From Phanerochaete sordida (Eukaryota; Basidiomycota; Agaricomycetes; Polyporales; Phanerochaetaceae): DNA of 64,000 nucleotides. The position numbers and the translations under genes were made by a program. Below, one piece after another: positions 1 to 64,000 of the stretch (positions are counted from its first letter, which is position 1; each line of letters begins with the position of its first letter). Location of the stretch: positions 1 through 64,000 of the forward strand of contig BPQB01000009.1 in the NCBI GenBank assembly GCA_019973155.2, read 5' to 3'. The notes below the pieces were generated by a model. The model was not told the origin of the DNA, did no database searches, and saw only the letters and a program-made list of their open reading frames with translations.

Positions 1-446
1 CGAGCTCCTCAACGAGGTCGCGCTCCCAGACCTCCCTGCGGTTCGGGTTCTTTCCGCCCTTGTTCTGCCTGCGAGCGAGCGCCTCGTCGAAATCGCGCTC
101 AGCCTCCCAGACGTCCCTGCGGTTCTTCCCGCCCTTGTTCTGCCTGCGCGCGAGCGCCTCGTCAAGGTCGCGCTCAGCCTCCCAGACGTCCCTGCGGTTC
201 TTACCGCCCTTGCTCTGCCTGCGCGCGAGCTCCTCAACGAGGTCGCGCTCCCAGACCTCCCTGCGGTTCGGGTTCTTTCCGCCCTTGTTCTGCCTGCGAG
301 CGAGCGCCTCGTCGAAATCGCGCTCAGCCTCCCAGACGTCCCTGCGGTTCTTACCGCCCTTGCTCTGCCGGCGCGCGAGCTCCTCGACGAGGTCGCGCTC
401 CCAGACGTCCCGGCGGTTCTTCCCGCCCTTGTTCTGCCTGCGGTGG
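1..446 (-). repeat. Coding tandem repeats, RRQNKGGKN units
   Basis: At least six in-frame units of about 72-81 bp inside precursor A. Two unit types alternate: one with WEAERD(F/L)DEALA and one with WERDLVEELA. Some copies insert PN after KGGKN. The pair FDEALA-unit plus PN-unit occurs twice, which points to a higher-order duplication. The array continues beyond the left edge. Confidence 0.9.
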
Positions 447-1046
447 AGCCCGTGGGCGTTCTTGCGGCCCTCCTGGAGCAGCTTCTGGCGGGTGTTGGAG
501 TTGTCGGTCTTGCTCTTCGCGTCGTGCGCGGCCTTGGCAGCAGCGGCCGCCTTCTCCGCCGCGGACGGCGTGTTCTTGGAGAAGGCGCCGCCGCGCGCGT
601 CGAGCTCGCGCTTGGGCTTGCCCTTCGCGGCGGCGGCGGCGGCGGCGGCCTTGAGCGCGGCCTCCGTCCCCCTGCCCATCCCCGGTATGAGGTTGGCGGC
701 GATCTTCGCGAGCGCCGCCGCGTCCTTGCCGCGCGCCCAGAGCTCTGCGTCGCTGCGGCGCTGCGGCGCGGGCTGCTGCTCGTCGTCGCCGCTGCAGGTC
801 ATGGTCAGTGTCGTGGTATGCGCTGCTGGCTGACTGTGCGCACCTGTGCGTGAAGTGGTCGACGATCGCACCGACGATGGGCGCGCCGGCGCCGACGATG
901 CTGGTGAGGGTCTTCAGAGAGAGTGCGCCGCTCTCGTCGGACGCGTAGGCGGGGACGTCGCGTGCGAAGGACGCGGTGTCCATCGGCGCGGCAAACGCGG
1001 GGGTCGCGGCGGCGATGGCGAGGGTAGCGAGGACGGCGGTGCGCAT
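1..1046 (-). CDS. Kex2-type repeat-peptide precursor A (3' end off window)
   Basis: Secreted repeat protein, function unknown. The start at 1046 opens a signal peptide (MRTAVLATLAIAAATPAFA) followed by the family module (SGALSLKT ... APIVGAIVDHFTH). A 52 bp intron (843-792) falls just after DHFTH and is needed to stay in frame. Exon 2 continues QQPAPQRRSDAELWARGKD, then an Ala/Lys-rich stretch, then at least six tandem units of 24-27 residues built on RRQ(N/S)KGGKN and RR(D/E)VWE, still running at base 1. Each unit carries two RR pairs, candidate Kex2 sites, so processing to many short basic peptides is plausible but inferred. It is the paralogue, in inverted orientation, of the gene at 18883-19905: the leader, the intron position and the segment DAELWARGKDA are shared, but the repeats differ completely. 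The stop codon lies outside the window. Confidence 0.8.
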
Positions 1047-1296
1047 GTTGAGGAGAGGTAGTTGGGTAAGTGAGAGTGGCAAGTGAGAGGTGGCAAGTGA
1101 GAGTGGTCGTGTGAAGATTATCGTGGCTGTCGTGAAAGAATGAAAAAGGGGCCGGGCTGAGGGCAGCTGTCAGTACAGCGAGCGGGAGACCGGCAGAGGC
1201 TTGCTACGTACCAACCAGTGCCGATGAAACGAAGAAGGACAGGAGAAAAGGGCTACCAGAGCTGGGGTTTGACTGTCGACGCAGCGAGCATTTATA
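1047..1296 (-). promoter_or_regulatory. Core promoter and 5'UTR intron of precursor A
   Basis: On the minus strand a TATAAATG box lies at 1296-1289. The leader contains a candidate 55 bp 5'UTR intron (1211-1157, donor GTACGTAG, acceptor CTCAG followed by CCCGGCCCC). TATA-to-donor distance is 85 bp, the same as in the other two family members at 15.7 and 18.7 kb. Confidence 0.65.
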
Positions 1297-2254
1297 CTCC
1301 AGAGTACGGCGATAGGCTGCCGTGGCGGCGTACGAGGTGGCGTTCACGCAGGGGCACTGACAGGCCGTCCAATCAAGGAGTGATGTCGCCGTGATGGCAT
1401 CGGGCGTTTCACGCACGGAGGGATGAGGGGGCAGTCAGTGTCCTTGACGCATACCGGCGTGAGCACAGAGATACGAGGAACGCGATCACGTTGAAAGCGA
1501 GGACCTTCGCAGAGCTGGACGAGGCAGTGTCACGTCCGCATGCCAACTTAGAGGCTGATGGATGAGTTAAAGTGATGTTCGGAGGTTTGACCAACACTCG
1601 CCTCGTAAAATCGCCTCTAAGGCACATGGCGTCATCACATCCCCACATTCTCGTCCACGGAAGTCCGAATGTGAGCAGCGCTTTCGAGCACAGGCTGTGC
1701 GACAAAGACGATGCAGTATTGAACCAAAATTCGCGCAGAGGAGGATGTGATCTGCGGTCACGCACATTAGACCGTACTATACGCCCGATGCGCACTGAGT
1801 TCTCACTAGCAGGTGTGATGCTGTGAAGACATGCCTGTGGTCATATTGAAGTTACTGGTCAAGTACTTCGGCCAGCGAAACTGCGCGCTAAAGTCCGGAA
1901 CACCTCTGTCCCAAGCAGGAAGGTCTTGTTGAACTCATCCCTCCCTGCCCGCTCTCAGATCATGATTGAAGCGATTTGTCGCAGTCCTCGTGGCAGTACT
2001 CGCCGTCAGTTAGAGGTAAAGGGAAGATAAGAAACGCATTGCTTACGCTCGAGGGATGTGGATAGTATGAGTGATCTACTGTCGGCTCTTCTTCCACGGG
2101 CCTCATTCAAGCTCCATACGCACCTTCGATTACTGCGCTTGCCACTGCGACATCTGAGCAGTGAGCACCGTGTTGAATTGTCCCTGGCACCTACCCACGG
2201 CAGTCAGACTGTCAGAGACTCGGAGGCACGTCAGCTTCTGCGGGGAAAAAATAA

Positions 2255-2326
2255 TTCCGACACGGGGAATCGAACCCCGGGCTATCGCGTGAGAGGCGAT
2301 AATGTTAGCCACTACACCATATCGGA
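2255..2326 (-). tRNA. tRNA-Glu (CTC)
   Basis: A 72 nt cloverleaf on the minus strand. The acceptor stem is TCCGATA paired with TGTCGGA (one G-U) plus discriminator A. The anticodon loop is CTCTCAC between the ATCGC and GCGAT stems, giving anticodon CTC (Glu, GAG codons). The T-arm contains GGTTCGAATCC. A T-rich run follows the 3' end, as expected for a Pol III terminator. It is identical to the copy at 39348-39419. Confidence 0.95.
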
Positions 2327-2626
2327 TTATACTGAACCGGTGCGTAGATAATCGGACAAACCAATAGCTATCCCCATATTTTGAAATGGTTCCTCGCTAA
2401 TTCCGCTGTAATCACAGAGTATATATAATACGTATGTAGAGAGCGTGTTCGTAAGCCAGTGGTGTACGTGGCTAGTGCTATGGAACGATATAGAGGTATT
2501 CACTAAGTGCATTAATTATTGTGTTGGGAAGTGACGCACCAATACTGGATAAATTTAAGTACCAACATGGGCCCGCGATTCGGAGCTAAACCACTTCGCT
2601 CGCCCTGCTATACTGCTCGCTCCATA

Positions 2627-3552
2627 TCAAAACTTGAGGCGAGCGACGAGTAGTCTGAGATAACGTACTCTTGCATCGCCGAGACCAGTCTTCGGGAGAT
2701 ACACGCAGATGAATCCAATGTGCCAGATGCCGATGGCGGTAACGGCGACTACTGGCAGGCAAAGAGCGAGGGTGTCCGCTGCCGACGATGTAGTGACACC
2801 TTGAGGCGTGACATCCGCTGTAAGCGTCAAGTTGTCCTTTCGAAGCGGTAGGATTGCCTGGGCGACCTCGGCGGCTGCAGCTCTGGATTCTACGGCGCTG
2901 CAGAGCAAACTTGCGACAGCAAATCCGAAAGTGACGAATGCCCTGCGTGACATCGTTAATAATAATACCTTGGACTGGGGGAGTGGGACGAACCACATTC
3001 TCCAAGCAGTTGGAGCCGATAATAACGTAGGCGCCGTCGTCGATAACGCCTCGGATTCATCGTGCGGTATGTCTGTCGTTCGACCGACGTCGGTGTCGAG
3101 GCGGCCTTGTATGTTGATCAAGTGTCGCGTCATGCTCCGCACGAGCACCATGCATACGAGGCAACAACATATGCAGACACAGCTCAACATCCCGGCTACA
3201 GCTAAGCCAGCGCTGCCCAATTGGAAGAATTGGCAACTGGCGAGCACAGTGACTGCCCTGATTTCCAGATATCAGGTCACAAGGGCAGCGTAGGAGAGGC
3301 GAGTCATGCGTACAAGACAATCCAAAGGCAGTCCCTTTTTGCTCGCGTCCAGCTGGCAGGTCGAGTCTCTTTCGCATTCTTGTGCTGCAGAACCGCAAGG
3401 TACTCCTCCACAAGCTGGGCACTCAGGACGGTTTGAGATGGGAGAGACAGCAGTAGAACGCGATGGTATACGAAAAAGAGGCGGCCTCCGATATTGGTCA
3501 TGAGTCGGTGCATAACCGCGTGGGCGTGGCGGCGTATGAACCCCAAGAGCAA
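2627..3552 (-). CDS. Hypothetical multi-pass membrane protein
   Basis: Not recognised. Two exons (3552-3314 and 3257-2627) join across a canonical 56 bp intron with the frame kept through WIVL/AVTVLASC. The product has about four hydrophobic segments: one after RLFFVYHRVLL, one running from WIVLAVTVLASC through a Cys-rich CVCICCCLVCMV stretch, one around FVTFGFAVASLLC, and one near the C-terminus (ALCLPVVAVTAIG). The joined model reads without stops for about 290 codons. The start is uncertain, with several Met near the N-terminus, and a further intron in the middle is possible. The nearest feature is the tRNA-Glu gene at 2255-2326. Confidence 0.45.
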
Positions 3553-4772
3553 AAATTCTACGCCGTGCCGTGAAGATTATCAGCGAAAACAAAGAAATCT
3601 GCGCTCAATGGATCATACCAAACATTTCTGGAAGATCTTGGCGATAACGTGTGTAACTAGAAGCTAAAATGCGAGAGATAGCGTGAGCGTGGTTTCTTGA
3701 ATGGAATATGGGGGAGGGGGGAGGGCATAAAGGTGGCATGCGCGCGGCTTTTGATTGCAATATATAGCTGTGCAGGAGTACTTACGCGAATCCCAGCCCC
3801 GCAGTCAGCCATGTGCAAACGCATTAGACAGGTGTAGGTCGTTTGAGGGCCACCCTCGACCAGATCAGACCCCTCGATACTCGCTCAATTAAAATGTGAT
3901 GAAAGCCTGCCGGTTGAATGCTGTGAGCAGAGAGGAAAATGCGTGACAGCTAACTCGGTACCGCACTTACAAGCAGCAAATAATAGGGAAACACGATGCT
4001 CGCACCGCAGACAGTCAGCGGCTGCATCAGTACGTAGAGACTCGTACCGACTTAACCGATCGATGGGTAGGTTCGCAGACGACGCAAGGTCATGTAGACA
4101 GGCGCTATGTTGTGGTACGAGGTTTCCCGAAGACTCTTGTCTGCTTTCGTCGCTTGCAAGACCTATTATAACCGTCGGAACTGCACGTTGATCTGTTCCC
4201 ATTGTCTGCCCACGAGTGGGCCACGAGGATTCAGCGCTTGATATGAGCTGTAAAGGCCGCACGCACAGTGAGGTAAATCATCTTGAACTCGCCGAGACGT
4301 CGCACACGCGGCGTGTTGAGTCGAAAGAGGTCGGCGGCGTCGGAGCCCCCCTTACTGATACAGCGCCGCCACCGCACTGCTTGATCGAGCGAGCTGGGCC
4401 CGGAGCGCGATTAGGTTATCCTCAGCCCAAAGCTGAGATTCGAATCGCGGACTGGCTGTGCAAACTTTGCTGCTGTGGCAGACTGCGACTTTTTCCAGTA
4501 CAAGTGTGAGAAGAGGGTAAGTGTGACGTAGCGTGGGCTTCGCAGAGCCTTCGTGGCGCCTAGTTTCTGGCACGCTTCGTTCGCGCTTTCGTGAATGTTA
4601 ATTATCGAAGCCCGTCGAACTGAAAATGCATTCATCGCAGTTGGTATTGACATGTGGGTTAGAGCATAGCTGTAAATATGTAGTACTTTGCGAACATCAG
4701 GAGAGATCGGAACAGAATCGGCGTGTGCTTACAAATGTCATGATGTGTAGGTTCCAAGGCTGCAGTCCGAAG
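3553..4772. other. Intergenic, no gene seen
   Basis: About 1.2 kb between the membrane protein start and the F-box gene end. Open frames here are short, overlap on both strands and lack splice-linked continuation. No repeat or RNA gene is visible. Confidence 0.5.
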
Positions 4773-5980
4773 TCACTTTCTGCACGGTCTATCCTCTTCA
4801 GAAACATGTAGAGCCTTCCGCTTGTGGAGCGCTGGGAACACCTTCTGAAGGCCCTTGCGGACCTCGCTCAGAGGTATGAAACCATCGTGCACGAAGTGCA
4901 CCGTCTCGACATCCCCATATCGCTCGCTATCGATTTCCCTTGCAAGCAACTCGAAGCCTTCGGGATTCTCGGTGTCGAAAGACTTGCCGAGAGTGACATG
5001 GAACGTCAGGGTGTGAAGGTTCTTTGGCGGCACTTCCTTCAGGAAGGCGACCATCGCGCGGGTCAGTGGGTTGAATAGGCGAAGCGAACGCAGATTGCGG
5101 CAGGGCGCGATACTGACCGCGCCCTTGATGACTGCAGGACGTAGATGAGCGAGCACGCGCAACACGTCAGCGGGCGGTGGCGCTTACGGTCGAACTCCCA
5201 AGACGAGCTGAAGAGCGCCTGGAGCTTGAGGCCGAGGTGCTCGAGGGTGGGGCCGATGGCGGCAAGGAGGCTATTAACGGGCTTCGCGTCGAGGACCTTG
5301 ACGGCGAGGTCGAGGCTGCGCACGGTATGGCGCGCGTCGCTCTTCTGGAACCAGTCGAGGAAGTCGGCCATCGTCGTCGACGGCTGCACGGCGAAGTCGA
5401 GCATGAGCGCGGTGAAGCGCGGGCGGCACACGAGCGGCGGCGCCTTCCAGACGGTGACCATCAGCGGGAGCATGCCGAGCACGACGAGCTCCTGCAGGCG
5501 CGGCAGCGAGCACGCGAACGCGCGCAGCGTCGGGATGTTGAGCGCCGAGTCGTCGAGCACGAGGCGCGTCGCGGACGCGAAGGCCGTGAAGCCGCGGAAG
5601 AACGCCGCGTCGCAGTACTCTCCGGCGTCGGAGAGACGCACGAAGCGTATGGTCTGCACGAGGGGCAGGAGGGGAGGGAGGACCTGGGGTATTCGGACCG
5701 CCCAGCGGATGCTGGCGCGGTAGGTTTTGGTGGGGGTAAAGGGCCCGAAGGTGAGTTCGCGGACGGAGAGGCCGATGTCCGGGTTCGCTTGGAGCAGGCT
5801 TTCCAAGTCTGAGAGCTTGGGCTCGTCGTCTACTTTGACCCGGCGGAAGACGTGGGCGCGCGTGACGGCGTTCCAGGCCTTGCAGACCGAGGCACAGGCT
5901 TGGAGCGACCGCCTGTCCAGCTTGGCGTATCCCACGATCTCGTCGATGAGCTCGACTGGGAGAGGTATGGCCTCTTTCAT
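4773..5980 (-). CDS. F-box protein
   Basis: Predicted substrate-recognition subunit of an SCF-type ubiquitin ligase. The start at 5980 gives an N-terminal F-box (LPVELIDEIVGYAKLDRRSL ... CKAWNAVTRAHVF, residues about 7-47), followed by a leucine-rich region resembling the variable LRR-like repeats of basidiomycete F-box proteins. Two exons (5980-5188, 5131-4773) are joined by a 56 bp intron (GTAAGC ... CTGCAG), giving 383 residues and reading F-D-L-I-K-G across the junction. The substrate cannot be told from sequence. Confidence 0.85.
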
Positions 5981-7033
5981 CGCGCGAATTCAGCCTGGGG
6001 TGCCGAATCCGAGCCTACTGGATGCAGATTAATGATGACGCCAGCTCGGGGCAGTGCAGGCTCTTCGCTCACTTCTCTCTGCGAAACTGTGCAGTCGACC
6101 GCCGGCGGATGTGTCCTCTGGCCCTGTCGTTCTCCGCACGGGCACAGAGTACAGAATCGTCGGCCCTCGTCGCGTTGGATTGCAGTCAACGACCATCGTC
6201 TCTGATCACGGAGATTCCGACCCGCGGGCTGCACCGCACTTCCAAATATGGAAGGTTCTGTCGTTGCCCCGAGGCACGAGCTAAACATGAGACACCCAAC
6301 GTGGAGGGAACACTTAGCGACCACTACAACAGTACTGTATACCAGCTCGTCATTGTGAAAAACAATGCAGGCGGGAGGCGGGAGTCGCTGCCGACGCAGG
6401 CGCAGACGGACATCGACTGCAGGCTGCGGGCCCCGGGTCCCGCAACCGCCGTTTTATCAGCACCCTTACCACAGTCCCTCAGTCCCAAAGCTCCGCTTTG
6501 CGAGGCGCAGCCTTTGTCACCAGTCCTCGCAGGTGCTAAGCGACGAGTCCCCCAGGCCGGAGGCAATGGCGCTCGGCGAGCGACGGCAGTCTTTGAGCCT
6601 CCAAACCAGCACACAGTCTAGAAATACAGTCGGCTATGCCTTTGAGTATGCACACGCCGGCTGCAGTCCGCTGGGTGGAAGACAATAAGCTCGCTTCGTG
6701 GGTGGTGCAGGCATGTCGGAGGGGCGACGCTACGCCGCCGACGCATGGGCCGCTCGTCCGGTCGTGCCGAGGGCGCATCACGGTGACGCAAGAGGCAGGC
6801 CGACGTGGGAGTGCTCAAGGGTCTGGTCGGACTAGAGGCGTAGCAGCCTGCCACCCACACTCTCAGAAAAGTGTGGCATGTCCGTGCACACGCCCACGGT
6901 GCACCACTGGCAGTGGCTTCGACTTCGATCTGATGTGCCCAGCGATCCAAACGTCGAAATTTCAATTTCACTCTTGTTATTACAGACTTCCAGGGATGTT
7001 GTACAACTTTGCGTCGCATCGGGCCCGCGCGCT
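5981..7033. other. Intergenic, no gene seen
   Basis: About 1 kb between two minus-strand genes: upstream region of the F-box gene and downstream of DPP5. Open frames of up to about 200 codons occur on the plus strand, but they show no recognisable domain or coding bias and overlap others on the minus strand. Confidence 0.5.
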
Positions 7034-9886
7034 TCAGTGCTCTCCCACATACTTGTCGAACCAGCGGAAGACCTCGTAGTGCCACTTCAAGCTATCCCAG
7101 GCGTCAGCACGACCAAAGACTCCGCGGCAACACGCCCACGCACCTGTTGCCATGGTTCATCACCCAGTGGTTCTCGTCGGGGAAGATAACGAGGCGACTC
7201 GGGATGCCAAGCCTACCAGCGCGTCAGCGACCGTCGCAAAGCCGACGAGGAGCGCGAGAACGTACTGCTGCAAAGCGTGGAAGGCACCAATGCCCTCGGT
7301 CTCCGGGAGACGGTAGTCCTTGCTGCCGTGCACGATGAGCATCGGCGTCGACCAGTGCGGGACGAACTCCACGGGGTTGTATCTAGGCAGCGCGGTCAGC
7401 GCGGGCGGTCGTCACGGTGAGGAATGTAGCGCACTTGTCGATGATCTCGCGAGCCTCAGGTTCCCAGGGGCGTCCTCCCCACTCATGGTTGAACTAGGAC
7501 AATCCGGTGAGTGAATTACTTTGCTTTTGAAGACGACCGCGACGTACGAAGAACAGCTCATCGGTCGAGAAACCGTTGTAGCGAGCGTCGAAGACACCGT
7601 CGTGGCAGAACAACGCCTTGAAGCCGAAGCCAAACTCGGGGTGGCCTTGGATCCAGCTATCGACAGTGCTAAGCGGAGACTCTCATTGCTGCAGAAGCGG
7701 TACTCACTTGATGGCATAGCCTCCCCAGCTGGCACCGGCAGCAACCGCGCGGTCGGGGTCGACCTCTGGGAAGTTGTCGAGGATGTACTTGTATCCCTTC
7801 TGCAGGTCGACGAAGGGCTTGCTGCCCCAGTTCTTGCGGATAGCGTCGGTGAGCTCTGTAGTAGGCGACGTTTGTAAGCGTCACATTACCGCGGACGAGA
7901 CCGCAGCGAAATCGTACCCTGTCCAAACGTGGTCGAGCCAGTCGGGTTGATGGCAATTGTGAAGTAACCCTGCTGAGCAAAGACTACGAACAGCATCAGT
8001 CTCAAAAGTCAGATGCCACTTTGTTCGGGATCACACTCACCTTGGGGGTTCCACCGCGTCGACCACTGGTCCTCCCAGGCGCCCTGGGGCCCACCGTGGA
8101 TCAGGAACATAATCGGATACTTCTTCTTCGCGCCCTCCTTGAAGCCAGGTGGCTTCACGATCCAGCCGTGGATCTTGTGCTCCGCGCCATCGAAGTAGAA
8201 GTCCTCGCCAGGGTTGAGCGTCTTGCCCTTGAGCGCGTCCGCGGTGAACTTCGTGAGCTGCTCGACCTTGATGCCCTTGACGGAGTCGCGCGTGACGTGC
8301 TCCGTGAGGTTGCGAAGGACGAAGACGTCGTTCGGCGCCGTGAGGCTGTTGTGCGTGAAGAGCAGGCGGCCGTTCGGCAGCACCTGGATGCCGGACACCG
8401 CGCCCGAGTTCGTGATGGCGGCAGGGAGCAGGTCGTCGGGCAGGTCAGGGTGCGTCGTGGACGCCTTCGGGGTCTCCGGGAGCGTGATGGCGAACACCTT
8501 GATGCGTGCAAGATCGCCCGCTGCCAGGTACAGCACTTTGCCCTCGGGAGAGAACTGGAGGTACACAGGTCAAATGGCTTCCACGTCTGGCTGCGCTAGA
8601 AACTCACAGCGAGCTCGCCTGCGCTACGGTCCCACTTCTGCGTAAGTGTGTACCTCACGTCCTTCTTGAAATCGTAGATGACGACCTTGCCTCTGCGGCT
8701 AGTCAGAACTCGACGCGCCACCATACACATCAGAGGGCTCACCTGTCCGACTCGTAACCATCAAGGTCAAGCTCGACCCACGCAGCCTTATCGCCCTGCT
8801 GACTGAACACCGGCGCACGGGTGGCGCCTTGCTTGCCAGAGGTCAGCTCCTTCGCCTCTGACTTGCCTTCGATGTCGACGATGAAGATATCCTGTTTGGT
8901 GTGCCAGGCGGGCGGCAGCTTCGGGTCCTTGGTCGTGTAGATGACGTGCGTGCCGGACACGTCGAAGTCGTCGGTTCCGCCGAAAGGCTCGACGGGGGCG
9001 TGCTAACGGAGGAGTCAGCGGTGCGCCGCGTCCACATGCACGAAGACGTACGTGTTTGGTACCATTCAGAAGGTTTGTAAACTTCTCTCCCAAGCTCCAC
9101 TTGCCATCCTTGCCCTTCTTGAGAGTAGCCGAGAACAGCGAGCTCCGCTTGGGGCCGACCCAGTTGTCCCAGTGCCTCTCGAACGTCTCCTCGTAAACGA
9201 ACGCAGAGTCACCGCGGTTCTCCCACTGCTCGTCCTGCTTCTTGACCGTCGTCAGGTCGCCGTCAGGGTAGACGTAGTCCGAGAAGACGAGGTAGTCCGA
9301 TTTGCCGTTGAACTTGAAGTTGCCGACCGAGGACGTGGGGAACTTGCCGATGAGAGCAGGGCTCTCAGGCGTGCTGAGGACCGTGGCACCGCTGCTCTCG
9401 GTCTCGTACTTGACGGACCAGCTGTAGAGGGCCTTGACCTTCTCTTTGCCTTCGCCCTCGTCGACAGCGTGCGCGATCGTGCGCGAGTCCAGCCAGAACG
9501 CCTCGCCGCCGCTCGCGAGCGGGACTTCGACAGGCTGGACCGTGGATTCGATGGGCGCGATGAAGATCGACTGGTGGTTCCTGCACGCTCCCGTCAGCCT
9601 GTGAGCGACGCCGCGCCGCTCTGCGCACGCACTTCTTCTCCTCGAGGGAGTACTTGCTCACGGGCACGATGAGGAGGTCGCCCGCCGCGTTCGCGACGCC
9701 GGTGCCGGGTCTGGCGAGGCGGACGAGGTCGATGGGCGAGAAGAGCTCCGCGCCCTGCTTGAAGCTGAAGTCGGCGGCGCCGTACGACGCGACCATGTCT
9801 GGCGGTGGTGCTGGTCGCGGTTCGAGGGGAACTTGGGCTACGAGGCCCAGGATCGATGCGGGCACGCCGAGGCCTGAGAACCACAT
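7034..9886 (-). CDS. DPP5: Secreted dipeptidyl-peptidase 5 (S9C)
   Basis: Secreted serine peptidase that removes dipeptides from the N-terminus of peptides. The start at 9886 gives a signal peptide (MWFSGLGVPASILGLVAQ). Eleven short introns are needed, with frame-consistent joins such as EEKK/NHQS, NPQ/VFAQQGY, IDK/YNPVEF and NHGNS/LKW. The N-terminal half resembles the beta-propeller part of the family (for example DEQWENRGDSAFVYEETF). The C-terminal alpha/beta-hydrolase has LIHGGPQGAW, nucleophile Ser in GASWGGY, Asp in HGSKDYRLP and His in DENHW, so the catalytic triad is complete. Length is roughly 740 residues, normal for DPP5. The stop is at 7036-7034. It is transcribed away from EAF6. 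Confidence 0.92.
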
Positions 9887-10219
9887 CGTGGTTGCGACTC
9901 AACGTGCTGGATCCGGCCCTGTCTCACGCGAGAAACGCGTTTGTGTGCGTCACGGGCATATGGAGCATCACGGTGCCCACACGCCCGTCGGCCCAGCCCA
10001 CATCGGTCCTCCCGACCACTGCTCCCGCGCCCGCACTTCCCACCGTCGGCAGCGTGTGTGTCCTCGTCGCGGCGAGTGTTGCTGAAGGGCGTGCAAACGA
10101 TGTCTGCGCGTGATGTGCCTGGGCGATGACGATGGAGGCTGGTGTCACGAGGAAGACGCGGCGTCGAGGCGAACAATCACAGGGCGCTCTTGTTTCCCAC
10201 CCACAACGTCGACGACCCC
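9887..10219. promoter_or_regulatory. Divergent promoter region DPP5/EAF6
   Basis: The 333 bp between two divergent starts. No unambiguous TATA box is visible. It must hold both promoters if the starts are right. Confidence 0.4.
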
Positions 10220-10911
10220 ATGTCCAACGACATCGCCGTGCCGACGGCCGAGGACAAGTCGCGGTACGATGCCGCCAAGAAAGAGCTGCTGCAGGCGTTG
10301 GCGAAGAAGCGGATGGTGGACAAGTCCCTCGTGAGTTGTGGCGCCGTGCGCCAGTTCCTCGCTGCTCACTCGACACTCCAGGCGCAGCTCGAAGTGCAAA
10401 TATACAACCTCGAGAGCAACTACCTCACGGAGACGGGCACGCACAGCGGAGGGAACATCGTGCAGGGCTTCGACGGCTACCTGAAGAACGCTCCGGGCGG
10501 ACGGCGGAAACATGAAATCAGCGACGCGGACAGGATGTTCTCAAATAGCAGTGTCACGGTCAAGAAGGTGAGCATGCAACTTCTCCTGTCAAGTATTCGT
10601 GACACCTAGTGCTAGCTACCCTGAAGGCCTTAGAGCTCTCTGGAGAAGGCGAAGAGTCCACTGCCACTGCCGACGAACACGGCTCGCGGGGCCCTACGCC
10701 AGGACTGACCACAGTCGTCGTCCCGCCGGCAAAACAGGAGTCGAACGCTGCAGCCCAGAAGAAGCAGCGCGACCGGGAATACCAGAGGAAGAAGCGGGCG
10801 AGCATGAGCGCGGCGCGGCGCAGCCAGCAGTTGAGCGACGAGGAGAGCGTCACATCCACCGCCTCGAGTCGTCGACCCAACAAACGCGCACGGCTTGGGG
10901 ACGACGACTGA
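10220..10911 (+). CDS. EAF6: Histone acetyltransferase complex subunit EAF6
   Basis: Small nuclear subunit of the NuA4 acetyltransferase (MEAF6 relative). The first 100 residues match the family closely: KKELLQALAKKRMVDKSL, QLEVQIYNLESNYLTET, HSGGNIVQGFDGYLKN, GRRKHE and DADRMFSNSS. Three exons (10220-10330, 10382-10567, 10627-10911) give 193 residues. The second intron is placed at 10568-10626 so that TVKK joins ALELSGEGEE in frame. The C-terminal 90 residues are a charged tail with basic clusters (RKKRASMSAARR, RRPNKRARLGDDD) that look like nuclear localisation signals and are longer than in yeast. Confidence 0.92.
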
Positions 10912-11003
10912 GGCCTTCGGAGCTGGATGGGTATGCCAGTTTGTGTGTATTCTAGATGTACAATTACTCAGTGTATACAGTAGTAGCACGGCACCTCGAC
11001 TGA

Positions 11004-11848
11004 TCATATATCCAACGTGCCCAGGAACTTTTTCACGCCGAGCTCGTCCATGCCTCCGCCGTCGGGGTCGACGGCTTCTATGCAGCGCGCTATGGCGATG
11101 GTGTGTTTTGGCTCTTTCGTGCTGACCCATACGCGGCCGTTAATACCAACTGCGACGTCGAGGGGGAATTTCGAGCCGAGGAGAGGGAGGAGGAAGTGGG
11201 TTGGGTCGAGGAGCCTGCAGAGTGTAATGCGTTTGAGATACCAGATAGAGCGGACGAAGTCTTACCATCGCGACATCTGCAGACTGCACTTCACCAGGAA
11301 TCCCCCCTTGAGCTCTCCGTACCCTTCTGCTTTTCGTGTTTGCGCGTCGAAGCACTCGAGCTCAGGCTCCATGTCCTTGTGGGCTAGTGACACTCTTGCG
11401 TACAGCGCTGACCCGACCTGAGCTATGTCAGCGGACGTACGACTCGATGCAAATGGCTACACACCTTGAGCTGTGGCCTATTACGCTTCGTCGCGCCTTC
11501 GAAGGCCAGGCCGTCCAGCGAAGCCATATGTGCAGAACCGATGTCCACCCGCCAGTTCTCGCCACTGCGCGCGATCACGACGCCAATGACGGCCTCCTGT
11601 GCCGCAGGCACATACTGCCGCGCCTTGCATGAGCACATCCCGCAGAACTTCGCCAGAGCGAAACTCACCCGCCGCGAATTGCCCTCGACCCACCACTGGC
11701 GGTTGTTCGGCGTGTGCCTGAGCTCGCCCGCGCGCGTCGAGATGACCGCGCTGTTCTGCGCCGCGTCCGCGACCTGCAGGAGCCCGGGGCCGAGCTTGAG
11801 GTTCACGTGCTGCGCGGGCACGGACTCGCCGGGGAGCACGAAGGTCAT
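11004..11848 (-). CDS. RRP40: Exosome subunit RRP40
   Basis: Cap subunit of the RNA exosome, which binds RNA and guides it to the 3'-5' nucleases in the nucleus and cytoplasm. The start at 11848 gives MTFVLPGESV, then LKLGPGLL, the S1-domain signature VIGVVIARSGENWRVDIGS with ASLDGLAFEGATKRNRP, and a KH-like C-terminal part (ECFDAQTRKAEGYGELKGG, INGRVWV, HTIAIARCIEAVD). Three introns are needed: after NSRR, after QLK and after QMSR. The gene converges on EAF6 (92 bp between stops) and shares a 97 bp promoter with VPS37. Confidence 0.93.
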
Positions 11849-11945
11849 GGTGGTGGAGAAGGCGGGACGGAGGAGGCGACGTTGCCGCCCGTGCGCCGCA
11901 TCCGCTCGCGAAGCGCGGGCTTGAGCTTGATCTCTGACGTCCACG
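11849..11945. promoter_or_regulatory. 97 bp bidirectional promoter RRP40/VPS37
   Basis: The start codons of two divergent housekeeping genes are only 97 bp apart, so both transcription starts must lie here. No TATA box is visible. Confidence 0.6.
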
Positions 11946-12627
11946 ATGGCGACGCCGCTGCTCAGGGACTTTCCGGAGCTGTCTCATCTGACGTACGTAT
12001 CCTGCTCGCTCTGTGTGTGCTAGACCGCTGAGAACGGCACAGGCGAGAAGACCTGGAGGATCTCCTCGCGGACCCGGTCTACTTCCAGGCCGTCTTTCAC
12101 TCTCTGGACAAGGTGAAAGCCCTGTACCAAGGGCAAGCAGAGCTCGGGACGGCAAACGAGGCCATAGCGAGTACGCTCACCCGCGCCATATGTCTCCTCC
12201 CGGGCTGACCGTGCCAGAGAACAACCTCGCGCTGCAGGAACCGTTGTATAAGCTGCGCAGCGACACCAAGGACGCGTTCGACGAAGCGAAGCGGCTCGAG
12301 GCACGCTGGAAGGAGGTCGAGCGCGAGCAGCGTGAGCTGTACCAGGTGCGCCCTCGTGCGCCCTCGCGCCGTGCAGCCCGTCTGACATGTCTGCAGCGCC
12401 ACGAGCCGCAGTTCCTGCTCATGCGCCTGAAGCACGCGACGACCGCGCAGGACGACCTCTCGGAGGCGACGGCGTCGCGCTTCATCAAGAGCGCGCCGGA
12501 CGCGGCGCAGAACGGGAAGGACATCGACGACTTTGTCAAGGAGTTCCGGGAGCTGCGCCGAACGTACCACCGGCGGGTTATCCTGGGCGACCGGTGGACG
12601 ATGGGCGATGTTGCTGGATTCAACTGA
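11946..12627 (+). CDS. VPS37: ESCRT-I subunit VPS37 (Mod(r) domain)
   Basis: Component of ESCRT-I, which sorts ubiquitinated cargo at endosomes. Four exons (11946-11992, 12043-12170, 12218-12345, 12397-12627) give 177 residues. The helical Mod(r) domain fills most of it: FPELSHLTREDLEDLLADP at the N-terminus, then AKNNLALQEPLYKLRSD, the coiled segment EAKRLEARWKEVEREQRELY, and the C-terminal DDFVKEFRELRRTYHRRVI. Length and order match the short fungal forms. Introns of 47-51 bp keep frame at every join. Confidence 0.88.
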
Positions 12628-13701
12628 CGTGTAATATTGTGAGTGAGCTCGACCACCTCTTCGACCCGCTCCCTGACGCCTGCGATAGATTGATGCGGAC
12701 ATTTGCTGTACAATCCGCTCCTGTAGGATGTATATCATCATCGAGTCGTTGAAGATAGTACCGACTTGACATCACCGTGAACTTGTCATTAACCCTTGTG
12801 CGAGGATGGTCTTGGTGCGTTGATGACTTCTCCGATACAATGCGTCGGCGGGACGTGCGCCGCATACTTCCACGTATACAGGTGTTGACAGAATGGTTCA
12901 AGCAGGTGTGCCACCTGAGATCGTCGCTCCATAATCAGCGTTGAGGCGTGAGTTAGCGCGAAGGTTAGGGGAAGACAGCCGCAAGATGGTTCACTGCGCC
13001 TTGTTTGCCTGTTGCGTGCTACAAAGTACTGAATAAGCCGTCTTAAACAATCAGGGAGGGTTCATACAACGTGAAGGGTGAGCTTGCTGCTTCTCTTCAC
13101 CCCAATTGCTGATGGGACAGCTTTAGTTTCCAGAGCACAATCGTGCCTCCAAAAATGGCAAGAAATCTGCTTTGGTGCGCGGTGGCGGCAGGGCACTCGG
13201 CAACGCTGCCACCGCCTTGCAGACGGACATAACGGCCAGCTTCGGCTTCTCGCGAGGTCGCCGACGCTGGGCGTCCCAAAGAACAAGGCCATCAGCCGCG
13301 CGAAAGGGTGCGAGTGGCGCGCTCGTCACATCCCTCCGCGCTATCACACCTGTGCCCATTGGCCAGCCCTCGCCCCTCGCCCGGAAAGGGCCTACAAAGG
13401 GCGCGTCTCGCTCCCTGGTCGCCGTCCCGGCCAATCGCAGCACGCCGGCGAGCTAGACCCCTAGATCTGAGATGCGTGCCCGGGCTGCCCTGCGCCCCTC
13501 GAGGCTCGCCGCTGCGCCAATCTCCCGCCACCGCCCTGCCGCATCCGGACGCGAGCACTTCGGTGGACGGGCAGACAAAGAGGTGGCGGGCACCCGTATT
13601 AAAGGGCGAGCCCTCCACGATGTCCTCGACGCTACCCACTCTCCCCAACCTCGCCCCCAGCTGCAGCCCACCGCACCACAAGCAGTCACCCGCCACACAA
13701 C
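12628..13701. other. Intergenic, promoter of zinc-finger gene
   Basis: About 1.1 kb between VPS37 and the C2H2 gene. The last 600 bp are GC-rich, with long frames open by composition on both strands and no domain. An A/T-rich ATTAAAGG at about 13598 is a weak TATA candidate for the gene at 13702. Confidence 0.4.
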
Positions 13702-15034
13702 ATGCCTCCGATCCGCCGCAACCAGTACAGCCCGCTTGGGAACCCTGCGAGCAAATCAGCCGATGAACACACGTTTCAAGTCTGGCTTAACACCTTGAAG
13801 AAGCCTCTGTACGACAGATATGGCGTGGACCACACAGAAGTCAGTCTGCGACCCGTGCAAGGGGGCGCTAGGGTGCGCAACTTCTTCATCGCTCAAGCGT
13901 CATACGCTGATCTTGTATGCGCCTAGCTTGAGTGCCCGATATGCATCGATAACAACAACAACCACATAACTGTCGAAACCAACAACGAGGTGAAGAAGCA
14001 CCGGCACGAGGGAAGCACCGGGCACAAGAGGGCTGCAGCCCTCTACGTCTGCTCAGACTCCGAAGCCCTCATGATGAGCGACATTTGCCCGCGGTGCAAT
14101 AAAGGGTACGCCTCCAGTCTGCCTCAGGTCGCGCACCGCCGCTGACGTCGACACGTTCATCAGCTTCAGCCGCAATGACAGCTTCAAGCGCCATTGGAAC
14201 GCGGAAAGCTGCCTCGAAGACAGCGAGAAGAAGAAGAAGAAGAAGACGCGCACGCGCGCTGGTAAAGCCACCGCGTCCTCGTCGCGCGAGTCCTCCGCGG
14301 AGTGGACGCCGCCGCCGGCCCCTGCGTACAACCCCTACGCTCGGACCCTGCGCTCTTCCTCCCGGCGCACCACCGCACACCGGAGCGCATCGACGTCTTC
14401 GCCCGAGCCCTCTTCGTCGTCGTCGTCGTCGTCGCCGTCCTCGGCGGCGAGCCCCGAGCCGTTCTTCGGCGTCGCCTCTTCCTCCAGCACGCCCATGACC
14501 TCGCGCTCGGTGTCGCCACTCGCCCCAGGGGCCGCGGCCGAACTGTGCCTCGACCTGGAGAAGATGTTCGCGCCATCGTACAGTGGCTCACCCGAGCCCG
14601 AGCCCTCCCCTATGGACGACGTGCTCCCGTCGCCGGACGCGCTCCCCTCTCCGGACGCCTTCCCCGCCGAGCCCTCCCCGAGTCACGCCCCCGCCACGCC
14701 ACTGGCTCACACGCCCTTGTGGGCGGCACCGGACGAGCACGACGTGATCTTCGACGCGTACCGGAGCTTCGACGCGGACGCGTACCCGATGTGCGCGCTG
14801 TCGACCGACTTCGACTTCGCGGCTCCCCCATGCCGTACTCCGGCCTCGTTCGACGGCCTCGACGCCTCGCTCAGCAGCGTCTTCGACACGACGCTGGATC
14901 CCTTCGGCCCCCGGCTCGATGCCTTCGCCTTCGAGCCCGCTGCGCCCCAGTGGGCCTGGCCCGCGAGCGAGCCGGCGCGGGATGTCGCGAACGACGAGGA
15001 GTTCCTGGCGTTCCTGAGCGATGTCTTCCAATGA
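13702..15034 (+). CDS. C2H2-type zinc-finger protein
   Basis: Probable DNA-binding regulator. Three exons (13702-13872, 13927-14105, 14164-15034) give 406 residues. Exon 2 encodes a first zinc-binding region (LECPICIDNNNNH ... KKHRHEGSTGHKRAA). Across the second intron a more typical finger reads CPRCNKGFSRNDSFKRHWN. A KKKKKK basic patch follows, then Ser/Pro-rich low complexity with poly-Ser, and an acidic-aromatic C-terminus (for example DEHDVIFDAYRSFDADAYP and NDEEFLAFLSDVF) that looks like an activation domain. The target genes cannot be inferred. The first intron removes an in-frame TAG at 13924-13926 and leaves phase unchanged. Confidence 0.8.
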
Positions 15035-15744
15035 CGGTGCTGGCGGGCCGCTTCGCTTCGTGGTCTGTACTGTTCTCGTAAGTATCCCCATCGCATTTGT
15101 ACTTCTAGCATCGCAGCCGTGTCCTGTATATCCCCCACTCCATCTGTCTGTGTATCTCGTAGCTTCGCCATAGAGTCTCTGTATGTTGTGTATTGTGCTC
15201 ATCTTAATTTATATATATTTCACGACAGTGGTTTTTCATTAATTGGGCGTGTCCGAATCCACGCCCGTTGCGAAAAGCGCCTGTCTTCGTGGCGTCTGAT
15301 GAAGATGCTGTGCGGGCGGCTCGTCGCTTCTTCTCAACCACCTCGACGTGCCGCAAGCCCCGTCCATGTGAGCGTCCAGCAGCTCCGTGCTATGCATCGT
15401 CGGCGCTGCCAGACGCAACCCCGAACACGCATAGCTTGGAGCTCCCCACGGGCCTTGTTTCGGGGGCTGGCGCGACGCTGATAGCGTCCTCTTCTGTTGC
15501 GGGCCCTCTTTGATGCATCACCTCGGCACGAAGCCACGCTCTCCACAACTCTGTGCAGCAGACACGCCTGCCCGTACGTCCGTCGGTGCGTCGCAGGCAT
15601 TGCACGGCATGGCGTCGTCTATTCCGTGTTGAAACGCGGTAGCGCATCACTCGTTAATCAGGTTCATGATCGTATGTCCACCTATGCGTGATAGCGCAAC
15701 ATAGCACGCTCCACAGGTCTCGTTTGCGCGCGTACGCGGGTGGG
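15035..15744. other. Intergenic
   Basis: 3' flank of the zinc-finger gene and upstream part of the precursor B promoter. No gene, repeat or RNA is recognised. Confidence 0.45.
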
Positions 15745-15981
15745 TATATAAGCCTGGGTCGCCTGGTCACTGTTTCCCCAGCTCCGGGAGCCACTTTCAT
15801 ACAGCCTTTCTTCAAGTCGGTACTGGTTGGTACGTAGAGCGTGCCATGGCCGGCTTCACCACTTTGCTGACTCCTCGCCTCTAGCCTGACTTGCTTTTCT
15901 GTCATTCACACTCTCCTACGACCTTCACGACCGTCCTTGCACGACCGCACCCCACACGCACCCCACCTTCAACCCTCAAAC
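15745..15981 (+). promoter_or_regulatory. Core promoter and 5'UTR intron of precursor B
   Basis: TATATAAG at 15745-15752. A 55 bp candidate 5'UTR intron spans 15830-15884 (GTTG/GTACGTAG ... CTGAC ... CTCTAG). The TATA-to-donor distance is 85 bp and the donor context TACTGGTTGGTACGTAG is shared with precursor A. Confidence 0.7.
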
Positions 15982-17740
15982 ATGCGCACCTCCGCCCTCG
16001 TCGCCTTCGTGGCCCTCGCCGTCGCCTCGCCCGCATGCGCCGCGCCCTTCAACCCGGTCTTCGCCCGCGACGCGCCCGCCGCGGACGCGTCCGACGACAG
16101 CGGCGCGATCTCGCTCAAGACCGTCGGCACCATCGGGTCTATCGCGGCGCCCCTGGTCGGCGGCGTCATCGACCACTTCACCGGCGACCAGCAGCAGCGC
16201 CGCGACGCACCGGGAGAGGGCTCAGACGATGACAGCGGCGCCATCTCCCTCAAGACCGTCGGCACCATCGGGTCGATCGCGGCGCCCCTGGTCGGCGGCA
16301 TCATCGACCACTTTACGTTAGTTCACACGTCTAGTACTCGCTTCGCACAGCTGACGTCGTCTTCCAGCGGAGACCAGCAGCAGCGGCGCGACTCGTCGAT
16401 GGACAGCTTCCAGCAGGCGATGCAGGGGGATGCGCAGGGCAGCAGCGCACAGACCGCCGCGCAGATGCAGCAGATGCAGCAGCAGATGCGCGGTGCGCAG
16501 CAAGGCCCTAAGTGCGTCGTTCCCCTTACTGTCTCTCGCACCCGTGCTAACGTGTGTGTTCGTTTGCCCCTCGCAGCCAGAAGGTCGGCGCCCGCGCGGA
16601 GGAGGACGAGGACAGCGGCGCGATCTCGCTGAAGACGCTGGGCACCATCGGCTCCGTCGCTGCGCCCCTTGTCGGCGGTATCGTCGACCACTTCACCGGG
16701 TGAGCATGTCTGACATGGGTTCTTACGCGCCTGTACTAAGACCATGCTCCAGCGGCGACCAGCAGCAGCGGCGTGAGCTCCTGTCGCTGCTCGCACGCGA
16801 GGCAGGCGATGACGAGGACAGCGGTGCGATCTCCCTGAAGACGCTGGGTACCATCGGCTCCGTCGCCGCGCCCCTGGTTGGCGGTATTGTCGACCACTTC
16901 ACCGGGGACCAGCAGCAGCGCCGCGATACCCAGGCGAGCGACGACGACGATAGCGGTGCGATTTCCCTGAAGACCATTGGCACGATCGGGTCCGCTGCGG
17001 CACCCCTTGTCGGTGGCATCATCGACCACTTTACTGGGTGAGCGTGCTCGGCACCCATTTCCTCGCCGTGGCTGACACCATCCTCCAGCGGTGACCAGCA
17101 GCAGCGCCGCGAGATTCTGTCTCTGCTCGCCCGCGAGGCCGTCGACGACGAGGACAGCGGCGCGGTCTCCCTGAAGACCCTCGGCAACATCGGGTCTATC
17201 GCCGCATCGGCGGCACCCCTCGTCGGGGGCATCGTCGACCACTTCACCGGCGACCAGCAGCAGCAGCGCCGCGAGGCGCCAGGCTCGGACGGCGACAGCG
17301 GCGCGATCTCGCTGAAGACGGTCGGCACCATCGGGTCGATCGCCGCCCCGCTCGTCGGCGGCATCATCGACCACTTCACAGGGTAAGCGTCCCTTGCGCA
17401 CGCATTGACCCTAAGGCTGACGGCTACTCCAGCGACCAGCAGCGCCGCGGCGACACGGACGTCGGCAGCACCTACAACCCCATCCACGGCTCGGGCGGAG
17501 CGTGGAGGATCCCGCCGCGGCCCGCGTTCGAGGGGCGCGACCTCCTCGCGCTCCTCGCGCGCGCCACCGCAGACGACTCGGAGAGCGGCGCGATCTTCCG
17601 CGCGCCGGGCTCCTTTGGGCCGCACGGGCCGTTCGTCCACCCGCCCGTGGACGGCTTCCCGAAGGTGTAAGTGTTCTCTTGATCGTGTCCCAGATTGTCG
17701 CCGCTGACACGAACGATGCAGTGCTCCGGCAGCGCAGTAG
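15982..17740 (+). CDS. Kex2-type repeat-peptide precursor B (seven modules)
   Basis: Secreted repeat precursor, function unknown. A signal peptide (MRTSALVAFVALAVASPACA) precedes seven near-identical modules of the form SGAISLKTVGTIGSIAAPLV then GG(I/V)(I/V)DHFTG, each followed by DQQQRR. The RR pairs are candidate Kex2 sites. Cutting there would release peptides of roughly 40-50 residues with an acidic N-terminus and a hydrophobic core. Exons: 15982-16316, 16368-16511, 16577-16699, 16753-17037, 17089-17382, 17433-17666, 17722-17740. Four of the six introns fall at the same place, right after DHFT or DHFTGG. The last exon is short and rests on a GTAAGT donor; if that intron is retained the stop is TAA at 17668-17670. 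An eighth degenerate module (SGAIFRAPGSFGPHG) ends the protein. Exon 2 inserts a Gln/Met-rich linker. Confidence 0.85.
16093..17382 (+). repeat. Seven repeated module copies with embedded introns
   Basis: Direct repeats of about 90-150 bp encoding SGA(I/V)SLKT ... DHFTG. Several copies share the intron at the same codon phase, so copies were duplicated as genomic exon-intron units rather than by retrotransposition. Confidence 0.85.
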
Positions 17741-17984
17741 GGGACGTGTGCGGAATTTAGAGGGGTGCGGGAAGTCGAGGACCGGTCACGTGGATATAGT
17801 AATGACCAGAATGTGCAATGCAATGGCTGGCTCTCGGTCTCATAACCTCTCTGGTGTGATGCAAGCTGGTCTGTGGAGCGGTAGCAGGCCTTTGACTGAA
17901 TGACTGAAAAATAGAGAGTAGAACCTGCTTTACTGAAAATGACCGCGACAGTCATGGCGAATTGTCCTAATGATGATCTATGTC

Positions 17985-18882
17985 AGGACGGGCAGTGAGG
18001 AAGTCCGTTCAACAGGCCCTTCCTGTTCGGGACAGAAGTGTTCCGGACTTTAGCGCGCCGTTTCGCTGGCTGAAGCCCTTGACCAGCTACTTCAATGTGA
18101 CCACAGGTGCTATGTCTGCGCTACATCACACCTGCGGGGGAGTACCTGGCGCGCATTGCCGTCTCGCGGCACGGTACTGTCCAGCCTGCGTGACCGTAGA
18201 CCCCATGTTCACATTCTCTTCTGCTTGAATTTCCGTCAAATGTCATCCTTCTCGCACAGCTTGCGCGCGAAACCGCTGCTCATGTTCGCACTTGCGAGGA
18301 CGATGACGTGGGGATGCGATAACTCCATGTGCCCGAGAGGCGATTTTACGAGGCGAGTGTTGGTCAAGCCGACGAATATCACTCCAGCTCATCCACCAGG
18401 GTCTAGTTGGCATGCGGACGTGGCACTGCCTCGTCCAGCTCTGCGAAGGTCGTCGCTTTCAACGTGATCGCGTTCCTCGTATCTCTGTGTTTACGCCGGA
18501 ATGCGTCAAGTGCACTGACTGCCCCCTCACTCCTCCATGCGTGAAACGCTCGAGGCCATCAAGGCGATATCACTCCTTGATTGGACAGCCTGCCAATGAA
18601 CTTGGGGCAACGCCATCTCGTACGCCGCCACGGCTGCGCATCACCGCGCCGTGGCGTATAAATGGCCGCTGTCCCGACACTTGAACCCTAGCTCTGTTAA
18701 CCTTTCTCTCCTGCTCCTCCTCATTGCATCCGCACTCGTTGGTCCGTAGCAAGGCCCAGCCAGTCTCGCATCCATTATACTAACGGTTGCTCTCAGCCCG
18801 GCCCCATTCGAATTTTATCGCGACAGCCGTGTCTACAATCCTCCCACGACTACTCTCATTAGCCCGACTACCTCTTTTCAAC
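17985..18882 (+). promoter_or_regulatory. Promoter of precursor C, right arm of inverted duplication
   Basis: About 750 bp matching the reverse complement of 1200-1945, with TATAAATG at 18657-18664 and a candidate 55 bp 5'UTR intron at 18742-18796 (donor GTCCGTAG, branch CTAAC, acceptor CTCAG, exon resuming CCCGGCCCC). The TATA-to-donor distance is 85 bp, as in precursors A and B. Upstream, 17741-17984 shows no feature. Confidence 0.75.
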
Positions 18883-19905
18883 ATGCATACCGCCGTCTTC
18901 GCCACTCTTGCCATCGCAGCCGCCGCGTCCCCTGCCTTTGCCGCGCCGACGGACAATGCGTCGTTTGCACGCGACGTCTCTGCCGACGGGCCGTCAGACG
19001 AGAGCGGCGCGCTCTCTCTGAAGACACTTACCAGCATCGTGGGCGCCGGCGCGCCCATCGTCGGTGCGATCGCCGACCACTTCTCGCACAGGTGCGCACG
19101 GCGCCAGCTAGTAGAGCACACCACGACACTAACAACGACCTGCAGTGACGACGGCGAGCAGCAGCCCGCGTCGCAGCGCCGCAGCGTACCGGGTGTACTG
19201 GCAGCGAGAACCGGGGGCAAGACCGGGGACGCTCCTCCTAAGCGTGACGCGGTGGTGCTCGCAGTGAGAACTGGGGGCAAGACCGGGGATGCTCCTCCCA
19301 AACGCGACACGGATGTGCTGACAGCGCGTACCGGAGGCAAGACCGGCGACGCTCCTCCCAAGCGCGATACGGAGGCGCTGGCAGCGCGAGCCGCTCCTGG
19401 TAAGACCGGGGACGCTCCCCCCAAGCGCGACGCGGTGGTGCTCGCAGCGAGAACCGGGGGCAAGGCGCGGGCTGCTCCTGGCAAGGCCGGGGACGCTCCT
19501 CCCAAGCGCGACGTGGAGGTGCTGGCAGCGCGAGCCGCTCCTGGTAAGACCGGGGACGCTCCTCCCAAGCGCAACACGGAAGTGTTGGCAGCGAGGACCG
19601 GGGGCAAGACCGGGGATGCTCCTCCCAAACGCGACGCTGAGGCGTTGGCAGCGCGAGCCGCTCCTGGCAAGACCGGCGACGCTCCTCCCAAGCGCGACGC
19701 GGCGGTTTTCGCAGCGAGAACCTGGGCCAAGACGCGGGACGCTCCTGGCAAGACCGGAGATGCTCCTCCCAAGCGTGACGCGGAGGCGTTGGCAGCGCGG
19801 ACCGGAGGCAAGACTGGGGATGCTCCTCCCAAGCGCGACGCGGAGCTCTGGGCGCGGGGCAAGGACGCGGAGGTGCTGGCGCGTAGCCTGGAGGAGCTGG
19901 ACTAA
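18883..19905 (+). CDS. Kex2-type repeat-peptide precursor C (ten PPKR motifs)
   Basis: Secreted repeat precursor, function unknown. The signal peptide is MHTAVFATLAIAAAASPAFA, followed by one family module (SGALSLKTLTSIVGAGAP ... DHFSH), a 54 bp intron (19092-19145) at the conserved position, then QQPASQRRS. Exon 2 is an array of ten GDAPPKR motifs in units such as DAEALAARTGGKTGDAPPKR. Cutting after KR would give peptides of 20, 21 or 27 residues, all starting with Asp or Asn. Linkers alternate between RTGGK and RAAPGK. The C-terminus DAELWARGKDAEVLARSLEE matches the start of exon 2 in precursor A, confirming common origin. Length is 322 residues. The intron is a multiple of three, so the unspliced reading frame is also open. 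Confidence 0.85.
   Translation: MHTAVFATLAIAAAASPAFAAPTDNASFARDVSADGPSDESGALSLKTLTSIVGAGAPIVGAIADHFSHRCARRQLVEHTTTLTTTCSDDGEQQPASQRRSVPGVLAARTGGKTGDAPPKRDAVVLAVRTGGKTGDAPPKRDTDVLTARTGGKTGDAPPKRDTEALAARAAPGKTGDAPPKRDAVVLAARTGGKARAAPGKAGDAPPKRDVEVLAARAAPGKTGDAPPKRNTEVLAARTGGKTGDAPPKRDAEALAARAAPGKTGDAPPKRDAAVFAARTWAKTRDAPGKTGDAPPKRDAEALAARTGGKTGDAPPKRDAELWARGKDAEVLARSLEELD
19198..19845 (+). repeat. Coding tandem repeats, TGDAPPKR units
   Basis: About ten imperfect units of 60, 63 or 81 bp encoding (D/N)xxxLAAR-(TGG or AAPG)-KTGDAPPKR. The 27-residue units contain an extra K(A/T)R(A/D)APG segment. The period differs from that of precursor A, although promoter and leader are shared. Confidence 0.9.
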
Positions 19906-20059
19906 GGAAGCACGTTGTGGTCGCTATTTAGGTGGCTGGAGGCCAGTTGCGGTCCCCAAAGCATGGTACTGTACGATGTGAAATTGAATGGATGTCACCC
20001 CATTATCGGATGCAAGCTACGTATTACAGTTTACACAAAGCGGGATGCCAGACACATGG

Positions 20060-21453
20060 CTACTCGGATTGAGTGCTGAACCTCTCGAGAACTTCGAGGG
20101 GGAGCAGTAAACCTGTGGACTGCCTCTCAACCAATTGAAGGACTCCAGACCTGCACAGCACGCTCAGCTTCGCGTCACCCCTTTCCACGACCAGGCGCTG
20201 AATCTGACCAAGCAGCTGTCCGAGCTGCTGGAGATAGCGCTGCTGCGTGCGCGCGACGTGCTTGAGGCTGGCAGAGTCCAGCTTCTTCTCCCTCCTCTCC
20301 TCGAACGTCCCAAACTGGTGCACACCCATGATGCTGTGGGGCGTCTGCCCGAGATAGAGCTGGAGATAGGCATCCGCCCAGTCAAAGGAGTCGGCGTTCC
20401 GCACCGAGCGAGTCTTGAGCTCGATGAGCGACGACTGCGGGACCACTGTGCCGGCCTCGACGACGGTGACACCGGAGGACGCCAGCCCGCCAGCCTCGGC
20501 ACTCGGACGCGAGACACTCAGCGACGACAAAGCGTCGGCCAAGGCGTCGCTCGTGTCCTCGCCGGCAGGCGTGGACGGATAGCAGGCGTCGACCTCGAAG
20601 CGAACGACGAGCTTCATCCCAGCAAGATCCTAGCCCGTCGCGACTCGTCAGCACGGCGTCGACGTAGCGAGAATGCAGAAACGCACATAAGATATGACCC
20701 TGTGGTGTCCGGTAGACTTCCAGCGTTCCAGTCCGGGCGGCGTCGTCGTGCAGTGCTCCTCATACGAGTGGCCGAAGCCCCTCCCTTCGCCGACAATCTC
20801 CGACGCGCGCGGCTCCCAGCGCTGGAAGAGCAGCGTGCGTGCGCCGGCGAGCTGCACGTCGATGCGGAAGTCCTCGCGGCGCGCGCCGCTGCCGAGCCAC
20901 GAGAGGAGCTTGCGCAGGTTGTTGCGGTCGGTGACTACGTCGACGGCGCTCCAGTCGTCGACCGTGTCCACGCCGCGCCTCTCCTTCATAGTGTCCGCGG
21001 CGCGGAAAAGAGGAAGGAGAGGGCACGACGGGGCACGGGCTCCGTTCTGGTCGATGTAGACGAGGCCGCTGTCGGGGCGCACGCGGAAGGGCATCGGCAG
21101 GGAGCGCCACACGCCGGGCGACCCTGGGGAATGTCCCAAGCGTCAGTACAAGACGTCGTCGGACGTGCAGAACGGCTCGACTGACCCGGGACGAGGATGG
21201 TTGGGTCGCGCGAGTCTACCCAGTTGTACGATGCGACGTACTTGACGTTCTCAATGTGGCATGCAGCGTCGGCTTCGCTGCGCGTGTTGCTGGGGCGAGG
21301 CTTGGACAGAGTCTGCGCGCCGACGAGCACGAGGTCTTGGAGGATGTCCTTCCCAGCAGCAGTGGCAGAGCTGCGAGAGCTGTAACCTCCGCCACTGTAG
21401 TTATTGCGGCCTGCATTAGAGCGGTAAGAATCACGTCTCCCGTAGGTGTACAT
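20060..21453 (-). CDS. RAI1/DXO-like fold protein
   Basis: Probable metal-dependent nuclease or a relative of the RAI1/DXO decapping family. Three exons (21453-21186, 21123-20687, 20629-20060) give 424 residues. After a Gly/Ser/Arg-rich N-terminus comes YVASYNWVDSRDPTILVPGS, then DVVTDRNNLRKLL, GFGHSYEEHCTTTPPG, STGHHRVISY, VVRFEVDACY and SLIELKTRSV. The E-x-D of FEVDA and E-x-K of IELKT resemble the two metal-binding motifs of RAI1/DXO and PD-(D/E)XK enzymes. From memory, fungal members of this family are often named geranylgeranyl pyrophosphate synthetase, but no DDxxD prenyltransferase motif is present. The N-terminal RGG-like region suggests RNA or protein binding. Confidence 0.7.
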
Positions 21454-22213
21454 GGCTGGCTTCGTGGAGTGCAGAGTGGAAAGTCGCTGTGGGCTGATGG
21501 GACAGACCGTAAGAGAGCGTCATATATAAGCCTCCAATCCCATGAAATAACCGCTAGCATCCCCAATGCAGCCTTGACCGATTTGTCAAAGATCAGTGGT
21601 CTGGTGAAGAAGGTGCACGGGGAGTTGGATGTAGACCTGGTCAAATCACGAGGGAAGGCCGAGTGACCCCAGGCCACGTAATTTCGGCCTTGGAAAAAGT
21701 CCATCTGCAACTGCATGCAGATGATGCTCAAAACTGCTACGTAAAACGAGACAAGCGTAGTGAGATGGATAGCCAGAACAGCGAGGGCCAGCTCACCACT
21801 GCTATACTGAGCGCTTCCGCAGCAGAGCTGGACGCGAAGAGATGCACCGTTTGCATCCTCGTGCCCCACCCCGCAGCACTCTCGTATGGCGTCGTGCGTC
21901 GAAAGCCAACTCGTCGTCGAGAGATGGCTCCGAAAATGCCACTCTGGAACGAAGAATATGGAAGCTAAAGGCGAGGGCTGGAAGGAGTGTAACAGTGGAC
22001 GTCAGGGTGTATGCAGCGCGCCGGAACCGTGCTCCCCAAGGAGTTAGCCCCAGTGTGTAAGTTTGAGAGCATCTACCTTTGTAGTCCCATGAATCACCGG
22101 GTCGAGTAGTCCTCCACGCATGCCGCAGCAAGGTGCTGCGCACCACGCCACTGCCCCTGAGCAGAACGACAAAAAACCTAAATTCACGGACGGCCTTACA
22201 GCATCAAGGACGT
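21454..22213. other. Intergenic
   Basis: Promoter of the RAI1-like gene (TATATA-rich stretch near 21525) and 3' flank of PIG-U. No gene is recognised. Confidence 0.45.
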
Positions 22214-23839
22214 CTACTCCTGCGCGACCTCCCACCCGTCCCACGCGCACGCGCCGGCGGCATCGCCCTTTTTCGCGGCGCCCTTGATGCCCGCGACGAG
22301 CCCGGCCCAGACCGCGTCCGCGACGCCGAGGCCCATCGCGACGCCCCACACGAGCGTGCTCGCGTAGTAGAAGTTCGCGTTGCCGGTGCCCGCGCCGAGC
22401 CAGAGGTGGTGGAAGAGCGGGAGGAGCAGCGAGCAGTGCAGGTGCACGAGCGCCGTCGGGAACGGCGTGCGCATGTCTGCGTGCCGAGATCAGTGGATGT
22501 GGGGTGTCTGGGCGCGGAGGGGCACGTACGCGCGTAGGTCTCCGGGAAGAGCGCGGCCATGCTCACGAAGAGCCCCGCGTCCGCGAGCGACGGGTACGGC
22601 TTGAAGGTTGCGAGCACGCCCGTGAGCGCGTACAGTGCGTACAGCGGGTCGTGCTGGAACTTGATGGAGAGCGGCAGGGGGTAGATTGCGAGGTGGATCT
22701 GCGGGGCGCAGTTCAGCGGGAGGAGCGCGACGGCGCGCGGGCGTACGCACCGAGAAGACCATGAGGAAGAATGGCCGGAAGTGGTCGAACATCTCGGTGA
22801 AGAAGTACCACCAGAGGCCGACGTTGGGCGTCAGGTCGGGGAGCGTGAGGCTGTGGACGCTGTCAATAGCCTGCGGCGCGGCACAGGCGGCTGGACGTAC
22901 ACTGCACCCCAAGTCTTGCCCACCCAGCCCCACCCTCCCGATGCCAGCGTCGCCGCGCCTGCGAGCACAAGCATGTAGACTGTGTATTCCACCATAAATG
23001 GACCCGCTCTCTTCACGATGTCTTGCAGCGCATACGGATACGGCCGTGGAGACGCAAGGTGGGACACGGGCGTCGTCAGGAGCAGCAGCACGAGCGGGAG
23101 GAGATACAAGGCGCTCGTAAGGGATAGATGTGTAGCGACAGCCAGCGTGAGGAGCGTCGCCGCCGCTTTGCCTGGCGCGCCGGTCAGCGCAGCACGCGGC
23201 ACACGCGGCACCTCACGCACCTCGGCAGGCAAACATGACCGCGAGGAGTAGCAGCGCGTTCTCAAACGTCGCCGTCGAGCGCGCGAGCGTGGGCAGCAGG
23301 ATATACGGGTTCAGGAGGTATCTTCAGGGCCTGGTGTCAGCTAAGACGGCGGCCCGCGCAGCACGGCGGGCGGGACGTACGCGGCCGCGATGAGGCTGTC
23401 TCTTGGGGTTTTGGCAGTGAGCTGCTGGCGCGCACGCCAGATCTGCACGAGGGCCCAAGCTGCGAGCGCGTCTGAGGCGGTCCAGAGCAGCGCGGCGGTG
23501 TGCCGGTTCAGCGGCAGGACGGTGCTGAAGAGCGAGAGGAGCAGCGGGGACTGCGGGGCGTCAGCCGAGGGATGGGGTACGGAGAAGCAGGAGACTGACG
23601 TGTCTGAAAAGCCCGCCTGAGTATGGGTCTACGCCATTGTGGAATAGATAGAGGCCCTCCTGCACTGCCTCGTCGCGTCAGCAGAGGTCGCGTGCACAGA
23701 GAACGCGGAACACACATCGTGGATAGGATGTGAGGGGTGTAGAGAGCTGGTGGTCGTGCTGCAGCGTGTCTGGGAGGTTGAGATAGGCCAGAGCGAGCCG
23801 TCCCGCGACAAGGGAAGGAAAGGCAATGTCGAAATTCAT
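22214..23839 (-). CDS. PIGU: GPI transamidase subunit PIG-U (Gab1/Cdc91)
   Basis: ER membrane subunit of the GPI transamidase that attaches GPI anchors to proteins. About eight short introns. Joined pieces include [17 protein letters not shown], a long hydrophobic series ([52 protein letters not shown]), and the family signature [20 protein letters not shown]. The C-terminus is [19 protein letters not shown]. Multiple membrane segments and about 420 residues fit the family. The start may instead be the in-frame Met at 23848 ([10 protein letters not shown]). Confidence 0.9.
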
Positions 23840-24085
23840 GGAGAGCATGTCGGATCCCGCGCCAGCAGTGTTGCTACGACCGATGTAGTCTCGCTGCCGT
23901 GTACAGCTTGCCCAGGATACCGGCCTATCCTGGTAGGTTATGAGGTGGCCTCTGCGCGCGCAGAGGGGAGGAGGGTCGATGAGAGGTGAGCGAATGGCAG
24001 GCCGAGGCTCATGCCAACGCGAGCTGGTGTATTCATCACGTGATATCATTTAAGAGGCGCGCACAAACCTTTCGCGTGTCTGTTT

Positions 24086-24859
24086 TAGTGTCACGGAAGA
24101 AAGTCAGATGTAACTTACCGTATGTAAGTAAGTCGGTAACTTACCGGTAAGTTACATTACTTACCTCGATACCCCGAAAGGTGGTGTAAGAAAGGGTAAG
24201 TAAGTCGCGATCGATGCGCTCCTGTATAGGGTAGCATGCCAGGCACCATTAGAGGCTGGTTCAGCACCACGGCCATGATCATTAGGGCGGTAGAATAGCT
24301 TTACAATTTATTGGATCATGTCGTATATTATACAATTTTCGCGCGTGGACGACGCCCTGCAGCAAGGACTACACCGCACACAACGTCCGCCAGCTAGCAG
24401 ATCCCCGACCCTCATGAACGCAGAGATGAACGGCGACGATGCTAATTCCGACACTCTCTATTCCATCCCCGAGAGGCTCCTTACCGATACAAGTAACAGC
24501 ATATGGATGGACCTCAACCCGAGCTCAACCTCAGTTCGGTGGTGTTGAGCGCGGTGTTGGCGGAGGGCACACCGAGGAATCTTGAAATCTAGCGAGAGAT
24601 GCAGAGGCCGAGGGTGCGGTCTTCACGGCAGGCCCGCTCGACGCTTTCGAGGTTCCGGAGTCGTATACGGTGTAGAGCCTGGGGCTAACTTACAACTTAC
24701 CCTGTAACTTACACGGCTTAATTACATTTACTTACTGTAACTTACCTATTAGACGCCTAGGTAAGAAATGGTAACTTACCCCCCTTACTTACAGGCTGAC
24801 GGCCGATATTTACTTACATCGGTAAGTTACTTGGGCCAGCATTTTCTTCCGTGACACTA
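24086..24859. mobile_element. hAT-type non-autonomous element H1
   Basis: A 774 bp element bounded by perfect inverted termini TAGTGTCACGGAAGAAA (left 24086, right end 24859). It is flanked by a perfect 8 bp target duplication GTCTGTTT (24078-24085 and 24860-24867). The TAGTG tip and 8 bp duplication are hAT hallmarks. Both subterminal regions (24115-24215 and 24690-24830) are packed with GTAACTTAC/GTAAGTTAC motifs, likely transposase-binding sites. No transposase is encoded. A decayed coding scrap lies inside. Confidence 0.9.
24503..24592 (+). pseudogene. Coding scrap inside H1
   Basis: Reads ELNLSSVVLSAVLAEGTPR, matching EINLGSALLGTVLAKGAPR on the minus strand near 31900. Both are followed by a diverged segment and then LDAF(E/D)VP. 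It is a remnant of a gene carried by the parental element. Identity unknown. Confidence 0.55.
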
Positions 24860-24867
24860 GTCTGTTT

Positions 24868-25525
24868 CTTGTATCCGTCCTCTGTGTTGTTCCCCGTCCT
24901 TGAATATATGGTGCGAGTCACGAAATATCTTCGCCTGGTGACTGTCTATGGCAGGCTACCGGCATGTAGCGGCGCGCGATGACGCCTGCTGCACGGTAAT
25001 CCCTCTCCCGGCGTCGCCGTCTTCGCCGCTGCCGACGACGACGACGCTAAGAGATATGTGCTCAATCTGTGACGCCTCGGGTCGGTTCACCAACCCTGCA
25101 GCCTTCCCAGATGTGGTATTCTGAAGCTCCCAATATGACCACGAGGCTAAGGAGGAGCAGAAGCGAACGGTGGCGCAGGTGACGCTGTTGCATTACCTGC
25201 TGGACAGTGTCGTTATCTTGAAGGAAAAGGAACTCGTGGCGATTATTCACGCGCGGATTTGATCTGATTCGAGACCTGTAAACCATGTATACCTCTTCGA
25301 CGTGTATATAGAGGCCCTAGGTTTAATGAAATAATAATGCAATGGAGTATACCACATGATATACGTTGGCGATATGGTGGGCTCGTATGTTCAGGCAGAC
25401 AGATCGTTCACCCCTTAACATCATCGATTCACACAGTCATACAATCACTACCATACAACACCTGCTGCTCCATTCCATCCTATCATCGTCCGAAGCTGGC
25501 TAGCACAACTTGAGCGCGCACGAGC
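24868..25525. other. Intergenic between H1 and hydrophobin
   Basis: AT-richer spacer and 3' flank of the hydrophobin. No supported gene. Confidence 0.45.
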
Positions 25526-25952
25526 TCAGAGCGAGACGGGCACGCAGCCGATGCCGATGCCTCCCTAGACATAGGAGTGAGCAACAAGGCTGCAAGTGAA
25601 GACACGCAGATACGCACAGCCTCGTTGTTGGTGCAGGAGACGGTCGTGCCGCTGCACGCGGATCCGGACCCGACGCCGATGACGCTGATGGGGCTGCAGT
25701 CGAGCGCGATGAGGCCGGTGACGTCCTGGACGGCGATGCCGAGCAGGCCGAGGAGGGCCGTGCCGGCGGCAGAGTTGGCCTGCATGCAGAGTACGGTGAG
25801 CATCAATCCAATGTCTATGTGCGTTGCGGACGTACGTCCTCGGTGCTGTTGCAGCACTGCACGTCCGACTGCCGGGCCGCGAGGGGCGCAGGTGTGGCGA
25901 CCGCAAGAAGGGGGAGGGCGAGCGTGGTGAGGGCGGCGAGCTTGGCGAACAT
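25526..25952 (-). CDS. Class I-type hydrophobin lacking two Cys
   Basis: Secreted amphipathic protein that coats aerial hyphae and spores. Three exons (25952-25836, 25779-25618, 25564-25526) give 105 residues. The signal peptide is MFAKLAALTTLALPLLAVATP. The mature part has DVQCCNSTED, a hydrophobic stretch (GTALLGLLGIAVQDVTGLIA), LDCSPISVIGVGSGSACSG, TTVSCTNNEA and GGIGIGCVPVSL. Intron positions and spacing fit class I hydrophobins, but only six of the usual eight Cys are present. The Cys normally 5-8 residues before the CC pair is missing, and the first Cys of the second CC pair is Ser (TCC). A TATAAAAG box lies at 26035-26028, about 80 bp upstream. Confidence 0.88.
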
Positions 25953-27348
25953 CGTGTGGGTTTGCAGAGGCTTGGGACGCGGGAGGCGAGGGCTGTTTGC
26001 TGGGGCTCCCTGGCGCCGCGCGTCCGCCTTTTATACGGTGTGTCCGAAATTCATATCGCTGGATGTGGCGAGGGGGGCGTCCCAGCTGTGGTGTGTCGGG
26101 AAGCAGAGGGTCGCGCGCAAGGTCGGCGTGTGCCCGGGGAGCGAGGGCGCGCTCCACAGCACGACTGTATGTCTCGCTATGTCTGCGCTCACGGTGCATC
26201 ACACCGGCAGGTATTGTCGCGCGCAGTGGTTGGCCCGGATGCGTAGAATATGGCAGGCGGGCTGGGTGCATCACGGGTGGGTGGAGCTACCCCCGAACGA
26301 TGCATGTCATGGAGTCAATCGAAGGTGGGAAGGCCTGGCGCACCTATACATAGCGGCGAGCGCCAGATTGGGCCCGCGAGCTGTCAGCTTGGCTTGGACG
26401 AGCCCCAAAACTAGCGCGGCGTGCGCAAGGCTCAGCGCCACAAAGGCGTTGGAATGCAGACGCGCCGTCAGAGAGGCTATCGGCGTGCGGCGACGACCGC
26501 ATTGTCAGGGTCTGGCTTCGTCCTGACGGCGCTGCGCACATGACGAATGGCGGCCTGCGCAGAGCACCGTTTCAAACGGATGCCGTAGCCTTCGACAGAC
26601 CTGCGGACACGCGAAATGAAATGGACATTCCCGAGGCCCTCCGCGCAGGCTGCGGGATATGAACGCCACGAGGAGTGGGACCTGGCATGAGGCATCATGA
26701 GTATCAGAGCTGGTAGCAGATGTATGCCATACTTACATCCGAGCTTCACAGGCCCCATCGCAGCCATTCAGAACGATGAGATAAGAGGCAGTACTGGTAT
26801 TGCGAAGTCGCGCATGCACAATTATCCTCGACCGTTATTTCACCGCCCCCATGCGGTCGATGGCGGTATGGCCATTTGGTATGTACTGTAAATGCAATCA
26901 AATGACGTCGTATCCGAAGCGTGAACGCGTGTAACAGATATTACACAGTGAGCTAACAGGGTATGGGCAACGCGTGAGTAAATAGTCCAGAAATACAACA
27001 GAACCGAACCGTGGCCAGACGGCCGTCGTCCAATGCCTGCCTTTAATTATTTCTTCCTCCTCGCCGCCTTTTTCTTCGGCGGGGAGCTTGCAGCCGCAAT
27101 CTTTCCCTTCGAGTGTCTTTCTTGGCAGGGGGCTTTGCTTGCAGCTCCTCAAACTCCTCGTCGTCGATCCCCAGAGGAGGCGGGGCCTCCTTGCGCGACC
27201 GCTTCGTTGGGGGCACCTGTGACCTGGACTTAGACCTCGTCGTCCTCGCCATTATTTGCTCGCTTCTTGTGGCCTTTTCCCTCCGCCGAGGGCTGGGATC
27301 TCATGGTCAGGACGCGGAAGCGAGCTGCCTCTGTCCACGCGTCATCGC
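25953..27348. other. Intergenic, hydrophobin promoter and decayed coding scrap
   Basis: Holds the hydrophobin TATA box (26028-26035). At 27043-27252 on the minus strand a 69-codon basic frame (KRSRKEAPPPLGIDDEEFEE) looks like a gene-end scrap beside the transposon, but no complete gene can be built from it. Confidence 0.4.
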
Positions 27349-27781
27349 TAGTGTTGCGGAAGAGAATGCTGGCCGGTGTGACTTACCGATGTAGGTAAGT
27401 AATGACTGCACTGTGGGGCCAAAAGCGCGTGAATTTCACCCGCTCGCAATCACTGGTTGAACTAGTGAACATCACTACATGAACGAGTGATGTCTGGAAA
27501 TTCCACTTGCGCCAACGAGCTAGTGAAAATCACCCGAAATAGTTGACGTTTCACTAGCTCAATCACTCGCTGACCGGAACGCTCAGAATCACTCGCTTCG
27601 CGTGAAATTCACTCGATTGGTGAAATTCACTAGATGGCACCGACCCAGGCATCCCGCCTCGACAGCTCGCGTACACGCCACGTTTCCGTTCTATACACCG
27701 GAATTCATATGCATAGCATAGCACGAGAGTATCAGAATACATGTATAATAGTGTTTCGAACCGGGTCGAGCTCCGGGGTTA

Positions 27782-28326
27782 CTAAAGCTCGTCGTCACTA
27801 CCCTGAGGACCAGCCGCCTCCTGCTCTCCGTCAAGCAGCGCGTCCAGATCCATGGTCTCGTCCTCCTCTTCGCCATCCTCTTCGCCATCGCCAGCGGAAG
27901 CGGCGCGGTTCGCAGCAGGCGTTTGGCTAGCGGTCTGGCGACTACTGCTCGCCGCGGCGCTTCGAGGCTTCTTGGTGCGACGCCTCGGCTTGCGGCAGTT
28001 GGATAAGTACTGGCGAACGAAGTACGCAGTAGCCCACTCGTTCTTGAAGTGCCCCAGGTAAGGGTGAAGGTTGCGGGCCTTCATAAGCATGAGACAGCAA
28101 TGACGGCGGAGAGCTCAAACGGTGTACCCTAGAAAACACCTTGGCCATCTGGGCGGACTGAACCGCGGCCATTCGAGCCTTGCAATCGACGCCTACTTCA
28201 TGGCAGATTTTGTGAACATCGTACTATTATTTGAGGAATGTTTTAGTACGTGAGCTCACATTCAGAGGGTAAGAAAATGCGTACTATAAATCCGTTGTAT
28301 GTCTCCTTGTCATCGTCCAGGAGCAT
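27782..28326 (-). CDS. Transposon accessory protein, unknown
   Basis: Not recognised. Three exons (28326-28285, 28223-28140, 28078-27782), both introns 61 bp and in phase 0, give 140 residues. The N-terminal part is MLLDDDKETYNGFIYDVHK, then ICHEVGVDCKARMAAVQSAQ and a conserved-looking ARNLHPYLGHFKNEWATAYF segment followed by VRQYLSNCRKPRRRTKK. The C-terminal 60 residues are low-complexity, Ser/Ala then strongly acidic (GDGEEDGEEEDETMDLDALL). The basic-then-acidic layout suggests a nucleic-acid or protein-interaction role. It lies within the CACTA-like element, head-to-head with the transposase, with 83 bp between starts. It could be the element's second gene or captured host sequence. An upstream exon cannot be excluded. 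Confidence 0.6.
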
Positions 28327-28409
28327 AGTCTTGATGACGGTCCAGCCGGACTTGCGCCCCGGGCTGCCCTGGACCGCCGTCGGGGTCGTCAGCGCGTCTT
28401 TCTATCCAC

Positions 28410-31400
28410 ATGGCCGTCGAGGAGCTGGTGGAAGAGGATGAGAGTGCATCAGAGGACGGTGAAGACGACCACATACTCAATGGGGGCTTCGGTATACCAT
28501 TCCATCCTGCGCTTCTTGACCCTGGTAGCGCGACTATGCCGTTCCTGGAGGACGATGGAGAGGAGATCGAGTGGGAGAGCGAGAGTTTGGACGAGAACGG
28601 GCTGTATCTTCATGAGACGTTGGCTGAGACGTATGAGCGCGAGCTTCTGGATTTTGGTGAGCCACGGTTCACACTCGAGAGAGCAGATACTTACCATGAG
28701 ATGCAGCGGACGAGCTGACGACAGAGGATCGGAAACTCCTCCGCTTATTTGCCTTCAAGACCCGCGCCCGCCTAACCAGGGAGGCATTCCAGATGCTTCC
28801 ATTTGCATGCGAAGGCATACCCGTGGCTTCGGAGGCCACGGTCGATTCGCGTTCCGCATTTCTGTCAGGGATAGACCCCGTGCAATACGATTGCTGCCCA
28901 AAGTCTTGCTGCTGTTTCACTGGCCCTTACGAGAGCCTGTTGGAGTGCCCGTTCTGCGATGAAAAGCGGTTCAATGCGGCAGGACGACCTCGGAAGAAGT
29001 TCACGTACATGCCCCTTATCCCTCGGCTCGTCGCCCTCTATCGCAACCCTGCCATGGCCATGAAGCTCCAGTATCGCCACGAATACAGCATATCTCCTCC
29101 CAGACACAGTCCCACAGTCCCAGCATGTGATCACGTACAGCGTATCTCGGGGGTCGGACTGCCTGGTCGGTGTTACTGCCCAAGCCAGGTGGAAGACGTT
29201 TTTGATGGCCATCATTACCGCGCTCTTCGGGACACGCTTGTCCTCGTCGACGACGAGACTCAACACTACACGTTCTTCTCTGACAAACGCGACGTCGCCC
29301 TGGGGTTCTCTACAGACGGATTCACGCCATTCAAGCGAAGGAACCAAACATGCTGGCCCCTCGTGCTCTACAACTACAACCTTCCCCCCGAGGAGCGATT
29401 TCATCGAGAGAATATTGTTTGCGTCGGTGTCATTCCCGGCCCCAAAAAACCACATGATTCCGACTCCTTCCTCTGGCCCCTTGTGCAGGAGATGGTCGAA
29501 CTTGCGGGCGGTGTCATTGCTCTCGATTCTCGGCCGGTTGAAGCGGTGATGTTCGCTCTTCACGCATATATCATCCTTTGCGGCGGAGACATCCCTGCCG
29601 TTGCCATGCTCATGAGAATGAAAGCCCAGAATGCGTTCAGTCCCTGCAGGACGTGCAAGATCTCAGGCGTTCGACATCCTGGCGGGGGGACGAACTACTA
29701 CATACCTCTTGACCGATCGGTGCTCAGCGACCGGGGCATCCTTCACGGTGATCTGCCAGCCAGATACGACCCGCTAGGGCTTCCTATGCGCACTCACTCG
29801 GAGATCATCGCCCACGCTCAGTATGTGCACGACAGTCCGACGGCGGCAGAGGAGAAGCGACGTTCAAAAGCGACTGGCGTGAACGGCCTCTCCGTTCTCC
29901 GCGCGCTAGGCTCCATCCGATTCCCCGTCTCGTTCCCCTGGGACTTCATGCACCTTTTCTGGGAGAATCTTCTCCCGAACTTGATTGAGCTATGGACTGG
30001 CGACTTCAAGGGCCTCGACGAAGGCTGCGAGCAGTACAAGCTAGACCGCAGCGTCTGGGCCGCCATCGGGCGGGCAACCGCTAGCTCGGGATCGTCCATC
30101 CCTTCCTCCTACGGCCCGCGCCTTCCGAACATCGAGAGCGACCGCACGTACTACACTGCCGACATGTACTCGTTCTGGACACAATACCTCGGCCCAGTGC
30201 TGCTCCGACGGCAATTCAAACACGAGAAGTATTACATCCACTTCCTCAAGCTTGTAGAGCTGGTCAACATCTGCCTGCAATTCGCTCTTTCAGCAGAGGA
30301 TATATCCCGAGTCCGCACAGGCTTTGCGGAATGGGTGGCGGATTACGAGAGGTGAGTAGCTAGCATCACTATCAGCGTGCCCCTACTGACGTCTAATTCA
30401 GGTTCTACTATCAGGGGTCACCGGAGCGTGTCGCAGTGTGCCTTCTTACTGTCCATGGACTCCTGCACGTCGCCGACGGCATCGAAGCACTGGGCCCGGT
30501 GTGGGTGTACTGGGCGTTCCCGATGGAACGTTTCTGTGGGGTTGTGCAGCGGCAGATCCGGAGCCGACGATTTCCCTACGCAAACATCGACAGGTTTGTG
30601 ATCGCCGATGCACGTCTCTCGCATCTCGGAATGCGCTATGATATCAGGCAGGAGCTCGCACTCCGACCACTCAAAACCAGCCCTGTCGACGGACAGATAT
30701 CGTACCTGGAATGTGAGTCTCTTCGCAGGCCGCCCTGGTGAACATTTTCTGATGTCGAGTCGCTCATAGATCCCGATTGCGTCCTGCTGCCACCACACCG
30801 GAAGCATGGCACCGTGACTGACGCTCAGCTCTTGCGTCGGATTGCCCTATGTATGAGTACACGCTACAGCATCCCTCTCCAGACGTCGTTGAGGCTCGTC
30901 AACTCGGTGGCGAAGATCGAGCTATTTGGGAAAGTTCGCTGGCTGAACGGCGGGGACACTATGTGCGCGGCAAGCGTTGCGCCTCTCACGGACGACCGCC
31001 GTGACGCGACGCATGTACGAGTGAGTACTGCTCTTGTGCTAGGTTCAAAACGTCTATTCTGACATGTCGGCACGCATCAGTACGATATTCTGGTTGACCG
31101 CCAAGCCCACCGTCCGAACCGACCTCCTGAGCACGAGCCGCATGTCTTCTTTGCGCAGCTGATGCACGTCATCACGGTTCATCTGCCCCCATCCGCTATA
31201 CTAAACGTTGACGAACCTACGACGCTCGTACTTGCCGACGTACGCGACTGCAAGACGAATGCAGTTCGCAACACGCCGCTGGGGATACCGTTCTATATTC
31301 AGTACGGTCGTCCCGAGGTCATCGACGTCACCTGTCTACAAGCACTCGTCGGCCGCGCCCGAATCCCTCATAACGGCCGGGATGTCTGGGCGATAATCGA

Positions 31401-31443
31401 CCGCAGTGGTACTGCGACGCGGCCGGTCTGGGTTGACGAGTGA
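28410..31443 (+). CDS. Tnp2-type transposase, intact
   Basis: Transposase of the CACTA-like element. Five exons (28410-28656, 28707-30351, 30402-30712, 30770-31020, 31081-31443) give 938 residues without stop or frameshift. An acidic N-terminal region precedes the core. Family signatures include a zinc-like YDCCPKSCCCF ... LLECPFCDEKRF, then LGFSTDGFTPFKRRNQTCWP, LVLYNYNLPPEERF, GVIPGPKKPHDSDSF, FPWDFMHLFWENLLPNLIEL and HGLLHVADGIEALGPVWVYW. The Asp of STDGF, the Asp of FPWDFMH and a later acidic residue are candidates for the DDE triad. An intact coding sequence with intact element ends suggests recent or ongoing mobility. Confidence 0.9.
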
Positions 31444-31764
31444 TTTTCACTGCAGTAGTCGTGATATTCACCCGATTGACCACTTATTGCCAAAATAATG
31501 GGGAGAATAATAATATTTCGTGTGCGAGTGAATTTCACCTGAACAGAGTATCACCGGTAATCACTAGCATCTTGGGTGATGTGGCGATTTTCACAGCTTT
31601 TCGAGTGATTTTCACTCGCAACGGACTCCACAGTGCTGTAAGCCTATTAGTAAGGAGGTAAGCTACTGTTCCTTACCCAGGCGTTCAATCGGTAAGTTAC
31701 CGTCAGTATATGTGATCAAAGCGTGTAAGTTACAAGGTGGTTACAAGGTAAGTTGCAGGTTACG

Positions 31765-31965
31765 CTACACCGGAACGTCGAAAGCGTCGAGCGAGCCCGC
31801 TTCGAACACTGCACGCTCTACCCCTGCATCCTTACAATTGCCCACGCAGCTCGACATTCTCGGTGCTCCCTTCGCCAACACTGTGCCCAACAGCGCCGAT
31901 CCCAGGTTGATCTCGGGGCCACCCTCAGATGTCTCCCTGACTTTCTTCAAACATAGCTCTTTCAT
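31765..31965 (-). pseudogene. Coding scrap inside H2
   Basis: Minus-strand frame reading EINLGSALLGTVLAKGAPR and later VFEAGSLDAFDVPV, homologous to the scrap in H1. It represents the 3' end of a gene carried by the ancestral hAT-type element. The rest of the gene is absent. Confidence 0.55.
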
Positions 31966-33259
31966 GGTTGTCTATGCATTCGCGTGACAGCTGATACTCC
32001 CACCGGTACCGAGAAGAATTGGTCGTGGACTCGACTAACATCATCAAGCTAAAAATACTAAGTGTGCGATGAGACGGGATCCGCAGAGACGCATCATAGG
32101 CCGCGATTCGCGTGAACGAGCGCGTCGATGGTATGGCTGCGCATGCTTCGAATGACCACTGGCCGCAGCAAGGCGATGCACGACATATTGACCCTTGAGA
32201 TGTGCCCCAAAGGCCAGTGCATTCGAAGCCTCGCGATAGGGAAGGCGGCGGCAATAGCACCAGTACATAGTGCTTGATAGAGGATCGCGCGTCAGAGTCT
32301 TTACGGAGTGCGGAGAACTATTCGCCGTCAGTCCCGCTATCGACAGAGAGCAGCCGACCAAAGGCAGACATCTGCTAACCCCATGATATAGCTTTGATTG
32401 ACGTCGAGTCTAGCTGTGCATGTGAGCCTGGAGCAATGCTACGCAGCAGCATACGTTGCGTGGATTACTGCGATGTTCGTCGCGTCGGTGCCCACAGCGA
32501 GCAGCGGCAGGTACTGTGAAGCGTCGGGCATCCCGCACATTCGCGACCGTATTCCAGGACAGCGACACGCTTAGGGCCTTCGAGATCTGCCGATCTGGCT
32601 CGAGAACATCACGGTCTGGAGCGTCGCGGATCCGTGGTGGGCTGTGTCAGCAGCTGTCAGTGATCCGTCGCGCGAACCTGGGGGAGACGCGCTAGACACC
32701 GGCGCGTCGCGCGCCGCACACGCAGCGCCCCCGCGGCCGTTCTGTGCGATTCCATCGCGAGCTGGACGGGCGTGCGCCACCGAGTCATGCGTGCTGCCAG
32801 GCACCGCGGCGAGTCCGAGGACATTACTGGACGGGGTACCGTAAGCGGCGCTGGCGAGCCGAGTCGGAGCGACGCGCCTGATGGCCTGTCTGTCCCGCCA
32901 TCGTCGTCCTCCGGGTGCTGCCCGTCGCGCGCGCCGCAGGAAAGGGCCTTCCGGTGAAACGCATCCGAGGCGATGCCCGCGCGGGGGCTTGGGAGGGCTG
33001 CGTGCGTGTTTGCTTACGCGATCCGCCGGCATCTGCGTTCAGAGCGCCACGAAGGCGATCGCGCCATCACTCTGATCGCCGAGCATATGACATTGCACCG
33101 CGCCTGAAAGTCCTCCGCTCACAAAGCATGCTCTCTTCCTTCGCCTCCACGCCCTCCTTTTCTCCTGCCACCTCCTCCGCCCGCCGCAGCTCGACGCGCT
33201 CGCCCCCGCGACATCCCACCTCGACGCCCACACCCCTGACCACGCCAAGCCGATAAGCC
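31966..33259. other. Intergenic
   Basis: About 1.3 kb, GC-rich in its second half. Frames on both strands have no domain or splice continuity. It probably includes the promoter of the Zn2Cys6 gene. Confidence 0.45.
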
Positions 33260-36200
33260 ATGTCGTCCGAGGAGGACGACGTCTCCCGCACAGGCGACAA
33301 GAGTCGCAAGAAGCGGAGGATCGGACGCGCATGCGACATGTGCAGGCAGAAGAAAGGTGTGCCCCTGCCGGCTCTCGCTGTCCTTCCTATTCTAACCTCG
33401 CTACTCAGTCCGCTGTAAGTACAAAGCCCAGGCAGCCTGGCGCAAGCTCACACTTGGCTGAAGGTGACGGCGACGAGGGCAGGCGATGCACGAATTGCAT
33501 GACGTTTGACGACGAGTGCACGTACGTACACACCGCCCCAAAGGTGCGTCGCGCACGTCTGCACCCTCCCAGCCCCGCTAACCCAGCCACAGCGTCGAAC
33601 TCGTCCGAAAGGGTGGGTATATGCGCCTGTCCGCACGTGGTGAAGCTCATTGAGGGGATACGCGCAGATACGTAGAGAGGCTGGAGCAACGTGCATCGCA
33701 GTTGGAGGAGCTGCTCAACAAGGTGCGTGCCCTACACCCTCACGGCTATCTTGCCCGTCTCAAGCGCCACATTCAGCTGTGCCCTGGCTTCGATCTCCTC
33801 GAGGGCTTTGGCCAAGCTGTCGAGGAGAGCTCCAAGATCAACGCAGAACAAGAAAGTGACGAGGAAGACGAGATTGCGGCCGGCCTCAAACGTTCGCTCT
33901 CCGACGGACCGGACTTCTCACACGCCATCCCTCCCTCCCTCGGCTCGCCGCCCATACGCGTCGCCACCAGCTCAAATAGCATCCTATCTGCTGTACCCAT
34001 CGCGTCAAGCTCAACACAGCACCTGCAGAGCCGCTCGCCGTCCCTCGAGATGGCCGCCGACCCGGAGGACCTCCTGCCGTCCGACGACGAGCTGACGATG
34101 CGGGACTCGCTCTCCCAGCGCTTCACCCAGATGCGGCAAGAAATGCGCTTCTCTGACGCTGAGGGCGACGTCGAGTCGCCCATGTCGGCCGAACCGCTCG
34201 ACTTCGACACCCCCGGGCCCTCGCGTGCGCACTCGCGGAGCATGTCCATCCCAGGGTCCTTCACGCGCCGCCCCTCGATGCCGCCGATGACGCAGACGGC
34301 CCTCACGGCCTGGGCGATAGACAGGCGGTTCTTCGGCAAGAGCAGCAACTTCTCGATGCTGCGCACCGCCGTGGACATGAAGAGCGAGTACTGGCGCGCC
34401 GCCGGCGCCGCCGAAGGCACCCCGCGCGACATGGACTGCGACAGCCCGCAGAGCCCGCTCGAGGCGCACTCCCCACACACCGCAGGCGTCGGCGAGAAAG
34501 ACGACCGCGAAGCGCAGCCCGCGCTGCTCCCCTGCGGCTGCCCGAACTACGGCGCGCACCACCCGTGGGCGCGCGCGCTCCCGCGCCCGGCCTTCGTCTT
34601 CCCGCACGCCGCGCTCCTGCGCGCGCTCGTCGGCACGTACTTCGACGTGCAGAACACGTACGTGCCCGTGCTGCACCGCCCCGCGCTCGAGGCCGGCCTC
34701 GCCGCGGGGCGCCATCGCGCCGACGAGGACTTCGGCGCGCTCGTGCTGCTCGTGTGCGCCCTCGGCGCGCGCTGGGCGACCGACCGCACCGTGCTCCTCG
34801 GCGTCGGCGACGCCGCGGGGCGCGCCCCCCACTTGCGCGACGCCCACGCGCACGGTGCGCACGGCGCGACGGCGGCCGCGGGCGCGCTCGGACCGGAGAG
34901 CGTGCAGGACGACTTCTGGCGCGAGGGCGAGGACGACGAGGAGTGGCACTCCGCGGGGTGGAAGTGGTTCAAGCAGGTGCGCTTCGGGCGCAAGGCGCTG
35001 TACGGCGCGCCGAACCTGCTCGACCTGCAGGGCGCATGCGTGCGTCTCCCGTCGCTGGCCTCCGATGAGATTGCTGACGGGTGTGCGCGTGCAGCTGGCG
35101 AGCATGTACCTGCGCGGGAGCTCGAGCCCCGAGGCGTCGCGCTGGATCACCGGTGTCGGGCTGCGCCTCGGCATGGACATGGGCGCGCACCGCCGCAAGA
35201 CGTATGGCGCGGTGCCGACGGCGGAGGAGGAGCAGCTCAAGCGCGCGTTCTGGTCAATCCCTCTCGCCCCTCGCATACGCCACGTGCGCTGACTTCGCAG
35301 GTGCCCAGGTCGCTCGTGTACCTCGACTGGACGATCAGCCCCTCCCTGGGCCGCCCGTGCGCGATCCAACACGAAGAGTACGTCTGTGCCACTGAATTCA
35401 CCGGGAGCCGGGGCTGACGCGCGCAGCTTCGACCTCGACCTCCCCGTGGAGTGCGACGACGAGTACTGGGAGCCGAGCGCCCCGTCCGCGCCGCGGTTCA
35501 GCCAGCCGGCGGGCAAGCCCGCGGCCGTCGTCGCGTTCAACTGCATGCTGCGCCTCACGCAGATCCAGGCGTATGCGCAGCGCACGATCGTGAGTGCCCC
35601 GCGGGGAGCTGTCTTGACGTGGCGTGTTGACGTGGCGTGGCGGCAGTACTCGACGACGAAGTCGCGGACGATACTGGGTTTCGTCGGCCCGCAGTGGGAG
35701 GAGCGCATCGTCGCCGAGCTCGACTCGGCGCTGAACAGCTGGCTGGACAGCCTCCCGCCGCACCGTACGCCGCCCCCCTGCCTCCTCCGCCCGCGCTGAC
35801 ACGCCCGCCAGTGAAATGGGACGCGCGCAACCCGAACACGACGTTCCTCTCGCAGTCCGCCGTGCTGCACGCCGCGTTCTACAACCTGCAGATCACGATC
35901 CACCGCCCGTTCATCGCGTCGCGGCGGCGCCTGTCGCCCGCCGCGTTCCCGCCGCTCGCGCCCGCCGCGCGCTTCCCGAGCCTCGCGATCTGCACGAACG
36001 CCGCGCGCACGTGCGTGCACGTCTCCGACGTGCTCTGCCGGCGCCTCGGCCAGGGCTCGCACTCGTCCCTCGGCGTGCTGCACCACAACATGGTGAGCGT
36101 GAGCGCTATGGAGTATGTGTGAGGTGTTGATTTTTGCGCGCAGATGCCGCTGTTCACGTCCGGCATCGTGCTCATGCTCAACATGTGGGCCGGCAACGAC

Positions 36201-37400
36201 AAGCGCCGCCACGCCGGCGAGCGCAGCACCGTCAAGGAGATGAAGGAGATGGCGGACGTGCACAAGGCGATGGACATGCTCAAGGTCATGGAGGTCCGGT
36301 GCGTACCCGCGCCCTGCCGCGCCGCGCGCCGCGCGCTGACGCCTCACACAGATGGCACACCGCCGGCCGCCTCTGGGACATGCTCTACGAGCTCGCCGTC
36401 GTCTGGGACCTCCCCCTCCCGTCCTCGAGCCACGCCGCCGTCATCCGCAGCATCAAGCAGCACCGCGGGCCCGCGCGCGCGCGCCCTATCGACCCCGCGC
36501 CCACCGCGCCCCCGCCCCCGCCGCAGCGCCGCGCGACCGTCTCCGTCGGCGCGCTCCACCGCCGCGCCGCGTCGCCGCCGTCCGCAGACGACGCGCCCGC
36601 GCCCCCGCGCGCGCCGGCGTACGACCTCGACGTGTACCGCGCGGACCCCGTCGCGCCCTGGCTCGAGTACGACCTCTCGCCGAGCGTCTTCAGCCAGCCG
36701 CGCGCGGCGCCCGACGCGCAGGACGCGCCGCCGCCCGACCCCGCGCTCGACAGCGTCTTCGCGCTGCGCACGCACAAGGCGCGGGCGCACCCGCCCGCGT
36801 TCGCGAGCAACGTCGACTTCGGCGCGGCGCCGCCCGCGGGTGCGCCCGCGCCCGCCCCGCCGCCTGTCCCGCGCGCCGTGTTCCCGCAGGACCGCCGCCC
36901 CCCGCCGCCGCCCGCCGCGCGCGACACGATCGCGCAGGTGCTCGATACGATCCAGAGCCGGCAGGCGGACTGGGCTGTTCCGCCGCAACTACAATCACAG
37001 CCACAGCCGCAACAGCAGCAGACCCAGCCGCAGCCGCAGACGCAACAGCAGCAGGCGCAGACGCACGAGTGGCCTGTCCCGGGCAGCGCGAGCGTCGACG
37101 CGTTCCCGCCTATGCCGGCGCGCGCGGCGCAGCCTGCGGAGCCGCAGGCGGCGGGGGCCGGCCAGGAGTGGGCGATGTGGCAGAGCGTGCCGGAGGGCTT
37201 CCAGTGCGTGGTCCGGTGTGTTGCTGGGGGGCTGCTGCTGATCTGTTGCCAGGTGGGACGAGTGGGGCTCGTACATCGACGCGATGGGCGCGGGGTACCC
37301 CGGTGCCGACCCGGGGCCGGCGGGCATGGCGGACGTCGCCGGCGGCGGTGGCGAGGCGTTCGAGGCGGCGTTGCGCAATGCTGGGTATGTGCCGCCGTAG
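33260..37400 (+). CDS. Zn2Cys6 fungal-specific transcription factor
   Basis: Nuclear regulator. The start at 33260 leads to a binuclear zinc cluster split by two introns: CDMCRQKKVRC, then DGDEGRRCTNCMTFDDEC, followed by KRRTRPKGYVERLEQRASQL (linker and dimerisation coil). The middle region contains the fungal_trans domain (FPHAALLRALVGTYFDVQNT, YVPVLHRPALEAG, LASMYLRGSSSPEASRW then ITGVGLRLGMDMGAHRR). About 13 introns of 46-57 bp join in frame, giving about 1150 residues. Low-complexity stretches include a Pro/Ala-rich block (36480-36940) and a Gln-rich tract at 36985-37062. The C-terminus is WDEWGSYIDAMGAG ... GYVPP. Extremely GC-biased codon use makes several false frames open on both strands. 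The downstream 37401-37720 holds no feature. Confidence 0.88.
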
Positions 37401-37720
37401 CGGGAGCACTATGTGTTCGCTATATCTTAGCCTCTATTTCATTTGACGTTGCTAAACGACTGGAGGATCGCGTCGGAACTATTGCGAGTCACGGTCTATG
37501 AGGCGAAGAGGATGTAGAGCATGCCCCAGGAATGTCCCAACGGACTCCTCTGGAACGTAAGTTCACAGCGGTTCTCGACACTTGACCAGGAAGGCGGCGC
37601 AGATCATACATGTTGTGGCACGAAGTTGACTGCTTGGACATCCAGTGGTATCCTCATTAGCGAAACGAACGGCAGCGCTACAATGAGACATGGATGGTAG
37701 GGTCTCCCTCGACCGGCTCC

Positions 37721-38532
37721 TCAGCTCTGGAACTCGGTGACGACGTGCACGTAGTCGCTGCCCGACCCGATGCCGTAGGACGCGAGGGTGTTCGCGTCCG
37801 CGACGACCTGGTCGTTGTAGACGAGGCGCTGGCTCGTGGTCGCGATGCCTGTGTGCTGCTGGATCTGCTGCTTCAGGGTCGCGCCGGTCTCGTTGAGGTC
37901 GACGTCGAGCGTGAACTTCGTGCCGTCGAGCAGCTCCATCGTGACGGGCGAGCGGCGCACGAGCGTGCGGACCGTCGCGCGCTGGGCAACTGTCAGAGTC
38001 CTGCGCACACCACTGCAGAGTGCGAGGGCTACTCACGCCGGTGACGTCCGCGGCCGTCTTCAGGTAGACGTCGAGGCTCGCGCCGGGCCCGATCGCGTAG
38101 GCCGCGATGGAGGTGTGGTCGTCGATGACGCGGCCGTTGTACGTGAGGGTCATGTCGGCGGGGTCGAGCCCGATGCCGGACGCGGTGGAGACCTTGGACT
38201 TGACCGCCGCGCCGTCGTCGGTGTACGAGACGGGGATCGTCCAGGTGACGTCGATGGCGATGTCGGTGACCGTGATGGCGAAGTCGCGCCGCTCGAGGGT
38301 CTGTAGCGGTGGGTTTAGTGACGGGTGGCAGGGCAGCATTTGTCAGGAGCAAGTACCTCGCCACCACGCTTGGCGACCGCGTCAACCTTAAATAACACAA
38401 ATCTGTGAGCCAAAGTCGCGCCGGATAGGAACGTCGAGGACATACTCCATCTGCTCTGACGGTGGCAGGGACTGCCGCAACCAGCCCGATAAATACGAGC
38501 AAGGAATAGATAGAAACGATCAAGAAACGCAT
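37721..38532 (-). CDS. Secreted tandem ubiquitin-like protein with dibasic sites
   Basis: Four exons (38532-38446, 38386-38357, 38300-38037, 37981-37721) give 213 residues. The signal peptide is MRFLIVSIYSLLVFIGLVAA. A short pro-region contains VAKR and ends TLERR. Then comes a ubiquitin-like domain of about 75 residues (DFAITVTDIAIDV ... VKSKVSTASGIGLDPADMTL then TYNGRVIDDHTSIAAYAI), a linker ending RTLVRR, and a second ubiquitin-like domain (VTMELLDGTKFTLDVDLNE, LKQQIQQHTGIATTSQRLVY and NDQVVADANTLASYGI) that aligns with ubiquitin along its length. The protein ends EFQS, so there is no C-terminal Gly-Gly and conjugation is unlikely. KR/RR sites before each domain suggest Kex2 release of two separate ubiquitin-fold proteins. 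TATAAAAG lies at 38648-38641. Confidence 0.85.
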
Positions 38533-39347
38533 TTCGATAGCGGGGGTGTTGACTGTGCGAAGAGAGGTGGAGTAGCGATGGACAGAAGGCGGAATGGAAC
38601 TGTGGCTTGGGCTTGAAGCTGAAGAAGAGACTCATCGAGCCTTTTATACGATCCTGGAGGTGGTCGGCACGAAGGCAGACCGTGTTCGCCTACGCTTCGT
38701 GGCAAGGCGCATCAACGTCCGGTGCTGCAGCGCTATGCCTTGATGGCGCGTAGACGGTGTGCATGGCCGTAGAAGGACAGCGGCACCACAGTGCGATGCG
38801 GTGCAGTGCACGGATATGTACCTCCGGACGCGCAGGAGGTCTTGCTGGGGCGGATGTAGCTCCAACAGCGGCTGTGCAATTAGTTCAATGCACCCCGACC
38901 ATCGTCGCGGGTGCTTCGTTGGTTCTTGTCGGGCACGACTTCCGATCAGGACGAGGAGCCTCTCATTGCCTGCATCAGATATACGACTCGCCGCGGCTTC
39001 TGGCGGAGGACCCGTGGTCTGTGTGCGATGCAGCTACTTCAGCGACCTCTCACGACACGGGCAAGCCCTTGAGAAGTCGACCGGTGAGGCGTCGCACAAA
39101 CCTGAGATAAGAACACAGTGGACGTACTGTTACAAGTTACAACCGGGAGCCATCTACGCGGCGGTTGTTTTCTGACCTGCCATCACACCCGAGTGAGGCC
39201 AGAGTGCGAACGTTCATCACAGACTTCGGCTGGACACTAGCAAATCTGCGCCGCTCTGTACAATTCAAACTTGGGGCCAAAAGTTAGAGTCTTAGAGATA
39301 ATCCTTATGGTCACCGTCTCTCGAGCAAAGAGGAGAGAAAAAGAATA
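38533..39347. other. Promoter of the tandem Ubl gene, then nothing seen
   Basis: TATAAAAG (minus) at 38641-38648, 109 bp upstream of the start at 38532. The rest, to the tRNA, shows no supported gene. Confidence 0.5.
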
Positions 39348-39419
39348 TTCCGACACGGGGAATCGAACCCCGGGCTATCGCGTGAGAGGCGATAATGTTA
39401 GCCACTACACCATATCGGA
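39348..39419 (-). tRNA. tRNA-Glu (CTC), second copy
   Basis: 72 nt, identical to the copy at 2255-2326 including discriminator. Anticodon CTC in loop CTCTCAC. The 3' end is followed on the minus strand by ATATTCTTTTTC, a Pol III-type T run. Flanks differ from the first copy, so the conserved unit is the gene only. Confidence 0.95.
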
Positions 39420-40186
39420 TATATTAAAGGCTCATACGTAGCTAATATGTATCGCACGTCACATGGCTTTGTGGCGCCGCTTGCCTCCGCGAGGCTACTG
39501 TACACTGAACTGCCAAGCAGCACGGAGTCTTCTTATACAACTCCTGCTACTTGCGAAAAGGTTTTCTACTATGCAGGCCCTCGACGACAACGTCGACAGG
39601 TCAGCAACTCAGTCCGGTGGCACCCTGATCGGGCCCGGCCAGCGGAACGTCGTGAGAGCCTGAGGCTCGTCAGTGCTTCGAATAGTAAGATACCGCACCC
39701 AGCGCACAATTAGCGTCCTGATCTCGAAGATGGAACCTGATTGATAATTCACAGTATTCGGTCCCTTGATGAGCTTGCAGCCTGCGATTCACCAGTACTT
39801 TGCAGGCGGCAGCTGTGTCTGTTGGGGCACTACCTGTGCCGCCTGGAGTCGTATGTACTGGCTTATATGCACATACATGGTGCTCATATAAAGACAGCCT
39901 TCTTGCGCGAGGGAAGCCTGGCAGGCTCTCCATACGATATCAATAATGGTTCGCACAGTGGCCTGTACGCGATGGTCGGTCGCGGAACGAGGGGTGGGGA
40001 TTTTATGCCGCTCGCTCCATACATGAAGTTCAAGGCCGTCCCTGTGGGATCGGTATCTGTATAAGCGAGCCACCTCGCCTCCCTTATGCTTTCTGCGCCC
40101 CCAGTCGCAGCTTGTGTCCCCTGGCTCTGTTCTACAACTCGCCTCCTCGTCAAATCATTCAGACCTCTGTGACCTCTCGCTTCGTT
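39420..40186. other. Intergenic, promoter of the single Ubl gene
   Basis: Contains TATAAG at 40060-40065, 127 bp before the start at 40187. No other feature. Confidence 0.45.
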
Positions 40187-40853
40187 ATGGGGCCTATTCT
40201 GTCCCTGGTAATCTACGCTTTACTCGCATGCTGCAGGATTCTATCTGCAGCTTCTTCTCCCATAGAGACTAAGGTTCGTCTTTATGCCTCGCCCTCTTCG
40301 TCTGAATAAACTGGTTGACCTTCTCCCTACTAGGTGTACGGTATCACTGGTGATGCGGATCAAGTACGTGCTTCCCGAGATGGATGCGTCTCGAGGCTGA
40401 CCGTCTTACTGAAGGTCCTCCGGGAGCTCTCGCGCGCAAATACCGCGACCTTGTGCGGCAGCGCTGCTCCATGTGGTGCGTTTCACCTAGACTTACCGGA
40501 ATCGCGTTCCTTATTGCCTGTTCTCAGACGAGGATGTCAACGACGTCACGTCAGGAAAGTCCAACGTCGACCGCCGCGATACCATGCTTCTCTATGTCAC
40601 GGACGTAGCTTTGAACCAAGTCTGGACGCTCACCTCTTCCTCGGACGATACCATCGCATCGATCAAGACGGAGCTGCAGGATCAGTCGGGCATCAACGCT
40701 GTCCAGCAGATCTTGGTGTACCATGGAACCGTGCTTGCGGATGGGCTGACCCTCGCGTCGTACTTGGACGCCGACTATCAGACAAATGGAACGTACAGCG
40801 CACGAGCGGTCGATGTACAGGTGCAGCTGTTCAGGACGACAGACGATAGTTAG
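40187..40853 (+). CDS. Secreted single ubiquitin-like protein with dibasic site
   Basis: Four exons (40187-40273, 40334-40363, 40415-40475, 40528-40853) give 167 residues. The signal peptide is MGPILSLVIYALLACCRILS. A pro-region follows, ending SNVDRR, then one ubiquitin-like domain: DTMLLYVTDVALNQVWTLTS, TIASIKTELQDQSGINAVQQ, ILVYHGTVLADGLTLASYLD. The C-terminus RTTDDS lacks Gly-Gly. Exon 1 is 29 codons and exon 2 is 10 codons, exactly as in the tandem Ubl gene at 37721-38532, so the two genes share ancestry although their pro-regions have diverged. The RR directly before the domain is a candidate Kex2 site. Exon 3 is the least certain part of the model. Confidence 0.75.
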
Positions 40854-41100
40854 ATTGAAAGTCATATGATTAATTGAGTGTATAGTGGCGGTCTGAATAC
40901 CAATGTGCCTTTGTTCACTGATATTATAGCACCCACGTCGTGGCGTCGTGACTGCCCCTGTAGATGGCTAATTAAATATCGATAACAAACTCAATCGACT
41001 CTGAGCGTACTTCCAGGGAGTCATCCTATCCAGATACCCGCCACTGCGCGACACATGTAGTAAACCAGATGTAGAAAATTGTTCGAAGATCTCATGTGTG

Positions 41101-42378
41101 CTAATCACGGCCCTGGAAATATTGCTTCAACACTTCTCTGGCAGCTGGAGACGTCTCAGAGAGGATGTCCGTAGTCTCGCGCTGTAATAAATCCGATTAG
41201 TATCGACCCAAGGAGCAATGCTCTAGACCATAGAAGCGAGCCTACCCAAATCCTCTCCTGGACGTCGTACCCTTCCTTGCTGACCACGAAATCGCTCGGT
41301 TCCTGTAATGCGTTGCAGCTGATGTACGCCCCTCGCATGATCTTGACATGAGGGCCGTCCTTGCCATCCGGTCCGAGCGCGGCGTGGATGAGCTGCCGCG
41401 AGCCTTGCTCTGGAGTGCGCCCGAGCATGACGTCCATGATGCCCGTGATGATTCGCGTCCCGAGGGGGAGATTCTTGCGGAACGTCGTCCGGCAGAAACC
41501 TGGGTTGACACCGGTGGGCACGATTGGGAGCGCTGCGTCCAAATGTGCGGAGAGCGCGCGTACGAAAAGGACGTTGAGCACTGACGAAGGGTCTCATTCA
41601 GCTCATGTGAATTCAATCTCAAGTAACAAATGGCGTACGCTTGGATTCCTCGTATCGCTTCGAGAAGCGTGCTGGCGTGCAGAACTCTCGGTCGCTGAGG
41701 GTGCGAAGAATGCCTTTAGATGACGACTGGAGTTCATTCCCAATGTCCACCAGGAAGTGGACCTCGCTCGTGACGATCACCAGCCGCGAGTTGCACTGAT
41801 GCTTCTGCGCAGCGCTGGCCATGTTTGGGAGCAGCAGCAGGGACAGCAGCGCAGTCGAGAGGTGATTAACCTGGATCCTGGACGAGAATTAGAGGGAAAT
41901 TGTGCAGCAAATATGTTTGCATACGTTTGCTCCCATCCATCCTTCGTCTCGAGGAAGGTACCTTGCGCGACCGCGGCGTTTGCCACCAAGTAGTCCACTG
42001 GGTCGTCACCGAGCCTTGCCGCAAACGCTTCAACAGACGAAAAGTCCGCGAAGTCTACAAGCTGTAACTCGGCCTTGTACCCGGTTTTGTGGGCAATATC
42101 TGCGAGACCGGATGTTGGGCTGCTTGGTGAGCATATAAGATGGTTGATGCGGGCCTGCGAGACTCACGTTCGAGGGCAGCCTTTCCCCTCTCCTCGCTTC
42201 TACACGCTACAATGAGCCGTGCGGGCTTCATTCGCGCGAAGTGCTTGGCAGCCTCCAGACCGATTCCAGCATTGGATCCGGTGACGACGACGGTCTTGCC
42301 TGACAGGTCCGCGCTGAGCGGAGGCGGAAGACGTGTCCACTGCTCGGAAACAAAGCTGAAGAAGGTGAATTTGCCCAT
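41101..42378 (-). CDS. Short-chain dehydrogenase/reductase
   Basis: NAD(P)-dependent oxidoreductase resembling retinol dehydrogenase/protochlorophyllide reductase-like fungal SDRs; substrate unknown. The start at 42378 gives a short N-terminal extension, then the cofactor motif [20 protein letters not shown] and [13 protein letters not shown]. Later come [13 protein letters not shown] (the NNAG equivalent), [31 protein letters not shown] and catalytic YEESK. The C-terminal half has [11 protein letters not shown]. Four introns are needed, with joins EQT/IQVNHL and EESK/LLNVLF. The stop is at 41103-41101. About 345 residues. Confidence 0.88.
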
Positions 42379-43105
42379 GACACGGGGATTGTGCAGTGCG
42401 CGGACGGGGATGCGTCGTCAAGGCATTACTCGTGCTCCCTTATATGCCTCCTGAGTCCTGCGATGGTGGGCGATAGACATGTTAAAGCCCGCGATAGCAG
42501 CTGCCATGGACTGCTTCGAGAACGTAACAGTGCCCACCGCCGGCAGCTGTCGTCATGGTCAGGCACGGGACCTCCTCGGCATTGATGCTGAGCTGGGCGG
42601 ACTTACGTGATATTAGAGCTTGGCACCGGATAGACCGCATACAGCGGAGCAGCGTACGCGTCCGTTCGGCATAGCGACGTGTCTCTGCGCTCCTACGCTG
42701 CTTTCCTCACCGATCTAGAAAATTGGTATGTAGTAAGGCCTTTGTCTTCCCACGGAATGTCGCTGCGGGCTTTCAACGTTTTAACCTTGATCCTGCGATG
42801 TGCAAAGCCTCAATGGTAGATATGGTTAGTACCGCGTGATCTTGCGTGACTGGCTGGCTAGTGTCGCCGAGTGCCTTCCCGGAGTGCATTGGAACCTGAT
42901 TTGGCCGTCAGCACACTTTACATGCGCTCTAGATAGGCATGGGAAGGAAGATGTACCCTGTTATGATGACTAGTCTCCAACTTGAAGTCGTTGCTGTCAA
43001 GGCACAGTGGTGGCCAACATCTGCGGGATGGTCATTCTTGAACGCACAAGTGAGACTAGAGGCTCGCGAGAGCTGTCACCAGTCACGCATGCGTTGAGTT
43101 TCAGA
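42379..43105. other. Intergenic
   Basis: SDR promoter and 3' flank of the DUF6533 gene. Nothing else recognised. Confidence 0.45.
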
Positions 43106-44751
43106 TTATATTCCACAAGGTTCGACCTCATGGTCGAACGCAATCGTGCTACCATGGCGCGCGTACGTGATAGAGGCTGTGGCGTCTGTGAACCTCTCTA
43201 CGATGTAGGTGTCATCGCCACCATTCTTCAAGACAGCCTCTCTCATGCTCAACATGAGCCGGCTTCCTAGCAGAGATGGTAGCGCAGCAGACCATCTGCG
43301 GGAACTGCTATGAACTCGGCGGCAAGAGTTACCACCAGCAAATGACACTCACGGGTTGATGATGTTGATGTACTGCGGTGCGCGAGACCAAATGATGGTG
43401 CTGACAAGGAGCTCAGTAAACACCCTGTCGAGCCGTCACCAGTCGTCAGCCTGCGCCCGTATCGCAATATGATATCGCATCCCACGTACGCAACGAAATA
43501 GAGCATGCTATCTCGAGCTATTCTTCTGACCAGTGGGATGGTTGGCTGTCGCTTGAAGGGATCCCACGCCTTGTAGGCGACCAATGTGAAGAGAACCGGC
43601 TCGAAGACAAGGCCAGGGATCCAAAAGAGTGATGAGGTGGACAACAGTCCCTGATAGGCGCAGCCCGTGGCTGTGGACTTCAATGGCAAGCCTGTTGGTG
43701 AAGCGATGTGACATGTCGGTCAGAACTACCAATCAGATATGTAACACGAACGAACCTTCAAGGTGGCTCATAGTGATGCCAATCAGTATGGCCATAACTG
43801 AAATTTCGAGAGCACAAAGAGTAACTAGGAATATCAGCATCTTGCGACTGCAGTCGTATAGCGCATAGATCTAACATAATTTTACCGTGAGCGTGAGCCT
43901 TCGCCATCTGCATCGAGGAATAGTCTTACCCGAAGCTGGAGGATGACTAGCCAAACGTTAGATCGCTTGAACTGAAGTATTGGGCGAGCGAACCTTGTAC
44001 TGTCAATGTCGAGAGCGTCGTGCTAATGAGACAGAAGCGTTAGCTCACCCGTCAGTCAGCATTTCCAGGCAGCGAGACGGCACTCACACAATAGCATCAC
44101 ACATCAGGTATATCACGCAACTGGCGTCGTAATGAGACCCAATCTTGCGCTGAACCGCGGGACAGGTGCTTACATCTGTCGGTCTCATCAACACCGATCA
44201 GCGAGTATGAATGCAAAGTTATGCTTACATTTGAAGGCGTCCGCCCAGCGGGTTCTAGCGGGACTGACGTAGTACGGGTCGCGTTGAGTTCAACTTGCCC
44301 TCACAGCGTCCAGATATGACGTACTTGTGTCGAAAATGTAGTATGCGAAGGCAAAAAATCGATTCTGCCGGGCACGCACTCCAGTCAGTACGATGTAGAG
44401 CACATGAAGAGAGGCGACGCACGAAAATATATAGCCAGAAAGCCGGCCGTCTTTTGTCCGTCGCCCAGACCAACTCGATCTACTCCGTCGTGAGCCTCAG
44501 TTGCCAGATCCCATCCTGACTGCCTACTTCGCGGTCGAGGCTGATTACTGGGGCTGTAGTCAGAAGGGTAGAACGATGATAATCTCAAGGAGCTCACGGT
44601 GATCGTAGAAGAGCAGCCCTATGGCCGCGCCTCTCGACTGTTTGCCGATGGCCACTGTACAACGACGTCAGCATTCTGCAAAATGAGCAATTTTATACGG
44701 AGACTTACGAGCATTCACGTAGGATAGGGAGAGCCCGCCGGTGGTGTCCAT
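43106..44751 (-). CDS. DUF6533-type integral membrane protein
   Basis: Multi-pass membrane protein of the large basidiomycete DUF6533 family, function unknown. It needs about eleven introns. The pieces read in family order: LLFYDHLISLDREIELVW, WLYIFNRFFAFAYYIFD, TLTVQVILQLRIYALYDCSR, MLIFLVTLCALEISVMAILI, LLSTSSLFWIPGLVFEPVLF, ARDSMLYFVAVFTELLVSTI then IWSRAPQYINI, and LPSLLGSRLMLSMREAVLKN. Seven hydrophobic segments are expected and seen. The C-terminal tail is soluble and short. The start at 44751 (MDTTGGLSLSYVNA) is the first Met in frame with the family N-terminus. Confidence 0.82.
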
Positions 44752-45523
44752 GTTGTGCGCTTTGCCTGACAACGGAGATAGGTCACGGTATATAACGACC
44801 AAGCGCTTCATCCATCTTCGCCCGACAGGGCCAATCGCGAAGGAAAGCCTGTTCGAGGGATCATTCGGCACTCTGTGAATGCGCGTCCATAACTGGCAAC
44901 AGCCTGGTGGCGCGCTCGAGGCTCCGGCCAATCGTCGCGGCTTCTTCATTTCGAACGCCGGTCCTGCGAAGAAGAGCAAGGCACGGGGCTGGCCAGGTGT
45001 GAAGGAATGGACATTCTAGGGCAGCAGCGGTCATACTACGCCTTCCATGCAATGTAAGCCTGCCGCTCACTGTGCTGCGAACAGGGGAGAGCATCAGTTC
45101 GTAGCATGATGACCAGGGATGAACTCAACGTACCTCTCGGAGTGGTGCAATTCGTCTCACAGACCATCCACTCAGGAACATGAACTCAAACAAGGATGAC
45201 AGCTGCCGTAAAGATGTGATGTCCGGATTTTAAGCAAACATAACCAAGGCCGACGAGGGCAGTACTGGACGTTGACAGCTCGGGATGCGCGATCCGTCTC
45301 AGCGGCATTTCAAACCCGTCACAGAACAGGCACGACGGGCTCAGACGGTGGATGCCCACCATCTTATGTGTTAGGGTCGAGACGACAGTTGCGGGTCGAA
45401 CGCGGGGCCTGGATCGCAGCTGCAGCTCGTTGACAGATCATGGTCGCAAAAAAGAAAAATGCATAAAATAAACAACAGGCGCTCCTCTCAAAGGACGCCG
45501 CCAATGCAAAAGCCACGGCCCGC
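44752..45523. other. Intergenic
   Basis: Between the DUF6533 start and the end of the surface protein gene. No gene or repeat recognised. Confidence 0.45.
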
Positions 45524-46877
45524 TCACGAAGAGATCGCGGCGTGGCAGTCCGTGTTCTGGCTGTCGCACTGGCCGACGCTGAAGCCTCCGCCGCTGTTTG
45601 CCGAGTCCGCACACTGGTTGTGCTGCACGTCGCACGAGCGACCGAGGGCGGTCGCAAGGTTGACGAAGTCGTCGTTGTTCGCGACGACGAAGTTGCGGCC
45701 GCCCGCAGTGACCGCAGGAGCGGCAATGCCACCAACTGTAATAAGAAAAGTCAAGGTATGTTGCGACAGAGGTCGAGGAGCACATACGAGCGCCGGTGAA
45801 GGTCTGGAGGTTGCCGCCCGCCGCGGCTGCTGCAGTGGTGGTCGCGGCAGCGACGTTGGCGGTAGTGGCGCTGGGCGCAGTAGTCGCAGCGGCAACTGCG
45901 CTGACCGTCACCGTCACTGTCGCTGTAATGCGTGTTAGGCCCCAAATCTCACGCCAGCTACTGCAGGGCTACGAACCTGTCTCGCAGGTCTCGGAGCTTG
46001 ACGCGGAAGCAGCATTGTCCGATCCCGATCCCGACGCGGAAACACCAGCGACAGCAGCGGTAATCTCATCGGCGGTAGCGTCCTCAACGAGCAGGTTCTG
46101 GGTGAAGATGCACCCGTTAGGGTCGTTCGCATCATCACAGGTGTTGCCTGCCGGAGAGCTGCTTAGACCCTGATCCCCACAGAAATCTTACAACTACGAC
46201 TCACCCTTGCCCGTCGAGTCGTTCAAGTTCCCGGGTGCGAACGTGCCGGACTTGAGCGCGTCCTGAGGGTTGCCGCCGATGGACGCGATCTGTTTCGCGA
46301 GCTCGAGAACGATCGCCTTGTTCGTTGCGGCCGCGCCACTCGAAGCCGGGTCCTGGTGCTGGCTAATCGCCGCGATCTCGGGGTTCGTCGCCGTCTCAGT
46401 GCAGAGGACGCTCGCGAGCCCGACCTGGCCGGTGTTACGCTCGAGCGCGCGGAAGATGAGCGCGTTGGTCATGCCCTCGACGTCCCCGGCGGCCTTCGCG
46501 TTGGTAAAGGCCTGGTCCGCGGTCGCTTGCTGCAGACAGTCCAGGTCCTGTAGCGGCGTCAGCATGCTAGTCACGTACGTAGACAGCGGAGTGGAGACAG
46601 TGCGCACCGTAATCTTGCCTGCGCCAGCAGCGGCGGCAGCATTGCCCAAAAGTCCGAATACAGGGTCGACGATGCCGTCTGGGTTGTTGACGTTCAGACT
46701 AGCGCGGACCGATGTGAGAATGGGCTCGTGGGAGTGCTCTGTAACACAGCCTTTAGGCGGTACTCCATTTCATGTTCACGTAGACATACCCTGGGGCACC
46801 TCACGCCGAATCGGAGCGGCACCCGACAAAAGCAGGTAGACCGCGACGGAGAGGACGGCAGACATTGAGCGGACCAT
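45524..46877 (-). CDS. Secreted cell-surface protein with four-Cys C-terminal module
   Basis: Secreted protein of unknown function, about 370 residues. The signal peptide is MVRSMSAVLSVAVYLLLSGA, followed by PIRREVPQ with an RR pair. An Ala-rich helical region (KITVRTVSTPLSTYVTSML ... FRALERNTGQVGLASVLC) continues to KSGTFAPGNLNDSTGKG and a DPNGCIFTQNLLVEDATADE segment. Next is a low-complexity Thr/Ala/Val linker (TATVTVTVSAVAAATTA) of cell-wall-protein type. The C-terminal module is GGRNFVVANNDDFVNLATAL, then RSCDVQHNQCADSANSGGG and QCDSQNTDCHAAISS, with four regularly placed Cys. No GPI signal is visible. About five introns. Which Met starts is uncertain (46877 or 46865). Confidence 0.75.
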
Positions 46878-47885
46878 TTGGAATTTGTGTGGTGGGATTT
46901 AGCGAGTCGCGGAGAAAGAGATGCAGCCTGCTGTACAAGAGAATGGATGTGCCCGCAACCTGGAAGGCATCGATGTCAGTTCAGCAGCACGGGCAAGTTC
47001 AGAGAGAGATGACGCCACCTGGTGAGCTCGAAAAAGGTGCGAAGGGCAAGAACCAGTCTTGACTTTGAAAGGAAAGTGAGGGGAACTGGGGAACCGTGGA
47101 GCCCGTGCACCTCGCATTTTATATCGGAGGTCATCATTAATTGGAAGGCCAAGCCGGCTTCTGATCTCGCGACGACGCGAAGGACGGTGGTATCTTGAAG
47201 ATTGGTTACCAGGAACTGCGACCTCTTCGCCGGCGGCACGTATGCCGAGCCACTGTGAATTACGCTTAATCCACGATAGGATGTTCGGCATTTGCGGAGG
47301 TGTAGGCGGAGCTGCAGAGCTCGCACATCCGCAGGCAACTGTTGTCAAGAACGAGAGCTCGCACTGGCCGAATTTGGCAAGTCAAGTTCTGCATAGCAAC
47401 GACATCGGAGAGTGAGTAGTCAGATTTGCGTACGCAGAGAATATGTCATACGCCATGTGTCAACAAATTCGAGCTGGTTGGCATACGTAGGGTGAGCAAG
47501 ACATTCCTTGTAGCGTCAGAAACGTCGCTAGTACATGGAATACTCACAGCCGAACGGGGGTCTCTGGCAGAGAAGGCGGCTATGAAGGAGGAAGCTGTCT
47601 AGCTAAGACGCGATGTCAGGTAGCTGCGATAGAGATTCGATGCCACAGCAATATAGTGGTCAATTCCACGAAGGAGAAATCACCACGATCCGGGCTCCAC
47701 TCGACTTCAACACTCGTTGAGAGGTCGCGGCAACAGAGCCCGAGCTTGGCCAGACCATGGGGACTGAGGACTCTGGCCGAGATAACACGGCAGTGGACGG
47801 TGTAATCTCGGGGCGGTAGAGGGGAAAGAGCGCGACGACAGCGGCTGTTGCGATTGGGTGCATGCACGATGTCGGGTATATTCCT
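46878..47885. other. Intergenic, no gene seen
   Basis: About 1 kb of promoter and 3' flank. Frames are short and overlap on both strands. Confidence 0.45.
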
Positions 47886-48627
47886 TTAAACGATACGGAC
47901 AGTGGTTGCCTCCTTCTTGGAAAGCGAGTGTAGATCCTGCTCTGCGAGACGACATCAATTGGGTGCTAATCATAGGCTAGCTGCTGACTTACGAATGCCC
48001 CACACATGAGAGCGCAAATCCAGGAACTCTGCAGGGTTTCGCTGAGCATACGACCATCCTGCAAGGTATAAGCATGCGCACCAACATGGAGCCCGTCGTA
48101 AAGCTTCTTCATCTCAGTCCGGACGCGCGAGATATCGTCCTTGGAAGCAGACGCGTCGCGAAGAGCCTTCAGATCTTTCTCCACGGCCTCTATTCTCCTT
48201 ATATGCGTAGTGATCTACAAAGAACGGTATCTTAATGATGCACACAACAGATAGCAATAGATAAAGCATACCCTTTCCGTACTGTGTTGCAGCTCCTCGA
48301 CGCTGGCCTGCAGCGCGGCGGACGCTTGCTTGTACTCATCGAGCAGATGATATGCCGCGTATGACGAAGCGAGCGAGAATCCAAACAAGAAGCCTACGAT
48401 ACTTCGGCGCTGTCAGTACGCTCGGCTTCGTTGCTCGTTCCAAGGGGGCCGCCGGACACGACGTACCCTCCCCGGAACGCGCCCACGGGCTTCTTGGGCG
48501 GGGGAACATGACCCAGGTTCGGGGCAGCTGATGCCTCCTGGCGAAGGACACGAGACGTGGAGAGCGTGCGGCGAGTAATGTTCGCCGGCTGCGCTCTGAA
48601 GAGCGAGCGAGCGAGCGTGGATGACAT
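47886..48627 (-). CDS. Conserved mitochondrial coiled-coil membrane protein
   Basis: About 170 residues, function unknown. The N-terminus is a basic presequence (MSSTLARSLFRAQPANITRR then TLSTSRVLRQEA) typical of mitochondrial import. It is followed by KPVGAFRGGFLFGFSLASSY with a single hydrophobic helix, then a coiled-coil (EYKQASAALQASVEELQHST; RRIEAVEKDLKALRDASASK; RVRTEMKKLYDGLHV). The C-terminus is EFLDLRSHVWGIQQDLHSLS. Four introns; the third is placed after HVE to keep family-like sequence. A single-pass inner-membrane protein is the likely topology. Confidence 0.75.
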
Positions 48628-48884
48628 GGCGGATGGAGCGTGAGTGCGGGCTCTGCTTGCGTCGGCGCCGGCGGCAATTCCAGCGTTCAAGCACCCGCAC
48701 GCGACATCGACCTTCGCTTGCTTCCTCCACCTCTGTCTCTCATCTCCCCACTGTCGAAGAATCGTTGTCAGGACAAAGGGCTCATACGAAACCTCATATT
48801 GCGCTGTGCTCTCCAGGTACTCAGGAATAAACGTCTTTGCCCAGACTCTAGAGCACTCTTGCGAAGACTTGGACGCTGTGATTC

Positions 48885-50738
48885 ATGGCTAAAAGGCCAC
48901 GTAGTCTGGCTGACCTTCATGTGGAGATAATAGGGCACATCCTGACGTATCTGCCGATACCAGACATTGCGAGATGTGAAAGGGTGAGCAAGCTATATTC
49001 GCATAGGACCCTGCCCTCCCGCGTTTCTGACGACCGCCGACGTCTACAGGTCTCGCGCGTGTTCCTCAGCACGTTCGACACTTATCCCCTTCTTCGATTT
49101 CGGGTCGCCTGTTTTCTAGCAGGGGTAGTACAAGGCCCGGCAGCGAGAGGCCTACCACTATGCCCCGACCGTACAATCGAGCTTGAGAGATGGAAGTCTC
49201 TGCAGCGCAAAGGGCTTCACTCCGAGAACGCGCCAACTGAAACACTGCCTGGGATCTCGCACCGCATAGTAGCGGGTGGTCCAGCGTATTGTGAGCTCCT
49301 TGCGCGGCGCGTCACGGTCATCCAGCCAGCCTCCGAGCGAACTCGCAAACAAGCGCGACGATGGACCTTGCCCCCTTTGGAGTTCGATCCTTGGGGTCTT
49401 GCCTGTGATCACAGCCAAAGACTCCTCATTTTTTTGGTACCAGCGTATGCATCCCTCTGTCCATGTCAAAATGCTCTGCGAAAATTGATGTCCTTCCAGG
49501 CTTGTAGCCAGGGAGTGGAGCATTCACGTCCGCTCCAGTGAAACTGGCAAACCACATCCCTCCGCGCTGAATACCCGCTACACTGTCGAGCGCTGCCCTC
49601 CTCCTGCTTCGAGTAACAACATGCAACTTCTCATATACGGTCCGATGCTTGTGATTACCTCTCAAATCTCTCGGCGTGGCAGTCGCGGCTATATTGTTAG
49701 ATGTTGCGTCCTGGACTGGAAGTCAGGCCTTTCGTTACTCGTACGCCTCATTTCTTCTTCTTTGGTCCGCTTCTTACTCCCGGGCAGGACACTTCGAGCG
49801 TTTCAGCTGGCGGACTATCCGTTTGCGAGCAGAGTGTGGTGCCCTTGGACGCCGAACACATCATCTTTCCGATATACTCACACCCAAACAGTACTCGAAC
49901 CGAGTGCGTGGCTGTATACAACATAGACCGCAGACCTCGGAAGGAAGGCTCGCTGCAAGACGCGTACGACGATGCCGAGCTAATACTGGAGCTGCCTCCC
50001 ATCCACGACCAGGCAACTTGCAAGTCCGTCCAGATACCCTGTGCCCCGGCACCATTAGTAACATCACAGGACGACAGCCATGCAGTGTTCCTCAAGGATC
50101 CAGGCGCGTCCATCATCGCTATAACTCTGTCGATAACCGCCGGGTATGACCTGGCCCGGAGGCACCAGACGTCCGTCACGCTCGTCATACGGGCTGACAC
50201 AATTTGGAGGCTCCTCGAGCAGCGCAGCGCGTCCCCATCTCCCTCGTGCCCTTCCTCTACAGGCGGCCCGATGGTCTTCCCATGGGACTCGTGGAAAGCG
50301 AATGCCGCCGCCCTACAAGACTTGGATAGCGTATTCGTCTCGTCCTCAAGGCTCTTCGTGCATACGAGCAGGCGTGCTCCCGAAACAGGCCGTCTGGCCC
50401 CATTGATTCTAGACAGCTACGATTTCAACTGCTGTACCACTGTCGACGAATCTCAGGCTTCCGTTCACTCGGGTGCGACTGTGAAGAATCCCTACCTGAA
50501 AGAGGACCTGGTCTCGCGTCTCCCATACCGCCTCACCAGTACAATCATGTCTGCGCCGCCTGGCGAACGAGAGCCGTATCCGCGATATCAGGCTCACGGA
50601 GACGACTACGTTGTGGTTCATAGTATACGCGCAGGCAGTGTTCTTGCCCTTCTCACGATGTGCGTTTACTGCATATTCTGCAAAATAGCGAACACCGAAC
50701 TGAATCTGACTCATAGGAGCCAAACTTATTTTCTATGA
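48885..50738 (+). CDS. F-box protein with propeller-like C-terminal region
   Basis: Predicted SCF adaptor. The F-box is at residues about 7-45 (LADLHVEIIGHILTYLPIPD then IARCERVSRVFLSTF, across the first intron). The remainder, about 480 residues, resembles the WD/propeller-like C-terminal regions of basidiomycete F-box proteins (HSQRLLIFLVPA, MQLLIYGPMLVITS, VVPLDAEHIIFPIYSHPNS, DDYVVVHSIRAGSVLAL). About four introns, including 49459-49499 region joins and GTACGC ... GGGCAG at about 49740. The start lies 257 bp from the divergent mitochondrial-protein gene. Confidence 0.75.
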
Positions 50739-51298
50739 GCTTTTGCTGGAAAGCCACGATGGACGCAGATAGAGATCTTCTGTCTAGTTGTCCTTACGAA
50801 ACTAGACAGACAAGGTAACCACGCGTTATCCTTGGCTCGACGAGACTTGGTTTTCCGGTCCGCGAGTACGAAGATATTTCAGTGCTCAAGTACGAGGTCG
50901 TCAACAGATCGTTACGTTCGTATCATACTGGCACTTTGTACCGTGGCATGCATATGGTTCATTGTACCGCGCTTGAGATCATGTACACGATATTTTTAGG
51001 TAGAGTAAGACCGCAGCGGGTTCATAGAACGTTTGACGAGTACATTCCATAGCTGTGAGCGATACCTGCTTATGCTCGATTTCGCCGCACGTAATATACC
51101 CGACCAAGCCGAGTGGGCCGTGACTACCTGAAGGTGCAAGTTCATCGAGGGCCTGCAGCAGGAATCTCTGTGGCCTGAAGCTTTAGTGATGCAAAGCGAG
51201 TATGAATATGATTTGCGCAGCAGTGTGGTGGTGGGAAGTACGTGCGAAGCGGTCATCAGGAAGCGCGTCCGCCCGCCTCGCCTTTGCATCTTACCACT
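50739..51298. other. Intergenic
   Basis: 560 bp between the F-box gene and CDC123. AT-richer, promoter-like; no gene recognised. Confidence 0.45.
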
Positions 51299-52580
51299 AT
51301 GCCCTCTACAATCTCGCCACCTACAGTTTTCCCACCAACGACACCAGAGCATGTCCTGGCTTTCCAATTCTCATCCTGGTATCCGCGCTTTGCTGCGCAG
51401 AGCATCAAATCTACTATTGTCCGTCCGCTGAGCGAGGAGTTTCTCGAGTATCTGAACGCAGACGGCGTGTTCATGCCAGAGGGTGCTGACGACATGTCAG
51501 TGAGTTTTTCTGGCCTCTGACAATATCTGACCCCTGAGCCGCACGGCAGCCCCGCAGAAAGCAGCCTGTCCGACGATGAAAAGGACGACGAGAGCGACGA
51601 CGAGCCGCGGCGCACCTTCGCCTTCCCCGAGCTTGACGCCAGGATACGCGAGGCGGTCAAGGACTATGGCGCGGTCTTCCCGAAGCTGAACTTCTCCTCG
51701 CCACGGGTACGCCCCTTCTGCGCCCTCCCGCTCGCGTTCTCATGCAGGGTTGACGCAGCGCTCTAGGACGCGGCGTGGATGCTGCCCGCAGGCTCGCCCA
51801 TGAAGTGCACCTCGCCGGCGGACGTGTACATGCTTCTGAAGTCGTCGGACTTTGTTCTCCACGACCTCGACCCTGCGCAGCTGTTCGAGGGGTGCGACGC
51901 CGAGGGTGGGGTGCTGCCTGAGTATAAGCTCGAGCTCGTCCTCCGCAAGTGGTACCCCGTGGACAGGAGTCGGGAGCTACGCTGTTTCGTGCGGAGAGAG
52001 AGGCTTATAGGTGCGTTTCCTGGTGTTCTGACTAGCATGTATCCTGACCTTGGTGGGCTAGGCATCTCGCAACGTGACCCCAACTATTACGACTTCTGGA
52101 ACGAGCCACAGACGCAAAGAAAGGTAGCGGAGGCAGTCCAAAACTTTTGGGAAGAGCACATAAGGGGCAAATGGGAAAGCACTGAAGGCAACTGTACGTC
52201 CCTCAGCGCACTCATTTCAAGCTTGACCCTAACCTCTACAAGACACCTTCGACTTCCTGCTCACGCGCGACCTCGCACGAGGGCACATCATCGACTTCAA
52301 CCCCTACTCGCCGAAGACCGACCCGCAGCTTTTCACATACGAAGAACTGCTCGCGCTGCTCAACGACGCTATCGCGTCGCCAAACTTCCTTGCCGAGTTC
52401 CGCGTCGTCGATTCCCCGAGCCACCCTAGCGCGACCCGTAACGCGCCGGCGCACCAACACAACATGGTCCCCATCGAGGCGCTGATGCTCAGCAGTGGAC
52501 GCAATGTGGAAGAGTTCGCGGACGTGTGGCAGCAGGAGCTCCGGCGGTCGACTGGCGATCACGAAGACGAGGAGCGCTGA
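51299..52580 (+). CDS. CDC123: CDC123 (D123), eIF2 assembly factor
   Basis: ATP-grasp-fold chaperone needed for assembly of the eIF2 complex in the cytoplasm. Five exons, about 356 residues. Signatures in order: VLAFQFSSWYPRF, STIVRPLSEEFLEYLNADGV, an acidic insert (SDDEKDDESDDEPRRTFAFP), VFPKLNFSSPRDAAWMLPAG, SPMKCTSPADVYMLLKSSDF, LVLRKWYPVDRSRELRCFVR, GISQRDPNYYDFWNE, and YTFDFLLTRDLARGHIIDFN then PYSPKTDPQLFTYEEL. The joins FSSPR/DAAWM and NYTFDF fix the introns. Length matches the family. Confidence 0.93.
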
Positions 52581-53802
52581 GATGTTACCCCGGTGTGGGG
52601 CTGCTCATCGTGTTTTCTCGCCAGCATTATCAAAATACCACAATTGTACGGCTAGCAAACCCTTGTCTACGCGACTTTCGGAGCGTGGACGTTCGTCCGC
52701 TGCAGCTCAACTGTTCACGTGAAGGTACGTGTGAACAGGAGATTAGGGTTGACATTTCCTTCTGTAGTCATTATATGGAAGCAGGCTTAGCTTTGAGGAC
52801 GGCAAGGCACAGGCCCGACACTGGAACGGTTATGCAGTCAGGCATGGCAATCGCAACTATAGGCAAGGCTCGGGGTATGTCGCCCACAGCGAAACCGGAT
52901 ATCGTTCGGCTACGGGCCGGCTGGTAGACGGCAGGGTGCAAGCTTTGTACATGTGAGGCTCTGTGCTAAGGTACGACGACCCGTGCGGGACAGTACAGTA
53001 CAGTATTGCCTATGTTACATAAAATCGTGATCATCACAGTACCAAGGTTACCTCCAACGTTCAATGTTCAACGTTCAACGTTCAATGTTCAACTCGGGGG
53101 CTGTGAAGCGCAGGCCTCGAATAAAAGGCCCACCTGCAGCGTCAACGCGCAGTCCCTGCACCCCCCCTCCACGGGAAGCCCATCCTCACAATGGGTAACA
53201 AGGTGTCCATTGCGCAAGATGAATGCGACGAGGCCGAGTACAAGCTCTTGCGTCGAGGTGTCATGGAGCGGCACCCACAGCCCGTCGGTTCACATCATCG
53301 ATATGATGTGGAAATGGGTATGGGACTGGCCTTTCACTTGCGATGCGCTTCGGGCTCAGGCCACTGTACGCAAGCCTCCCAGCCATCATAGAAGCTGTAC
53401 TGATGCCCGGCCTGACGCTCCACGCTCCTGCAGCTCTAAATGTGCCAACAAGACTTCCTCCCGAGTCGTATTCGTCTCCCGTCGAGGAAAGCATGTGCGA
53501 AAGTATGCACGGACTCACTTCGAAGCATGAGGCGTACACTGAGGTCTGTGATTCAGGGGGAAAGCGCCGCCCTGCAGATCGTAGATTCACAGACTCGCCA
53601 GAATTCACAACACCGCCTACTCCGAATGCTCGGCGATCTCTCAGCCCTTCGTGTCAGTCGTCGCCTCTTCGAGATACGCAAGAAAGACATGCAATTCCGT
53701 CCCCCGAAGATGATGAGGTCCAGCGGTAATACCTTTCTGTGGTAATGCAAAGGTCACTCTTAATTCTTTGTCCCAAGGGCCTTATTTGCTGTACAACTAG
53801 CG
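52581..53802. other. Intergenic with a small satellite
   Basis: 1.2 kb with no supported gene. Frames at 53190-53745 lack a domain and overlap. It contains the 7 bp tandem repeat at 53055-53093. Confidence 0.4.
53055..53093. repeat. 7 bp tandem repeat CAAYGTT
   Basis: About 5.6 copies of CAA(C/T)GTT in the order C, T, C, C, T. It is intergenic and has no coding consequence. Confidence 0.9.
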
Positions 53803-54722
53803 ATGGCAGAGACCAGAGGTAGGATGTCTGCATTGGAGCACCGTCAAGACCGGATAAGTCTGCTGCTGCACAATCGCTCTATCGAAGATTCGGAAGCGAA
53901 GCAACGGGGGGAAGATGATCACAGCGTTCAAGCATCAGTGCTGAACGCTCCTGGCGTCGCCTTTGCAGCCGGCCTGGGTCTCCCACCGTCTGCAATAACG
54001 GCGAAGTGGCAGCGACCTGTGGCAGTGTTCCCTTTGAGGGCGTTCAGGGGATCCGATTTTCTACACATCAAGATTCTGCCGGAGTGGGATGATGAAGCTC
54101 TGCTATGTGGGCTGAACGAGGCCTACGATCGGCTGCGACCCTTCTGGAGGAAATACTTCTCTCTCAAAAGCGTCAGGTAGGCTCCCGCATATGCAACGCG
54201 GAAAAGGGCTGGGACTCATCCGACCTTTTAGTTTCATTGCTATGGTGCTGGTACGCCGCCAATGAGGCCCGTTGAATCTCCTGTTAGCTCAAAATGATTT
54301 TAGGCAGATCATTCGGCGATATACCCCCACCGGGTTGACCATGAACACGGCCCAACGTTCCCGCCTTACAGAAACAAGCGGATACGATACCTGCTCAGTT
54401 ACCCACACGCCGTCAGAGACAAGCACGATATCATGCAAGCCCTCACGAACAACCCTCGGTACGGCATCGAATTCGTCGAAGGTTTCCAGCTCAGTCGCAT
54501 CGCCGTCGCCGTCCTGCTTCCGGTTCTTGCGTCGCTACTTGTGGCTCTGATCTACACCGGGGTGACGAAGGATGTCAGCAGTGGCTTCACGATAGCCGGT
54601 CAGTTGCCGTCTTGCTAGTTTGTCGCCGACACCGTGTTGAGGGCCTATTTGCAGGGTACATGACCGGGGCGTATTCAGTGTGCCTCGTCCTGATTGGAGT
54701 GCTCAATCTGGCAGAGCACTGA
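53803..54722 (+). pseudogene. Membrane-protein gene with two apparent frameshifts
   Basis: The reading frame is clearly coding but broken. Part 1 (53803-54178) encodes LPEWDDEALLCGLNEAYDRL then RPFWRKYFSLKSVR. A short exon gives FIAMVL. The next coding block reads AQNDFRQIIRRYTPTGLTMN then TAQRSRL, but reaching it needs one more base at the CTGGTACG donor (54248-54255). After CTTACAGAAACAAG (54365-54378) the frame shifts again to NKRIRYLLSYPHAVRDKHDI and NPRYGIEFVEGFQLSRI. Two membrane helices follow (AVAVLLPVLASLLVALIYTG; YMTGAYSVCLVLIGVLNLAE). Both breaks are in short homopolymers, so either recent decay or sequencing error is possible. Confidence 0.6.
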
Positions 54723-54738
54723 GCCTCGAGTGCCGACT

Positions 54739-55380
54739 GTATGACGGTCTTTATTGGACAAAAATACCGGAGATTGGTGAATGTGATTTGAGTTTCGGTT
54801 TTGCCTGAAAGAACGTGAGAGATTGTGAGGGATCGTGCGCGAGAGAGAACGGGGGCGCACGAGAGCGCACGAGAGCGCAAGATCGTGAACGATCGTTCAC
54901 TATCGTGCACGATTGTGCACGATTGTTCACTCCCGAGGGCTCGGTTTTCGCAAAATCGAATTGGAAGACTCAGTTTCGGGTGAGGGATAGCTCGTGCTCG
55001 TGCACTATCGTTAACGATTGCACACTCTCCCGCGCGCTCGCACACTCTCCTGCACGCTCACACACCCTCTGAGAGTGCACGAGAGCTCACTATCGCTCGC
55101 TCAAGCGCACAATAGTTCACTCAAAGTCGAAAACGACAGACTCAGTTGCCAAAACCAAACCCTCAGGAGTGAACAATCGTGCACTATCGCGCACGATAGT
55201 GAACGATCGTTCACGATCTTGCGCTCTCGTGCGCCCTCGTGCGCTCTCGTGCGCCCTCGTGCGCCCTCGTTCGCTCTCGCGCACGATCCCTCACAGTCCC
55301 TCGCGTTCTTTCAGGCAAAACCGAAATCCAAATCGCATTTGCCAAGCCCCGGTGTTTTTGTCCAGTAAAGACCGTCATAC
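54739..55380. mobile_element. Foldback/MITE element with long inverted repeats
   Basis: A 642 bp element beginning GTATGACGGTCTTTATTGGA and ending with the reverse complement TCCAGTAAAGACCGTCATAC. The arms are about 240-260 bp of imperfect inverted repeat, including shared segments CTTTCAGGCAAAACCGAAA and CGATAGTGAACGATCGTTCA. It is flanked by a candidate 4 bp target duplication GACT (54735-54738 and 55381-55384). No coding capacity. The arms also hold short palindromes and GAGAGCGCAC-type repeats. Superfamily is uncertain. Confidence 0.85.
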
Positions 55381-55540
55381 GACTGCCCCCGTTTCACCTT
55401 TCGCGGTGCCATGATGTCCCCAGCTGACTATCACATTACATCATCTCATGCGAGCGAATAAAACCTTGAATAGTTTGGCAGCTTAATAATCTGTCATACA
55501 CGCGTCAAGCGCACGATTTTGGTCACATCCCATCCACCAC

Positions 55541-57702
55541 CTAGCACACCCGCACGCGCGCGACGCTCGGATCGTGGTCGCTCGTGCGCGTATTCACATT
55601 CGGCGCCCAGCTGTTGACATGCACGTGCTCGACCTCGACGCGGCGCGCCGCGACGGCGGGCGAGACGAACATGTGGTCGAGCTGCTCCTGCAGGTTGTCG
55701 AACACGTACGTGTAGCGCTCGAGCACCGGAATGTTGGCGAGCGCGTCGACCTCGGACACGAGGCCCGCGAACGGCGCGAACACCGTGCGCGTCTGCACGA
55801 ACTCGTTGAAGTCGCCTGCGATGATCAGCGGCGCGTGCGGGTCTAGTTTCAGTAGGCCCTCGATGAAGGTCTGCGCGTGCAATCAGAGCTAGGGAGGAGG
55901 CGGCGAAAGGACAGGGGACGTACGGCGAGGACCTTGATCTGCGCGATGCGCTGCTCGACGGCGCCGTTCAGCGGCGGGCGCGCGTCGCCCTCGGTGGTCG
56001 AGCCGCCGGAGACCTTGGCGGCGTTGTGCAGGTTGATCGTGAAGAAGCGCGCGCCGCTCGTCGTCTCCCAGGCCGCGACGATCGGCTTGCGGCTGAAGTC
56101 CCACGCGGAGTTGTTCGGGTCGATGCGCCCGGGGTTGAAGCTACACCTTGACGTCAGCCCAGCGGCGGCAGCGGATGCAACGCGGAACGCACTTCAAAGA
56201 GAGCTTCCCGCCCTTGAGCACGGGCGCGACGCCGTCGAGCGGGCCGCCGACGGGGATGCCGGGGACGAGCGCGACCTTGCGCGGGTTGAAGAGGTACGCG
56301 GGGCGGATGTTCCCGCCGGGCTCGCCGCCGTCCTGGTCGTTGACGGAGACGACCTCGGTGAAGTTATATGCAATGCCGCCCTGGGCCGCGATGGACGCCG
56401 CGAGCGTGCGCAGCGTGACGTCCGCGGCGACGGTGCCGTCGTCCGTCGGCCCCGAGTTGTCCTGGATCTCCTGCATGAACATGATGTCCGGCGACTGCAG
56501 GTGCTTCGCGATGTCGCCCGCGGCCTGCGGCAGCGTCGTGGAGTTCGGGGCCATGTTGTCGACCTGGGCTGTGGTGAGTGGCTACGCGGTAGACTATCCG
56601 GGCGGACGTACGTTGTAGTCGCCAAGAGTGACCGTGCAGCCGTCATGCACAGACGTCAACGTGGTTATAGGGACATTTGGGTTTGGGGTCGTCTTGATAG
56701 TCGGAGCGGTGAAAGGCATCACGTAGTAGAAACCGAACCTTGAGGGAACACTGAGGTCAGCGGAGCTCCGCACAAGACTGAATGACGTACTGGTAGAAGA
56801 CGACGCCAGTAATGTCGTTGAAGGTCATGCCGACGCTCACATTCGGATTGTTGCTGCCGTCGAGGGGTTCGCCGATGATGACAGACTCGGGACCACCGTC
56901 CGGCTTGCCATCGGGACCTACAGCGCATGAATAGCTACAAACACAGGTGCAAAACGAACGACGCACCGAGCGCGAGGGTGAGCCCGCCACGGCTGTTGAT
57001 GTTGTCCGCGGGCCAGGCGCCACGCACGAAGAACTCGCCAAAGCTGTTCTGGAAGCCGATGGCCATGGGCTTGGGCACGGTGACGAGCTGGCCCTCAAGG
57101 CTCGCCCAGAAGTCGATCGCGAACTGCGCAGGCTGCAGCGTCGCGTTCACGACGTCGATCTGGCTCACGTTGTTCGGGAAGCTCAGGAAGCCGTCCGGCC
57201 CCGCGTCGAGCGCGGAGAAGCGGCGCGTCGGCGGGCTGAGCGCGCCGTCGAGCACGCGCGGCGCGACGCTGTTGTTGTGCGAGAGCACGGTGACGTTCGC
57301 GGGCGACGCGAGCTCCGTCGCCTCGAGGAACGTCGGGTCCGACGCGGAGCGGAAGTCCTGCACCTTGCCCGCGAGCGCGACCTCGTCGCCGACGGCGAAG
57401 GCGTCGAGGACCTTGCTCGACGTCGAGAAGACGAAGAGCCCGTGCGAGACGCGCGCGTCGTTGCTCGGCGCGCCCTGGATGAAGAACCCGGAGACGGTCG
57501 GGCTCTGCGGCGGGCGTGAGCGGCGGACGGCTGCGGGGGCCGTGCGGCGCACCTTTGCTGTGACGATGCCCGTCACGTTCTGCACCGTCTGTCCCTCCAG
57601 GGGCGAGCGGAACGCAGGCCCCTGGATGTCCGTGATGGTCGTGGCGCAGGCGAGCGGGAGGAGCGCGGAGAGCCAGAGAAGCGGGGTCGTTGCAGCGCGC
57701 AT
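55541..57702 (-). CDS. Secreted EEP-fold nuclease 1
   Basis: Predicted extracellular nuclease or phosphodiesterase of the endonuclease/exonuclease/phosphatase superfamily, about 590 residues. The signal peptide is MRAATTPLLWLSALLPLACA. The N-terminal OB-like/lamin-tail-like region starts TITDIQGPAFRSPLEGQTVQ and includes VSGFFIQGAPSND. The catalytic domain shows GDYN, MFMQEIQDNSG (Glu), FFTINLHNAA, IIAGDFNEF (Asp, Asn), LDHMFVSPAV and TSDHDPSVA (Asp, His), so the active site is complete. About seven introns. It resembles bacterial ExeM-type extracellular nucleases. It is a tandem paralogue of the gene at 58785-60961, with closely similar exon order. Its likely job is DNA or RNA scavenging outside the cell (inference). 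Confidence 0.88.
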
Positions 57703-58784
57703 GGCGAAGGCGTCGGGGCAGGCAGACGCTGTTCCGCCCTGCGAGCTGCGGAGTGTTGCGCTTTATAGACCTGAGCGACCCAAAGCGAGGCCGGAGAGCC
57801 TTGTTCGTGGACACTGCGTAGGCACGCTTGACAGCCGCGCCGCGCGCACATCTTGCGCACATCAGGTACAAGCAAGCAACGTGCGCCGCCCTGTCGTGCA
57901 TGCCGTGCTCGCGGGGCCCGCTGGCGCGACGGAGTGCGGAGAAATATCCTCGAGCGGAGGGAAGCACGATGCCCCCGGGCGCGGCCATGTGTGCGCATTG
58001 CATGCGGTGGGAGCGGGGCTGGAGAACCGTGCGGAGATGCTCGACGCGGGCTGTGTTTCACAGGCACGCGAGGTCAGCTGTACATGCTGCAAGGAGCTGC
58101 CGTCGGCGTCGGGGCTGCGCGCAGAGAAGGCACAGGGCATGGACGGGGGCGAGGCGGTGGAAGGTGGAAGGTGGAAGAGCGGGAGAAGAGACGATGGCGG
58201 CAAGCGCTGGCGTGTTCTTCTGCACCGAACTGAGGCTCCCGTCTCGGCTTCAATTGCTACCACCTTGTGCTTCTTCTTCCTACACAGGATCGTCGCCGCC
58301 GGCAGTGTCTGGAGCGTTGTACGTACGAAATAAAGTTAGAAGTTAGCCTACAACTGAAACTCGAGCTCAGTTGGAACGAAGATCGAGTTCATGCACATGT
58401 CTGCCGACGATTCTGAGACTTCTTGCGAGCAATTGATGACGAAAAAACGAGCCTCCGTGCTCATGCGCGTGTATGCAGGATGGGAACGTTGGTGGTGTGC
58501 GAGGAGCCTCCTTGAGCGTCTATTGTCCGTTGTGGCGCCCGGCTCCCGCGGCAGCCACGTGACCGTGCTTCACGATGTTGAACGCGAGTGCGACGCGTTC
58601 TCGGAGGCTTAAGAGTCAAAAGACACACCATGTAATCGCGAGTAAGAGGTATATAATGAGAACATATCAATACAATCGCGTCCCAGTCAATTTTGAGACT
58701 GTTGCACACAAATAGAAGTACACTGATTGTCAGCGTCGACTCACGAGTTCAGATCTCAGTGCATCTCACACCCATCCCTCTCCC
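57703..58784. other. Intergenic between tandem nucleases
   Basis: Promoter of nuclease 1 and 3' flank of nuclease 2. No other gene is recognised. Confidence 0.45.
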
Positions 58785-60961
58785 TCAGCACACCCTCAAC
58801 CGCGCGACACTCGGATCGTGGTCGCTCGTGCGCGTGTTCACGTCCGGCGCCCAGCTGTTCACGTGCACGTGCTCGACCTCGACCGTGCGCCCCGCGACGG
58901 CGCTCGACACGAAGACGTGGTCGAGCTGCTCCTGCAGGTTGTCGAACACGTACGTGTAGCGCTCGACGGGGTCGACGTCCGCCGCGACGTCGACCTCGGT
59001 GAGCAGCCCCTCGAACGGCGCGAACACCGTGCGCGTCTGCGTGAACTCGTTGAAGTCCCCGCCGACGATCACGCTCGCGCCCGGGTCCTTCGCGAGCAGG
59101 CCCGACACGAAGGCCTGCGCGCGCGTCAGCGGCGCGCCGGCGCGTGGTAGAACAGAGCAGGCGCACCGCGATGACCTTGATCTGCGCGGTGCGCTGCGCG
59201 ACGGCGCCGTTCAGCGGCGGGCGCGGGTCGCCCTGGAGCGACGAGCCGCCGGAGACCTTGGCGGCGTTGTGCAGGTTGATCGTGAAGAAGCGCGCGCCGG
59301 ACGTCGTCTCCCAAGCGGCGACGATCGGCTTGCGGCTCGAGCCCCACGCCGAGTTCGTCGGGTCGATGCGCCCGGGGTTGAAGCTGCAGCGGCGCGGTCA
59401 GCTCAGTCGTCTGCCTGCCAGCCAGCGGGACGCACGTACTTGAGCGTCAGCTGCCCGTCTGAGCCGGTGACTGCCTCGACAGCGTCGTTGGGCCCGCCGA
59501 CGGGAATGCCAGAGACGAGGCTGACGGTCTTGCTGTTGAAGAGGTACGCGGGGCGGATGTTCCCGCCGGGCTCGCCGCCGTCCTGGTCGTTGATCGGGAG
59601 GACCTCCGTGAAGCTGTACGTGACGCCGCCCTGGGACTTGATCGACGAGCTGAGCGCGGAGAGCGTCTGGCTCGCGTCGACGGTGCCGTCGTCTGTCGGG
59701 CCCGAGTTGTCCTGGATCTCCTGCATGAACATGATGTCGGGCGAACGCAGGTGCGTCGCGATGTCGCCCGCGGCCTGTGGCAGCGTGGCCGACGTTGGGG
59801 CCATGTTGTCGACCTAGAACGCGATTCAGCAAGGCTTCTGCATAGCACATCGGAGAGGCGCACATTATAGTCGCCGATGGTGATGGTGCACCCGTCGTTC
59901 ACGGACGTCAGAGTCGTTGCTGGGATCGTAGGATCCGGGGTCGAGAGGACGGTCGGGGCCGTGAGCGGCAGCACGTAAAAGAAGCCAAACCTGCACATGC
60001 AGTCAGGAAGTCGCGCATATACTCACAAATTAGTCACCTACTGGTACAGAACGACACCAGTGATGTCACTGAGGGTCTTGCCGACACTCATGGTAGGGTT
60101 GGTGGTGCCGTCGAGGGGCTGTCCGATAATGACAGTCTCGGGGCCGCCGTCAGGCTTTCCATCGGTGCCTACAGAGCCACAATCAGTGCTTATATGCGCA
60201 TATATGCTGCGAGTTGCCCACCAGGCGCGAGCGTGAGGCCACCGCGCGAGTTGATGTTGTTCGCGGTCCACGCGCCGCGGACCCAGAACTCGCCAAAGTC
60301 GTTCTCGAAGCCGATCGAGGTCGGCTTCGGGACGGTGACGAGCATGCCCTCGAGGCTCGCCCAGAAGTCGAGCGCGAAGGCCGCAGGCTGGAGCGTCGGG
60401 TTCGCGACGTCGACGAGGCTCACGTTGTTCGGCACGCTGAGGAAGCCGTCGGGGCCGACGTCGAGCGCGGAGAACTCGCCCGTCGGCGGGCTGCGCGCGG
60501 CGCCGAGCACGAGCGGCGCGACGGTGTTGCCCTTCGAGAGCACGGTGATGCTCGTCGGCGACTCGAGCTCGGTCGCCTCGAGGAAGGTGCCGTCGGAGGA
60601 CGAGCGGAAGTCCTCGACCTTGCCGGTGAGCGAGATCTCGTCGCCGACGACCACGGAGGCGAGGACGCTGCTCGACTCGGAGAAGACGAAGAGGCCGGTC
60701 GAGCTGCGCGTGTCGGAGACGGGCGCGCTCTGGATGAAGAATCCGCTGACAGAGGCACTCTGGAGACGCGATGCGCCAGTTAGCTGACATCTCGACATAT
60801 CGGCAGAGTCTGCGACAGACCTTTGCTGTGACGACGCCGGTGACGCCCTTGACAGTTTGGCCCTCAAGCGGCGAGCGGAAGGCGGTGCCCTGGATGTCTG
60901 CGATGGTAGTCGAGTACACAAGGGCGCACTGGCCGAGCAAGAGGAGCCAGCGGGCGGCCAT
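58785..60961 (-). CDS. Secreted EEP-fold nuclease 2
   Basis: Paralogue of the gene at 55541-57702. The signal peptide is MAARWLLLLGQCALVYS, then TTIADIQGTAFRSPLEGQTV. The catalytic motifs are all present: GDYN, MFMQEIQDNSGPTDDGT, FFTINLHNAAKVSGGS, VIVGGDFNEFTQTRTVF, LDHVFVSSAVAG and TSDHDPSVARLRVC. Intron positions match nuclease 1, including after GDYN and before FNPGRIDP. The coding sequences are still similar enough to align along their whole length, so the duplication is tandem and fairly recent. Both copies look intact. Confidence 0.88.
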
Positions 60962-61886
60962 GGTAGCGATCAGGGACCCGGGGGAGCTCTTGGGCCCGCA
61001 CGAGCGACGCGAGCAATATTTATAGTGATGCGTGTGCCACTGCGCTGGTCGCTGTCAGCTTCGCCTTCTCGAACGCAGCGCGTTCGTCGGGCCTGCGAGA
61101 GAAACGTGCGCTTCGCTGTCTGGGTGCCGACGGCAGCTGTCAGTCGCTGATGGACGGCAGGCGAGCTTGTGCGGCGGAGCGCATGCATGTGCCGCCGCCG
61201 CCACGGCCATGTGCGTCGCGTGCCATGCGCTGGCAGCGTAAATATAGCCGTTCTGACGGGCCCTACATGCGCACAGCGCAGATACTGCACTCAGCCAGCC
61301 GTTCACAGGCTCCGAAGGCTGCTGCACATGTCGTTGGGAACGGCATGCCCAGCGCGCACGGCGGGTGCACAGCCCTACTGGGAGCGCGGACATATCGAAG
61401 GCTCGCGGGAGCAGACCGCTGAGAGCGACGCCACCTTCGCGCCCCCGTAGATCGAAAACCAATGCAGGGAAGGCAGAGGCGGACTCGAACGTGGGCCTTC
61501 TCGCCATGTTGCCGAACATAGGCGAGGACGCATGGCGAACAGCGTCGTACATGCGGTGCGCGACTGGGAGGGTTGCATTGCCAATGCCGTCGTTCGAGAA
61601 GGCCGACCTCCACGAGATGATTTTCAGCACCAGGTGTCTAGAACGGCCTTGTGGCACTCGGCTTGTGCCGCCCCGGATCTGCGGCCGTGACGAAGGTGCT
61701 GCGGTCACTGCTCGCGCGAACGCAGTCTAGAACCCAGCGGGGGGTGACGAGGACAGGAGTGCGAGACACGCAGAGCGTCCTGTCGGCGTGTCCGAGAAAA
61801 GTGCATTGGGACATAGAACCTGCGAGCAAAAACAAGGATAGCAATATCGACAGCAAGAACAGAGCAAATACTGAGGTGAATGTCGA
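60962..61886. other. Intergenic
   Basis: About 0.9 kb: nuclease 2 promoter and Borealin 3' flank. Frames are open on both strands by composition, with no domain. Confidence 0.45.
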
Positions 61887-63189
61887 CTATATCTTCCACC
61901 GCTCCATGGCCTGCGCGACGAGTCTCCGCATGTCGCCCTTCGCCTGCTGCTTCGCGTCGTCCGAGATGTCGGGTATCGCGTCGATCTGGTCCGGCGAGGT
62001 GAGGAACGGGTCGAACTGCAGCACATGTCCGTCGAGTGTCGGCACCGCGACGACCGCGGCGGGAAGAAGAGGCCCGTCCGGCGCAGGCGACTGCGAGCTC
62101 GATGCGCCCTGTCGGCCGCGCGCAGGCACAAAGTTGTGGTTCTGGCGCGTGCTTGCCGCCGAGTTCGCGCGCGAATGCGTGCCGTGGCTCGCCTGGGACG
62201 CGGGGCGGTCTTGACTCGCAGTCCGCACGATGATGCTGTTGGGATGGTGCCCCTTCGGCGCATCGTCGTCCTTGCCCGTGTCCACGACTTTCGTGAGCCA
62301 GCCGCTGAGGTCGAAGCCGAACTTGAGCGGATTCGCGAGTGGCGAGCCGTTGACGCTGACCATCGCCTCGTCCTTCTTTGGCCACCGCGGGAACGACGAT
62401 GATGACGCGGCCGGTATTGTCGGGTTGAAATGCGTGGTGGATGGTGGTCTTGTCGCCGGTCGTGAGGGTTTTGAGGGAGAGTTGAAGGGGATCTTGGTGG
62501 GCGAGGCAGGTCGAGGAGTGGTGCGGCCGAAGGCGAAGGGTACGGGTTTGGTCGGCTGCTTGTGGGGACTTGGTGACGGAGCAGTGGGAGGGACACGCTG
62601 CGTGGTCTTTGACTGCACAACTGTCGGCGGGCTGGCTGGATCGACGACATGAAGCAACTCACAGTACTTGGCGTCTTCGGTATCCGCGCGTTCTGCCCCG
62701 CTCCCGCCGCATTCGGAAAACCCACCTTCTTCTTCGGCGACGCCGTCGTCCTTGCTGTTCGCACGCACACATCAGCACCCCGCAGCGCCCGCACAGCGCG
62801 GCACGCACCAGCCTTGGCTGCCTTGCCCTCGCCGGGCTCCTCCTGGCTCTCGATCCACTTGCGCTTGCGCGTCGTGCGGTCGATGGCCTCGGCCGCGCCG
62901 CCGAGGCGCGCGCGCTGCGCGGCCTGCAGCGCGGCCTGCACGTCGCCGCCGTGCCGCGCGAACTCGCGCAGCGTGAGCCCGCGCACGAGCCGCGGCACGC
63001 GCGCGACGAGGCCCTCCTGGTGCACGCGGAAGGTCTCGAGCGCGTCTGCGAGGAACTCCTCGAACTGCCGCGCGCGGTGCGACACTGCGGAGACGGTGAG
63101 CCGGGGGCCGCGCGCGACGCTGCGGGCGTACCTTCGAGGTCGAGGTTCGCGAGCAGTTGGGCTTTCTCCTCCGCTGTGTACTTCTTCAT
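61887..63189 (-). CDS. NBL1: Borealin/Nbl1, chromosomal passenger complex
   Basis: Subunit of the chromosomal passenger complex that, with survivin and INCENP, targets Aurora B to centromeres. The start at 63189 gives MKKYTAEEKAQLLANLDLEV. A short intron follows, then SHRARQFEEFLADALETFRV then HQEGLVARVPRLVRGLTLRE (Borealin N-terminal helix that binds INCENP/survivin) and IDRTTRKRKW. The rest is a Ser/Pro-rich disordered region (TKPVPFAFGRTTPRPASPTK) with SVNGSPLANPLKFGF near the middle and a C-terminal VPTLDGHVLQFDPFLT. About three introns, roughly 380 residues; the third intron boundary near 62690 is approximate. Confidence 0.8.
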
Positions 63190-63596
63190 CCGTGACGACG
63201 CGTGTTTGGGCTTGCGGTAGAAGGGATCGTGCTCGTACGACGGGCAAGAGGGCGGAGGCAGTGTTTGAAGCGTGCGCGGTGGATGGTGGTCAAGTTGAAG
63301 TTGTGAAAGTAAGTAACAGTAACGAATTGAGTAAGGCAATTCGATTAATCTCCTTACTTACTCGGGCGTCTGTGTTACAATCTCGGTCAGTACCGTTAAC
63401 TAAACCTCTATCGACTCGTAATAGTCGCGCTTCGCTTGCAAAAATCACTAGACACACGGAGAGCATCTCGAGACATTGCGGAACGAATACTGTATACACA
63501 CGTCCTCCAGTTCGTATTGTAAGGTGCGCAGTAGGCAAGCAAAGGAGACTGAAGAGTCTGAACGGCGGCACAGCGAAACGCGCGGATAGCGATATT
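63190..63596. other. Intergenic POP1-Borealin
   Basis: Borealin promoter and POP1 3' flank, AT-rich, with a few GTAAGTAA-like motifs around 63307-63362. No gene. Confidence 0.45.
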
Positions 63597-64000
63597 CTAT
63601 TCCAGAATCTCTATTCGCGCAGTCCGGCAGATGGCTTCATGGCGGTCACGTACTTTCACCAAAGGCTGGCTTCCAACACTAAGTCTGCGAAGACCGCATA
63701 AGAAAAGGTTGCACAGCGCGAACGAACAGACGAACCTCTTAGCTTGCGCCTGTAGTTCCAAGAAACGAGCGACAGGGATGGCTCCGATGGCAAAGCCTTC
63801 GCCAAGAGATAAGGAGTAGTTCCCCGTCGTGACATACCCGATGATAGACTCGGGCGATGGAATGACGATTGAAGTCTGAGTAGAGAAGTTAGCACAAGGA
63901 GCACGAAGAGCACGAGGACCATAGCGGCGGCACTGACCTCGCTCTCTTCATCAAGGTCTATCTCAGCGTCCGCCACAGCTGGCGCATCCTTGCAGTTCGC
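63597..64000 (-). CDS. POP1: RNase P/MRP subunit POP1, C-terminal end (partial)
   Basis: Only the last three exons are in the window; the gene continues past the right edge. Joined text reads DAEIDLDEESE, then TSIVIPSPESIIGYVTTGNY then SLSLGEGFAIGAIPVARFLE and, after a 52 bp intron, RLSVGSQPLVKVRDRHEAIC then RTARIEILE and a TAG stop (63599-63597). This pattern (PSPE-IIGYVT-GNYSLS-G-G-AIG, then VKVR-R and C-R-AR) is the Pop1 C-terminal region, which helps assemble RNase P and RNase MRP RNPs for tRNA and rRNA processing. Confidence 0.85.

What the first reader, a model, noticed from the sequence alone, without database searches (positions are those of the whole stretch)
1..19905. A cluster of three secreted, dibasic-punctuated repeat precursors: a candidate new Kex2-processed peptide family
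Seen: three genes share a signal peptide, an SGA(I/L)SLKT...AP(L/I)VG...DHF(T/S) module, and repeats separated by RR or KR. Known: Kex2 cuts after KR/RR, and fungal Kex2-processed repeat proteins yield repellents such as Ustilago Rep1, pheromones and RiPP precursors. Inference: each gene releases many copies of small peptides, about 40-50 residues from B and 20-27 from C. I do not recognise this module from a described family. It could supply surface-active, signalling or antimicrobial peptides.
Basis: partly seen in the sequence, partly recalled or inferred. Interest (0 to 1): 0.92.

Follow-up and report, generated by a model that had tools for sequence, protein, structure and literature searches.

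The report
Fungal multi-peptide precursor gene family
A wood-rotting fungus carries a family of secreted precursor proteins that look built to be cut into many small peptides, with much the same start, spacers and end in its genes but different peptides in between, which suggests a changeable stock of short, probably membrane-active or signalling peptides.

Summary
A, B and C are spliced, probably secreted repeat precursors; my model of B is identical to PsYK624_043330 of Phanerochaete sordida. They belong to a larger family: at least 12 genes in this genome, five of them in one cluster if contigs C22 and C9 adjoin, and 39 database proteins, the 10 named ones all from Phanerochaetaceae, Irpicaceae or Meruliaceae.

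Shared are a leader, an acidic spacer R|(E/D)..ELLAR| and often a C-terminal RSL(N/E)(D/E)LD. A tail-only search found three further members with other cores. Before 117 spacers P1 is Arg in 104 and never Lys, while P2 is Arg or Lys about equally: protease-like. The dibasic pair stands at only 65% of 175 junctions.

A, C and D2 are 75-86% identical upstream and in the leader exon but 54-58% in the repeat exon. SGA-type cores are helix-amphipathic.

[quoted passage not shown] Cleavage and function are inferred. The paper lists I saw show no description of it.

The parts
844..1046 (-). Gene A exon 1: signal peptide and leader module (SGALSLKT..DHFT), ends in a phase-2 intron
1..791 (-). Gene A exon 2 (open at the contig end): repeats alternating QNKGGKN-RR and DVWE..EALA-RR
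   Evidence: probable 3' end with tail LARSLEELD* on contig C22
1..442 (-). 75/225-bp tandem repeats of gene A
15982..17741 (+). Gene B (PsYK624_043330): exons 15982-16316, 16368-16511, 16577-16699, 16753-17037, 17089-17382, 17433-17666, 17722-17741; seven SGA(I/V)SLKT..DHFTG..QQRR modules; all introns phase 2; no RSLxxLD tail
16069..16197 (+). Module 1 of gene B, 43-aa predicted peptide; predicted helix over residues 14-38 (mean pLDDT 61)
18883..19091 (+). Gene C exon 1: signal peptide and leader module
19146..19905 (+). Gene C exon 2: units of the type TGGKTGDAPP-KR-D..LAAR and C-terminal tail LARSLEELD*
1047..1446 (-). Upstream region of gene A, 76-80% identical to those of C and D2 over 362-369 aligned bases
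18483..18882 (+). Upstream region of gene C, 75-76% identical to those of D2 and A

Best explanation
These are polypeptide precursors of the Kex2-processed repeat protein (KEP) kind. The signal peptide sends the chain into the secretory pathway (inferred from sequence). A Kex2-like protease cuts after RR or KR ahead of an acidic helical spacer (E/D)L..ELLAR, and probably also after the single Arg that ends the spacer; carboxypeptidase trimming of the basic residues would follow (inferred from KEP studies). The core peptides are thus released in many copies and the spacers discarded. Leader exon, spacer and, in most genes, the C-terminal tail are kept while cores are replaced, probably by local tandem duplication: hydrophobic amphipathic ~40-mers in B, QNKGGKN in A, TGGKTGDAPP in C, Ala/Lys-rich 48-mers in D2. 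I think the hydrophobic cores most likely act as membrane-active helices against competitors (about 0.35 on its own; not tested).
For: Family profile search: 37 proteins, 39 distinct. In 117 eight-residue spacer matches P1 is Arg in 104 and Lys in 0 at the first site, and Arg in 117 of 117 at the second; P2P1 is RR 36, KR 34, QR 20, other 27 (A, C, D2 left out; a match needed K or R on at least one side). In a second count that fixed R at P1, P2 is K/R in 65% of 175 junctions against 3-11% at P3-P7. Gene A makes the second site dibasic as well (LARR). The tail pattern gave 9 genome hits against 0 in the reversed control: six in genes already found, three in new members with His-rich, FNFLNFVKGLL-type and SFGSDFVDGFKKGF-type cores. 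Upstream and leader are more conserved than the repeat exon among A, C and D2. B modules have dN 0.051, dS 0.835 over 15 pairs of the six gap-free modules. Helical moment of SGA-anchored cores: mean z 1.61 (sem 0.19) over 46 clusters, above 0 in 42; strand z -0.43. Kexin-type P domain at C5; DPPIV_N at C35.
Against: 35% of junctions lack the dibasic pair, and in some relatives every counted junction has Q, A or S at P2. With cruder clustering the helix signal is weak (11 clusters, mean 0.68, sem 0.48, 7 of 11 above 0). Core net charge averages about zero, unlike classic cationic antimicrobial peptides. Synthetic KEP peptides of Coprinopsis showed no antibacterial activity and six kep knockouts had no apparent phenotype (PMC9769878). 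AlphaFold gives no confident fold of the precursor and only a modest helix for the peptide. B lacks the tail; exon 2 of A and D2 still aligns well above shuffles (134 against 33), so their interiors are partly homologous. No expression or peptide data were available.
Confidence: 0.66

Rival explanations
1. Rep1-like repellents: the released ~40-aa B peptides coat aerial hyphae as surface-active amyloid fibrils.
For: Size and layout resemble Rep1: 12 repeats of 34-55 aa cut at Kex2 sites into amphipathic peptides (PMC4617103, passages). B has 7 modules, most in fragments of 42-54 aa.
Against: SGA-type cores score for helical, not strand, amphipathicity. Cores of A, C, D2 and the His-rich C1 gene are hydrophilic or charged and fit a coat poorly. 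No sequence link to Rep1 was tested.
Confidence: 0.17
2. Signalling peptides, pheromone-like KEPs with Kex2 and Ste13-type trimming.
For: Gene C has KR-DAEALA in places, like X-Ala dipeptide runs; a DPPIV_N gene exists; such KEPs occur in Basidiomycota (PMC6339444 passages; PMC9769878).
Against: Only 2 of the 10 KR-preceded C units have DAEALA; the others begin DA, DT, DV or NT without such a run. Core turnover among paralogues is unlike a conserved ligand, though each gene could have its own.
Confidence: 0.13
3. Uncut secreted repeat proteins: RR/KR lie inside a helix such as QQQRRELEELLAR and serve structure, not cleavage.
For: One spacer is in a predicted helix (residues 204-219 of P0001, pLDDT about 70); 35% of junctions lack the dibasic pair.
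Against: Lys never occurs at P1 (0 of 117) although it is common at P2, a protease-like rule that helix packing would not obviously impose. No compact fold is predicted, though the alignment was poor. Gene A's second site is dibasic.
Confidence: 0.12
4. Degenerate EF-hand calcium-binding repeats, as two database names suggest.
For: P0002 passes Pfam EF-hand cut-offs (EF-hand_7 39.2 bits against 30); P0019 has a precomputed EF-hand match, and P0016 and P0004 carry EF-hand names.
Against: Only 7 of 196 loops have the full set D1, D/N/S3, G6 and D/E12; P0004 is below the cut-off; the other 16 of the 18 proteins I scanned show no EF-hand match at the thresholds used (P0019 was not rescanned); by eye the pre-loop helix is missing in several B modules.
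Confidence: 0.03
5. Cyclised RiPP (dikaritin-like) precursors.
For: Kex2-repeat layout; 15 UstYa matches in the genome.
Against: None of the 15 lies on a contig that holds a family gene I found (C1, C6, C9, C22, C29, C76, C77, C134); the repeat cores of A, B and C have no Tyr.
Confidence: 0.03

Closest known systems
Kex2-processed repeat proteins (KEPs) of Agaricomycetes, e.g. Coprinopsis KEP 497993
   Same: Signal peptide, repeated cores flanked by KR/RR, possible additional cuts after single Arg, N-terminal Gln cores (compare QNKGGKN)
   Different: Here one spacer and usually one tail are shared by genes whose cores look unrelated; cores in B are longer and hydrophobic; I recognise no shared core with the peptides quoted in the sections read (by eye)
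Ustilago maydis Rep1 / Hum3
   Same: Amphipathic repeats of 31-55 aa separated by Kex2 sites (PMC4617103 passages)
   Different: Strand/amyloid behaviour not indicated here; homology to Rep1 not tested; Hum3 has a hydrophobin domain, which no Pfam scan of 18 relatives showed
Candida Ece1 / candidalysins
   Same: Multi-peptide precursor (eight Ece1 peptides, PMC10899660 listing) and amphipathic helical peptides (PMC8787473 abstract)
   Different: Different phylum; sequence relation not tested, by choice; no toxicity known
Frog-skin and insect multi-copy antimicrobial precursors (magainin, apidaecin; recalled)
   Same: Several peptide copies with acidic spacers and constant leader with variable mature part
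   Different: Analogy only, other kingdom; not tested

Membership tests
KEP class | N-terminal secretion signal | tested here: met
   Read by eye in A, B, C; no signal-peptide program available
KEP class | Similar repeats separated by KR/RR | tested here: met
   A, B, C fragments
KEP class | Dibasic sites conserved in relatives | tested here: inconclusive
   65% of 175 junctions; P1 Arg 104 of 117, Lys 0
KEP class | Cleavage by Kex2 in vivo | not testable with these tools
   Only a gene with a kexin-type P domain found
Dikaritin RiPPs | UstYa gene near the precursor | tested here: not met
   15 hits, none on the contigs of the family genes found
Dikaritin RiPPs | Tyr-bearing short cores | tested here: not met
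   No Tyr in the repeat cores of A, B, C
EF-hand | Full calcium-coordinating loop | tested here: not met
   7 of 196 loops
Rep1 repellents | Amyloid-like surface-active peptides | not testable with these tools
   Sequence statistics favour helix
Rep1 repellents | Sequence homology to Rep1 | not tested
   Rep1 sequence not fetched
Candidalysin family | Amphipathic helical released peptide | tested here: inconclusive
   Moment statistics, helix 14-38 at mean pLDDT 61
Candidalysin family | Sequence homology and membrane lysis | not tested
   Not compared; bench work needed
Alpha-pheromone-like KEP | X-Ala/X-Pro run after each Kex2 site | tested here: not met
   DAEALA in 2 of the 10 KR-preceded units of gene C; in B only DAPA after the single Arg before module 1

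The most novel reading that the evidence does not exclude
A largely fixed secretion-and-processing chassis (leader exon, Arg-bounded spacer, C-terminal tail) into which unrelated peptide cores have been swapped within one fungal genome, giving a fast-changing arsenal of membrane-active peptides in phlebioid wood-decay fungi, comparable in logic to variable venom or skin-peptide families.
Probability: 0.33. Interest if true: 0.8.

Novelty: new variant of a known kind. Interest (0 to 1): 0.6.

Why it matters
KEPs are widespread in fungi but mostly without known function. This family offers a conserved tail and spacer that can be used to predict unseen members (three found that way here) and a set of paralogues with the same processing frame and different cores. 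That makes it testable which residues direct processing and what the peptides do to neighbouring microbes in wood.

Tried and rejected
Searching with gene C residues 1-90 found no database protein, not even gene C itself (1271 candidates, none at E 0.01), so A and C may be unannotated. A spacer pattern GAGCTNYTNGCNCGN was less common than its control (89+82 against 125+126). The dibasic spacer pattern gave 17 hits against 0 in the control; 13 fall in family genes, four (C5, C18, C74, C135) showed no repeat precursor in the 1.9-2.5 kb fetched and were dropped as chance. Pfam matches differed among relatives and were judged artefacts of summed weak repeats or hydrophobic helices: EF-hand, Spidroin_N, PDC10_C, DinB, and most often DUF4064 (above cut-off in P0005 and P0006; precomputed for 6 of 39 proteins); B itself comes just under the cut-off of a phage holin model (24.5 against 24.8 bits), which I did not take as evidence. 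PDB search with P0004 alone of the family: nothing below E 0.01. The spacer table counted overlapping matches and was replaced. One search included a few segments that ran over a spacer; one search excluded those and required longer segments. The family file written held gene C with exon 2 one base out of frame and was used. The spacer and P1 counts (45, 93) left A, C and D2 out and one search left A and C out of the moments; searches did not leave C out. Recounting loops and tails with the right C gave the same 7 of 196 loops and added C to the tails. One search placed the D2 exon boundary one base off.
Full report
WHAT IS THERE. The window is the start of contig C9 of an unnamed 40.8-Mb genome. 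My spliced model of gene B is identical over 477 aa to PsYK624_043330 of Phanerochaete sordida (P0001). Three more family proteins of that species, P0008, P0018 and P0029, come from contigs of 162,801, 160,024 and 469,895 bases, the lengths of C76, C77 and C22 here, so the genome is P. sordida (strain YK-624 is read from the locus tags). Signal peptides were judged by eye.

THE CLUSTER IS LARGER. The last bases of contig C22 carry gene A's repeat and an end..RRDVWERDLVEVLARSLEELD* (tail at C22:469721-469744). The two contigs therefore probably adjoin and the assembly broke in the repeats; this was not proved. Two more members lie just inside C22: D1 (P0029) and D2. Others are on C76, C77, C6, C134, C1 (two) and C29. 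That makes at least 12 genes; I did not complete the models on C6, C134 and the second one on C1. Genome searches score only the best candidates, so 12 is a lower bound.

RELATIVES. A B-query found 13 proteins and a profile of them 37 (7,997 candidates scored); 39 distinct in all. Ten carry a species name, from P. sordida, Phlebiopsis gigantea, Hermanssonia centrifuga, Irpex rosettiformis, Cytidiella melzeri and Trametopsis cervina, which belong to Phanerochaetaceae, Meruliaceae and Irpicaceae. The other 29 have no species name. Absence elsewhere is not shown, because the search keeps only candidates sharing most words. Of the 39, 18 were scanned against Pfam; matches differed from protein to protein, DUF4064 being the most frequent of those that came near or over a cut-off.

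COMMON ANATOMY. (1) Signal peptide and leader module, followed in A, C and D2 by a phase-2 intron within three residues of DHF(T/S); all six introns of B are phase 2, four of them likewise close after a DHFT, and its internal exons (144, 123, 285, 294, 234) are multiples of three, as expected if modules spread as exons. (2) An acidic spacer between cores. In 175 spacers from 38 of the 39 proteins (A, C and D2 left out; Arg at P1 fixed by the search) P2 is K or R in 65%, against 3-11% at P3-P7. When P1 was left free but a basic residue was required on at least one side, 117 eight-residue spacers had Arg before them in 104 cases and Lys in none, and Arg after them in 117; the P2P1 pairs were RR 36, KR 34, QR 20 and 27 others. 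Lys is thus acceptable at P2 but not at P1. That is the recalled preference of Kex2 and is hard to explain by helix packing. In B only three of the spacers are of this full form; the other RR sites are followed by short, mostly acidic stretches. (3) A C-terminal RSL(N/E)(D/E)LD or close variant in 21 of 39 database proteins (several of the others are fragments) and in D2 and C, and at A's probable distal end. B lacks it.

PREDICTION TEST. A DNA pattern for the tail alone gave nine matches in the genome and none for the reversed control. Six were in genes already found. The other three were unseen precursors with a signal-like start and the spacer but other cores: a His-rich one with no clear unit, one with 11 hydrophobic units such as QSGAFNFLNFVKGLL-RR-ED, and one with four units such as SFGSDFVDGFKKGFVGTLKTVGPLVLGLL-KR. 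Tail and spacer therefore define the family better than the SGA module.

CORE REPLACEMENT. Between A, C and D2 the 400 upstream bases align at 75-80% identity and exon 1 at 80-86%, while exon 2 aligns at 54-58%. Exon 2 scores still exceed shuffles (A-D2 134 against 33, A-C 68 against 30, C-D2 47 against 26), so the interiors are partly homologous; by eye the shared pieces are spacers and short elements. D1 and B are more distant throughout (upstream 59-68%, exon 1 62-72%). By eye, A's QNKGGKN unit resembles the end of D2's 48-residue core and C's unit resembles an element shared with A, so local tandem expansion is a likely route. Within B the modules are conserved: dN 0.051 and dS 0.835 over 15 pairs of six modules; the seventh, with an insertion, was dropped. 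Some RR and KR codons differ between copies while the residues stay.

WHAT THE PEPTIDES MAY DO. Over 165 SGA-anchored core segments in 46 clusters (A, C and the C1 genes not included, one C29 segment added) the helical hydrophobic moment exceeds shuffles (mean z 1.61, sem 0.19, 42 of 46 above zero), and the strand moment does not (-0.43). Cruder single-linkage clustering into 11 gives 0.68, sem 0.48, 7 of 11. Net charge of 181 cores averages about -0.2. AlphaFold gives no confident fold for the B precursor (mean pLDDT 47, pTM 0.23, 27-row alignment of repeats) and a helix over residues 14-38 of the first module at mean pLDDT 61; both are weak evidence. Membrane-active helices are my preferred reading for the hydrophobic cores; repellent-like coating and signalling remain open, and the short hydrophilic cores of A and C may act differently.

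COMPARISON WITH THE LITERATURE. KEPs are a known class: 7,878 in 1,345 of 1,461 strains, highly diverse (PMC7329392, abstract and passages). In Coprinopsis, Lentinula and Pleurotus KEP peptides were detected by mass spectrometry; in Pichia expression cuts after single Arg were suspected; N-terminal Gln was often cyclised; six knockouts had no apparent phenotype and no antibacterial effect was seen (PMC9769878, Results parts 1 and 2 of 3 and Discussion read). Rep1 and Hum3 of Ustilago are repeat precursors of similar unit size (PMC4617103, passages). Candidalysins are amphipathic helical peptides (PMC8787473 abstract and outline). For novelty I saw only listings: 15 papers, 15 of 29, 12 of 13,765, 12 of 230, 10 of 17 and 5 of 5; none of those listed describes this family by title or abstract start. 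The main texts of PMC7329392 and PMC6339444 do not name Phanerochaete, and PMC7329392 does not name Hermanssonia or Irpex; it lists Phlebiopsis in a type (#7) of 49 genera whose relation to this family I could not check. Supplementary tables could not be opened, so these genes may be in such a list.

VERDICT. What is new is the frame: a KEP family, so far seen in phlebioid fungi, with shared leader, Arg-bounded spacer and tail, and replaced cores. Shown: gene structures, homology, site statistics, divergence of the repeat exons. Inferred: contig adjacency, cleavage, release, function.

Noticed in passing
window 1 and contig C22:469895: The two contig ends probably adjoin: the same repeat and a gene end with the family tail sit on the end of C22.
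   Followed up: partly
window 8009-8566 (-): S9-family peptidase-like exon between genes A and B, weak PDB match (best E 4.4e-4), no Pfam match; could be a dipeptidyl peptidase, link to the precursors unknown.
   Followed up: partly
window 5063-5980 (-): F-box-like protein (PF12937).
   Followed up: no
window 10142-10609 (+): NuA4 histone acetyltransferase subunit (PF09340).
   Followed up: no
window 11423-11944 (-): Exosome component RRP40-like exon.
   Followed up: no
L080 1783-2708 (+): Family gene on C1 with a strongly His-rich core (HGHKHHGHK..), possibly metal-binding.
   Followed up: no
P0014 (Trametopsis cervina): Two main module kinds in one precursor, many junctions being RR after one and QR after the other, so different fragment sizes might be released.
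   Followed up: no
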